DNA from: Physcia stellaris
Taxonomy: Eukaryota; Ascomycota; Lecanoromycetes; Caliciales; Physciaceae
Length of the DNA stretch: 64,000 nt
Assembly: GCA_018902385.1 (NCBI GenBank)
Contig: JABSSW010000051.1
Location: forward strand, 1-64,000
Direction of reading: 5' to 3'
Numbering within the stretch: position 1 is the stretch's first letter; the number at the start of each line of letters is the position of its first letter. The translations under genes were made by a program, and so were the position numbers. Below, one piece after another: positions 1-64,000 of this stretch. The notes below the pieces were generated by a model. The model made no database searches and had not been told where the DNA came from. It saw only the letters and a list, made by a program, of their open reading frames with translations.

Positions 1-1830
1 TTATATTGTCGAAAACGTTCATCACGTCGAAAACATCATCACGATTATCAATTTTTTGTTTTATGTCGAGTGTATTCGTTTCATCATGTAATGTAATGCG
101 TGTTTCGTAAACACGATTTTTTTGATTTCGAAATGTGTGCGTGACTGACAAATCGTGTTTTTCGTCAAAAAATTGATTCGTTTGATCGATATGAATTTAA
201 ATGAATTTGTTTATAATATTGAATAAAATTATTGATTTGTACGAAATCGTCATCAATAAATATTTTTGTTTGATTTACGTAATCGATCGTGATCGATTTT
301 CGAAAATGTTTCGAACAATAATTTTTCGTTCAAATTGACGTTTGTATATACGTTGCAAAATGTGATGCGATAATGTCGTTTATTCATTTTTATATTTTAT
401 CGATTATGTCGTCGTCGTTTGAAATTTTATTTCGAGTTTTGTTTGATTATGATTTTTCGTTTCATTTTGGAAATTGTATGTTTTCAATTTCAATTTTGAT
501 TGTATGTGATTTTCTGTATGTCGTGGATTTAAAATAATCGTAAACGACGAAAAAATTTTTTCAACAATATGAATGTTTTTGATTGAATCAATTTCGAACA
601 ACATGAATGAATGACGTGTAAAATCGACAAACAAATTTTTTTTGAAATTCGATTTTTAATTCATTTGCATGTTTTTCTACATGTTGTTTAATGTATCGTA
701 TTTTTTCGATTTTTTGTATTGTGTTTTTATGATTTTAAAAATTACGTGATTCAAAACGATTTCATTTTTTTGTACGATTTTACAAATTTTCGATTTTGTT
801 GTTTTGATATTTTTTTGATCGATTTGAATCGTTCTCGATGCTTGTTTGCATTTTTCGATTTAATTTTGATTTCGCGTAAACATTCGATTTGTTAATCGAA
901 ACAGATTGTTTCGATAATTATTTGAATGATTTTTAATAATTTTTTCGATTTGATTGCTGATTTTTTTTGTTTGATTGTGCAGCATTAAGTTGCTGAAAAA
1001 CGTTTCATTATTCGCATTTTCGTTTGCAATTTTTCGCAATATATCGATATTTGTTTTCGTTCAAATTTTTGGGCATTTCTTCGACCGATCGTTTTCGTTC
1101 GCAAATCAATATCGTTTAATCAACGATAATCTGAATGATTGTTCATGCTCTTCGTCGATGTCGATTTCGATTACGTTGTTTCGAAACAACGATATTGCGT
1201 ACGCGTAAAATCGATCGCGTTTTCTGCTCCGCGTTTTTATTTCATGTAATTAATCTGATCAACGCCATTTTTTCAATTTGTATTTTTTATCGTGATTATG
1301 AGTTCGTACGCGTTCGTGTTTGTTTTCTCACATGTAATTCTTTCGACCGAATGATGTAAATTAAAAATTTTTTACGACGACGTGTTTTCGTTGATTTTTT
1401 TTGCATCGCGTTTTAAAATTGAATATCGCGTTGAAATTTTCGTTGTTTTTGTATGAATTATACATGTTATGAATATTAATAATTTTGTCGTTCGCGATTT
1501 GCATTTTTAAAAAATCAAATTTTGTTGTGAAACGTGTGAAAATATTCGATTTTCGTTATTTTTTTGTTAATCGATATGCGGCATTTTCGTGATTGCATCG
1601 AACATGTACAATAATTCGAATTGTTGCGAAAATTTGTTGTTTGTCGTGAATTGAAATGAGTTTTTCATGATTTTTGCATGATCAATATATCGAATTTTTT
1701 TATGTTTTTTGTTTCGAACAGCGATATCATGATTTGAATTTTCGAATTGTTGACGTTGTATTGTAATATCGATAATGTGTCGTTTTTAACATTTTTTCAC
1801 GATTTTAAATTTCGTATTTCGATTCGTGAC
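1..1830 (-). pseudogene. LINE ORF2 (endonuclease-reverse transcriptase), mutated, truncated by window edge
   Basis: Reading the minus strand, an endonuclease/exonuclease/phosphatase domain opens at about 1769 with ILQYNVNNSK, followed by KKFDILIMQKS and an in-frame TGA at 1665-1667. Fungal LINE ORF2 proteins (Tad/I-like) begin with ILQYNV-K-S and then D-ILAIQEPW, so the stop sits where the Trp should be and P and E have become S and K. All of these are C-to-T or G-to-A changes. At the very start of the window (31 down to 2) the minus strand encodes FDVMNVFDNI, resembling reverse transcriptase motif A (FDVSGAFDNV). The window therefore begins inside the RT domain and the rest of ORF2 lies to the left. 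Many stops occur; the copy is dead. ORF1 of the same element is at 16730-18100, beyond an inserted LTR element. The family call is firm; the clade is inferred. Confidence 0.72.
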
Positions 1831-1925
1831 GTCAAATAAAAATGTTTTGATAATCGTGAATGAAAAACTTTTTTTTTTTTCAAATTTTTCGCATTTTTTT
1901 GATTTTTGATGTTTTTTTATTTTTT

Positions 1926-2078
1926 TGTTATGGCGTTGACATATTGACATAGCTAGCTAGATGATTAGTAGATGATTGTCTCGAAATCAGTATCTTGACA
2001 CGTGTAGTATTTAGTCAGCAATCTTTTTTAACTAGTCAATTCATTCTTTTTTACATCATACAATTCTGTATCATAACA
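1926..2078 (+). repeat. 5' LTR of Gypsy element 2
   Basis: It begins TGTTATGGCG and ends ATCATAACA, and matches 16374-16527 almost base for base. The differences are mainly G/A and C/T transitions. Confidence 0.85.
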
Positions 2079-2927
2079 TATGATAGCATTATCAGATTTT
2101 GCTTTGCATCATTGATTGCTGACAAATCGATCAGATGTTTTTAACATTTGTTTGTTAAAGCATCAAGATCAAACTCAACATCAAACGATTCGACATATTC
2201 GATCGATCAATTATCAATTCGTTCGTTTCGTTGCATTTTTTCTGTATTTGATTTCGAATTGCAATCTGATTTACTTATCGCGATATTTTCGTAAGTGACT
2301 TACTTAATTGCTTTTTACGTTTACTAGTGACACGATATCGTCGTCGTCAGCAATATTAACAGTTTGATTTACTTATCGCATCAAACATCAATTCTGCTCA
2401 AAAAGTGAATGACTATTTATCAATTGAGTGTCTTTTTGCTTTGTGAAAGCGAGTTTGTCAGCAATTTCATTGTTTGTGTGCGTATTTTCCGACTATTGAT
2501 CAGAAAATTTCGCATTTGTCTCACAATGTAACACAAACAGTGACAAAGTGAATGATTCAAAGCATTTTTTCTTTTTATTTTTTTTTTTTTTCAGTCTTTC
2601 ATTTCATTCGCAATTTTATCACTCGTTTTTTGTTGTATCTGTTGATTTCTTCGTTGCAATTCGCACGTTTGTTCGCACGTTGACATCAGTTCGTTGACTA
2701 TTATGCATTCGTTGTTTCAATGCATTTAACTATCGTACGTACAACTCGCACGCTGATTCGTACGCTGTAATTATACGTTCGTTGTCTGTTCGTACGCTCG
2801 TAGCATGTTACAGTTCGTACGCTGATTTATCACGTCTCTTTGACGTGTATTTCGTTCGTTTCTGTATCAATTGTACGTTTTATCTTAGTTCAAGCTGACA
2901 TCTTTTTCAGTAGATTCGAATATAATC

Positions 2928-2932
2928 AGTAG
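2928..2932. repeat. Target-site duplication (left) of Gypsy element 1
   Basis: AGTAG lies directly before the 5' LTR and is repeated exactly after the 3' LTR at 9637-9641. Five bp is the usual Ty3/Gypsy duplication length. Confidence 0.75.
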
Positions 2933-3154
2933 TGTTACGAGCGTGCCTGGCAGGTAGATCTGACAGATAGGTAGTTGATATGATATGTGATCGGGCTGAC
3001 GAACTATCCTAATTCTACGTTGAAACTAGCGTGATTTGAGGCTTGGCGTCGCACACTGCTTGCAATTCCAACATTTTGTATCTATTTGTTTCTGCAGACT
3101 TATTATTTTCGTCTGGCTAGTCAATATTACGTCTATTCAACACGATTCATGATA
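2933..3154 (+). repeat. 5' LTR of Gypsy element 1
   Basis: It aligns end to end with 9413-9636. It retains more C and G than the 3' copy, including CCTGG and GGTAG stretches that are TCTGA and ATAG in the 3' copy. Confidence 0.87.
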
Positions 3155-3419
3155 TTACAATAAGTTTTCAATTTCTATCGCTCGTCGTGATACGCGAGCG
3201 TTCAAAAATAAGACTTCAGATCGACTAAATCCTTCTGACGAGACAAACGACGAAAAGTTCTGTTGATCAAACAAACGATCAAAAAGTTCTTCTGACGAAA
3301 CATCTGACGAAAGTCGTGAAATAACAAGTCGAATCTTCGCACGCAATCGACGATAGAAGACGAGAACTGACACGATTAACTTTCTTTCTTTTTATCATCT
3401 TCAATTTTTCATTTTCAGC

Positions 3420-5560
3420 TATGGTTCGAAGTCATCACGAAACAATTTCTCTCGGATTTTTTATTTCGATGAAACAACGCTTTAGAACGCTACGTGTCAC
3501 GACGTGAATCGTATCTTTGCATGAAATTAACGACAACTTTTCTGACGAAAATTTCGCTGATCAATTCAAACGTCGTCGATCTGTATCAACGGTCGAATTC
3601 ATAGAAGTGAAAAATGACGAAGTCACTCATTTTTCTGAATATCGTTATTATCGATCAATTGAAATGATGAATCGATCATAAAATCGTCGACTTTTAAAGA
3701 AATTTGATCGATTACGCATCGATCGTGATAACTATCTGAACGTTCTGACTCAATATCAGAATTTGTACAATATTGTCAGCGCCGATCGTGACGAATTGAT
3801 CAATACGAATGTCGAGCTAAATGAGATACGTCGAGAGTTGAATATCTTGAAGAGCGAATACGAAAGACAACGTGATTTACTTTTGATCAAAACAAAAAAA
3901 TTACATTTTTTTGAAAAAGATCACGACGTCTTGCTGATCAAGACTCGCGACCGTACACGAGATTCTGGCGTCGGCGATGAAGAAAACGACGATGAGATCA
4001 ACGTAATTAACTTTTCTCAGAAGAACAAACGACGTTTCAAAGCACATTGATTTTTCTAAATTAAATCGATGGGTAAAATTCATTTGACGTGTTTGAAAAA
4101 CAAAAATACACGATAAAATGACGATCAACGCTGATCATTACGACACGAACATGATTGCAGTCACTATTGTGATTGACTGAACTGAAAGTGATGTCGATAA
4201 TCGCATCTGATCGGTTCGTGACATTGATATGAATCATTTCAAAATCTGACATATGATGTTGAAATTTTTGGACACTATTTACGAAAATTCTGATTTCAAA
4301 CGCAATATGCGTAATCAATTTCGAGCATTGATCATGAGTACTCAGAACTTTCAGTTTTTTATTTCATTTTTTTCGTCTTAGCAATTGACTGGCTATAACG
4401 AAATCATCAAGATCGAGAAATTGATGAACAAGATTTTCTGAAATCTGAAAAAGACGATGAGTGTATATTCGCGTGAATTCATCACGCTCGATGAGATTCG
4501 AATCGTTCTGCAGCAAATATACAATCGGCAATCGAGTTTTCGAAAAGAAAAGATCGCGACACGTCAGCAACGTTCTGAATTGTCTCAGTTCAGATCAACT
4601 TCTGTCGCTTCGATTTCGATGCTTTTTACGAAATCTATTACTTCGATTCTCTTCGTGAAGTCTGTCGTTCATTTTCATTTCAGCGCTGAAATCGAAGACT
4701 CGTGATTCGATGACAGACAAACTGATCGTCACGAACAAATGTTTCACGTACGATGAAATCGATCACGTATGAAGAGAGTGTTCGAACGCTCACAAACATC
4801 AAAAGCGTCATTGACACAAAATGCAAATGTTTTACATGAACATGATCGGCGAGTCGAGCGAATCTGACTCGGAAAATTGATAATTCACATCAAAAAACGC
4901 GATTGATGAGTGTTTAAAAATTTTTCTACTCATCGCTGACGAATTGTTTGACTTTTTTGTCAGACGATTTTTAGTCATCAATTGTACGTTGTCATTCAAC
5001 GATAATAAACATAAATTAGAAACTTTAATAGCATTGATGCTGACTGATTATGTTTTCATTGATAAAAAAATTGCGCAACTTGTATGCAACATGCTGGCGT
5101 GAATTTCGTATTTCTACTAAAATCGAAGTTCATTATCGGATTCGACGATCGTCAGACTTTTTCAATAACTCGTATGTCATTTATTTCAAGCTGACAATTG
5201 ATCTGCATTTCGAGTTGACAACTTCTTTGTTCATATCGATCTGAACAATCATTCGATAATTCTAGAAAAATCGTGAATGAACAAGCATGAAGTTATTCTG
5301 AATATGATTTACGATAAACTGATTTTCAAATCGTTCAAATGTAATCATCATGATAATATATTCATCAAAACAATGCAGACTCGACGTTTGAAAATTCCTG
5401 ATCCAAATCGTCGATGAGACGTATCTAGCTGACGTCGCGATGCTCTTTTATCGAAAACAAATAACGCGAAACATATTGCTGCAATAGAATCTCGATATAC
5501 GATTTTATTTCGTTCGCAATTTAGCTTTTCAACGTTCTATGTACAGGACGAATCAAACGT
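3420..5560 (+). pseudogene. Gag and protease region of Gypsy element 1 (decayed)
   Basis: The clearest piece is 3763-4050. It encodes a charged heptad-rich segment (RDELINTNVELNEIRRELN...) of the coiled-coil kind often found in the N-terminal Gag of fungal Gypsy elements, and ends in an acidic stretch (DEENDDE). A second open piece is 4457-4705. No intact zinc knuckle or protease DTG/DSG motif could be read, so assignment rests on position between the 5' LTR and the RT. Confidence in the exact limits is low. Confidence 0.45.
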
Positions 5561-5959
5561 ATTCGATTCAGAATGTTTCGATTGTTTTATTCACTCGAAA
5601 GTCGATCAAGATGACGAGTCGTTCGTCGTTGAATCAGATCGTTCAAAAATTGATATCGCAGCGACTACGAAAACGACATTCGTCAAAAAAAAAAATTTGA
5701 AAAGACAACGCAACAAACGTTGAAAGATCAAAAAACAACAATTCGAAATTTTTTCATTCTCGAGACTGAATTCAGACGATTCGATGAATATCGCGATGAT
5801 TGATGCGATTTTTTTTTGTTTATTCGTCGACTTCAAAGATCGAAAGCAAAAATGCAATGCTTTTCATTACGATCAATCAAATCGATTTCGCACTCAAGAC
5901 GTTGCGAACAAATTTTGAATCGTTGAAAATTGTCGTCATAATCAAAAAATTCTGAAACA

Positions 5960-8604
5960 CGAGCAAATCAAGTCGATTCTTGAACGTATAATGAAAAAAA
6001 TATCGAAATACTTCAGACATTTGTCAGAAATATTCGATTTTCAGAAGGCAATTGAATTGTCGTCGCATCGAATTTACGATCACAAAATCGAACTTCTAAG
6101 CGATAACAATACATTGTCTCGAAGTCGAATATATTTTCTGTTCGAACTCAAACTTCAGAAACTCAAAAAGTATTTGAAAAATAATCTTCAAAAAATTTCA
6201 TCGTATTCAGTCAAGCAGCATACGTCTCGTTCGTTTTATTTGCAATCAAGTCAAATGATCAATTACGTTTTGTGTGAATTATCGACGACTTAATCACATC
6301 ACGAAACGCAATCGATATTTCATTTTCTTGATCGAAAAGACTTTAGCTAGAATGCAAAATTGCAAGTATCTGATCAAGCTGAATATCATATCGATTTTCA
6401 ACAAGCTTCGAATGAATGAAAAAAATGAAAAATTCATCACATTCGTTACTTTCATGAGATCGTACAAATATCGAGTATTACTTTTCGGATTGATCAACGA
6501 ATTCGCGAATTGACAATATTACATGAACGATTTGCTGTTCAGCTTTCTGAACGATTTCTGTCAAGTCTATCTAAATGATATTCTCATTTACAACAAATTC
6601 AAAAAAAAAGACATCGTTCACGTTCGTAAAATGCTAAAGAAATTCAAAAAAGCCGAATTACAGATGAATATTGAGAAGTGCGAATTTTTCAAGAAAAAAA
6701 TGACATTCTTGAACGTCATATTATCGATGAATGATCTTCGCGTGAATTCGAAAAAATAAAAGTCATTGTCAATTGAGAACGCTTTACAAATCTGAAAAAG
6801 TGCAAATTTTCGTGAATTTCGTCAATTTCTACAGACGATTCATCCGTGACTTCTCGAAAAAGATTCGAGTTCTCACTGAATGATCAAAAAGCTCGTGGAT
6901 TTCGAATGAATTGTTGAAACCGAAAAGATCTTCAATCTCTTCAAAAAGACGATGATCGAAACTCGTCATATTACGACATTACGATCGAATCAAACAAATC
7001 ATTCTGAAAACTGATTTTTCTGATTACGTCAATGCGAAAGTATTATCTCAATACGACGACGAAAAAGTTCTGCATTTCGTTGTCTTTTATAGTCGCAACA
7101 TGATTTCAGTCGAATGCAATTACGAAATTTATGACAAAAAGTTGTTGATCATTATTCGTTGTTTAGAGCACTGACGTTCTGAGTTTGAAAACATTGAAAA
7201 ATCGATCAAAATCTTCATCGATCACAAAAATCTGAAAATTTTCATGACGTCAAAGAAACTAACTTTTCGTCAAGCTCGTTGGACAAAAACTCTCTCGAAG
7301 TTCAATATTGTCATTCAATTTCAGTTCGAGACTCAGAACGTTAAAGCAGATGTTCTGATTCGTATGTCTGACTCACGATCAAAAAACGATATTGACGAAC
7401 AGCATCAATATCGAGCAGATATTGCTTATTTCGAAACGACTCGAGATTCACGCGATGAAGACTGACGAATTTATTTATGAACGAATTTTTGCTGTCAACA
7501 GAACTGACGATGATTGCACGACTTATCGTGAAATCATCGAACAAAATTTCATTTCAATGAATGAAGTTGATTTACGAAACTGCATTGAAAAAAACGACGT
7601 CTTGTATCGAGAAAATCGACTTTGAATGTTCGTCGATGTTCTTTTACTCGTTGATTTTTTTTCAGAAAAATTCATGAATTTTTGCCTCGAGACATTCAGG
7701 TTTTAATCGCATGAAGAATCTTATACGTCGCGACTATTATTGACTCAACATGCGCAAGGCGGTTCGTCGATACGTACGTAATTGTCATGAATGTCAACGC
7801 ACGAAAATTTCCAGAAATCGCAAAAACGATTTATTTATTTTTTTGGTCATATTTTTGCAACGTTGGATCGACATATCAATGGATTTCATCATCGGGTTGT
7901 TCGACGCTCACGATCATAATGTCATATGCACGATAATTGACAGACTTAGCAAGAAACGTCATTACGTGTTCTGTATCGTCAACGACGAGAATATCGATGT
8001 TGAGATCACGATCAAAATACTCATCAATTACGTATTTCGTACACATGAACTATTTTTCTCGATAACGTTTGATCGAGACTTTCAGTTCATATCGCTCGTT
8101 TGACAGACATTCTGTCGAATTCTCGGCATCAAATGTAAGCTCTTCATCGTTTTTCATTCAGAAATCGATGAACAAATCGAAAAATCAATCAAAATATCGA
8201 AAGACAGTTGCGACAGTACTGCAATTACATGCAAAACGATTGAAACGTCTGATTGTTCATGATCGAGTTTGCAAACAACAACGCAATATTTGCAACAACA
8301 AAACTATTCTCATTTTTCATCAATAAAGGAATTTTCATTCCCGTATGAGCTTTTCACCAAATTTTACCTCGTATCTACAACGAGAAAGCGACTTCTGATC
8401 GTCAAGACAGAGAATATTATCGACACAATGCAAAATATTCTCAACTACGTACGAAATCATGCAAAGATGACTCAAAAACGTATGACAGTTCAAGTCAACA
8501 AGCGTCGAAAAATCGTAGAATACGTCGAGAAAGATTTCGTCTTTTTCGATCGACGAAACATCAAAACGATCAAATCGTCTGACAAGCTCGATGACAAAAG
8601 TTAA
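5960..8604 (+). pseudogene. Pol (RT, RNase H, integrase) of Gypsy element 1 (decayed)
   Basis: Pieces in order: RT entry around 5991-6290 (HRIYDHKIEL, matching the HRPYDHAIEL of Gypsy Pol); RT core 6274-6513 (NYRRLN, KLNIISIFNKLRM, FGLINEFA); the polymerase box at 6568-6588, read as YLNDILI, with Asn at 6574-6576 replacing the first catalytic Asp; RNase H 7010-7465 ([36 protein letters not shown]); integrase zinc-finger cysteines near 7780 (CHECQRTK); and integrase core 7860-8103 (WIDISMDFIIGL, then FDRDFQF). Many stops are TGA at conserved Trp positions. Not functional. Confidence 0.85.
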
Positions 8605-9202
8605 ATTTTTATAAAATATTACAACGTATGAACAATTCATATCGATTCGAGTTGTCTGAAATCATGCATATTTACGATGTGTTTCACTGTTGATTTTTGC
8701 GCAAAGATCTTCGTGACCCACTCGAAAATCAAATCGATGAATTTTCTGATTCTGTCATAGTCAACGAAAATTTCGAATGAAAAATGAACGATATTTTGAA
8801 ATCTCGATATCACTACAATCGCTTTCAGTATCGTGTCAATTGATCGAACTGATCGCATGATCGAACATGATATTATGTCGACAACGAAAAGTTTGATAAT
8901 GTTCGCGACGTGATGAACGATTTTCATCGCACTCATTTCACGATTGCAAATTCAAAATCGTTCAAAACGTTGACTTCAATATCTCAAAACGTCGTCAACG
9001 GATTCGATTTTTCAACGAATCGTCGTCGCTTTCGAAAAAAGATCGTCATGTTGACATTAATCGAGACTACATTCGATTAAAACCTGAAAGTCTCGAATTC
9101 AGTACACTCATCTCGATTTCATTTTCGCAACGTTTTCGCAATTTCTAATCTTCGTTATCGTCTCGATGTTACTTACAGTCAGAACTTACGTCGCATGAAG
9201 GA

Positions 9203-9412
9203 TTGAATCGTGTCAAAAACATCTTCAAAAACTGTTGTCAGATTTTATCGAGCTTTGAAGCAATAACGGAACATCTGAAAATGAAAGATGATGATCGTGA
9301 AATTTCTGAATTTTGCAAACATTCAAATCAATCAGCAAGATTCTCAACAAAATTTTTCAATCTCGAAGTAACAACGGATCGTCGAAACGACGCTCGCGAA
9401 GAAAAAAGATAG
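9203..9412 (+). pseudogene. 3' coding tail of Gypsy element 1
   Basis: An open stretch of 69 codons before the 3' LTR contains NRVKNIFKNCCQILSSFEA. The corresponding position in element 3 (29615-29690) carries a similar sequence just beyond its Pol. Elements 1 and 3 therefore share a related 3' region of unknown function. Confidence 0.4.
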
Positions 9413-9636
9413 TGTTACGAGCATGTCTGACAAATAGATCTGACAAATAGATAGTTGATATGATATGTGATCGAGCAGCGAACTATGCTCTAATTCTACG
9501 TTGAGATTAGCGTGATTTGAGACTTGACGTCGCACATTGTTTGCAATTTCAACATTCTGTATCTATTTGTTTTTGCAGACTTATTGTCTTCGTTTAGTTA
9601 ATCAATACTACGTTTATTCAAGCACGGTTCATGATA
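9413..9636 (+). repeat. 3' LTR of Gypsy element 1
   Basis: It is the partner of 2933-3154 and is followed by target duplication AGTAG (9637-9641). Compared with the 5' LTR it has lost many C/G positions at CpC and CpT (or the complementary GpG and ApG). Confidence 0.87.
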
Positions 9637-9641
9637 AGTAG
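9637..9641. repeat. Target-site duplication (right) of Gypsy element 1
   Basis: AGTAG, identical to 2928-2932. Confidence 0.75.
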
Positions 9642-9699
9642 AACGTTCAGATTGTACGACTTCAAGATTTTTGCAAACGTATCGTGATCGCTCGAAACA

Positions 9700-11462
9700 T
9701 TCGAAGCAGAAGTTACTGTTTTAAACATTGTATTCAACTCAAATAAATCAACGAACTTACGATTTCAATTTCTTCGATCTAGATTCGACTTCAAGAAATT
9801 TACTGACTGATTTTCGAATTGAGAACAGTCTCGTGTGTTTGTTAAAATCGTTCGAAATTTTTGCAACGTCACTACAACTTATCGTGATTCGAAATACTTC
9901 AAACAACTGATTAGAATTTCACGACAGCATTTTTCGTTTAGCAATTCTGTGACATTTTCGTATAGTTCAAATACATCATTTAAGTTTGAATTGTCACAAA
10001 AGTTACGAAATTCGTTTGCAAGAGTTTCACGAATATCACGTCGAAGCAAATTCATAATTAACATTGAAAACGTTTCTATTCGCTTCGATTTACGCTTTGT
10101 TTCGTCACAGACATCAAGTTATTCGTCTGTAATCAATTCATTTTTTCGACGTGTTACAAACGTCACGTTTGTTGACGAGATTATTCATCACGAATTTATT
10201 GAATCACAGTCAACACGAAATATGATCGATTTCACTGTGAAACAGCAACGAATCATTGCAATCATTGTACGAAAAGCTATTCAGATTATATCTCGTGAAC
10301 GTGATGATAACGATGATGACGTTGAATCATTTGATTCGTCTGATTTTTTCGAATCATTCGATCAGAATGACAATATTGACAGCAACACTAAATGAAATTC
10401 GACTGATTTTGATTTTTTCGATTTTTATTACGATGACAAATCGCTTGTTAATGAAACAAGCTCTATCGTTAACATTGATAAAAATACATATTTTCGAAAC
10501 GTACATTTATTCATTGTACGAGCGAAAAAGATGACTTTTACACGTGACGAACAACTAATTAAAAACAATTTGTGATTTAGTTTAAAAAATATTGCGTTGA
10601 AATGATGAACAAATGAATTGTTTGACGTCGAACGTCGAATGGCTAAAATGACTATGACTGGACAAGAAGAATTGTCTGAATGGATTAGCTTGTTGCACAA
10701 TAGATTCAAACAACCTACTAACGTTGCTATGAATAGCCTAGTGCAACAGCGTTAGCACAGCGTGAATCTCGTGAGTACGCACAGAAGATCATTGGGCCAG
10801 CTAAGAATGCTGATATGACCAGCGTACTCAATCAGCTCGACCTCATCTACAATGCCATCGACGTTGATGTACGAGCCGGCACGCTACGCTGCCTCAAAGA
10901 TAGCATTACTATCAACGAAATGCTTAGCGATATGAACGAATTCAAGCACGACTCGTGGGCTAAAGCTGCTAAGCTACGCAGCAACATCAATATTCAAAAT
11001 AGTCGTAATCAATTATCTAGACAGAATGTTCGTTTTCAGCAATTCGATCAATATATAACTAGTAATCGTCAATCGCAATCTCAGCGACAATCGTTTCAAT
11101 TTCAGTCGTTTCAACGTCAATTTTTTCAATCTCGTTATTCGAATAATGCTTATCAAAATCAGTCTTTTCAGTCTCGTCAAAGCTATCAACAAGCAGAATA
11201 TCAGATTTACAAATCAGCTGATTATCAAGTCGACTATTCAAACAATCAAGAAGATCAATACTCAAACGCTCGCACGTTATTTACGTTGTCGAATCGATTA
11301 CAGATTATCGTCGATTCAGCAAACGTCAACGCGTCAAATTCGAATCAACAGCAATTTATGTCATCACGACAGTTTTTAAATCGCTCAACAATATTCAACG
11401 AAACGACTATAATGATTATGATGAATATGCACAGCGGCGTTTTCAAACAACGTATCAAGTAG
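9700..11462 (+). pseudogene. Gag of Gypsy element 2 (decayed, with one unmutated patch)
   Basis: Open pieces at 9835-10395 and 10815-11462 carry a Ser/Arg-rich N-terminal part with an acidic run (RDDNDDDVESFDSSDFFESFD) and a Gln-rich C-terminal part (FQFQSFQRQFFQSRY), typical of Gypsy Gag. The stretch at about 10710-10985 differs sharply in composition: it is rich in CT, AG, CC and GG and reads without stops (IIGPAKNADMTSVLNQLDLI, TLRCLKDSI, DSWAKAAKL). It seems to have escaped the mutation process seen on either side. The Gag assignment follows from position between the 5' LTR and Pol and from composition; no CCHC knuckle was read. Confidence 0.6.
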
Positions 11463-11649
11463 CGTTGTTGACGAAACGAACGAGAATAATTACATCATAA
11501 ATGACATCAATGACGCTCATTGACTATTTGAATATCAAAATATTGACGATGACGTGTTCGTTTACGATGAGCAAACTGATTTGTTTGATGATTACAATCA
11601 AAACGTTGAAATCGCACAAAACGTCAATTTTTGACGTTTACTATCGAAG

Positions 11650-14600
11650 TTGTCGCACACAACTGTATTCACTGTAACAATATTTTTACGTTTAGAAATC
11701 AACTGTTCAAACATTTACGCATTGCGTGCTAATTTTGACACGTTTGAACACGCTGATCACGTTGACGTTGTATCGATAATAAAGCTATCATTTTCGTTTA
11801 CGTCAAACATTAAAACTTTTCGCAAAGAGATTTACGAATTTTCATACGCTTTTTTTTTCAATCAATCGTCGCGTTATTCAATTTATTGTACGTTTTGATG
11901 AAGTTAGTTTTGATTACGTTTTTCGTGAATATCAATACGATCAGATTATCGTTAAATTAAATAGTAGCATCGAAAACATCAAGATATCGTCGATATTGAT
12001 TGTTTTGTTATTATGACTGATCGCAAGTTTTTCACACAATTATTATTTAATGTATCGATTCAAAAGTTAACTTCATTTATATTTGTGCGAAATGTGAGTG
12101 ACAAAATTGTCAAATCAGACGAGTTCATGTTTGTTAACATGACGTTTGATAAAATGTTCAAATCAAAGAGCACGAAATTATTGACGTTATTGAAATTGAA
12201 ATGCATTTTATTGACGATTTTGCAACTAACATGCTGCTTGCTAATGATGTTATTTATTCACAAAACATCAAGATAAATTTCGAGAAGCGTCGTCTTATTA
12301 TAGTTAAATGTGAGAATTTTCGTGTGTCAATTGATGTGCTTAGTCGAGTTACTTCGTACGTCAAACGTATCATTCGCTTTCGCCAGACATACATTTTACA
12401 ATTTGATGATTTTGCGAAGATATTCGTTACGTATCACGACTTTTTTTCTGACGATAGAGACTTTCTGTTCGAATCTCATTGTCAATACGATTTAGAATAC
12501 GATGACGACGTGTATGTTCACGTTGTAAATAGCAATTTGTTCAAAATGCTTGTTCGCAACGCTACATTTCAGTTTATTACGCTTGCAAAACGTGCACGAT
12601 TAGACATGATTATCGAATACAATCAAGTTGAATGTTATTTGATCATGTCAAAAGAATCATACAAAGCAGCTAGTGATTGGATGAACGAACGCTCATGAAA
12701 GAAGCAATTGATCGTCAATTTCGTTATTCTTGTTGCAGCGTATGTTACATTAAATATCGTTTCGCACGTTTCGCACGTTTCGTACGAATCGACGTTGAAC
12801 GAATTTATTGTATCGTTCGCATCGAGCACGCAGTTCATCGTATTTACTGTGTCACAAATCGATTCTAATTTGAAACACATTTTATTTAGCGACGTTACGA
12901 TGTACGAAACAGAAATGTTCGAATTAGCTAATTTAGTGAACAATTATCAGAACATATTTCGTGATTTTGATTTCATCGTAAACATATTTGAAAACGAATG
13001 AATGTTCATTAATTTCAAGTCTGAAATTGTATTTAAATTCAACAAAGTGTATTTTCTAGAAGTCAAGAATCGCAATTTTATTGACGTTATTTTCGACAAA
13101 TTACATCAACAAAACAAATTGCATTGAACGATTCAATTTATTTCGTTCAGTTATTCAGTTTTCGTTGTTTGACATGACATTTTCACAAATCAAAAAAAAA
13201 CGTGTAATGATAAATATAAAAAACTTAAACGACATCATCGAAAGCGATAGTTATTCGTTTTCGTTGCAATCTGATATCATAATTGAAATTGTCGATTCGT
13301 TTTACATTTTTATCATTGATGTCGTGAATTGATTTCATCAATTTAACGTGCAACGCAAAAATCGTCATAAGTTCATCATTGTGACACATCGTGAACAAGA
13401 AAAATTCAATGTAGTTTTTATAAATTACAAAAATTCATTTTCATACGTGCGGCGTCAAACGAACAAGCTATTACGTTCGTACAAACAATTCGCTAAAACG
13501 TACGTGAACGACATTATCGTTCATTTCAAGATTTTACGAAAGCATTTGAAACATTTACGCACGCTTTTTCAAATGTTTCGCACGAAACGCATTAGTTTAA
13601 CTGTCACGAAATCGTTTCTAACATATTTTTTGTTATCTTGTTAAATCAACGAGTTGATAATTTAAGCATGTCTATTATTGTTGAAAAAATAGTCGTCATT
13701 ATTTTTTTACGCTTTTCACTTAGTTTGCGTGATTTCGAAATCTTCATGAAATTTACAAATTGATTACGTTCGTCAATATTTCGTTACGCACAACGCGTAC
13801 AGTCGTTACAAAAACGAAAAATTACGTTTACGAAAAGCGTTATTGTCAGTGAGTTTGCACGAAAAAAACAAACAATCAAAATTCAATTGTACGATTTTAC
13901 GCACGAAAAACGTGTCGTTTTTCGAAATTTACAGATTGCATTCGTTTTTTTTACGTTTTTGATTCATTTTGATCGAAAACGTCGTTTTTACATTGATTTG
14001 AATGTTTTCAAACAATGAAATTTTGCAGCAATAATGTATCACGTGCTAAATGATTCATTTAACGATGTCACGTATTCGCGTACAGTCATTCAATCAATTA
14101 TGTTTTTTAATCGATGTTTGAACGACGTCGAAAAAAACTATTGATCAACAAAGCTGAAAATAGTCGACATTGTATGAATAATTCGTAAAATTCGACATAT
14201 GATAAAATCAATTGAGATATTTTCAATTATCATTTACACTGATCATTTTGTTGCTGTATTCATTAGTCGACAAATCATTTTCACTACTTTCAATAATGAT
14301 AAATTAAACTTACGACTTGTGCGAGCTTCGCAATATCTATTCGACTTTAATTTGTCTGTTAAACACAAAGTTGACAAAGCGAACGTAATGTCAAATGTTT
14401 TATTCAGATTACAAATTGACGTGATTATTACTGACAAAATCGACGTACTCGAATCACTGTACGAACATATCTTGAAATTCACGCAAACAAATTTGATTTT
14501 GAAAACATTTTTGTACTTTCATCATGTGACGTTAGTGAAAATGTCAAACGATTTCAAAATTCGACTTAAGCAAACGTATCAAAATGACGAACACTGATTC

Positions 14601-16280
14601 AAAATACTCGTCATTGTACGATTTGCTGTCGTAATTACGTCAATTACATTTTCGCACGAAATTGTTGTTACGAACGAAATCACATTTATTATTAACGAAA
14701 TTGTATCGACGCACGAAACTACATCTGCGCACGAAGTTATTTTTGTAATCACATTTTTGCTATCGCTTCGCTGAAGATTTACGAGCTTTCTGATTCTCGT
14801 GACGTACGTTTTCGATACAAAAATGATTTACTGTATTACATTTCTGATTTCGCTGATTCGAAACGTTTGTGCATATTCGCAATCATGAAGACTGAAATAT
14901 TTCAACAAATTCACGATTTTACACATCACGACGATTTCATGCGTACATACGATAGATTACGCAATTCTATTTACGTACATTCAATGATTAAACATCTTAA
15001 GATTTACATAATTCATTGCTCGAAATGTCAAATTAATCAAATCAAACGTCATTTTGTTTACGACGAGTTCACATTTATAATATCATCAACGATATTTTTT
15101 CATACAATAGTCATGAATTTCATCGTGAAATTATCGTTTAATCGTGACATGAACGTATTGTTTACGATTACGTGCAAATTTTTCAAAAAAAATTTATTGA
15201 TTTCGAGTCACGATATTTGATTTGCAATTGATTGAATTAACATAATCATTGTAACGTTTATGAAACACGATTAAAATATTTCGCACGTTATTGTATCAAA
15301 TAAAAACAATAAATTCATGTCGAATTTTTGACAAATTGTATTTCATAAATTTAAAACAGTTATATTCATTTTCACGATTTATCATTCTCAAACGAATGAT
15401 CAATCAGAACGAATCAATCAATTTGTCGAAATTGTTTTACGTTTTCATATCATTGCGCATTTCGACGATGAATGAATTGACGTGTTATCGTTCATACAAA
15501 TCGACAACAACAATGTTGTGCACGTTATCATTGAATACGTTTCGAACGAATTTGTTTATGAATTCAAAATCAATGATACATTGAACATGTTAACAAATTT
15601 ATCATTTGAAAATTATAGTCAATTGCGTCAAATCAAACGCGAGAACGTCGAAATTGTTATAACATTCGTTAACGTTTTGAGCAAAACTCGCTACGATGCA
15701 ATACACAAAACGTTAAAATTCAAAATCGACGACAAAATGTATTTACGTTTACATCATGATTATATTATATTCGATTTATTTAATCACAAATTGTCAAAAC
15801 AACGCGTAAAATTCTTTTTTATCATTGAAAAAATCGACAATTTTGCGTTTCGATTACAGTTATTTTCTGTCATGAAAATACATTTTGTTGTATCAATTGC
15901 ACAGTTAAAATCAACTACATCGAGTTTCGATTTTTATCGTAAAACGATCGATAAAAATTCGTCATCAATTCACGAAAAACAATTTATTGCATTAATCGAG
16001 CAAATTTCGTTGTACGAAATCGAACGTTTATTGAATCGACGTATCATTTTTACAGATCGCATCAACTATTTAGTCAAGTGAAAAAATTACGATTCGAAAC
16101 ACAATGTGTGATATTTTTGCACGTTCTCGATACGTTCAAAAATCTCGTTGATGTTTACGATTTACAACATCTCATTGCTCAAACTGACGAAGCAGACGAA
16201 GCACGAAAAGAACGCGAAAGACTCGAAAAACGTGATAGAAATCGCTCTAAAAATAGATTTCGAGAAACAAAACGTGAATA
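11650..16280 (+). pseudogene. Pol with chromodomain of Gypsy element 2 (decayed)
   Basis: Protease-like region about 12150-12700. RT 13081-13644, with the polymerase box at 13501-13521 read as YVNDIIV; Asn at 13507-13509 replaces the first catalytic Asp. RNase H C-terminal part 14199-14420 (YTDHFVAVFISRQ, LRLVRASQYLFDFNLSVKHK). Integrase zinc-binding region 14880-15040 (IHDFTHHDDFMRTYDRL, then CSKCQ). Integrase C-terminal region 15482-16000. Chromodomain-like end 15990-16180 (YEIERLLNRRII, then NYLVK followed by TGA where Trp of the WKGYG motif belongs, then HVLDTFKNLVDVYD). The tail ends in a Lys/Arg/Glu-rich stretch. Stops and frameshifts occur throughout. Confidence 0.8.
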
Positions 16281-16373
16281 GAAATTGATGTGTGATATGT
16301 TGATCAAAACATGATTATATGTATAAACTAGATGTGTCGATGAAAACATTGAACTTTTTTTTTGTTGTTCGTC

Positions 16374-16527
16374 TGTTATGACATTGACATATTGACATAA
16401 CTAGTTAAATGACTAATAAATGATTGTTTCGAAATCATAATGTTTTGACACGTGTAATATTTAGTCAGCAATTTCTTCTAGCTAGTCAATTCATTCTTTT
16501 TACATCATACAATTCTGTATCATAACA
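16374..16527 (+). repeat. 3' LTR of Gypsy element 2
   Basis: It begins TGTTATGACA and ends CATAACA. It pairs with 1926-2078. Confidence 0.85.
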
Positions 16528-16729
16528 TATTTGATCGATAACGTCGATTTATCATTTTTTTTGTTTCGAAATTTTTGTGAATTTGAAAATAATTGCAATG
16601 ACATCATTGTTTCGATCGACAAAATTACATTCACGTGAAATTTATGCGCGTTCGTCTTTTTGCGTTTGTTGATTTCGTTTAAATAAATTTTTTTTTGTGA
16701 TTTTTCGATGTCTCGTCGTTGTAATTCTT

Positions 16730-18100
16730 TTAATTGATTGAATTTTTCGCAACGATTGTCGTTTTTGAGTTTTCGTGAATTGTATTCATCGATTTCGAAA
16801 TCGTTGTCATTTTGTTGACGACGATGTATTGTTGTTTTTGAATTTCGAATTTCGTTGACGTAATCGAACGTTGATACAAAATTTTTCGATTTTTTTTTTT
16901 TTTTTGCATTTTTTTATGAATTATGTGTTTTTTCACATACACAACATTTGATTTTGTAATTTTTTGCACATTTTTTTTTTTTGTAACATGCGTTTTTGCG
17001 CAATAATCGCATCGTTTTTTTGTGCATTGAATTGTATTGTGTTCGTGATGATGACATTTATAACATTGAATAATTTTGCATGTTTTGTTGAACATTGAAC
17101 AAATTTTCAATTTTTTTTCGATTATGATGTTGTTGTTCAACATATTGTTATTCATTTTTGAAATAATGATTTCAATAATCAAAAAATGATATTGTTGCAT
17201 TGTCGTGAATTTGTTTTTTCAAAACACGTACAAAATTTTCATTTTTTTTAATTTTTTCACGTTTTCGTTTTTTTTTTGATTTTACGTATCGTCGTTTTTT
17301 TATTTTTTGTCGTTGTTAAATCGAATTTTTTGATTTTTATATCGTTAATCATGATCGCATAAATCGAAACGATCGTTTTTGTTTTTTTATCGAATATCGT
17401 CGTTCATGCATTGTTGTCACGTAATTTTTTCGCTTTTTTTGCGTTTATTGCGTGTATCGCGAAATCATCGTTGAAAAATTTTTTGATCGCGCGAATTTTT
17501 TTGATTTGTATGTTTTTTTTCGTAATACACGTGTTGATTTCGTTGACGATACGTGTGATTTCGTATTGATTCAATTGTTGTTTTTTTTCGTTATCGTTCA
17601 AACGTATTATGATTTCGATGTTTTTGTTTGCGATGATTTTAAACGTTGAAAAAATCGCAACGACAATTGTTCAATTACGAAAATTCGTTTTGATCGTGAA
17701 AAAAAAAAAATTTGAAAAAATGATTATTTTGTAATTTCATGACGAATCATGACATTGCTTTTTTATTTTCGCGTGTTTTTGTTGAATTGAACAATCATTT
17801 TATTTATTGCGTTCATCATGTTTTTTGAATGAAACGCAAATTGCGTGTTTTCAAAATATGTCACGACGATTGTAAATCAATTCTCAATGATTTTTGATGA
17901 TGATTTTTTTTTTGTTCGAACGAATTTTCGACATTTTTTGATGTTTTTCAACAACATTGTTTTTTGCTTGTGAACATTTTCGTTCGTTTGATTTAATTAC
18001 GATCATGTTATTTTTTTCATCATTATTAATTGCTCATTGATCGATGCGCAAAAATTCGACGATTTTAATGACGCGTTAATCAGATCAATATCACGTTTCG
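16730..18100 (-). pseudogene. LINE ORF1 (Gag-like, CCHC zinc knuckles), mutated
   Basis: On the minus strand 17200-16730 encodes 156 residues with tandem knuckles: CYKCHHHEHNTIQC followed by CDYCAKTH. This matches the C-terminal CCHC pair of ORF1 proteins of fungal Tad/I-type LINEs (C-NCQ-GH-C, C-YCAG-H). Upstream, 17601-17404 gives IRAIKKFFNDDFAIHAINAKKAKKLRDN, resembling the region before the knuckles. Translation toward lower coordinates would lead to ORF2, which resumes at about 1830 after the inserted Gypsy element. The two halves are thus one element running from about 18100 off the left edge. Its 5' end coincides with the composition boundary near 18120. Confidence 0.72.
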
Positions 18101-18120
18101 TTGTTGAGTTATTTCAAAAA

Positions 18121-19624
18121 TTTGGTTTGTAGCATAAATTGTGTCCACTGGAACTCTCATCGGATCTATACTTTGTAATCTTATCAGATCCAAGCCTAAC
18201 CCTGACTAGAAGGAGCTAGTCCAATTTCAGCATACATTCTGGACCACCGAAGAAGATGCACATCCACCCAGGTAAGGATAATGCTCAAGCACCCTCCGCA
18301 ATCGCCGCCTTCCGTTGGGTTGGATTGAGGATCGGAGCCTTTGTCCCGGACCAGAGCAACAAAGACAAATGGAGTCTTCGATACCGAGTAAGTCTCCGTG
18401 GAAGGATGGGGAGCTTCGCTAATCGTTGCAGGACTTTGAACGTGTTCTGAAGCGCATGTGAGGCGGGCGGAAGGTGCCCAATTACATCGATGAGCGGCAG
18501 GTGAAAATCAACCGTGATCCGGTGAGTCTTGGGTACTAGTAATCCAGGAGTTCTGGCAGCTACAAATCCCTTCCCGCGACAACGACCTTCTTCTTCGGTG
18601 GACTGCATTGGGAATCCGCCAAACGTCTACCAAGATTGCGCAATGCTACTACGCAATAAGGTGTCTCATAAGAGCGGCTGTTGAAGAGAATATTTTTTGT
18701 ACCATCCAATCCACATTGAACTCTTCGGGGTACTATGGCAATAATACAATTTGATGCGCCCTTACCTCGACACGAAGATCAACAGGCAATTATCTCAACC
18801 GTAATTCGAATCCGGATCAGCTCTCGCTGACGACAGAGTCAGGGGGACATGGCGAACAGTCCGGTCTACGGTTGCAGCTCCCCAGCTGATCTTGGAAAAG
18901 AATGTCTCTTGAGATTTTAAGACACGATGATTTATATGGAAATACTTTTCAATGGCCAGCGTATGAACCCCATCGATTGGTAGCAATAGGCCTTTCGAAC
19001 CCCCATCTATACCCCATCTATACCACGCGTTTACTTTCTCCTTTCACAAACGCTCATCATCTTGGTGGAGAGCACAATCATTTGATAAGACCTGCTCGAT
19101 CCCATAGGAATCGATGTCTTCGCAGTTTTTAGAGGGCCTCTAATCATCGCCACATAAAAGGGACCAGGCTTTGGATACCTGGTTGCAAACAGTACTACGG
19201 CCTCGGAGCTGCACTTCCGCTCAACGAAAAAGTCTAGGCCTCGTTCTTTGATATTAAGATTCACTTACATTCCCTCAGTTCAGTCTTACAACTCCGAATA
19301 TTTCCCGTGGCGAACTCAAATGTGTTCTTCATTTCATTTTCCTGATAGCCAGAAGCCGATCGCTCTTCCTTAGCGCCATCAGGTTTTCCGCTTATGAGGC
19401 AGCGTATGATGGCTGATCCACGCTCAGGTATATGTTTCCCAACTGAACAGTTTGACATTGCCAAATACGCCTTAATTTGTCCGGGTCACAAAATCTTCCT
19501 CTGGGTATCACATATGTTCCAATAGTGTATCGTTGAAGGGATTCTCACTTCTTTCCTTCCAGGCATGATCTTCAAAGCTACAAAGTTCTTGATATGGGCC
19601 AACTGAGCGCAGTCTAGACGTCGC
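18121..19624. other. Intergenic, normal composition, no gene recognised
   Basis: The AT-rich stack stops here and composition becomes ordinary. Short open frames (for example 18256-18450) show no recognisable domain, and reading across likely splice sites near 18376-18437 gave nothing familiar. At 18175-18205 lies a 31-bp sequence that recurs imperfectly at 37979-38009. Confidence 0.5.
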
Positions 19625-21528
19625 TTATTTCTCGCTCTGCCCGTCCAACTCGGCGGCTCTGTCTTGCCCAGATGAATCGCTTGGTCGCTCATGAGCTTCC
19701 AGCCCTCCCGGCATGTTGCCATCAATGGAGCTACCGGCGAAGGGCTTGTTGTCTTCGCCCTCGACGCCGACAACAAGCTGCGCCTTGACGCGTGGCCCGA
19801 CGTAATAGAAACGGCCGGCCGCATACCAGTATATAATTGCGAAAAGGGCAACAGCGACTATAAATACGCACACATAGTTCATCTGAGAGAAGCCATTAAA
19901 ACTGATCATGACAAAGCTCGTCTGGCAGGAGTACTTACGTTCTCTTTAGTGACAGGTCTAACAGTCGGCTGCACGTAAATAATAGTGACGAAAGTGGTCC
20001 AGATTACAGCCCACCAGTTGATAAAAGGGCGTGCCCGCCCCAAATGGAACGGCCCAGGTTCGAATTTGCCATACAGAAGCTTGCAAATAATTGGAATGGT
20101 GTAGGACCAGTCCAAAGCGATAGCGGTGAGATTGAAAATGGCGGCAATAGCGGTATAGCTCCCCAGTGCAATCAGGTTGACAAGTATACAGCAAGTAACA
20201 AAAAGCCAGACTGCGTAGAGTGGGGTTCCGGACCAGCTGTTGATCTTGTACCAAATTCGGGAGCCGGGCAAGAGCTCATCACGTGAAAAGGCCCACACGG
20301 TACGAGAGCCTGCTTGAATGGCCACCATCGCCCCGAAGTTGAAAATAATAAAGGTCATAACGGTGAAGAAAATGCCGCCTTTACGGCCTGTGACGTCGTA
20401 GAAGATTTGCGCCACCGGCTGTGCAACAGGGTTGTTGAGCTTCTCTGCAATGTCCCCTACGCAGTACGCCAATACAATGGTGTATAACCAACCGCTGACG
20501 TAAGTGAACCCCACGGCAATTGCAATTGACCAGGCGGCCTTAATCTCTGGATTCTTCATTTCTTCAGCGATATGAGCCGTAGCGTCCGAATCCGTCATGG
20601 TCCAAGACGCAGATAGAAATCCAAAGAGCCATGACCAACCATTCGGTTTCCATCCAGAGCTATTGACAACTTCGGTCCACACGTACGAAGAACTATGCTT
20701 GTTATCACACATCACCAGGAGCGTAATGCAGCATGCAGCTAGCACTGCCACATGGAAAACGACATATGTTTTCGTTATCTTTTCAAGGATTGAAGTACGC
20801 AGACTGTTCAAGCATCCGTGGAACACTGCGATTGCGGCCATTACTCCAACAGTTTGACGGTCCGTTGGGGTGTATCCTCGAAAGTCATCGGCCATGGAGA
20901 CGGCTGCCAGGAGCAATTGAGCGCATCCATACTCCGTCGAAGCAACACCAGCGACCTGGCCGATCAGATTAAGCCATCCTACGAGCCATGAGATTTCTGG
21001 AACCCATTTTTCTGGCACCAAATATTTGCACGTAAAATATATTCCGCCTGAGGTTGGATAGGCCGACACGAGCTCGGCTACCGAGAGGGCGATACAATAA
21101 CAACCAAACCCTGAAATCAGCCAGCCCCAAACCGCTGATGACGCTCCTCCAGCTTCCAGAGGGTAAATAAAGGTAGTCGTGACGCTAGCCCAAAGACCCG
21201 ATATCGAGAGAGCAAAGGAGATGCAGGACATCCAAGTGAATTCTCGTTTGTAGACCTAAGGTCAAATCCTTGGTCAGCGTCCGGTCAAGCCCTAGAACGC
21301 TTGGCCATTTGAAATGTCAAAGAGTCAGTCCAAGCTCACCTGGACATAGCCCATCTCCGCGAGCCTTCGGTCAGCATCGCTGAGCTCACCGCCTTCGAGA
21401 ATTGCCGCGCTGGCCTCATCGATCACAGCGGTGGATTTGCGCCTTTCGGCGAGGGTCGACTTTCGGCGGGATGTGGTGCCTTTGTTCTCGACTTCGAGAC
21501 CTTGGCTTTCGGCTGCAGATGTCGCCAT
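19625..21528 (-). CDS. APC-superfamily amino acid/choline permease
   Basis: Three exons on the minus strand: 21528-21340, 21255-19939 and 19882-19625, joined in frame with GTGAGC...TTAG and GTAAGT...CTCAG introns, 587 aa. After a hydrophilic 70-residue cytosolic N-terminus come about 12 membrane segments. TM1 carries the start of the family signature (SFALSISGLWASVTTTF), and SAYPTSGGIYF, GWLNLIGQ and FSRDELLPGS are typical of the fungal GABA/choline permease group (ACT, Uga4/Hnm1-like). The C-terminus is hydrophilic. The role is plasma- or vacuolar-membrane uptake or export of an amino acid, choline or a related amine. SWN clusters include a transporter, swnT, which as I recall belongs to this family, so this gene could be it, although about 20 kb and an AT-rich block separate it from swnA. 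The symbol is withheld for that reason. Confidence 0.85.
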
Positions 21529-22890
21529 AGTGCAATTGGCCTGTTAAATATTGGGAAGATATTCCAGGATCGTTTGAAGGGCACAGAGAAAATTGAAACC
21601 CGCGACGTGTCTGGGCGGGGAGAAGAAGGTTTCCATCGGACTGCTTGCCGGCGTAAAGGCTCGAGGGCCGTCGGTACATGGTAAGGGGTTAATTGGTTTG
21701 TTTTTCCTGCGAGTTCGTTTTTCCTTCTTGTGCTCCTGCATATGGTGAGGGGTTTACACTAAGTCGGGCAGGGGAGTGTGCTGTACGTACCTCGAAGCGA
21801 TTGGGTACCGAGGAAGGACAGCTCGAAAACTGCAGGAACTGCAAATACGCGATCACAGCTACCATGCAGTCGAAGCAAGATCCCCGGTAACCTCATGTTA
21901 GCACACCAATGACGGTGGAGAACACAGAGATTACGGTCTTTTTCAATTAATGCGAAATCTGACCGTGAACGACGTTGGGATAGAGTACTGGTGCTGTACT
22001 AATCGCGGGGCTCTTACCACCAAAGATGTTGTCGGAATTTATCGGGAATGCAAGGCGACGACGGTCGATTTGAACTATCGGTGACAATTGAATCTTGTAG
22101 GGTTTATCCCATTCATGTTGTGGATATGGTGATGCTTCCGGTGCTTGTATTGTAAACCAGCCTTTGGCACGAGTAATTCTGGTTTGTTCAAGCAGAAGGA
22201 TCGTTCGTATCATTCCGCGGATAGATTTGGTGCGTGTAAGGCTTGAAATAATTCAGCTTCAGAGACAGCATCGGATTATGCCCGATCGCGCTTGCAAAAG
22301 CCTGGCTGATGGCTAGCAGTCCCTGAGGTCGTTGATGCTCGACAGCTAGCAATTGAACGTCAGATTGTAGTCACCAGTATCAATTGCGAAGGGCCTTACC
22401 TGATCTGAAGGACAATTGGAAAGGCAGGAGATTTTACAGGGCAGATATAAAATGCCTTCCAACGGACATACCGGGCTTATCCCTGGTCTGGTAGTAAGTG
22501 GTGCTAAATTTTATGATACACGGACAGATCAGCGATTACCCGACTTGGAACGGAATCAGAAGATGATGTTGTCTTCATGTCATTTTCATATCGTCTTCAT
22601 GCCGTCTTCATATGCTTTGTGCCAAACACGGGTAAGCGTGTTATCATATTGAGTGTATCTATGGTTGGCGATGCATGGGAGGCAGGGAGGCAGGATAAGC
22701 ACCACACCAGACCATGGGATATCGGGCCGAGCAGTCTGAAACAATTTAGGCTAAGGTACCTCCGTACCGATGGGAGACTACCCAGGTTGCAAGTCAGTCG
22801 ACCCCGTTTGTTTACCTCGATTGACCTGATGGATTTCATCTGATCTCGGTTAATTTCATCTGAACTCGATTGATCGACTAATGCGAGACA
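21529..22890. other. Upstream region of the permease; no gene seen
   Basis: Normal composition with scattered short open frames and no recognisable domain. It contains the permease promoter and ends where the second AT-rich block begins, near 22890. Near 22800-22880 GATTTCATCTGA/TTAATTTCATCTGA-type near-repeats occur. Confidence 0.5.
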
Positions 22891-23895
22891 CATAGAATGT
22901 ATATACATAAATAAAGCATTTAATCATTTTTTTAACATTGTACATATCATGAATGCATTCGCGAATTTCATCGACTTGAAACAAATAATAAAAAATTTTT
23001 AATATATTCGTAACATATTTTTAATTGATTTAAACTCGTAGTTGATTTCAGAATTTTCAATTGTTGATTTGAAATCGAAAAATGCTTTCGTAACATCTTT
23101 TCGAAATCAAGAAAAAGTAACAAATCATTATCAAAATGTTTACAATACATTAATAACATATTTTTTTAAATTCGACATAAAAATTTCGACTTTTAAATAA
23201 AAACGCATTGAAAACGAACGAATTTATAAAAAAAAAAAAAAAATTATGAAATAAATTAATGATTTGATTGATTAACGTATTGCAAATATATTAACAACAT
23301 GTTAGATTATTGAGAAAATTTCTATAATTTTTGGCGATAATGATTCAATGTCAATAATTGTACAAGAGATTAAATACAGCATCGAGCTTTCAGAATTTTC
23401 AAAATCGTCGAATAAAGAAACAGCATATGTCTTGAATTTGACAGATAAAAATTTAAAAGACATCAATGTTTTGAAAAATGTAAGCGAAAAAATTGACAAT
23501 CATTTATCAAAGTGTTTTTAATGTATTCAAAACTTTATTAACAAACAAAATAGTTTCAATATTGCAAATCACAAATTCGGTTTTTTCGCAATGCAATTTG
23601 TTTTTTAATGAATAATGTTCATTGTCGTAGTTTTCATTACAAATGTATCGAAAATACAATATGTTCACAATTGAATACGAAATTCAAGACATTGTCTTAT
23701 TATCAATTAACTGAAAATATTTGAAATATTTTTCACAAAGTTCGAACAACATGTTTCAAAAAACATCAAAACATAACGCAACGACGTGAAATATATTCAC
23801 ATTTGCAAGAAAAACTTGACAATATTTTGACAATATGTTGACAAAATATTCAAATGATATAATGCGATTCACAAGCGTTTTTCTCAAAAGAAAAC

Positions 23896-24216
23896 TGTAA
23901 GAAATAAAAGTTCAGAATTTTCGAAAATGCGATTCGCATTTCGTCAAGCAATTCGATTATCGAAGTTCGAATGACTTCGAAAAAATCAGTTTCAATCATT
24001 TTACAATTCGATCAACGATAAATTCAACAAACTCATATTGTCAATCGAAGTCGCTCGAATTCGTACGATTGAATAAATAGAATGTGAATAAAAAAAGCAG
24101 CTGCAGAACGTAATCTGTTTTGTAGCGATTAATAAATCAATATATTACATTTCAAACTATACATTTCTGATATCAATAATTCATTAGACTATACTATTTT
24201 TAATACGAGTTTTACA
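23896..24216 (+). repeat. 5' LTR of Gypsy element 3
   Basis: It aligns without large gaps to 30178-30496. About 22 differences were seen, nearly all CpT/ApG transitions. Confidence 0.87.
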
Positions 24217-24295
24217 TTTTAATCGCTATCATATTTCAGAATGATGTCACTCGTGTATACTTAACAGAATACAGTTTTGTTGTTTCGCATACATC

Positions 24296-25560
24296 ATGTC
24301 GAGTTCTGATAATGATTTGTTTTTTGAGTTTGTCGAGAATGCTGACGTATTTCTTTGATTGATTTATTACAAGCAACAAATCGAAAAAAATCATAAAAGA
24401 AAAATCAGATTGCAAGCTCGAAATATTGAGCGTTCGAAATCTGTAGTTTTTATTTCATTTGTTTTTATTTCATTTATTTTTGCTTTTGATTCTGTTTGAA
24501 AGTTTTTCGTCATGAAAATTATCGAAGCGACATCGAATCAATATGAAGAAAAAAATTACAAAAAGTGAAAAAGATATTGCAAACAAATGAAAAGTCAATT
24601 CACGCAAAACAACGTGAATCACATGATTCAATTTTCGAATCTAATCAAGATCGCATACGTTGATATTTATTTTAAGTCAAATAGCAATGCGAACAAGTTT
24701 TGAGACGCAAAAATCGACTCTCATTCAAACAAACAATACATCTGAAACGAATTCAAGATTTTTCTGAAAAGCGACATCGAACGAGCAATCACGTTGTAAC
24801 AAAATTTTTGAAAAAATATCGCAAGCACAAACAAGATCACAATCAATCGATTAAAAATTACAATGTCGAACGAATAAATATGTTTGTTGAATTGAAATTC
24901 GAATTCAGACTCACGAAAACAGTGAAATTCAACGATTTTCGTGACGAGTTACGTTTGAAATTTCGTTGCATGCTTTTTAAAAAAGAAGATTTTCACGAAA
25001 ACGAAATTGTTTGAACGACTCAAGCGTATGAAAAACGTTCAAATTTTGAAAAAGAATTCAAAAACTTCAAAAAACGTAAAATCTCGTTCGATACTGACAG
25101 TTTTGAAAGCGAAAACGAAAAATTCAAAATTGCGAAATTCAAAAATAAGAAAATCAAAAATATTAACAAAGTCAATTCGAATCACGAATCAATCAAATCG
25201 AAAAATATTCGAATGTATCGCTGATTCGTCAACGAATTCAAAAGATTCAGAACAAAAATAATTGTATAAATTGTGACAAATCAAATTATCAAATCGAAAT
25301 TTGCACAAACAAAAAAAACAAAATCATTTTCGTTGATCAGATTTTTGAGCAATCAAAAAATTAATCGATTTGATGATCTTCGTTCAAGTCGCTAAAAAGA
25401 AAAAATTTTCGAATTTCGATTTCGATACGTCGTTTTTCTCAAACATGAGCAAAAATCATGTTAACAAAAAAAAAAAACGACGCAAAAAGTTTAAAAAATT
25501 CGTGATTCGTAAATGCGTCAAAATCAAAATTAACATACAGAGCGAAAACAAAATTTGAAA
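24296..25560 (+). pseudogene. Gag of Gypsy element 3 (decayed)
   Basis: An ATG at 24296 opens MSSSDNDLFFEFVENADVFL, soon broken by TGA. Later open pieces at 24700-25014 and 25007-25261 are highly basic (Lys/Arg/Asn/Ser-rich), and Cys-containing text near 25265-25310 may be the remains of a zinc knuckle. The assignment is by position between the LTR and the protease/RT. Confidence 0.5.
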
Positions 25561-25574
25561 CGAATCGAAAACAA

Positions 25575-28500
25575 TATTCGATACAAAAACGAAAATTAAT
25601 TTGATAAATCATGTCTATGCGAAAAAGTTGAATTTTCGTCGTTTTGAAATTTTAAATTGTGATGCAATAACAGTTGACAATCATCGTTTGAAAACGTATG
25701 ACGTTTATTTCGTACAATTCGAAATGTCAAACGTCAAGAAAATTAGTCGTTTTTTCGAGAAATCGTTTTTGATCGTGAATTTGAATTGAAATTTAACGTT
25801 AAACATGTTTTGAATACAATTTTCGAAAATCAAAATGAATTGAGACGACGACAATATCAAAACTTGACGTTGCAAAAAAAAACATTTCATTTTCATCACA
25901 TGTCGTATCGAGAACATCGAATCAAAACAATTGATCGAAAACGTCATCGATAACGAAATCGAAACGTATTTCATGTTCGTACGAGTGTATATTGACAAGC
26001 AATTCGACATGCATAAAATACATATTTCAAAACGAATTCAAATAAAATCTGTTTTGATTGAAATGAAAGAAAAATTCGATGTCAAAATCATTTTTTCGAT
26101 ATTTTGAAAACGTATGAAAAACTCGATAACGAAAATAAAATTTACGAATTATCGAATCATGATTCAAACGATCATGCTATTGATTTAAAAAAAAACAAAA
26201 AATCGTCGCATGAATCAATTTACTTTTTATTCGAAAATGAATTTCGAATATTACGTGTTTACATCGAGAAACATTTAATTAACGATTTCATTCGATTTTC
26301 ACAATTTTTTGCAAAAACGTTCATTTTGTTCGTCAAAAAAAAAAACGATAATTTACGATTATGCGTGAATTACAAAAATCTTAATGTTTTCACGATAAAG
26401 AATAAATATTTTTTATCGTTAATCGATGAGAATTTAAATAAACTCAACAAAGTTGTCAAGTATATCAACATTGATTTGATTGTTGTTTATCATCGATTGC
26501 GTATCAAGCATGAAAACGAATGAAAAACGATTTTTCGTACTCGATATGATCATTTCGAGTATAACGTATTTTTTTTCGATTTCACTAACGTTTCGACGAC
26601 GTTTCAAGATTTCATCAATAAAATTTTAACGATTCGTCTCGATATTAACGTCATTGTATATCTGAATGATATAGTAATTTATTCGATGAACGTCGAAATT
26701 CATGTCGACGATGTCAAATGAATTTTTGATCGTTTTAAAAAAAATAAATTATACATTGCTTTTGAAAAATGCAAATGATTCGTTGACGAAATAAACTTTC
26801 TTGAATTCGTCGTTTTTTTTCAAAAAATGAAAATGCAAAACAAAAAAATCGAAACTATTCAACAGTGATCAATATTTCGCAACGTTTTCGACATCATGCA
26901 ATTTTTCGACATCGTTAATTTTTATCGACGATTCATTAAACATTTCAATAAAATTGCTGAATTTCTGATCGTTATGTTAAAAAAATCATAAAAATTTCGA
27001 AAAAATATTCGTAAACGCAAACGAAATCAAAATCGAAATCGCAACAAATCATCGAATATTCACATCTTTTTGATCAGCGAAACATTGAAAATTTTCAAAC
27101 AATTTCGCAAAACATTTATCGAAATATCAATTTTACGTCATTTCGATTTCGAGCGTGTTATTCGAGTCGAAATCGACGCATTCGACAAAATTTTGAAATC
27201 ATTTTATGTCAACAAGACGACGAAAATCATTGACATTTTGTTGCGTATTTTTCGCGCAAATTGATTTCGATCGAATGTCATTACGAAATTCATGACAAGA
27301 AATTGCTGATTATTGTGATTTCGTTCAAGCAATGAAAACATTATTTCGAAAACGCAAAAAAACAAATTTTTGTTTTTATTGATCATCGCAATTTGAGACA
27401 ATTTATGATCACAATTAGATTGTCGTCACGTCAAATTCGATGAATTCAAAAGTTGAGTCGATATAATTTCTTAATCGATTATCGTTTCGATAACAAAAAT
27501 TTTGTTGACGAATTTTCAAAACGATTTGATCACATGATGATTATTGAGAAAAACGTCGAAAACAATCGTCAGATTTTGAAACAATTGCAAAAGTCATTGA
27601 TCGCAAACTCGAAACGTTTCGAAAAAATGCGAATAAATGCGATCAAAATCATGAATGCGATGCATGTCATGAAACGATTCATGAATGCGATGCATAACAT
27701 GAAACGTCGATCGCATTTAAATAATTCAACAATCGAATCAATCAACGTTGTTTCGAAAACATTTGATTCAAAAAATTCAAAACGAAATCGAATTTCAATC
27801 AACGCTGTTTCGAAAACATTCGATTCAAAAAATTCAAAAAATTCGAAACATTCGATTGAACAAAAATCAAACGTGACATTCATAAAATGAAAAATTTTTG
27901 TGTTAAAATCAGCGATTGTATTTGAATGCGCAATGCATAAAGTTCGAATACAAATTGCTTTACGAAAGAAAACGACATATAACGACGAGTCAACATTTTC
28001 ATTGTTGAATTTCGTTCGTGATTTGATCGTTAAAAATCAATTCGTTTTTGAAATATGTCGAAAATTAATTATTTCGAAAACAGAAACAAACAATTGACAA
28101 CACAAAAATGAACTTTTGTATTACGACGATGTCGTTTACATTTTAGAAAATTTGCGTGAAAACGTTATTCGTGCACATCACGATAATTCGCTCGTTGATC
28201 ATTTCGACATCGAACGAACGTTAAAATTGATACGTCGAAAATATTATTGATCGAATCAAAATTTTATCGAAATTTTTGAAATGCGACAACAAATCAAAAA
28301 ACATTGTGAAACATGCGTCGTTTGCAAACGAAACAAAATTGCACGACACAAATCATACGACGAGTTTTTTTTCTTTTCGATTTCTGAATTTAAGTGAATT
28401 GATTTTTTCATGAATTTCGTGACAAAATTTTTTTCAAGTAAAGCATGAAATGAAACGATTTACGATTCGATTTTAGTGATTGTGAATCGTCTAACGAAAA

Positions 28501-29420
28501 TGATTCATTACATATCAATAATTAAAACGATTTTCGCAAAAAATTTGATTGAAATTTTATTTCGCGAAATCATTCGATTTCACGATTTTTTTTCGTCAAT
28601 CGTCATCGACAGAAATTTCATTTTCACGTTCAAATATAACGATGCACTGTGTTACGTCTTGAAAATCAAACGTAAATTGTCAATCGTTTTTCATTTTCAA
28701 ATTGATGAACAAATCGAGCGAATGAACAACGTCATGAAACAGTTTTTTCGTGTTTTCGTCAATTTCGAACAAAATGATTGAATAAAATTGTTGTTCATGA
28801 TCGAATTCGTTTACAACAACAACAAACATGCATTTACAGACATTTTTTCGTTCGAAATTATGTTTGAATATTCATCTCGCATGTTTTTCGAAAAACATGA
28901 AACAAGAAAATTAAATTCAAATTCGCAAAGAAACACGTTGAACATTTAGTTGAATTATTTCGAATATTGAAAAACAATTTATTCGTGACACAACAACGCA
29001 AACGATGTATAAAAACGAACGCACGAAATCAATGCCATACAACGTCGAAAATTACGTGAATTTGAACGATAAAAACATCAAAATTAAGCGAAATAAAAAA
29101 CTGAAATGAAAATTTTTTGAATTATTTCAAATTTTAAAAATTATAAAAAATCAAATTTATCGTTTAAATTTATTTAAACGTTGATTCATTCACGATGTTT
29201 TTCAAAAACGCGCATACGTCATATTTTTTTGAATTTTTTTATCAAATTGAAAATATTGAATTCGACGAAAACATGAAAATGAAAATCACGAAAAAATTTT
29301 ATGAAATCGAAATCATCAAAAACAACAAGATTTTCAAAACAAATGAAATTTCAAACAAATTTTACAGCGAATTCGATTTCTACTATCTCGTGAAATGAAA
29401 AAATTATGAAAACGCGATTT
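25575..29420 (+). pseudogene. Pol with chromodomain of Gypsy element 3 (decayed)
   Basis: Protease-like segment 25601-25789 (INHVYAKKLNFRRF). RT 26104-26810: DHAIDLKKNK, FVKKKNDNLRLCVNYKNLN, NIDLIVVYHRLRI, and the polymerase box YLNDIVIYS at 26659-26685, with Asn at 26665-26667 in place of the first catalytic Asp. RNase H 27100-27480. Integrase zinc finger near 28290-28345 (HCETCVVCKRNK). Integrase core 28400-28790. Chromodomain-like tail 29195-29450 (EFDFYYLVK, then TGA where Trp is expected, then SLHRLSSIFEKLCDNF). Stops are frequent, many at Trp or Gln positions. Clearly inactive. Confidence 0.83.
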
Positions 29421-30177
29421 GAAAGTCTGCATCGTTTGTCAAGCATTTTTGAAAAACTTTGCGACAATTTCATAACGAGAATTCGAAAAAATTTGATGTC
29501 AATAAAAAAACAAATCATCGAAAATCAAAAAGAAAATGAATTGAAATACTTATTGCATGTTAACACATTTTCGTTTTCAAAACTTTGTGTGTTATTTATT
29601 GTCTAGAATTTACGACGCATGAAAAGCTGAATTGTGTCAAAAACATTTTCAGAAATTGTTGCTCGATTTGATCGAACGATGAGTCGTTGAATAAAAAGTG
29701 TGAAATAAAATAAGAAAAAATTTCGAAAATTTGAATATCAATGCGATCGCGATTAATGAACGTCTATCGCGTTACACATTTTTTCATGATATCGATGCTG
29801 ATATTCGAAATAAAAAAATGAAAAAATGAAAAAATGTTCGAATTCAAAATTTTTTGTCAACAAGTCAATTGTCAATCATCATATCGAAAATTGTGAATGA
29901 TACGAAATCAAACACTCGATCATGAAAGCAACAAACAATTGATTCATCAAATTATGTTTTTTCTGAATCATTCAAAAAAATGTTTTTCAAATTTTTAACG
30001 CAGACTGACTATTGAATTCGAACAAAAATATTTCGAAATGCGAAAATCACGATCATAGTGATTTTTCAAATCAATGCAAAATCAAAACAAGCAAAACACG
30101 TCAAAGCAAACAAAATACGTCAAAGTTTTTGTTAACATGTTGATTTCAAGAAATTTCGATGCTTAAAAAAAAACGTA

Positions 30178-30496
30178 TGTAAAAAATAAAAATTCAAAAT
30201 TTTCGAAAATGCGATTCGCATTTCGTCAAACAATTCGATTATCGAAATTCGAATGATTTCGAAAAAATCAATCTCAATCATTTTACAATTCGATCAACGA
30301 TAAACTCAACAAATTTATATTGTCAATCGAAGTCGCCCGAATTCGTACGATTGAATAAATAAAATGTGAATAAAAAACAACTGCAGAACGTAATCTGTTC
30401 TGTAGCGATTAATAAATCAATATATTACATCTCAAATTATACATTTCTGATATCAATAATTCATTAGATTATACTATTTCTAGTACGAATCTTACA
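30178..30496 (+). repeat. 3' LTR of Gypsy element 3
   Basis: It pairs with 23896-24216, ends TTACA at 30496 and is followed by array sequence. Confidence 0.87.
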
Positions 30497-33400
30497 AAAG
30501 TTTGTTCGCAATTCGAAGAATTTTGCAATAATATCTATGTGATCACGAACAATACGATACGAATCAGCTGATTGACAAAATATTGACAAAACGTTTCTAA
30601 TTTATTAAATCGTTTTCGAAATTTCGATTCATTTCGTTCGATGTATCAATCATCAACGTCGAAATGAACACTTCTTTCAAATTATATCACAATCATTGAT
30701 GTCAAAAATCAATATCATTCGTGATTTGACTTATGATCGTTCGATTGTGAAAACTTCATGTGCTTTTTCCAAAAGCAATGATACGAGAAAACATGAATGT
30801 GATGAGTGCAAACAATATATTATCAACATTTTACTAAAACATTATCAAAATTTTAGACTATAATCATATTCAAACGAAATTAAAGCTCGAGATTGTATCA
30901 TGCAATGTCGAGTTTCGTTTATTCTTGTCACAAAATCTCGCTGTGTTTTATGCAATTTTTATTTCGCATGACAAACATACTCATTCTTCGTCGAAATCTT
31001 CTAAAACACTCAAAAACATCGTGAATACGATTTACATCTTGATTGAGCGAATCAACAATTCGAAACTCAATCTAAATACGTAACGTCTTCTCAATACATT
31101 GATAAAACATTAACAATTTTTTAAAATCATTTTCTTATCAATTCTATTGTTCAAGAATTCTGTCGTGACAGAAAATTATTCACGTTGTCGAAAACGCATT
31201 TTTCGTTAATCAATATGAACAAATTTCGATTGTTATTACAAAAACATCGAATATTGATTTATTTTTTAATCAGAATGTTGAAGCTGTTCAACATTACGCT
31301 GTCACTCGAAAAGAAAATATCGAGCATGCAAAAATAAACAAAATTTTGAAAACGTGTTTTCAATATATTAACAAATAATTAAATTCAATATGTGAAAAAA
31401 ATCTTCATTGAAAGTGATTTTCTCATGATCATATGTATGTTGAATGAACAAACTCAAATTCTGTTGAAATTGAAATTCTTTGAATTAAATATGTTTTTTC
31501 AAAAAATTAAAAAAATCGATTTCAATGAAATCGTTTTTGCAATATACGAAAAAAAACAAAATAAAAAAAAGTATTGAAAACGCTTTCAAAATACATTGAT
31601 AATTTTTTATTAACTTTTATGCAATGTTTATTTTTTGTCGTGTTTTCATGAATCGACAAATTGAATGAATTTACATGTTATTGTTTCAACATGTGTTTAA
31701 ACATGTCGAAACAATAATTCGACAATCAATTAAATAACAACACATTCACAATGTCGATTTACATGAAATAATAATGAATATGAATGCAAAACAGATGAAA
31801 AATATACATAAAACTTTGTTAAATTTTTAACAATATGTCTTTAATGTATTAACAATAAATTTTGTTTTATATCTGACTTTCATCGATTCACAAAATCGAC
31901 ATTGGAAAATTCATTCTCAATTCGTAATATTGTTTTGTCAAATTCACTTCAAACGTGATGTGACTAGAACATTTGATACGATCGATTCGTTCAAAAATCA
32001 CTACAATTCGTTTGTAACGCTTTTGAACTGTCAAAGCAAACGAGAATATTTCGATTTGTTCAATCTACTAAAAGATTTGTAAAACTTTATCAAAACTTTG
32101 AAAATACATTGATAAAAATTTATTAAATCAATTTCCGAAAAAACGATCGATTCAAAAGTGAATAAAACATAAATCGCATTCAAAAATCGTCGCAAAACTA
32201 TGTCAAGAATGTTTTTTAATGAACAAAAAAGATTTTCATCGCATTCGAAAACATATCAATGCGATAAAACAAACATATTACAAAAGCAATTCATTTGACA
32301 AAAAATTGTCTATGTTAAAGACAGTTCAAATGTAAATCAAGATTTTATCAATACATTGATAAGATATTGTGAAAAAATTAACAATTTCTAGAGACGAGAA
32401 ATGTGATCGCAGAGATGTTTTGCAACAAAAAATGTTCAAAACGTGAAAAATTAATCACAATTCTCGAAATAATAGTCTAACAGACAGATTTTACATCGAG
32501 CAAAAACGATCAGATAAACGACAATCTTTTCAATACATTTGAAACACGTTGTTAATATGTTTAGTCTCGAGAAAACGCAATCGTCAAAATATCAAAGAAA
32601 ATTCGAATTTGATACTGTATGAAATGTCTTCATTCGGCAATTCTACAACGCAAATTTAATTTACATCGACTTTTGATGATAGATTTTTTTCACGAAATTC
32701 GTTTCGAACACGAAGAATTTCACGTCAAAAATTTCAACAAGCGAAATAAATAACAGTCTTGATTAAAACTTTGACAATGTATTGACAAAATATTACAAAT
32801 TCTCGAAATTTGCTCGAAGAAACTATTTCAAATTCGCAAAATACAGAGTTATTTTTGCAAAAACGTCGTGTGAAATTGCAATTGAAACAAACGAGAATTC
32901 GAAAATTGAAATTAAAAAACGAAAAAATCGCGTTGAAAAACGAGCAACTTAAAAGTAATATACATAATATTTCTTTCTAATGTATTGACAATTTCTTGTC
33001 AATTCTTTATCAATTGAATTTATTTTCGATTGTCAATATTGTTTTTATCAATAACATATTAACAATATGTTATTTGTTGATTAACATTGTATATTTCGAT
33101 ATTAAAATCAAATTCAAAATATTTTCAAAATATTAAAAATACATTGTTTAGAATTAAACAATTGTATATATTTCATTCATAAAAACAGAAATTGCAAATT
33201 GCAAATTTCTTTTGATATTTTACAACATGTTAACATACACGATTGAAAATTAATAAATATTTCAATTTTGTAAATTTTGTATTATTGTAATCAATTTTGT
33301 TTTACGTTCGTTAATTTTAATCAACAATTCAATAATCATTGTCATTAATATTCATTAAACAATTTATCGATTTGAAAAAATTTCAATAAAATGAAAACAA

Positions 33401-33904
33401 ATATTTTAAAAAATCATTACAGCATATTTATTATCAAATTGATTAATGATTTGTTTTCAATCATTCAATTCAAAAAATTAAAAATTAATTTGTGAAAAAA
33501 AAAATTTGTTTCGATCAAAAAATTGTTTTTCAATATTAATAACAATTTGTTATTTGTTAAATATCGTTGTTTTTTATTTTATTGTTTGTTAACAATTTAA
33601 TTGTTTTTCAAAAATTAAAAAACATGTGTAATTTATGAACAAATTAAAATAAAAAAACTATAAATAAATTCAAAAGTTATTAATATTGCAAAAATCGTGA
33701 AAAATTAAATGAAATAAATTATTTTTGATATTTTAACAAAATAATGAAAAATTGTTGCAATTCAATATTTCAATTCAAATTCAATATTTTATCAAAGAAG
33801 TTAAAAAGTGTTCTTTTTTCGTGAATAATCAATTAGAAAAAAGAAAACAATGAAAAAAATCACGAATATATTAAGAAAATATTAATTGAGTTTAAGAGTT
33901 CAAC

Positions 33905-34110
33905 GTCAAAATAATTGCGAATATATTAAGAATATGTTTTCTAATTTGTGAATGGAAAAATGAAATAATAGCGAATATATTAAAAACATATTGTTGATTG
34001 ACGAGTGAAAAAACGAAATAATAACGAATATATTAAAAACATATTGTCGTGATTGACGAGTGAAAAAACGAAATAATAACGAATATATTAAAAACATATT
34101 GTTGTTAAAA
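33905..34110. repeat. Minisatellite, about 54-bp unit, four copies
   Basis: The phrase CGAATATATTAAAAACATATT starts at about 33918, 33972, 34025 and 34080 (spacings 54, 53, 55). Between copies ATTGACGAGTGAAAAAACGA and AAATAATA recur. The first copy is the most divergent. It looks like local tandem expansion of the array core. Confidence 0.75.
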
Positions 34111-35560
34111 TTTGTAATTTTTCTCGAACAATCGTCAATATATTGTTAACATTTTCAAAATATATTGTCGTCTTGTGATATCTTGACGAAACATACATTG
34201 ATTTAATGTATTTTGTTGCACGATATCACGAAAAGCAAATGTGAAAACAAATCAATTTTTTTTCAATGTGTTATAAACACATTGAATAAAAATTCTGCTG
34301 CATATCATAAATTTAATTACATGCAGAAATCGCTAATATATTGACAACAAATTGATAATTCATTGTCAATTTGTCGCATTTATAAAACAAAAATTGATGA
34401 ATCGAATGAATCGACGTCGACGTCATTTGCGTCAACAATTTCGCTGTTGAATGATTCAAATTGTTCAACGTTCAACACGTTTTCATCGTTTTCAGCTGTT
34501 TCGAAAGCGAAATGAGTGAAAAAATCGCATCGAAAATCGCGCATTGAACAATTTGAATTTCGAAAATCGTTAATATATTATCAACACGTTGACAATGTAT
34601 TATTTACGTTTGATTTTGTTTGCAACACAGAAATCGCATTTGCGTTTTCAATGCACGATATTTTTGATCATCGTGAAATTGAACTACACAATCAATTGTT
34701 AATGTATTAGCAATTCATTGTCGAATAAACGACGAATATTGAAAAAATAAAATCAATATATTGACAAAACGTTGAAAAAATATTGACAATAATTTATTTT
34801 TTCTTCATTTTTCACGATGCGTTTGAGAATTGACGACTTGTTCACGCGAAAACTCTTGATTGACTTTTTGATTACAATGAAAACATTTTTCGTCTGATCA
34901 TTGTCGAGAATGCGATTATCGTTTGTCACGTAAACGTCATACAGTTTCATCATTTTGACGAAAAAGTCTGCAATATATTGATAATTCATTCAAAATACAT
35001 TATCAAAAAATTGAATTTACATCGATCATGTTCGATTTCATTGCTGAAAAATGTGTTCGATCGAGCAGTCATAAAAAATTTGACGTTTTTAAAAAAATGA
35101 ATGATAATGTGATTACGCAAATTTTCTGTGTTCGAATAAAATTTTTAAAACTTTGTTAATATATTTTCAATATGTTGTCAATATTTTATTTACTTTTTTG
35201 ACACAAAACATTGAAAATTCGTTTTCGTTTGCTATATTGAGTCGACAGAAACGTTCGTTTGAAATCAAAAATGCAAAACGATCGTCTTTCTATAAAATAT
35301 TGTCAATATATTAACAATATATTGTCGATAATTTGAAATTCAATCATGCTATCACTTTTCGATATTTGTCAATATATTCTCAATCGATTGAAAATATATT
35401 GACGAATAAAATTTGAATTTTCATAGAACAAATTTCAACATCTCGAATATATTGACAATACATTAAAAATGCTTTCATCAAAATGAAAGTAAAATTCACT
35501 TCAAATTTTAAAAAAAATCAATTGAAACAACGTTTTTCAAGCTTGTTGTAACGATCACGA

Positions 35561-35857
35561 CTATACAGCATATAGAACACAACCTATAAAAAAATATCTA
35601 TCGTTTCCTCTACAAAAAGTTTACTTCCTTATTGGGTTAGACCAATCTTGGCGAAGAACATCAAAGTTTTGGTGCAACTTTTTCGCACATTGCACACCAA
35701 CCAAGAACTTGATATGATTTTTGTTTATGTAGTCAAAGTTGTAGAGTTTAATGAGGGGAATCCAATACTGTAACGTTTGTTAAATTCTGACGTGGGCGCA
35801 TCGAGTTATTGAAATGCGGAGTTTTGATCGCATACAAATTGATGGATTCGGGGTTCG
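35561..35857. other. Intergenic, start of normal-composition DNA
   Basis: Composition changes abruptly near 35560. No gene is seen. A stretch near 35740-35772 (TTGTAGAGTTTAATGAGG...) loosely resembles 37668-37702, which hints at a shared repeat remnant. Confidence 0.4.
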
Positions 35858-37038
35858 ATGATCCAAACACCAACAACAACATCAACTTCAACTCCATATC
35901 AACTCAACCACGAGAATTTCAACGAATCCCAACAAATCATGCAGCTGACGTTGGATTTAGGCCTTCCTACTACGGCGCGTTCGCGTGGTGCAGCAAATCG
36001 CCATGCCAAAGAGCGAGAGAAACGGGGTGCTCTCCAGAAACTTACTCCTACTTCTACGTCTACCTTTACTTCTGCTGCTGCATCGATCGAAATCAGCGCT
36101 CCCTACGAATGTCATTCAATGACTGTTACACCTCAAACACCCGTCGAGTTTCGAGAGCCTCACTACACAATCAATGGCCGAAATGGAATGACGTTGGATA
36201 GACAAGAGCCTGGAATCTATCCGGTCCCACAGCCAGCTATTATTCAGGATCCAATGACTAAAGCACGTCCCATGTTTGACGTTGCATTCGATGTTTCAAA
36301 GGTTAAGACACATACGCGTTCTCAAGTGGAATCACAGCAAAAACTGCTGCAAAAGGATCAGGAAGCTTGGGAGGGTCAGATCTTTCAATACTTTTGGCGA
36401 TTGGAACGATCTGAAATCATACGAATCAATGGAGAACTTTCTTCGGATCTCGAATATCGGTTAGGACTGTCTGGAGGGGCTTTGTTTCAAGAGCATTTTC
36501 GTTTTCAACCTTGGACGGAGCGTTCTGTATGGAGTGGTTATGCTCATTGCAAATTCAAGAAGTATTACTCTCCTCTTTCTACGGCTGTTCGAGCCAACGA
36601 TGAGGAGAAAATTCGCTTGCATATGAGGGAGGAAATAGTCAGACATAGCAGTCGTTTTCTTCTCAAATCGTTGACGAAATACGCCTGCAATGCGATGCAA
36701 AGAAAGAGATGGAAACTTGATCCTCCACACAATATCCCAACCCCGAAGAAGCTCAACTTGCAAAGGATATCAAGCGGGCGAAAAAGGCGAACGAAAGAGT
36801 GAAAGCGGAGGCAACAAGAATAGAAAGGGAAAAGCATTCAGCTTGGCCAGACGAGCCGGACGATTCTGATGAGTCGGACGATACATATATGACCGACGAA
36901 TCGATCGATTCTGACAATCGTTCTGACGACGACGAGGGAGTGCAATGGAGCGAGTTGGTTGAATTGAGAACCGAAGCAGACGAGCATAAATGGAAGCAAA
37001 AAAGAGAGCTTTACTCGAGTATGCCATGGTCGATATAA
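35858..37038 (+). pseudogene. Unrecognised protein gene with one frameshift
   Basis: An ATG at 35858 opens a frame to 36802. It has a Thr/Ser-rich N-terminus (TPTTTSTSTPY), a basic patch, then a charged central part with several Trp and Tyr (RSQVESQQKLLQKDQEAWEG, YFWRLERSEIIRINGEL). From about 36735 the sensible protein continues in the next frame (NPEEAQLAKDIKRAKKANER), a Lys/Glu-rich helix followed by a strongly acidic segment (DEPDDSDESDD), and stops at 37036-37038. The original frame shows none of this character after 36735, and no splice-site pair bridges it obviously, so a one-base frameshift (or assembly error) is likely. No family was recognised. Acidic and basic blocks suggest a nuclear or DNA-associated protein, but that is a guess. 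It lies alone between an AT-rich block and gene-poor DNA. Confidence 0.5.
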
Positions 37039-37080
37039 CCTCCACGAATTGCCCTCTTCAGGCCGAATCGACCTCCACCA

Positions 37081-37188
37081 AATGCCTTATCAAATGCTCC
37101 ACCGAATGCTCCACCAAATGCCTCAGCAAATGCCTCACCGAATGCCTCACCGAATGCCTCACCGAATGCCTCACCGAATGCCTCCATG
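37081..37188. repeat. 12-bp minisatellite, about nine units
   Basis: Units of the form AATGCCTCACCG run head to tail from 37081 (variants AATGCTCCACCG, AATGCCTCAGCA), with the last four nearly identical. The period is a multiple of three, so frames stay open on both strands, which explains several spurious open frames here. It lies just after the stop of the upstream gene. Confidence 0.85.
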
Positions 37189-39699
37189 CGCGGATCACTT
37201 CCGCAGGCATACACCGATGCAAAGACTGCAGATTCGAGCTTTTCGAGCCTTAATAAGCCAGAAGACCTCGCTGGAGAAACAGGCCCGATTTGTATGGCAT
37301 ATTCTCGATATCTCTGCCGCAGATGGCCAGGCCAGTCAGAATTCTGGGACCAGCATATGTACATAGTATCCAGAATGGCCAATATCAGGGCAAATCTATC
37401 CTGATACCCTATTGCGCTATACCCAATCGAGAACCATGATATGCTTCGAAGATATGGTCAAATGACTGCAATTTCTGCAGTTCAGACTCCATGCCTGGCA
37501 TTGAGACCCCCAGTTATGGACTTCAGATTTGCGGCACTCTTTCCCGATTTAGCTAGCTCAGGGTCTACTTGGCGGCCAACCACCAAAAATGTAGTTTGTT
37601 GTTGCAGTTGATTTACAACCTGCACATCAATCAGCAATCAAGTATAATTTCCACTTATCTAGCCAGGATTGTAGAGCAGAATGAGCGCATTCCAATGCTG
37701 CAAAAATAACAGAAATCGGTTCATTATCGCAATAGTTCTGGGGCTTGAAGGTCATGCTAGAAATGTGCCTGTAGAACAACTCCGCAACAACGCCTGCGAA
37801 GCAACAATGCCATATCCACCATAACTCAATGCGCACTCGCTCGATTTTCGATATTTTTGATTCTTTGAATAGTACTCACTTCGTGCTTCAAAACAAGCCT
37901 TCGAGTGTATGGTTTACTTACTGGGTTAAGAAGCTATTAAGGTGCGAAATCGATGAGATCGCAAGGGACCCTGATTTCGTAATCTTATCAGATTTGACCC
38001 TAACCCTAAGAGTTCTCGACAAAGTTTTTTTTAAAAAAACTTCCGGGCCTACTTGTTAACAATGTATTTAGAATGATTTAAAATTTCGAGCATCATTTAC
38101 GAAACGTCAAATTTCATAATTGCAATCGAGTCTGCAGATTGATGATGATTAGATGAGTAAGTTCGTGAAAAATGTGAACGTATTCTTAATCTGATGGTTG
38201 AGACTAGCGGATTGCGGCCCGCAAATCAACCGAGGTCCTAACAGGTCAACCGAGGTTCTTCGTTGAGGTCATCTGACCTGCAAGCTCGAGACTACCCGAG
38301 CTACGACAAGTACCTTGGCATATTCTCACGCTGCTCCTCAAGGAGACAAGGTAGTCCTCCGTAATGTATCTACTCAGCAGTAATTCAAAGACACAGGAGA
38401 TCTACCCCCACAGCACGTACGAGAGCCGAGACCTATCCAAGCTAAGGAAGTCCAGAATACTCTAAGAATAGAGTTATCCGTGGTGGATTTGATCAGCTAG
38501 GACCGGTCCTCCCGTGGTTGGGCGTGGTGCATTCTGGATTTCTTATCCACCGATCGTGAGTTACAAATGTCTGTTCGGGATGCCGATCCTGCCGAAACAT
38601 CGGTGCGCTAGTATCGTACACACCAAGTCGTTGGAAAATATGGCAAGATAACAGGATCCATTGCGGTGGCAGTGGGTCTCCTGTCACGTTTTTGGACCCA
38701 TGAGCGGCGCGGGAGTGGCCTACAATCGGTGGAGAATCAAGAAACACCAAGGGGAGGTTTCACAGCATCAATCTGGAAGGGCATTCTACACATATAAAGT
38801 GGATTCCTGCTGAGAGCTGGCTGATCGCTCATCTAGTGCATTCTGCACCAAATGAGGGGTTTTCCATGCGCTCTGCACAACCGGACCATTCAGACGAGAC
38901 TCAACACCAAAGTCCACAATTAGCGAGGTATATCAAGCTTCAGCTGGGCCTGGAGAGCCCTTGATTGAGGTTCTGTTCCATTTTCGGTGTGTGGCCTCGG
39001 GCGCACTAAACTCTCGGCAGAGTCGGCATCCGGAACAGACATTTGCAACTCACGACCTACGTTAAACCTTTTCCGTATTCTGCAAGCGTACGGCTTCGCA
39101 CCAGCTGGTGCCAGGGTCTATGATCTTCCAGGTTAGTGACCGGACAGATGGCCAAAAATGAGCTCAGATGTATCATCACCAGTCAGCCTCAATAGAGAGT
39201 ATTTGGATGCCTTCTTTGTTGATCGTTGGATCGCCAACTTCCTTGATATACTCACTCTTCGGCAGCCGGCTTGGAAAGGGAAAGCATGACGGCTGGAAGG
39301 AAGCTCGTATCGCGAGAGTACTCGTCCCAATCCAAGAATATCTCCCTTCCACGTCCAGACTCGCATGGAATCGCTCTTCAGATATGTCCCGCTCACCAGT
39401 CGCTGCTCGTCTGGCCCTGACCAATCCCAAGGTTGCAATTGCAGCTCTCGAAAGCGTCATAAGGCGCTTCACATATGTGCCCACCTACCCACCTACCCAA
39501 TGGCCCAGGCTTTGATGATCAGTCTGCCCGGACATGATCGGTTGGAGAAGCTTGGTTGCTGCCATCTTTCCAGATCTCTCTTACCTCGTGCATCTGCTGC
39601 CGTATCTCCTGGAATTTCCCCTTCTTCTGCATGATAGATTACCTGGCTTAAAAGTTATACCTCGTCTGCATTTTTCTGTATTGTGCTTGCAATTGTATA
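37189..39699. other. Gene-poor region, no supported gene
   Basis: Scattered short frames only. A 43-codon frame at 39158-39289 (MSSDVSSPVSLNREYLDAFF) reads like protein but matches nothing I know. At 37979-38009 the sequence GTAATCTTATCAGAT... with CCCTAACCCTAA repeats an imperfect copy of 18175-18205. GGTCAACCGAGGT-type near-repeats lie at 38225-38260. About 38010-38140 is locally AT-rich. Confidence 0.45.
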
Positions 39700-41554
39700 A
39701 TGGCCGGTGATGCTGAAAGAGCAGACAAGGAGGTTCCGAGAAGACCCTGGCTGCTGGAATACAGATCTTCCAACGGTTTCATCCTTGCCACTGTCTGCGT
39801 GGCAATTTTCACGGTAAATACGAAAAGCTGCCTGCTACTGAGCTTTCGATGAAGACTGATCGAGTCGCCAGGATGCCTTCTTATATGGTGTAGTACGTCC
39901 GTTGGTCATCCCCTATCACCACCAGGCCTCAAACTTCCAACTCTTTGCTAGAAATACTCGAACATGAAAAGATTTTGCACGTTGGATTGAGATCGAGGAT
40001 AGAAAGCGGTCACTGCATGTGATTGGAAACTGACAACATTCATAGATTGTACCGGTCCTTCCATTCAGTCTACGAGAAAGATCCGGGGTTCCCGAAGACC
40101 AAGGCAAGCATGTTGACGCACAATTATCCTTGCCTAGTTGACCTTTCAATCAGTACAATGGTGGAACTCCTTGATCTTTGCCGTCTTCGGCGCTGCGACC
40201 CTCATTGGATCTCGTAAGTCCCTTAGCCATTCCCCATAGATGGAGATTAATGGGCCCCTTTAAGCAATTTGCGGCTGGGTAGCAGACCATACATCAAACA
40301 GGTCGATCCCTTTCTATACCGGGCTGATCATGCTGTTCCTAGCAACACTTCTTTTTGGGGTGGCAAAAGCGAGCTGGATTTTCGTGATCAGCCGTCTTCT
40401 TCAAGGCTTTTCAGCAGCCATCACCTACACAGTAGGCCTAGCTCTTTTGGTGGATACCGTGGGTAGAAACGATATCGGAACGTGGATGGGTACGGCAATG
40501 TCAAGTTCAAGCTTCGGCTTGATTGTGTCTCCTCTACTGGGTGGTGTAGTCTATGCCAAAGCAGGTTATATGTCTGTCTTTGCTATGGCTATGGCTTTAA
40601 TTGGATTTGACATCCTCATGCGGCTATGCATGATCGAAAAGAAGACTGCCGAGAGATTCCAATCGACGCCAGAGCTGCATCAGCAGAATGACCTTTATGG
40701 GACATTCGCTGAAGACGAACCGAATGAACGCCAACAGAAAAGCGTCTCAGCCGAGTCTCAGAAGCCTGTCAGCGACTCAGAACAGGCTCCTCTGTTGAGT
40801 GACGCTGCCTTGGAACCGGCTTCGGAAAAGACTCGGATGCCTACGATACTCATACTGCTCAGCACGCCTCGCCTTCTAGCAGCAATCTACGGCATCTTTG
40901 TCAATTTTTCTATCCTTACGGGATTTGATGGCGTTCTTCCACTGTACGTCAAAGAGATCTTCGGTTTCAACTCTCTAAACGCTGGTTTGCTCTTCCTCTG
41001 CCTGGCAATTCCGCAAATGACCGGTCCACTCGTGGGTAACCTTACCGACCGACTTGGCCCACGCTGGATCGCAGTAGCAGGCTGCTTTTGTAGCGCACCG
41101 CCTCTTATCCTGCTGCGTCTCGTCGACCATGATTCGTTGCACCAGAAGATCATCCTTGGCGTACTCCTGACCATCTGCGGTACGTTCACTTCAACTCGTC
41201 TTCAAGCAGACTCATTAACATTGCCTATCTCCTCGTCCTCTTGACCAAGCGGTTAAAGCTAATGTTACTCTCCCGGTAGGCTTCACTCTGATCCTCCTCG
41301 TCACACCGCTTGCGGCCGATCTGTCGGCCGTCGTCGAAGCAAAAGAGAAAGCAGACCCAGATGTCTTTGGCCCCGGAGGCGCCTACGCTCAAGCTTTTGC
41401 GCTCTTCAACTGCTCCATAGCGGCTGCTACGCTTTTTGGTCCCGTCGCTGCGACTGCGTTCAAAGAGCGGTTTGGGTGGGGTGGGATGACTGCGGCGATG
41501 GGCGTCTTCGCGATTTCAGGAGCCGTACCGACTGTAGGTGCACTTGTTGCGTGA
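39700..41554 (+). CDS. MFS transporter (DHA1 / vesicular-amine-like)
   Basis: Six exons can be joined in frame: 39700-39813, 39872-39892, 40046-40103, 40154-40213, 40265-41179 and 41280-41554, giving 480 aa. The second exon is only 21 nt, and the third intron starts GCAAGC (a GC-AG intron). The joined product shows a cytosolic N-terminus, TM1 ending in DAFLYGV then IVPVLPFSLRER, MFS motif A in the TM2-3 loop (GWVADHTSNR), TM4-TM6, a long acidic central loop between TM6 and TM7 (FAEDEPNERQQ, SEQAPLLSD), and six more membrane segments. This fits a 12-TM proton antiporter. It ends 405 bp from the convergent aminotransferase gene, so export of the alkaloid or a precursor is plausible but unproven. 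If the published swnT is an MFS protein, this is the candidate; otherwise it is an accessory neighbour. Confidence 0.82.
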
Positions 41555-41959
41555 TAAAAAGGCTGATGCTGATGCAAAATGCAGTTCTTCTATACCGATA
41601 GATAAGTTTTTGTTTATTTATGTGAGAAAGAGAAACTAGTACATGGAAGCTTGATGAAAGAGATATGAATTTGGACACGGTGGGACTGTTACTATTGGCG
41701 TTGGACTTGCACCAAGAATGTGTCCGATTCTCCGTGCATATGGATTGTGAGCGCCGGGGTTCAGATGCACGTCCTTGTGCCGGGATTTGTCCTGGGGTCT
41801 CGGGGGAAGCGGGCTCCTCACGAGATCCAGCTAGCTAGCTATACTATAACGAAGCACGTTGTCAAAGAGCCTCTGGGGTGTACATCAATCTCCCAAGACT
41901 GACTTTTTGAAGTATTCACACAAGACTGCACTCCCTGACTTCATAGTCCGCTAATTGCC
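41555..41959. other. Convergent 3' intergenic region
   Basis: It lies between the stops of the MFS gene (+) and the aminotransferase (-). AT-rich just after the MFS stop (41576-41640); no gene seen. Confidence 0.5.
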
Positions 41960-43414
41960 TCAGACGATCCCGAACTCATCTCTCACAGCTCTAGCAAACT
42001 GCTCCACGCCCCGCTCGAGATCGTCCTGCGACGCCGAAGCCACAAAGGTCATCCTGAAAAACACCCGGTCCGCACAGCTCCCCACATCGAACCAACTGCC
42101 CCGCGCAACAAGCACCCCGTTCCCCTCCGCCCTTTCCGCAATCCGCTCTTCCACACCCCGGCACCGCTCTCTCCTCCCCTCCTCCACCCCCTTCCCCCCA
42201 GAAATCCCCTCCAAAAGCACAGTAACCCACAAAAAAATGCCCTGCGTCGGCCTCCTCCACCTACAAACCCCTTTCGGCAAAAACCGCTCACAAGCAGCAA
42301 CCATAGCGTCCCTCCGCTCCGCATACTGCGCCGACAACCGCGTCAGCCAGTCGGCGAAGCCCGCGGGGCCCCAGGTCTCCACCAGCAGCTTGTACAGCAT
42401 CACCTGCGACGGCCCGCTGGGGGACGAGGGTCCCACTTCCGCGAAATTGGTGAACATGGCTACGATTTGCGCGCTGGCGGTCATCCAGCCGCAGCGCAGG
42501 CCCGGGGCGAGGATCTTGGAGGTTGATTCCACGCGGAGGACGCGGCCGGCGCGGTCGAGGGAGAGGTAGGATGTGGGCAGGGAGTGGGAGCAATCGAGCC
42601 GCAAGAAGAAATACGGATCATCTTCCAAGATCAGCAGATCGTGCCGCTCGGCGAGGGCGTAGATGTCGCTCTTGCGCGCCGCCGACTGCGTTATCCCCGT
42701 CGGGTTGTGTCCGGAGGGAATAGTGTACAGCACAAACGGCTTGCGCCCGCGCGCCGGGTCCCAGTTTCGGAGCTGGGCGTCTAGGTCCGCGGGCACAAGG
42801 CCGTCCTCGTCCATCGCGATGCCCTGCGTCTGCAGGCCCTGCGCTCGGCATGCCATCCGCGTGCCGGGGTACGTGAAGGTTTCGGTCAGGATCCAGTCGC
42901 CGCGGTTGCAGAACATGCGCAGGGCGATGTCGATCGCGGACGTGGAGCCGCATGTTAGGGTCGTGGCCCAGTCTTTGTAGGGGGGGTCGTGGATGGTGGA
43001 GGTGGTTTCCCGGAAGCAAGCGACCAGTTGACTCCAGCCTGAGGGCTCGGCGTAGTTCAGCGCGGAGCAAAGGTCGAATGCGGTCTCCCCTTTTGTGCAC
43101 GTCATGGGGTTGTTCGTGGGGTTCAGCGCTCGAGGTTGATGGCTCTCTTTGGTGCCGGTCATGCTCATGGTTTGCCAGGGGTAGTATAGCGAGGACGACC
43201 TCCCTGTGCCCAGCGGGATCGTGGTTGACGGGTTGACGGTCTTGGCGGAGTCTTTCAGGGGCGATACCCCTTGGGTGAGGCTCTCATCACTCCATCGATG
43301 GTCCCAGCGTTTCGCCAGTCTCTTGGACGTGCCCGCGGGCGTCGGCCGGAGCTTCACAGTGTCCCTAACCTCGTCCACGAGGACATCATGGGTTTTGTCA
43401 CATTCTAAGTGCAT
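41960..43414 (-). CDS. swnA: PLP-dependent aminotransferase (Aro8/KAT type), swainsonine cluster
   Basis: A single exon of 484 aa if translation starts at the ATG at 43414. The frame stays open to 43549, but the extra 45 residues (LTDYTKRWGELHTP...) look like untranslated leader. Fold-type I features are in order: TCGSTSAIDIALRMF (cofactor phosphate loop), YTIPSGHNPTG, LILEDDPYFF, and the PLP-lysine motif STSKILAPGLRCGW, then a C-terminal domain with RMTFVA near the end. This matches fungal aromatic/2-aminoadipate aminotransferases. In SWN clusters SwnA is thought to help convert lysine to the cyclic imine that becomes pipecolate, and it is reported as dispensable in some species. The gene is strikingly GC-rich (42000-43000), unlike its neighbours. 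It is transcribed divergently from the dioxygenase at 44221. Confidence 0.85.
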   Translation of the reverse strand: MHLECDKTHDVLVDEVRDTVKLRPTPAGTSKRLAKRWDHRWSDESLTQGVSPLKDSAKTVNPSTTIPLGTGRSSSLYYPWQTMSMTGTKESHQPRALNPTNNPMTCTKGETAFDLCSALNYAEPSGWSQLVACFRETTSTIHDPPYKDWATTLTCGSTSAIDIALRMFCNRGDWILTETFTYPGTRMACRAQGLQTQGIAMDEDGLVPADLDAQLRNWDPARGRKPFVLYTIPSGHNPTGITQSAARKSDIYALAERHDLLILEDDPYFFLRLDCSHSLPTSYLSLDRAGRVLRVESTSKILAPGLRCGWMTASAQIVAMFTNFAEVGPSSPSGPSQVMLYKLLVETWGPAGFADWLTRLSAQYAERRDAMVAACERFLPKGVCRWRRPTQGIFLWVTVLLEGISGGKGVEEGRRERCRGVEERIAERAEGNGVLVARGSWFDVGSCADRVFFRMTFVASASQDDLERGVEQFARAVRDEFGIV

Positions 43415-44220
43415 GGTGGCGGAAGCGGAATGCGTTCTGGATCGAGTGCAAAGTGTCAAGGTGGTTTGGCGGGATTCATTATATCGTTTCCCACCTTCAC
43501 CCTGGGGAGTATGGAGTTCTCCCCACCTCTTGGTATAGTCGGTTAGCACAGCGAGTGGTTTATATCTGTATACGGATGACTTCTAATGGTTAAAACAACC
43601 TATTCAACACTAATCACACGCTGTGCAAACTCACTGTACATACTCCCCACTTCAATCTTCAATTGAAGGCGCTAGGTCGCGCGAGAGAACCACTCTGCGT
43701 TCCATCTCTTACGAGTAATGTGCGTGACAAATTTCGGCCATGCTCTCAATCCGCTAAAAATCGACGCGATGCAGGCGAGCACCGCTTCCCGGGTTACGGT
43801 CTTCTCAGTCCATGCTGTTGGATGGTGCTCCACGCAAAGTCCCATGTGCGCTATCGAAATTCGAATTCTCTCCTCCTGCATGATGCTCTCCGCAGCGGGC
43901 TGCAGGTGTCCCTAGCGGCGTGGGGATCGAGTCACTGCTTAACAGGGATGTTGTTTTAACGAGACTTGGACGTCTTCACGTTAGATGGTATCAAGATGCG
44001 CTAGCTATTATACTCGTATTCTCACGTAGAGACGATGCGTTGTAATGTGCAATGGCCTTAGCGTCTTGGCTGTTCCTGCCCCTATCTAAGTAGTCCTGCT
44101 CCTCAATGACAAACCATCTTAAACCTCAGTAGTACCGCTGAAGCGTTGTAACCTCCCTTTATCGGACGTCTACTCGCTTGTGGAGTCGCTCGTCGGATCT
44201 GATTTCTGTTTTCGCCAAGA
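43415..44220. promoter_or_regulatory. Shared upstream region, swnA / dioxygenase
   Basis: 806 bp between two divergent starts must contain both promoters. GGACGTCT occurs twice (near 43967 and 44163). No gene is supported here. Confidence 0.5.
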
Positions 44221-45246
44221 ATGCCTGGATTTCCTCCCCCCATTGACCCATCCTACGTACCATCCGTCTCCCTTACGAAAATCCCCGCAACGGCACCAAT
44301 CGAAGACATAATCGCCGTCCTCGAACGAGATGGCGCGCTGATCTTGACTGATCTCGTCTCAGGTCAAGACATAGCCGCCGTCAACGACGAACTCGAGCCT
44401 TACATCCAGAAAGCCAAGGCCGAAGCTCACGCAGCGTATGATCTGGCTCCCAAACAAACGGTAATGGTTCCCGGCGTGGTGGGCAAGTCGCCGACGATGG
44501 TCAAAATCGCCGAGTTCGACGTGATTGATCGATTGCGGACATTGACCTTGCAGAGAAAGTGCACCGCAACGTGGGAGGACCAGACCGAAGAGTTTACCAT
44601 TGGCCCGCTCTTGAACAGCAGTTTGACCTACCATATCAGCTACGGTGGCCCTCGCCAAAGGTTGCACCGAGATGATATGATCCACGGGGTTTATCATGGT
44701 GGCGAATACAGCCTCTCAAACGAGACCATGCTTGGCTTCATGATTGCTGGGTCCCAAACCACCCGCAAGAATGGAGCGACGATGGCTATTCCCGGTTCTC
44801 ATAAATGGGACCATACCCGGGTTCCTAAAACCGATGAAGTCTGCTTTGCCGGTAAGTCAAAATTGCTTTTACTGCCTTGTGCTCGTACAAACATTCCAGC
44901 GCTTGGCGTAGCTTTCCCACAAGCAAATTGAGGTTCTAATAGATATCGTAATCTAGAAATGGATCCAGGCTCTGCCTTTGTGTTTCTCGGCACCGTCTAT
45001 CACGGCGCCGGGCATAACTCGGTTCCTGATCAAGTGCGCAAGCTGTACGGTCTATTCTTCATTCCGGGCACACTCCGTCCAGAGGAAAACCAGTTCTTGG
45101 CTATTCCTCGGAGCAAAGTACTCGGAATGAGTGATAAAATGCTGTCTCTTCTTGGATATAAAAAACCAGACACTTGGCTTGGCATTGTTAATAACAGCGA
45201 TCCCGCAGAAAACCTTCCCGAGGTTTTCAAAATGGCTAATTCATGA
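44221..45246 (+). CDS. PhyH-family Fe(II)/2-oxoglutarate dioxygenase, swainsonine cluster
   Basis: Two exons, 44221-44851 and 44957-45246 (intron GTAAGT...CTAG), 306 aa. The phytanoyl-CoA dioxygenase fold is supported by the iron-binding HxD in LHRDDMIHG, the second-half histidine in YHGAGHN, and the 2-oxoglutarate-side GSHKWDH segment. The protein starts MPGFPPPIDPSY and resembles the dioxygenase at 48800-49815 along its length, with an intron at the same place and phase. It is one of the SwnH1/SwnH2 pair that hydroxylates the indolizidine ring. Pleosporalean SWN clusters are reported to lack both swnA and swnH1; the pairing with swnA here would favour swnH1, but this is inference and the symbol is left open. 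Confidence 0.87.
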
Positions 45247-45623
45247 TAGCTTGCCATTACTGTTTTGCTTTCATGTTTCTTACTTGTTTTGATCGTAAAG
45301 CATAAGGTTGCCTGGGAATTTCTCCCAAAAAAAAGGGCTTTAGCTTGTCTCTGATAAGATTCCGTTCGTCCGATCAAGGGATAGGGTACAAATCGATTGG
45401 CCAAATTCCACGACTTTTGTAGAAGGTGACGATGATGCCGGAACCTCACACCTCAACCAGAAGCTGGTCTGCCAGAAGAAACCCTCGATAGTTTTAAGGG
45501 TTTCCAAATCTTCGTAGTTAGATACAGGAGTTAAAGGGCTAAACACGCCAATTAAGAAGACTCCTAACTTGTGACTCCTTAGGTACGACAAATCCCCTTT
45601 CAGGCTTCCTGCAGCCCTGGAAT
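45247..45623. other. Convergent 3' intergenic region
   Basis: It lies between the stops of the first dioxygenase (+) and the first reductase (-). No gene seen. Confidence 0.5.
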
Positions 45624-46755
45624 CTATGAGATTGTGCTCTGCTTGAGGGTCCAGCCTGCTCTAAGAAAGTCTTCAATGTTGGTTGTTTGAACATCAGGGA
45701 AAAGTTCAGCAAGGTTCTTCCCGGGTAAGTCGTGCGCGTTACTCAGCATTGAGAGCATGACCTGGAGTTCGACCTCGTGAAACATTTCACCCTTGGCCGG
45801 CTCCTCAAACACGGCCCGGTTCGACGGCAAAGGTGTGATATGACCCTTGCGAATTGCTTCTACCGAGTCATAGGTGACTTTGAAATCTTTTCCTATTGTC
45901 GATATTAGCACTCTGGATATGCTTTCGTGAGTGTTGGTTTTTTTACCTGTTACCCTCTTAATGAGAGGTTCGAGATCTTTTACTTGCAATTTGTTTGACG
46001 CGATGAGAGATTCGCGCGGCCAATCCTTGGACGGGAGGCCTACTAAACGCTCAATGTATGCCGCGAGGTCCGTTGAGTGCGTGAGCACGAGTGGTTGTGA
46101 CCCATCACCAGGGAAAACACACTGTTCATGGTCTATGTCAACAAATACCCAGAATGGGCTGATATATGTTTTCTTAGAGTTATGTGGCATGGTGAGATGA
46201 TCAAGAAAGATCCCAACTCTCATAAGCGTCCAAGTCAACTGCGGATGACGCGAGAGTTCTGCTTCAGCCTCAAGCTGAAAATTGGTGAACAGGTCAGAAC
46301 CACTGTGCAATTAGCATTGCAGCCTCGAAGGGAGATTAGGGGAATTTACGGGATTGGAGCATGGAAATCAATATAGTATTCGCTGGGAATGAATTTAGTC
46401 ACGGTTCCTGATTGAGCAGCTGCTCGGATCAGATTTATTTGCGACTGTGCAACCCCTTCATCAGTCAGAAGCAAAGCTGATACAACAACTTCAACGTTGT
46501 TTTCTTGCAAAATATGCTTCATCTGCTCGACTTTGTGATAATCGACAGCGCAACGAATCGGTTCGTTGCGTGCGGTGGCAGCTGCTGTCTGAACAGTGTA
46601 GGGTTAATGTTGTTGCATTGAAGTGATAGCATCGGCAAGCTTACTGTCCTCGATAACACGATAGCTTTGTGCTCGCCTGCTTTCGCAATGGCGTCCAGCA
46701 CAGTGCGACCGACACCGCCGGTGCCGCCAGCAACGGCAACGACGACCATCTTCAC
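45624..46755 (-). CDS. NmrA-like Rossmann-fold reductase (SwnN or SwnR)
   Basis: Three exons on the minus strand: 46755-46645, 46588-46350 and 46302-45624, joined in frame with GTAAGC...TTCAG and GTAAAT...CACAG introns, 342 aa. The N-terminus has the dinucleotide-binding glycines (VAVAGGTGGVGRTVLDAI). The middle exon gives VEVVVSALLLTDEG and TKFIPSEYY, typical of NmrA/isoflavone-reductase-like NAD(P)H proteins, and the third begins GSDLFTNFQLEAEAEL with WTLMRVGIFLDHL. SWN clusters have two such reductases, SwnN and SwnR. One is thought to reduce an indolizidine intermediate and the other to act around pipecolate formation. Which this is cannot be told here. It is divergent from the second reductase. 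Confidence 0.85.
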
Positions 46756-47443
46756 CGTGAGAAAAATTCGATGATTATGTGTAGATGGAAGCCTTCAGTA
46801 GCTTGTAAGGTACCAAGCCTGGAATACACTCGGACGGGTTCCAATCATAAGTCGACGGAATTATTGCCGACACCACTTGGGCTGACGAGCTTCCAAAATC
46901 CCATGCTGCGTGGAGACGCTTCAGACTTCTGGATGTCCACAAAAGAGCTTTGGGGGGAGAGGATAGGCTCTTCCGCAGCAAGCGCAGTTCAGCACACGCT
47001 AATGCCTACTCTTCTCTAGGTGCTGCACAGGCATGGTGCTTCCCATGCAGATTCAATTTTCTCGGTGCTACCCAGCGGCGAAATCTGTGGCTCGTCAACC
47101 ACGACTCTCGTACGTGCATGCTGGTGCATCATTCTAACATAAGACGATCTTCTTATGCTAACCATTCAATGAACACCGATCGTTAGTCGTCATCCCCATG
47201 GCGCGGGATGTTTGGGATAGCGCTTCCATTCGTAAATGCCAGCCATGTGTCCCTACAGACGGCAGGCCAGCCACATTGGTACTGAGTGTTTGAATGAAGT
47301 GCGATTGTAAACCGCGCCTAGATAACGATCATCATTACGTTTCCTTCCAGTCTTTGCCTTGCAGGTGTCTCTTGGTCTGCTTCGAATTTTGCGCGTATTT
47401 ACCTACTTCATTGTCACGTCCTCCATCATCGTTGCAGTCCAGG
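46756..47443. promoter_or_regulatory. Shared upstream region of the two reductase genes
   Basis: 688 bp between divergent starts. An open frame continues upstream of the plus-strand gene to 47294, but no conserved sequence supports using it. Confidence 0.5.
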
Positions 47444-48364
47444 ATGCGTGTGGCAATTGCTGGTTACGGCGACCTGACTCGCTACATCTGTGAAGAGTTC
47501 CCTAAATTCGGGCATGTACTCGTTATCCTGACACGTAATCATAAACCTCAGCTTGAGAACCAGGGTGTCGCTCAGGCTATCACGGATTATACCCTATCAT
47601 CTCTGCGAACCCCGCTGGCGGATTGTGAGGTATTGATATCGACAATTTCGGACTTTTCCTCAGCCTATACCGATGTCCACAGCGCTCTCATATTAGCATG
47701 CCAGGAGAGCCCAAAGTGCAAACGCTTCATTCCCGCGGAGTTTGCAGCAAATATCGAGGCTTATCCGGACCAGCCTGGCTTCTACTATGCCCCACACGAG
47801 CCCATACGTGAGATGCTACGGAGGCAAACGCAGGTTGAGTGGACCTTGGTTTGTATTGGCTGGTTAACAGACTATTTTCTGCCGCCCAAGAATCGGCACA
47901 TCAAAGACATTGCCGAATTCCATCCTATAAATTGGGAAGATGACAAAATCGTGATTCCAGGAACAGGAAATGAACCTGTGGATTTCACATGGGCACGAGA
48001 TGTTGCCAGAGGGCTAGCATCATTGGTGAAGGCATCACCGGGCTCATGGGAGCCCTATACCTTCATGTCAGGAGAGCGCAGCTGCTGGAACGACGCAGTC
48101 AATATTTTCCAACAGAAATACCGCAATGATAAGAGCCCGGTAGAACATATTTCACTGCATACTGTTGCAGGGATGATCAAGACGGCTAAAGATGAGGACA
48201 CGCTGATCCTGGCCGACTACTACCTGTTGTCCATTAGCCAGGCATGCGCAAACCCCTCGGACAAGGTTCAAGCGCATAAGGACAAGTTCTTCCCTGGTGT
48301 TCGCTTCAGCACTTTGCAAGACGGCCTTTCTCAATTGGACGAGTTTCCAGATTCGATACTGTGA
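47444..48364 (+). CDS. NmrA-like Rossmann-fold reductase (SwnR or SwnN)
   Basis: A single exon of 306 aa. Start chosen at 47444, where MRVAIAGYGDLTRYICEEF begins the Rossmann beta-alpha unit directly; the frame is open from 47294, but those 50 residues are Cys/Ser-rich and look like leader. Other family features are LADCEVLISTISDF, KCKRFIPAEFAANIE and WTLVCIGWLTDYF. The glycine motif is GYGDLTRY rather than the usual GGTG-G--, so nucleotide binding may differ. It is intronless, unlike the partner reductase at 45624-46755, and only distantly similar to it, so the two are not a recent duplicate pair. It ends 435 bp from the convergent dioxygenase. Confidence 0.85.
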   Translation: MRVAIAGYGDLTRYICEEFPKFGHVLVILTRNHKPQLENQGVAQAITDYTLSSLRTPLADCEVLISTISDFSSAYTDVHSALILACQESPKCKRFIPAEFAANIEAYPDQPGFYYAPHEPIREMLRRQTQVEWTLVCIGWLTDYFLPPKNRHIKDIAEFHPINWEDDKIVIPGTGNEPVDFTWARDVARGLASLVKASPGSWEPYTFMSGERSCWNDAVNIFQQKYRNDKSPVEHISLHTVAGMIKTAKDEDTLILADYYLLSISQACANPSDKVQAHKDKFFPGVRFSTLQDGLSQLDEFPDSIL

Positions 48365-48799
48365 AGAAAGGGAAAGTGTACGTATCGAGTGATCAAAGAT
48401 GATTGTTTCCCACAAGCCATCGGGGCACACGTACCAACCCCGAATTGAATCTACGGTGCTTCTCTTGGTAGCCTTGTTGCCGGCTTGCCCTTTCCATGGC
48501 ATAAAGTGTTGGCGGTTAAGATTGTTGTTCTCGTGGACTGTAGTGGGGGAGGAGACCAAGGTGCATGTAGCTAATGTAGGCTGAGGTGGTTATAGAAGCT
48601 TTAGAGCTCACGTGACTGTCACATGCTTGTGGACCGACTCAAGCGCTACCGTAGGGTCTCGGACATCTGTTTGGGATGAAAGAAACGGACCCCGGGTTTG
48701 GAATGATTAGACGGACTTCGGAGGTGGGTCTGGGCCTGTGTCGGAGCCTTCAGCCAGTTGATACGTATTCCAAGGTAATTTATTCTACTGTCTTTTCCA
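48365..48799. other. Convergent 3' intergenic region
   Basis: It lies between the stops of the plus-strand reductase and the minus-strand dioxygenase. No gene seen. Confidence 0.5.
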
Positions 48800-49815
48800 C
48801 TATACAGATATTTTCTCATAAATAGCAGCAAGGTCTTTCGCAGGGTCTTCATTTTCAACCATTCCTAGCCAACTGCCTGCTGGCTTCTTGAATCCGAGCA
48901 GAGTTTGCAACTTGGGGCTCATCTTCAGAACCTTGCTTCGAGAATTACACAGGAACTGGTTCTCCTCTTGGCGCAGAGTTCCTCGACAGAAGACAAGATT
49001 CATAATCTTACGAACCTCGCCAGGGATGGTATTATACCCAGCACCGTGAGCCAAGGTGCTGAGGAAGATGAAAGCGGAACCTCGCTCCATCTCTAAACAC
49101 CAAGCTAGTCAGTCCCGGACAACAAACGGATTTGGTGATACATGGTCTCACCAAGGAACGAAACCTCATCGGGTCTGCCCCGTCTATCATGTTCCCATTT
49201 GTGAGAACCAAGAATGATCATAGTGCCGCCGTTTTCGCGCGTGACTTTGGTTCCAGCAAGGAAGCAGCTGAAGCCGTCCACTTCATTGATCTTCATATCG
49301 GGACGGTGCTTGCTGGAGAAAATCATGTCGTCCCGGTGTAGTGCTTGACGGGGTGAGCCATGGCCGACATTGAAACCCAGGGCAATGCTCAATAACGGGT
49401 CAACGACAAGCTCTTCGGTATGCTGCTCAAAAACGGCAGGGTACCTCTCCTCTAAGATCACTTTGAGGAGTTTTTCTATAGTCTCATTGGTGTCGAGGAG
49501 GTTGGCGATCGTATCTGACTTTCCCACCAAGCCAGGGATAACGCGAGTACTTTTTCCTATGAAGTTGTCATAGGAATCGTTGTCGGCGATCGGCTTTGTG
49601 TAGGGCTCAAGCTCCTCATCGATCTTGTCCAAAGCCTCCAGTGAAACAAAGTCGGTCAAGATAACACCACCATCTCGCTCAAGGATTGCGAGAATCTCCT
49701 CCAAAGACGAAGTTGCGGGAATCTTGGTGATGGCCCTGGATGGCTGATAGGACGCATCAATAGGAGGCAACAGGCGAGGAGTGGAAGTTTCTTTGTCTTT
49801 CTCACTTCGCTCCAT
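48800..49815 (-). CDS. PhyH-family Fe(II)/2-oxoglutarate dioxygenase, swainsonine cluster (second copy)
   Basis: Two exons, 49815-49152 and 49092-48800 (intron GTGAGA...TTTAG), 318 aa. The N-terminal half carries PPIDASYQPSRAITKIPATS, nearly the same as PPIDPSYVPSVSLTKIPATA in the other dioxygenase. The HxD iron ligands are in LHRDDMIFSS and the distal histidine in AHGAGYN, with GSHKWEHDRRGRPDEVSF before the intron. Its job is hydroxylation in the late swainsonine pathway; by its pairing with swnK and the absence pattern in other fungi it is more likely SwnH2, but this is inferred. It is divergent from swnK, sharing 1980 bp of upstream sequence. Confidence 0.87.
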
Positions 49816-51795
49816 TTCTTTTTATACCGATGTCAAGTCCAAATATATCGGTAATTTAAAGACCAAAAAAGGAATATGATGACAGAAGATCAAGCGAGAA
49901 GACTGGCAATGAATGGGAAGTAATGTAGTAACAGCCAATGCGACTACTGTATCAATACTGTTAAACCACTCCGTGAGATAAGGTAATTGTGGTATGATAT
50001 GCCTTACAAGCGAGCCGGGTGACTTCAAAGAGATAATTGACGATGAAGACGTGGTAGGCCTAAGAATGGCATCAAATCGCAATGCCAAGCGAAATTTCTA
50101 CCCATACCATACCCAAGAGGGCCTTGGTCAACTTACCTGCTCCATGTTCTCGAGATCGAGCATGGTAAGAAGGCATGAAACATGTAATGGCGCACTCTAA
50201 GTCATGCAAATGTAAGAACATGTCATATAAGCTTGGTGTTGGATCGAGAGCAAGCGCAGTCTTACCACCTAGTCTGTTTATGGGATAATTAGGCGATTCG
50301 GACTCGAACCCAGTGGGAAACCCCCGTGGTCTTTGGAGTTTAAGCACGAGTTGACTCAGATAACGCGGTGTCTTTGAGTCTTGCAAAAGGGTGGGGACAC
50401 TGTGGTCGATAACTCGATATCATTGGCGCTCTGCACGCGATTAGTTGCAACAACTGGAATGTGATGTGTCATCTGTTGATCGTGCGCTTATAATACGAGC
50501 AGAAGGTTGGACATACGCTGCCTTTCTACAGCAGGTTGCTGGCGTCCTTAGCGGCATACCTTTTCCGGTTAGACTGCACTGAGATACGCTACGGGTATCT
50601 ACCCGCTCACCCGAGTACCGTAGATGCATAGACTAAAGAAGCAGGGGTAGAAGCAGTGCGGTTCCTATTGCACCACCTGGCTCGAAGACCATCTCATACA
50701 GGACGCATGGCAAAGCACACGGCAGGGGAGAAGTTTACCCATTCATTCCCTCTCCGCCACAAGAAAATTCAGCACAGTCTCTAATGGAGCCGCAGTTCAA
50801 GAATTCGTTCCTGGCTTCTCGGGGAGCGAAGCACGAGAGGTTACATCGTCTCAGCCCACCTGCCGCCAGCTGAACCCACCGAGTGCCTTAGGCTGATTGA
50901 CCAATGTCGATTTAAAGACGTAAAACCAGGCTAGCACGTCGTAACTCGTGGGGTTGGCTGCAACCGTGTGGATACCCTAGGCTTCGCTGAAGATTCGAAG
51001 ATACGCTGAAGATTTAGAGATATGCTGAAGATTCGCTGGACATTCGAGGCTTCGCTGGAGGCCCTCAATCAGCTAGAATGTTCCACGATAACCGTGTGAA
51101 AGCCGCAGTGGCCTGGGACTCCGTGAGTTGATACGAGCGCTTGACAAATCCACACCGTCGAACAAGCGTTAACATTGCATCTGGAAGAGCGTTTTCTGTG
51201 CAACATAGATACTGTGCATATGCATATGCAAGATGGAAGCATATTTTGGGTATGTTGATATTCATACTCATGTCTGTGCTGTATGTGTGTTGATATAATG
51301 AATTACAGTAACCACCATAGCGGCGTGAAGCATACGGTACTTACGAACCCCTTGTTTGGCCGGTACCATAGAATAGCAAGATGAGTGGGATTTTCTTAAT
51401 ATAATCCATTGAGCAATCTACATCACGAGCTATTTTGTTGAATTAATTTGATTTTGATCTTTAACCAAGCATGGGTAAGGTACGTCGTTTACAGTAACGG
51501 AACACTCCAAACACAGAATCGATTCAAGGTCGAAGATTCCTGGAATGATCCTCAAACAATACCAGTTCCGTGGATATCGTGCAACACCTGCATTTTTGGA
51601 AGAATAACCTCAGCTTCATATCCTCGAAACTCCTGCCCTCGTGATGGAGTAGCAATTGGGCAGCTGGTGTGGGAGGATTTGTCCTGATTGTGTTTATATC
51701 GGCTGCACCAAGCGTCAGCACCCGTATCAGATACACTCGGCCCTTGCAATCAACCCGCATCTTATGAACATTCACCCGTTCTCACTGTCTTTGAG
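49816..51795. promoter_or_regulatory. Shared upstream region, dioxygenase / swnK
   Basis: 1980 bp, the longest intergenic gap in the cluster. It holds only short open frames with no domain. Around 50981-51060 the phrases CGCTGAAGAT and GCTGAAGATTCG repeat several times. The stretch at 50290-50330 has a tRNA-like TTCGAGTCC on the minus strand but no cloverleaf. Confidence 0.5.
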
Positions 51796-54700
51796 ATGTC
51801 TGACCAGGTGAAGACAACTCGCATCTCAGATCGAGACTACCAGATTCTGGTAAATGACTTCAATGCCACTGATGACATCTCGTTACTAGGTGGTCGTTTA
51901 GATACGTTGTTTGAGAAAATTGTGAATAGCTTTCCAGACAACATCGCCCTGATTCATAACGAAATCGAGGTATCCTTCAAAGAGCTCAATGCGTCTGCAA
52001 ATATCCTTGCTCGAGGTCTCGCAAAGCGAGGTTTGAATTATGGTGATGTGGTTGGCCTTGCCGTGTCACGCTCCATCGACCTTCTTGTTGTTATGCTAGC
52101 CGTGCTCAAGCTGGGTGCCGCTTATGTTCCTATCGACCCATCATTCCCCGCCGAACGCATCAATCAAATGGTTGAAGATGCCCGGCCTACATTCATTCTC
52201 CTTAGCGACAGTCCAACCAAGGGCCTTGCGTGCTGGAAAGACCTATGCTTGGGCGTTGGCGAGGCAAGAGATAGCTCAATCACCGATACGACCAACCTTG
52301 AAACTGAAATTCAAACTCAGGATTTGGCATATGTAATCTATACCTCTGGCTCCACTGGGCGCCCCAAAGGTGTCGAGATTAGCCATGGAGCCGCTGCTAA
52401 CTTTCTAAGCTCGCTGCGGAAGTATGAGCCAGGATGTAACGAGCATGATCGATTGCTTGCTATCACGACCATTTCTTTTGACATGTCAGCTCTAGAGCTC
52501 TTATTGCCACTTTTGTCTGGCTCCACAATGGTCATCGCAAACTCGAGTGCGATTAAGGATCCACACGAGCTCATCGGCTTAATGAAGCGCCACCAAATCA
52601 CCATTCTGCAAGCCACACCTGCAACTTGGACAATGCTCCTAGAATCTGGATGGAGAGGAAAGCCGCGACTTTCCAAGATCCTTTGTGGTGGTGAACCACT
52701 CTTGCGCCAACTCGCAGACCGCCTGCTCGCCTCAGCTGATTCGGTTTGGAATGTATATGGCCCCTCCGAGACGACCTACGGAAGCGTTGGAAAAGTTGAC
52801 GATGGCGACATTGTCGTCGGAAACCCTGTTGCCAACGGTCGAATTTACGTTCTAGACGACAACATGTCCCCTGTCCCCAAGGGTTGTGAGGGTGAACTAT
52901 ATATTGGAGGTGGCAGTGTGTCGAATGGGTACCGTAACAAATCTGAGCTCACACACTCTCGGTTTCTTAGCAATCCTTTTCACGGCGGCAGATTTTTCCG
53001 CACTGGTGACCTGGCTCGGTTTATTGGACCGGGAAAGCTCCAAGTCATAGGCCGCATAGATGGAGTGGTGAAAATCCGTGGTCACCGCATCGACGTTGGC
53101 GATATCGAAGCGGTCCTTCTTGATCATGACAATGTGTCCGCAGCGGTTGTAATTAGTCGCGATGGTCGTCTAGTGGCGTACTGCGTGCTTTATGTGCCCT
53201 TTGGCGACGCAATCTCACTCGATAGTATCCTGCGCCCATGGGTTGCGGAGCGCCTCCCAATCTACATGCTGCCAACATTTTTTGTACACATGGATGCATT
53301 GCCGCTATCACCCAATGAGAAGGTCAACCGTAAGGCCCTCCCTGATCCAATAGAGGCGATCAAAAGCCAAATCACGATGCAGCCTGCCTCCGAATTGGAG
53401 CAACAAATACGGGCAATTTGGTCAGACGTTCTTGGTCACAACCGTATTGGCATAGAGGATAACTTCTTCAACATCGGCGGCGATTCGGTACGCATTATTC
53501 GCCTGCAAGCAGCGTTAGAGAAACAGTTGCACCGACTTGTACCAACACCCAAACTATTTGAGCACTACACGATCAAGGCATTGGCCCTATATTTGGCTGG
53601 TGTAGACAAGGAAACCCTGAAACAGAATTCTCACGGAGTGGGCCATGGCTTCCCTGACCGTTACGAAGACATTGCTGTGATTTCCATGGCTTGTCGACTA
53701 CCTGGTGGTGTCGTAACGCCGGAGGATTTCTGGAAGCTGTTGCAAAGCGGTGGCGACACGACTATTGATGTACCCAAGGACCGTTGGGATGCTGATAAGC
53801 TGTATAATGCAGACCCTGATGTTGAAGGCACGTCATATTGCTGCCGAGGTGGCTTCCTCGACTCGATTTACTCGTATGATGCATCCTTCTTCGGCATATC
53901 ACCGCGTGAGGCACAAGCAATGGACCCAATGCAGCATTTGATGTTGGAATTGTGCTGGGAAGGCTTTGAACGAGCGGGCTATACGAAAGGTCAGCTGAAC
54001 GGTAGTACAACAGGCGTTTTCCTTGGCGTTAGCAACAATGGAGCAACAAATGGTATACCACCAGATCTCAAGGGATACTCTATTACAGGAAGCGCCAGCG
54101 CCACCATGGCTGGCCGTCTATCCTATAGCCTTGGTCTCCAGGGACCATCTCTAGTTGTTGATACCGCGTGTTCGTCGTCTCTAGTAGCCACGCACCTAGC
54201 TTGTAATGCTTTGCGCCAAGGTGAATGCAACATGGCCTTGGCTGGCGGTGTCAGCCTTCTACTCACCCCGGGTATACACGTTGAATTCAGCAGGCTCCGC
54301 GGTCTTTCGACCGATGGCCGCTGCAAGGCCTTCTCAGATGACACAGACGGTACAGGATTCAGCGATGGTGCCGCTATGGTGGTCTTGAAGCGCCTGTCTG
54401 ACGCTCAGCGCGATGGCGACGATATCCACGCGGTGCTGCGTGGTACTGCAGTGATGCACGGAGGCTCCAGCGCTGGCCTAACAACACCCAGCGGCCCCGG
54501 CCAGGTAAAACTAATCCGCACGGCCTTGGCCCGGGTCGCGATGGAGCCAGGCGATATCGACTACATCGAGGCTCACGGCACTGCTACGAAGCTGGGCGAC
54601 CCCATTGAAGCAACCGCGCTGGCCGAAGTCTTTGGGGTGGGGCGGTCTCCATGCTTGGATCCTCTGGGGCTCGGCTCCGCCAAGTCCAATATTGGGCATA

Positions 54701-57700
54701 CTCAAGCCGCCGCCGGCCTCGTGGGCCTGCTGAAGGTAGTGCTGTCGATACGAAACAATACTCTGCCCAGAACATTACATGTAAGCGAGCCAACCAGAGC
54801 AGTCGATTGGAAGAGCGCCAATATGGAGTTGGTCCTGGCGAATCGCCCGTGGCTGCCGAACGACATCCGAAAGCGGCGGGCTGGTGTGAGCGCGTTTGGC
54901 ATTGGTGGTACAAACGCCCATGTCATAGTCGAAGAGTCCCCAAGGCCCGTCGTGGAAGAGACTGGCATCGTTACACCATCTGCATTGCCAGCTGCTATCC
55001 CGTTCGTGCTGTCGGGCAACAGTGACACTGCTCTTAGGGCGCAGGCTGAGAAGCTTCGGTTGCACATTGACAGCGGTATTGGAAAGGACTACCATCTGAG
55101 CGATGTAGCCTACTCGCTAGCCACATCTCGCACACACTTTCACCACAGACTGGTAGTGACGGCAGGAGACAAAGCGCAGTTACTGGAGAACCTGGCATCT
55201 GTCAACTCGGGCTCTGCTAAGCTGCTCAATGTGAACGAGGTCGGCAAGGCAAACTTGGGAATGCTGTTCAGTGGACAGGGCAGTCAGCAGCCAGGAATGG
55301 GTAAGGATCTGTATGCTGTCTTCCCTCTGTTCCGGGATGCACTGGACGAAATAGCTACTAAATTCACGGCGCTGGAGCTGCCCCTTCTTGATATTATGTG
55401 GGCCGAATCGGGAAGCGCGAGTGCTTCCTTCTTAAACCGTACGGATTTTGCCCAGCCTGCCTTGTTTGCTCTCGAGGTTTCGCTCTGGAAATTGTGGCAG
55501 AGTTGGGGCGTGAAGCCTGCTTTTCTACTTGGTCACAGCGTGGGAGAGCTTGCAGCAGCTCATGTTGCAGGAGTCTTAGACTTGGCCGATGCTTGCCGAC
55601 TCGTTATGATGCGCGGCCGCTTGATGCAAGCCCTTCCTTGTCATGGAAAGATGGCATCACTAGAAGCAAGCAGCGCCGAGGTCGCAGCGGCAATTAGGGA
55701 ATTGAGCCAGAGTGACAAAGTGGAAATCGCGGCCTATAACACGCCTTCGCAGACTGTTGTTTCTGGCGATGCTGAGGCTGTTGAGGCTATAATGGTTCAC
55801 ATTGCCGGACTAGGCCGCAAGATCAAGGTGCTCGATACTAGCCACGCTTTCCACTCATATCAAATGCTCGGTATGCTAGATAAGTTCAAGGCCGTAGCCC
55901 AAACTCTCCGATTCAACCCACCCAAGATCCCCATTATCAGCAGCATGACTGGAAAACTAGCTGAGGCGGCTGAGGTTGCACGAGCTGAGTATTGGGTACG
56001 ACAGGCCCGCGATGCTGTTCGATTTAACGACGCCTTCCGAACGATTGTCAATCAAGGTGCGAACATATTTGTCGAAATTGGACCCAGTCCAATGCTTTGC
56101 GGATTGGGTGCGGCATGTCTCGCCGATGCTTCTCAAGTGAGCACTACTCTCTGGCTGCCCTCTCTGAAGCCGAACATGAACGAAGTCTCAGCTATCCAGA
56201 AAAGCATCGGCGAGTTGCATGTGCGACATGTGTCGGTTGACTGGGCCGCATACTTCAAGTCTTTTGGTTGCCAGAAAGTGACACTCCCCACTTATGCCTT
56301 CCAGCGGGAGACTTTCCAGCCTACAAATAAGGCCAGTTGGTTTGATTGCATCGCACAAGGCACTGATCCTGATGAAGCCGTACAGGTTTTGCAAAAAAGC
56401 ATGTTCGAAATTAACTGGCGTCGAGTTGACAAAGAGAAGGTCCAACCTCGAGGTTCATGGGGTCTTCTCTGCCCATCAAATGAGACAGTGTGGACGAAAG
56501 AGGTACACAAGGCCTTATCAAGCACAGGCATTCGGTTAGTGTCTGTTAAGACGCTTCAGGAGGCTGAGCAGCTTGACGGCCTGCTCTCTCTGTGGGACTC
56601 TGACGCTGGCGTTGTTCCGATGGCGCATGACTTCACCTCAAAGGGGTTGGCCCAATTGCAAGAGGGAATCCGAACTGGATTTGCTAGGCCAGTGGTGTGG
56701 GTCACCCGTCATGCTGTAGGTACCGGCGCTGGTGATCGGCCTGTCAAGATCGGGGCGGGACCGCTGTGGGGACTGATGCGCACCGCCCGGAGTGAGCATC
56801 CAGAGTTGCGTCTGCGCTTGATCGATGTGGATGAAGAGACGGACCTGGCCACCCTCAGCTTGGCATTAATGCTAGGTGATCACACAGAAATCGCTATCCG
56901 CAAGAATCAGCTGCTGACGCCGCATATGGAGCCCGCCAGCTTAGTTGCTTCACCATCAGTAGGATTGCCATTGCTTCGAGCTGACGGCGCCGTTTTGGTT
57001 ACGGGCGGCCTCGGTGATCTTGGAGGCCGCATAGCCCGCAGCCTGGTGACCTCCCATGGAATTTCCGACTTAATTCTGATCTCGCGGCGCGGCATAGAAA
57101 CCCCGGGTGCTGACGCATTTGTGGCCGAGCTTGCAAAGCTAGGTGCCAAAGCTACAATAGTTGGCGGCGACATAGCAGACATTGACAGTCTCACGTCTAT
57201 GATGCAGATATTTACAGTCGACCGACCCTTACGCGGCGTAATCCATGCTGCTGGAGTGGTTGACTCGGGGGTTCTATCGTCCTTAACGCTCCAGAAATGT
57301 GCCACGACTTTTGCGCCGAAGGTAGACGGTTTATGGAATCTGCATCAACTAACCAAGGACATGGATATAGACCTTTTTATGATGTTCTCCTCCATCTCTG
57401 GTATTATGGGCTTACCCGGACTCGGAAACTACGCCGCTGCCAATTGCTTTATGGATTCGCTCGCGTATTTGCGAAAGGCACAGGGCTTGCCGGCCACCTC
57501 CGTGGCATATGGTACCTGGGGCGGAGACGGCATGGCAACCACTCTCGTCTCGACCACCCGCGCCCATCTCTCGCAGCTCGGACTGGGTTTCCTCGCACCG
57601 GAAGTCGGTCTGAAAATATTCGAGCAAGCTGTTCACCAAGGCCGCGCGCTCACCGTAGCTGCGGTCCTTGATTTGCAGCGGCTCAAGGCCTACTACGAAG

Positions 57701-59310
57701 ACCAAGGTGGTGTGCCTCCCTTTTTACGCTCAATGCTGGGCCAAAGCAAGGTCAAGAAGCCGGTCGATCGAGCTGTCAAGTTACGCGACGTGTTAGTCGA
57801 GGCTGATCCTGAACAACACGGCAGCATCATGTTGCGCTTGGTCCAAGAAACCGTAGCCAGGGCGTTAGGGCACACCCGGATAGATGATGTAGACGTCAGT
57901 CGACCCCTACTGGAACTGGGAATTGACTCCTTGACCGCGGTTTTAATTCGCAACCATTTAGCGACGCTGACAGCCATGGCACTGCCACCCAATATTGCCC
58001 TTCTTCACCGCGATCTGAAATTGCTCAGCAAGTTCCTGCTGTCCCGGTTGCTAGGCGATAGTGGGAGCGGTTCACCAAGTGCGTCAGAGACTGGCTATGC
58101 AACACCAAGTACCACGGCATCAGCTGCTTCCTATGTCAACATGGCGGTCATCCGAAGGGGTGTTCTCGACCCCAAAATACAGTTCCAAAACGTAGCGAAG
58201 CATCCTGCTCCTTGTTCTGGTACCCCCAAGAATGTTTTCGTGACAGGCTCAACAGGCTTTGTCGGCGCGTTCATGGTGCACGAGTTTCTCAGGAGAAGCA
58301 TCGCTGTGTACTGTCTCGTGCGCGCTGGCAGCTTCAATCAGGCGCAACAACGCATGATCAAAACGCTGGAACAATACAGCCTCTGGAAGCCCGAGTACGA
58401 GCCACTGCTTAACCCGGTGGTCGGCGATCTCTCCCAGCCCCTGCTCGGCCTCTGCGAAGTTGAGTTTGATGACCTGGCCAACCGAATCGATGCTATTCTT
58501 CATTCCGGAGCTCTTGTTGATTGGATGCTCCCGTTGGAAGACTACGTCGGTCCCAATATCCTGGGCACTCATGAGATCCTCCGGCTCGCCTCTTGTGGTC
58601 GTGGCAAAGCAGTCCACTTCATATCCACCATCTCCACATTGCCGATTCACGTGGGCTACGGCCTTACGGAGCACGACACCGAGTACGGCTACGGGACCTC
58701 GAAATACTTGGCTGAAAAAATGATAGTGGCGGCTCGATTCCGCGGCGCCAAGGCGTCGTCCTATCGTTTACCCTTCGTCGCGGCCTCGACCCTCAATGGC
58801 CAATTCCGACTCGATCGCGGTGATTTCCTCAACAATCTAGTGACTGGAAGTCTCGACTTGGGCGCCTTTCCCTCCCTCAACGCCGATCTATCCGCCGTGC
58901 TGCCGGTCGATTATCTGTGCAACACCATCGCTACCGTCATGACCGAAGACCAGCAGCGAATCGGCGAGGACTACGACTTCGTTAACGCACAGGCGCCTAC
59001 CTTTGACCACTTCTTCAAGACAATGGGTGCCGCTAGCGGTGGCAAGGAGATGATCTTGTGGAGTGAGTGGCACCGTCGAGCACTGGAATACGCAGCAGCC
59101 CATCCGAAGAGTTCGCTGGCCCGCATCACCACCATCATCGATGGCTACACCGACGCAACTGCAGGTGCGTTGATGAAGGGGAGTTTTGTCGGCAAGCACG
59201 TTTTTGGACTCGACGTTTATCCCGCCCCGTTGTTGGATGGGGAATATGTACACAGGTATCTCGATCGCATTGATGCCGGGAAGGTGAAAAAGGAGGTTAA
59301 TAGTAGATAG
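51796..59310 (+). CDS. swnK: Swainsonine NRPS-PKS hybrid synthetase
   Basis: Intronless, 2504 aa from the ATG at 51796; the frame is open 36 codons further up, but those residues are unlike a synthetase start. Domains in order (residues from 51796): adenylation about 25-530, with [11 protein letters not shown] near 185, [10 protein letters not shown] and [10 protein letters not shown]; carrier protein with IGGDS, Ser564; ketosynthase with DTACSSS (Cys792), EAHGTAT and NIGHT; acyltransferase with GHSVGE (Ser1248); ketoreductase with [10 protein letters not shown] near 1735 and catalytic Tyr1879 in GNYAAANCF; second carrier with GIDS (Ser2045); thioester reductase with [10 protein letters not shown] near 2147 and YGTSK (Tyr2299, Lys2303). 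There is no condensation, dehydratase, methyl- or enoylreductase domain. Known SwnK enzymes load pipecolate, add one malonyl unit and release reductively. All catalytic residues checked are present. Confidence 0.93.
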
Positions 59311-60265
59311 ATTTCTGTAAATGTAATGGTAGATGTTAAAAGATGTATGGGTGACTACCATTCATTGCTCTGAAATCTCGTTATTCTTGTAACATACATG
59401 CAGGAAGTGGAGCACAAAAGGTGTGCGGATGCCAAGGCGCTAGTCCCAATTGGCCGGTCCATACAACTGGACCCTGACTGCAGCACCTGTGGAGGCTGTA
59501 TTTCCAACAGTAGACTAGAATATGATACAGCCCTGTGTCAAAAGTTCCTATTCGATCACGTTATTCATCGATTCTGCGTGATTCCATCGTGCAATAATGT
59601 TTGATACGAACCTGGAAAGCATCCCAGCCCTGCTCGATAGATCCCATGTCCACTGAGACGTATTCAAGGAGACTTGTCCAAGTAGGCCAACGTCATAATC
59701 TACTTCAGTGGGTTCTCAGAATGTCCCTCTTCCTCATCGCCCAGGCTGCCGGTAAACGGAGGTAAAATCCAGCAAAGTACCAATCTGCAAAAATATTCGC
59801 CGAGACAGCGGTGATCCGCTCGTCGTCGATTCGTCCCCGGCTGACAGCGACGTGGAAGCGCGAGGTAATCTGTTAGATGAGGGGGCAAGCATCGTCGTAT
59901 TGCATGCAACGACACAGTGCACCGTGATCGAAAGCGCCACCACCGTATTGCACTTCTTTTCAGCGGCATCGACCCATCTGCTCAGTGGTCTAAGCATAGG
60001 TGCTCAATCTGGATCGAGCTACATACGCTCAATTGGATTGTTGTAGCGTTCCAAAGCCCAATTCTGATCCTTGAGTACATTATCTTAGAAACCAGCCCCG
60101 TTCGTTCGCGCCAATCCCCATAGCCCATACACATATCCATATCCATACCGATCCACCACCAACGCCATGCTTATCCAATAACTCAATAATAACCCCCATC
60201 ATCAACAAACCCCGCACAACCCCAGACCTGGCCTCCCTACTACTTTACCCTCTTCCAACTAAACA
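59311..60265. other. Intergenic, no gene seen
   Basis: It lies between the swnK stop and the convergent acyltransferase stop. A CA/CC-rich, G-poor stretch at 60120-60260 precedes the acyltransferase end. It marks the right limit of the cluster. Confidence 0.5.
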
Positions 60266-62654
60266 TCAAACATCCTTCTTCCCCTCCTCACTCCCCGGCG
60301 TGCCCGTCCCCTCACTATCCACAAACTCAAACCCGCCACTGCCGCCCTCCTCGCTCTTCCTCCGCCTCGTATGCCCCCTCTCCCGCATACTCTCCCTAAG
60401 CTGTCTACTCAGCTCCGTCTGGCCCTCTTTGCTATCCACCGTGCTCAATTTACTCATGGCGCCCAGGCCATTCAAGGCGCCACTGGAGCCGCTCCGACTT
60501 CGACTCCGGCTGGGTGGACGGCTGGCGAAGAGGCCTATGTTGCTTAGATTATGTAGGGATTCGTTGCGAGGAAGTGTCGAGCCAATACTCGCGTCCGCGG
60601 CGCCGTTCGGGGGGGTGATGGGTCTGAAGCCCGCGCTGCGTGGGGACCTGACGCTGGGCGAGAGGGGCTCGGTGGATCCGTCGCGGAAGGGATCGCTGAT
60701 GACGCGGTTGGCGTCGAAGTCAGGGAACATTTCGGGGCCGAGGGTGTTGATGATTTCGGTGACCTGGGCTTGGAGGGTAGCGCGGGTCTCGCGGAGCTTG
60801 TGGAGGGTGTTGGCGGAGGTGGGGTTGAGGGAGAGGACGAGCGGGCGGAGGGACTTGAGGATGTCCATGCCTGTTTCGCCGAAGCGGAGAGCCGCGAAGG
60901 TGACGGAGGGGAAGAAGATCATGCTCGATGTGATCACGGCCCAGAGGGGTACCCAGGGCGGGATATAGCCCTGGACGCGGTTGCGGTAGGTCCACCACGT
61001 TAGGATGGCGGTGTAGGTTGCGTAGAGGAGGGGTGCGAGGCCGAGGGAGACAAGGAGCTTCCAAGTAGCCATTACGTCTCGTCCTTCGAGTTTAACGGTC
61101 GAGGCTGCTAGAGCTGCCCGAGACTTTCTGATCGAGATGATCTTTGATGCTATGAAGATAGGGCCAAAGAGTAAAAGGCCTGGTAGAGTGAAAACAGACA
61201 TGGCCACAAGTTTGCTGAGTCTGTAGATTAACGTGAAGACGACTGCGGCGACTGAAAATTTAGCGTATTCCACTTGATGGTCCCGGACACCTAGCAACCA
61301 GAGCTGCTTGTTATACGAGGTTACTGCCTTTTTAAGATCTATGATACGAGGATCGTCTTTGTAATGAACGTATCCCTTTACCAGGCGTCGATTGAGCTCC
61401 ACGATCTTGGGCAAAGGCAGCCTCTTGCCTTTTGGATTGTATAAGCGTCGAACGGCTTGGATTAGCTAAGTTGATTTAGCAAAATAGGCATGATACAGGC
61501 AGAAGGTACACGTACCATAAGTGTATCGTAGTCGGGACTCGTCAGTGTGACAGCGACCAGTGCTTGGTATATAATGGTGAGAAGCTGTGATGAAGCTTCT
61601 CGTCTTTCGCCGCTCCTGTACATGTCCACTAACTCCTTGGGGACTTCCAAAGGTGTACCAAACTCAACAACTGCCCTCGATCGAAACTTGTGAGCGTGAA
61701 AGTAGTTCATGCCGCAAGGTATAATTCTCAAACCTGAATCTGGATTTGCGGCCAGCGATCCAAGTGCCATTATAGCAACGCCAGCTAGGCTCCTGTCAGC
61801 ATTGTCAGATGCAGGCAAATGCTCACTTACGTTTCAGGGGTAGCAGCTCGGTCCTGTCATGGCTACCACCCTCAGGAAATATCCCGACGCATCCGCCGTC
61901 GTTCAGTCTTTGAAATACAGCATCATAGACCTTCGTCTGATCAATCTTCGGTGCAACTTTGTACTTGGTTCCCTGAAATGCTCCACGGTCTCCGTCCGTA
62001 ACCATTCCCTCAAGCTTGTGTTCACCATTGATGTCGCCCTTTCCAGTCAGCTGCTTGATTGCGGCTTCACCCTTGAAAGCCTTCTTCAGCCGTACTTCTT
62101 CCGGGCTATGAATTTCCAGAATGTCCGCACTGGCGGCGTTTCCCTCAAAGAGTGGGAGCACCAGCAATCCTCCAATTTCGGCCTCTTTGTCAAAATGCGT
62201 TCCTACTCCCCGCACCAGTGTTGGATCGTTTGTGGGGTCCGGAAGGTATATCATCCCTTTTCCTGGTTTGGTACTGTCCATTGCTCGACCCACTGGGACC
62301 GCTCCAGACGCCCGCGCGAAATCACCAATCACCCTCTGACGCATGGATTTCTCTGCGATCAGGAAAGCAATCCGCCGCCTGGCTTCGGTACGGACAACAC
62401 GCATAAGAATAAGAGGGTCAACGAACTTGATTAAGATCAGTACCTCCAATCGTCGAATCGAGTGATATCTGTTGAAGATTTACCTGGTTTGCGTGTGGGG
62501 CTGCGACGAAGAGCACCGGTCCATGCCTTGGTACTCTCCATGAGCCCCTTGGATGTACTTCTCTGAAGAATAGGTCGATGAGTATGGACATGCACCAAAG
62601 CATAAGATCGTACACCCAATTGATCATGGGAGCGAGCTCTTTCTTCCGGGCCAT
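60266..62654 (-). CDS. GPT2: Glycerol-3-phosphate / dihydroxyacetone-phosphate acyltransferase
   Basis: Four exons on the minus strand: 62654-62484, 62425-61831, 61784-61516 and 61465-60266, all joining in frame, 744 aa, close to yeast Gpt2/Sct1 length. It catalyses the first acylation of glycerolipid synthesis at the ER membrane. The HX4D acyltransferase motif spans the first junction (APHANQ joined to FVDPLILMR), and the second signature FPEGGSHDR is in exon 2. A hydrophobic segment lies near the N-terminus (DLMLWCMSILIDLFF) and two or more pairs in exon 4 (MSVFTLPGLLLFGPIFIASK; PWVPLWAVITSSMIFF). The C-terminus is Ser/Arg-rich (SRPPSRSRSRSGSSG), a likely phosphorylated tail. It is a housekeeping gene flanking the alkaloid cluster. 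The symbol is by family; GPT2 and SCT1 are not separable in filamentous fungi. Confidence 0.9.
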
Positions 62655-63421
62655 CCTGAACGGTATTAGCTCCCAAAGGAGTCGTGGTTCAGACTGAAAT
62701 TATAAGAGCGAAACAACTTCCAGTAGCCCAGAGATTTGTAATTTATGAGATGAGCCGAGCTGAAGATGCCAGTGGAAAGCTCTTGAAGATGCGGGCATAG
62801 GGTTTGCTATGGGAATCAATGTGATAACTCTTTCACTGGAGAGTGGATACAAACATGTTCTGGAGTGAAAGGGATCCACTCATCAACGAGCCTTCCTCCA
62901 GCTTTTCATTGATGCTGCCACTTGCCTTAAAAGAATCTTGAATTGTTGCCTGGGTACGTCATAGGAACTGTTGTCTATTATGGTTATTGGCTTTTTGTAG
63001 ACAGACTATTTGGAAGCCCGAGGCAGTGGTCAAAAGCTAGCTTCAAGCAATCAGCGAAGACATGCAGAGTGGTTTAAGAAGTAATGTTGACTCCAGCCTC
63101 CAAGCGATATGTACTCGTATATTGGGGCGCTCGGGGAGGATGCCCAGCAGGCCTTCTGGTGGGGTTTCCCCAGACAAGGGGTCCGGGTGCCCTGAAACTA
63201 GAAGTGCCCTTGAATGGAAATCTCCCAGAAAGCATAAAGCTTGAGAACGATCTGTCGATGGTATTGATGTAGTACAGTATTCTGCTCATGTCTATCATCA
63301 CCAAACATTGATCAAATCAAAGGCAGTGGGGAAAAAGAGATAGGTATATGCACAACCAGACTATTTTTCTACAGTCTATGAACATGAATTACGAATGCGA
63401 ATTTACCCCTTATTTATCTTC
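62655..63421. other. Intergenic, acyltransferase promoter and V-ATPase 3' flank
   Basis: No gene is supported; only short open frames. Both flanking genes run on the minus strand. Confidence 0.5.
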
Positions 63422-64000
63422 CTATCCTTCGCCTTCATCTTCTTCGAGTAGCAGCTTGAAGCTGAATGGCTCAAAGGCGATACCGTCGCCCATGAAATGC
63501 TTGCTCATCGCCTCAACCCAATGCAGCCTCAACGAATGTAACATCGCGCTGGTCCCCTCCATGACACACAAAATAGCAATAGTCAGGAAGAACCAAAGGT
63601 AGAAGAATACAACTACCATGATGACACCTAAAGCGCCCTGGAAACCGAAAGCGTTGCCAAGAGTCATGGTCCAAAGCACGACAGAGAGCTGTTGGTGGGC
63701 CAGCGAGAGAGCCCAAAGACGGAGATATGAGGCTGTGTGGGAGACGCAATTGAGGCAGAATTCTAGCAATCGTCAGTACCATTATCGCCATGGGATGCGG
63801 TAGGAGCTCATTACCGATGGTGTGGATGGTTTGATGGATCATGACCTCGGAGAATTCAAACTCCTCATGCTCTTCGTCGCCAATGTCTTGAGTGATCATC
63901 GCCGTTGCTTCACGATCGGATCCCATACTATCTCGTGTTCCGTTCATCACATGACCGTCCTCGTCGTTGTCGTCGAGCGCACTGAATCTAGACGTCTCGC
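63422..64000 (-). CDS. VPH1: V-type proton ATPase subunit a (Vph1/Stv1), C-terminal part, truncated by window end
   Basis: Two exons visible: 64000-63815 (continuing beyond the window) and 63762-63422, with a GTAATG...GCTAG intron. The product joins [11 protein letters not shown] to [20 protein letters not shown], the highly conserved subunit a segment carrying the essential proton-path arginine in [15 protein letters not shown]. The remaining membrane segments follow ([40 protein letters not shown]), then [15 protein letters not shown] and an acidic end. Subunit a forms the stationary half of the proton channel in vacuolar or endosomal V-ATPase. The acidic loop [12 protein letters not shown] precedes the conserved part. 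The identification is firm; the choice between the Vph1 and Stv1 isoforms is not meaningful in most filamentous fungi, which have one gene. Confidence 0.93.

What the first reader, a model, noticed from the sequence alone, without database searches (positions are those of the whole stretch)
1926..30496. RIP-like mutation with CpT/CpC rather than CpA preference
Hand alignment of three LTR pairs (1926-2078 with 16374-16527; 2933-3154 with 9413-9636; 23896-24216 with 30178-30496) gives roughly 60 transitions. Nearly all are C/T followed by T or C, or the complementary G/A preceded by A or G; only a handful lie at CpA or CpG. In element 3 almost every difference is CpT, as if CpC were already used up. 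Accordingly the blocks are full of CG, CA and TG but nearly lack CC and GG. Classical RIP in Neurospora acts mainly on CpA, and some fungi favour CpG. A CpY-directed process sparing CpG would be a different specificity of the DNA methyltransferase-like machinery, or a different deaminase.
Basis: partly seen in the sequence, partly recalled or inferred. Interest (0 to 1): 0.8.

Follow-up and report, generated by a model that had tools for sequence, protein, structure and literature searches.

The report
Repeat mutation with reversed letter preference
In the lichen fungus Physcia stellaris, repeated DNA is worn down by C-to-T changes that hit a C mainly when the next letter is C or T and leave CA and CG nearly untouched, close to the reverse of the rule in the fungi where this genome defence was worked out, so the usual tests for it see nothing.

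Summary
It holds across the genome: 28 LTR pairs give CpC 50/81, CpT 370/641, CpA 42/814, CpG 5/503. One unmutated LTR copy gives the direction: C>T at CpC 514/598, CpT 312/655, CpA 17/679, CpG 0/399, with little effect of the base before. Three further repeat families agree, the smallest and oldest more weakly. The genome is Physcia stellaris. It carries RID and DIM-2 homologues and a second, DmtA-clade RID relative. Best reading: repeat-induced point mutation (RIP) with a changed target rule, CpC > CpT >> CpA > CpG. Neurospora's order, as quoted in a paper I read in passages, is CpA > CpT > CpG > CpC. Which enzyme does it is not shown. Standard RIP indices flag 0 of 55 AT-rich 1-kb windows. 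In ten searches of an open-licence library I met no report of such a rule.

The parts
1912..2081 (+). LTR-type repeat, first copy of element 1 (Ty3/gypsy-like)
   Evidence: self-alignment; 30 places in the genome; CpY changes
16360..16530 (+). LTR-type repeat, second copy of element 1
   Evidence: self-alignment 85%
2917..3154 (+). LTR of element 2, nested inside element 1, first copy
   Evidence: self-alignment 84%; 41 matches in the genome, a lower bound; polarised by an unmutated LTR
9397..9636 (+). LTR of element 2, second copy
4840..6037 (+). interior piece of element 2 compared with an unmutated copy: CpC 154/177, CpT 71/136, CpA 9/152, CpG 4/158 changed C>T
6932..8432 (+). interior piece of element 2: CpC 190/224, CpT 86/180, CpA 6/201, CpG 5/207 changed; the unmutated counterpart encodes RNase H then integrase, the Ty3/gypsy order
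   Evidence: Pfam on the counterpart
14696..16078 (+). interior of element 1: frames with Integrase_H2C2 and an SH3_Tf2-1 match (the latter below its cut-off)
23883..24216 (+). LTR of element 3, first copy
   Evidence: self-alignment 91%; 40 scored matches in the genome, a lower bound
30162..30496 (+). LTR of element 3, second copy
16700..17500 (.). piece of a further dispersed repeat, family F4, with the same CpY signature
   Evidence: 40 matches; counts
1..18000 (.). AT-rich block, CC odds 0.10, CT 0.52, CG 2.48, CA 1.20
22500..35500 (.). AT-rich block, CC odds 0.11, CT 0.40, CG 2.70, CA 1.30
18500..22000 (.). unaffected island between the blocks, holding an amino-acid permease gene (19906-21255, - strand); CC odds 0.99
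37000..64000 (.). gene region used as comparison, CC 0.96, CT 1.02, CG 0.90

Best explanation
The AT-rich blocks are retrotransposons and other repeats that went through a RIP-like process: repeated DNA is recognised and its cytosines become thymines, on both strands, in bursts. Chemistry and targeting look like RIP, but the target rule differs: a C is hit when the next base is a pyrimidine, CpC faster than CpT, CpA at a few percent of the CpC rate or less, CpG at about background. The most likely mutator is a RID-family methyltransferase-like enzyme whose reading of the 3' neighbour has shifted from purine to pyrimidine: the RID orthologue (contig C5) or the DmtA-clade paralogue (C6). Shown here: C>T excess on both strands, concentration in dispersed repeats, the +1-base rule, the large excess over other changes, and open candidate genes. 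Inferred: which enzyme acts, that it acts in the sexual cycle, and that the repeats are recognised as repeats.
For: 28 LTR pairs: CpC 50/81, CpT 370/641, CpA 42/814, CpG 5/503, 219 C-side and 248 G-side differences. Polarised by an unmutated LTR: 514/598, 312/655, 17/679, 0/399; 843 of 862 substitutions are C>T or G>A. Interior pieces: 344/401, 157/316, 15/353, 9/365. Family F5: 573/586, 555/628, 47/763, 8/728; F4: 216/220, 721/827, 97/1002, 51/928. Little effect of -1 and +2 bases. 826 of 1253 CpY sites but 35 of 3265 other sites changed, about 100-fold per site; two LTRs have 48/63 and 55/63 CpY hits and 0/164 other changes. One LTR pair of equal age carries 11 against 42 hits (p 2.2e-5), and the first 30 of 63 CpY sites of the 11-hit LTR are unhit. 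Gene stretches and the island at 18.5-22 kb are normal. RID-clade and DmtA-clade genes, a DIM-2 homologue and a Pre-SET protein are present.
Against: No enzyme is tied to the pattern; the RID catalytic part departs from the majority of 27 relatives at only 5 conserved positions. The within-element asymmetry is significant in 1 of 10 mutated pairs. F6 shows weaker contrast (CpC 87/93, CpT 403/568, CpA 104/594, CpG 126/560), and all-pairs counts in LTR1 give CpG 128/454; both have many transversions, as old copies do. No HP1 chromo-shadow domain was found, but that search rang in no control genome. Sexual timing and length or identity thresholds were not tested.
Confidence: 0.75

Rival explanations
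1. Slow decay: a methyltransferase such as DIM-2 methylates repeats at CpY and the 5-methylcytosines deaminate spontaneously over time, with no mutating burst.
For: A DIM-2 homologue is present. Nine of 10 mutated LTR pairs have similar hit numbers in both LTRs. Copies with intermediate damage exist (GC 0.27-0.47 in LTR2).
Against: CpY changes exceed all other changes about 100-fold per site. The LTRs of one element, equal in age, carry 11 and 42 hits. CpG, the usual site of methylation-driven decay (recalled), is 0/399.
Confidence: 0.12
2. A cytidine deaminase unrelated to methyltransferases, acting on single-stranded repeat DNA or cDNA, with a 3'-pyrimidine preference.
For: Nothing in the sequence excludes an unknown enzyme; no gene has been linked to the pattern.
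Against: Deaminases of the APOBEC type are known mainly for 5'-neighbour preference (recalled); here the 5' base hardly matters (CpC 0.78-0.91, CpT 0.43-0.54). Both strands are hit, and F4-F6 are not LTRs. APOBEC_N gave no hit, but the search rang in no control genome and is uninformative.
Confidence: 0.09
3. A sequencing or assembly artefact, such as context-dependent nanopore miscalls.
For: The published assembly is a nanopore and Illumina hybrid (PMC7513301, passages).
Against: The changes are nearly complete in old copies (CpC 573/586 in F5), copy-specific, seen in all six families, and reflected in the dinucleotide make-up of AT-rich DNA outside the window (CC 0.19, CT 0.39, CG 2.57, CA 1.29); an unmutated copy in the same assembly has ordinary composition.
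Confidence: 0.02

Closest known systems
Classical RID-dependent RIP (Neurospora crassa; Trichoderma reesei)
   Same: C>T on both strands of repeated DNA, AT-rich relics, RID and DIM-2 homologues in the genome.
   Different: Order of targets: N. crassa CpA>CpT>CpG>CpC, T. reesei CpA~CpG, then CpT, CpC last (the sign between CpG and CpT is lost in the held text; PMC5496416, passages). Here CpC>CpT>>CpA>CpG.
CpT-biased RIP (Magnaporthe, Botrytis, Sclerotinia, Anisogramma, some families of Colletotrichum truncatum)
   Same: CpT as a major target (PMC4352252; PMC10998396; PMC6180176; PMC7882544 names CpT as dominant in alignment-based tests of its RIP-capable controls; passages only).
   Different: There CpT goes with a CpA signature in the species, and no passage names CpC as a main target. 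Here CpC leads and CpA is spared.
CpG-biased RIP-like mutation in basidiomycetes (Microbotryum, Rhizoctonia)
   Same: RIP-like C>T with another dinucleotide rule (passages).
   Different: CpG is the target there; here CpG is the most protected context (0/399).
RIP in the lichen fungus Cladonia rangiformis
   Same: AT-rich transposon compartments, RID and DIM-2 homologues (PMC12542154, passages).
   Different: Mutated DNA peaks near 16% GC there; here the largest AT-rich class of 1-kb windows is 25-30% GC (24 windows, 14 of them from this window). That paper's main text has no 'CpA', 'CpT' or 'dinucleotide'.
RIP with weaker CpA preference in Monacrosporium haptotylum
   Same: The authors infer a different dinucleotide preference because CpA is not depleted (PMC3828140, passages).
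   Different: Its repeats show high TpA, the product of CpA change; here TpA is low (odds 0.4-0.6).

Membership tests
RIP (repeat-induced point mutation) as a process | C>T transitions far above all other changes, on both strands | tested here: met
   843 of 862 substitutions; C-side 219 and G-side 248 of 467 classed pair differences
RIP (repeat-induced point mutation) as a process | Confined to repeated DNA | tested here: met
   all six families tested have 30 or more genome matches; gene regions have normal dinucleotides. Whether single-copy AT-rich DNA is also hit was not tested
RIP (repeat-induced point mutation) as a process | Mutation in bursts, regional within a copy | tested here: inconclusive
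   about 100-fold excess; asymmetry in 1 of 10 mutated LTR pairs; one LTR with its first 30 of 63 sites unhit
RIP (repeat-induced point mutation) as a process | Acts in the sexual cycle before meiosis | not testable with these tools
   needs crosses or ascospore lines
RIP (repeat-induced point mutation) as a process | Length and identity threshold of the repeats | not tested
   no series of short duplications was examined
Classical RIP | CpA is the preferred target | tested here: not met
   CpA 17/679 against CpC 514/598; standard indices flag 0 of 55 AT-rich windows
RID (RIP defective) protein | Methyltransferase domain of the RID type, grouping with other ascomycete RIDs | tested here: met
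   PF00145 at 142 bits; groups with Heterodermia RID 100/99 inside the Lecanoromycete RID clade (the set held no N. crassa RID). The clade is called RID from motif and annotation, in part recalled
RID (RIP defective) protein | Needed for the mutations | not testable with these tools
   needs gene deletion
DmtA-type RID relative (C6) | Groups with Eurotiomycete proteins annotated DmtA | tested here: met
   9-row set with support 96/95 that also holds Cirrosporium; the order inside it is partly unresolved
DIM-2 | Similarity to DIM-2 over the catalytic and upstream parts | tested here: met
   DIM2 structures 9bap/9baq are the best solved relatives, E about 5e-188, residues 329-1014 (titles); DUF7893, PF00145, BAH below its cut-off
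APOBEC-type deaminase action | Dependence on the 5' neighbour | tested here: not met
   rates by 5' base CpC 0.78-0.91, CpT 0.43-0.54

The most novel reading that the evidence does not exclude
Physcia stellaris runs RIP with a mutator whose reading of the +1 base has switched from purine to pyrimidine (CpC first, CpG excluded), perhaps because the task passed from RID to the DmtA-clade paralogue found here and in Heterodermia: a natural specificity swap that would reveal which part of RID-type enzymes reads the target.
Probability: 0.35. Interest if true: 0.85.

Novelty: new variant of a known kind. Interest (0 to 1): 0.75.

Why it matters
It shows that the target rule of RIP can be close to inverted, which makes the question of what sets RIP specificity open to test by exchanging RID-family genes between fungi. 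It means that surveys by the usual indices can call a heavily mutated genome RIP-free: 0 of 55 AT-rich windows pass here. And a CpY rule damages genes differently: in two interior pieces all 10 new stops are TGG to TGA; if every site of a context were hit, CpA would make 44 new stops, CpG 25 and CpY 12, while CpY would change 379 of 898 residues against 216 and 178. That fits the open stretches of up to 241 codons left in the AT-rich blocks.

Tried and rejected
Chance in three LTR pairs: rejected by permutation and by 25 further pairs. Saturation of CpA, a possible reason why CpT looks dominant in old repeats: rejected, because CpA and CpG sites are plentiful and mostly unchanged and an unmutated copy gives the direction. 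A hidden longer motif: -1 and +2 bases have little effect; the lower rate at CCC (63/98 in LTR2, 73/97 in the interior) is what one expects if the second C changes first. Led nowhere: APOBEC_N and HP1 chromo-shadow searches, which rang in no control genome; Pfam on most mutated frames; the RID model (mean pLDDT 64.7), whose best PDB matches are MET1, DNMT1, ZMET2, DIM2 and HaeIII/HhaI but which named no specificity residue. A list of 5 unusual RID residues is a lead only.

One of the 28 pairs is identical. Singletons L045-L052, L091 and L092 entered only the all-pairs counts. L060 was left out of the polarised count as identical to the reference. Reference copies were chosen as the least mutated, which biases direction but not the choice among CpN; the F4 reference is itself partly mutated (CC odds 0.37). 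The second interior piece has 2 stops in its best reference frame. F6 has 5 copies. Window element 2 and the copy on C95 look like one duplicated stretch, so they are not independent. The 17 ten-kb stretches were picked by me at round coordinates on 6 contigs that already held a repeat hit, not at random.

Full report
What was claimed. A reader without tools aligned three LTR pairs by hand and saw transitions almost only where C is followed by T or C.

Check. The three pairs exist. Of the 65 with the same neighbour in both copies, 59 are CpY (CpT 48/78, CpC 11/11) and 6 are not (CpA 4/88, CpG 2/62); 0 of 10,000 permutations reach that. In 15 two-kb steps of the AT-rich blocks the CC odds ratio is 0.00-0.37 (at most 0.16 in 14), CT/AG 0.17-0.75, CG 2.1-3.4; the gene region and the island at 18.5-22 kb are normal.

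Genome. The window lies in a genome of 43,974,083 bases in 147 contigs. Its RID protein is identical, over the 735 residues searched, to a protein of Physcia stellaris on a contig of the same length, 1,184,035 bases. Taxonomy: Lecanoromycetes, Caliciales, Physciaceae. The published assembly is 46.57 Mb in 184 scaffolds (PMC7513301, passages); I do not know why the held one is smaller.

Across the genome. Twenty-five further LTR pairs were fetched, 28 in all: CpC 50/81, CpT 370/641, CpA 42/814, CpG 5/503, with 219 C-side and 248 G-side differences. All-versus-all counts within each family (22 copies each) agree; the exception is LTR1, where CpG is 128/454. In one-kb windows at GC 0.25-0.30 the odds are CC 0.03, AG 0.26, CG 3.14, CA 1.30 (24 windows, 14 of them from this window); windows at GC 0.45-0.55 are near 1. 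AT-rich windows outside this window (24) give CC 0.19, CT 0.39, CG 2.57, CA 1.29.

Direction and rule. One LTR pair is identical and unmutated (GC 0.515). Against it, 20 other LTRs show C>T at CpC 514/598, CpT 312/655, CpA 17/679, CpG 0/399; T>C is 8 of 2187; 843 of 862 substitutions are C>T or G>A. Two interior pieces of element 2, against pieces of the same unmutated copy, give 344/401, 157/316, 15/353, 9/365. Family F5 gives 573/586, 555/628, 47/763, 8/728 and F4, whose reference is partly mutated, 216/220, 721/827, 97/1002, 51/928. F6, 5 old copies compared pairwise, gives 87/93, 403/568, 104/594, 126/560 with 251 transversions. F4, F5 and F6 have no close match to the three LTRs, although F5 copies on C58 and C81 lie about 80 bases from an LTR3 copy, so F5 may belong to a related element. 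The base before the C matters little (CpC 0.78-0.91, CpT 0.43-0.54), and so does the +2 base, apart from a lower rate at CCC.

Burst or clock. Relative to the unmutated LTR, 826 of 1253 CpY sites but 35 of 3265 other sites have changed, about 100-fold per site; two copies have 48/63 and 55/63 CpY hits with 0/164 other changes. The two LTRs of one element carry 11 and 42 hits (p 2.2e-5); the other 9 mutated pairs do not differ significantly. In the 11-hit LTR the first 30 of 63 sites are unhit. This favours episodes over slow decay, though the asymmetry rests on one clear case. A strand difference in hit rate (p < 0.05) is seen in 1 of 20 LTR2 copies, 4 of 7 F5 copies and 2 of 9 F4 copies.

Effect on genes. 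In the two interior pieces all 10 nonsense changes are TGG to TGA; hitting every site would give 44 new stops for CpA, 25 for CpG and 12 for CpY. Open stretches of 110-241 codons remain in the AT-rich blocks.

Why it is easily overlooked. [quoted passage not shown] 0 of 55 pass the thresholds 0.89/1.03 printed in PMC2621366 or the stricter ones that I recalled. The genome paper contains neither 'RIP' as a word nor 'repeat-induced'.

Candidate enzymes. A six-frame search finds three genes with PF00145. C5 is a RID, grouped with Heterodermia RID in a Lecanoromycete clade. C6 encodes a 513-residue protein that groups with a Heterodermia protein and two unnamed ones (100/100), and further out with Cirrosporium and Eurotiomycete DmtA proteins (96/95). 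C3 is a DIM-2 homologue. A Pre-SET protein is present. RID departs from 27 relatives at 5 well-kept catalytic positions only, and its best sequence matches to solved methyltransferases end by residue 844, before most of the stretch that would hold a recognition domain, so no specificity residue can be named.

Literature. Ten searches of an open-licence library; most subscription papers are not in it, and I did not see the 2011 survey by Clutterbuck that others cite. Thirteen papers were opened, all by passages only. N. crassa prefers CpA>CpT>CpG>CpC and T. reesei CpA~CpG with CpC last (PMC5496416). CpT goes with CpA in Magnaporthe, Botrytis and Sclerotinia (PMC4352252) and Anisogramma (PMC10998396); it is the bias of some families in Colletotrichum truncatum, where the authors found no RID (PMC6180176); it is called dominant in alignment-based tests in PMC7882544; short rDNA repeats of Stagonospora show CpT without CpA, which its authors doubt is RIP (PMC2621366). 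Monacrosporium haptotylum was inferred to prefer CpA less (PMC3828140). Basidiomycetes favour CpG. No passage has CpC as the main target with CpA spared.

Verdict. A real RIP-like process, seen across the genome, with a changed target rule; the enzyme is inferred, not shown.

Noticed in passing
window 51688-59307, + strand: One open frame of 2540 codons with AMP-binding, carrier, ketosynthase, acyltransferase, ketoreductase, carrier and reductase-like (Male sterility) domains: a hybrid NRPS-PKS-like synthase.
   Followed up: no
window 1912-9636 and G000 C95 22251-29970, also C60 255370-256600: The nested arrangement of LTR1 and LTR2 recurs on C95 at 96% and on C60 at 95 and 88%, as if a stretch had been duplicated after insertion; the LTR2 copies in the window and on C95 share nearly all CpY changes.
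   Followed up: partly
window 33846-34104: Short tandem-like direct repeats, 72-78% identical.
   Followed up: no
families F4 and F5 (window 16700-17500; L024 3000-3800): CpY sites are very unevenly spread between the strands (about 95 against 21, and 125 against 49), and in several copies the richer strand is also hit at a higher rate.
   Followed up: partly
L013 2404-4062 (C6): The second RID-type gene came up with no protein named Physcia stellaris among the 120 best hits listed, although RID did; it may be missing from the public gene models.
   Followed up: no
L069 and L070, L053 and L054, L059 and L060 (LTR2 copies): LTR2 copies range from unmutated (GC 0.515) to GC 0.27, so insertions of different ages or exposure coexist.
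   Followed up: partly
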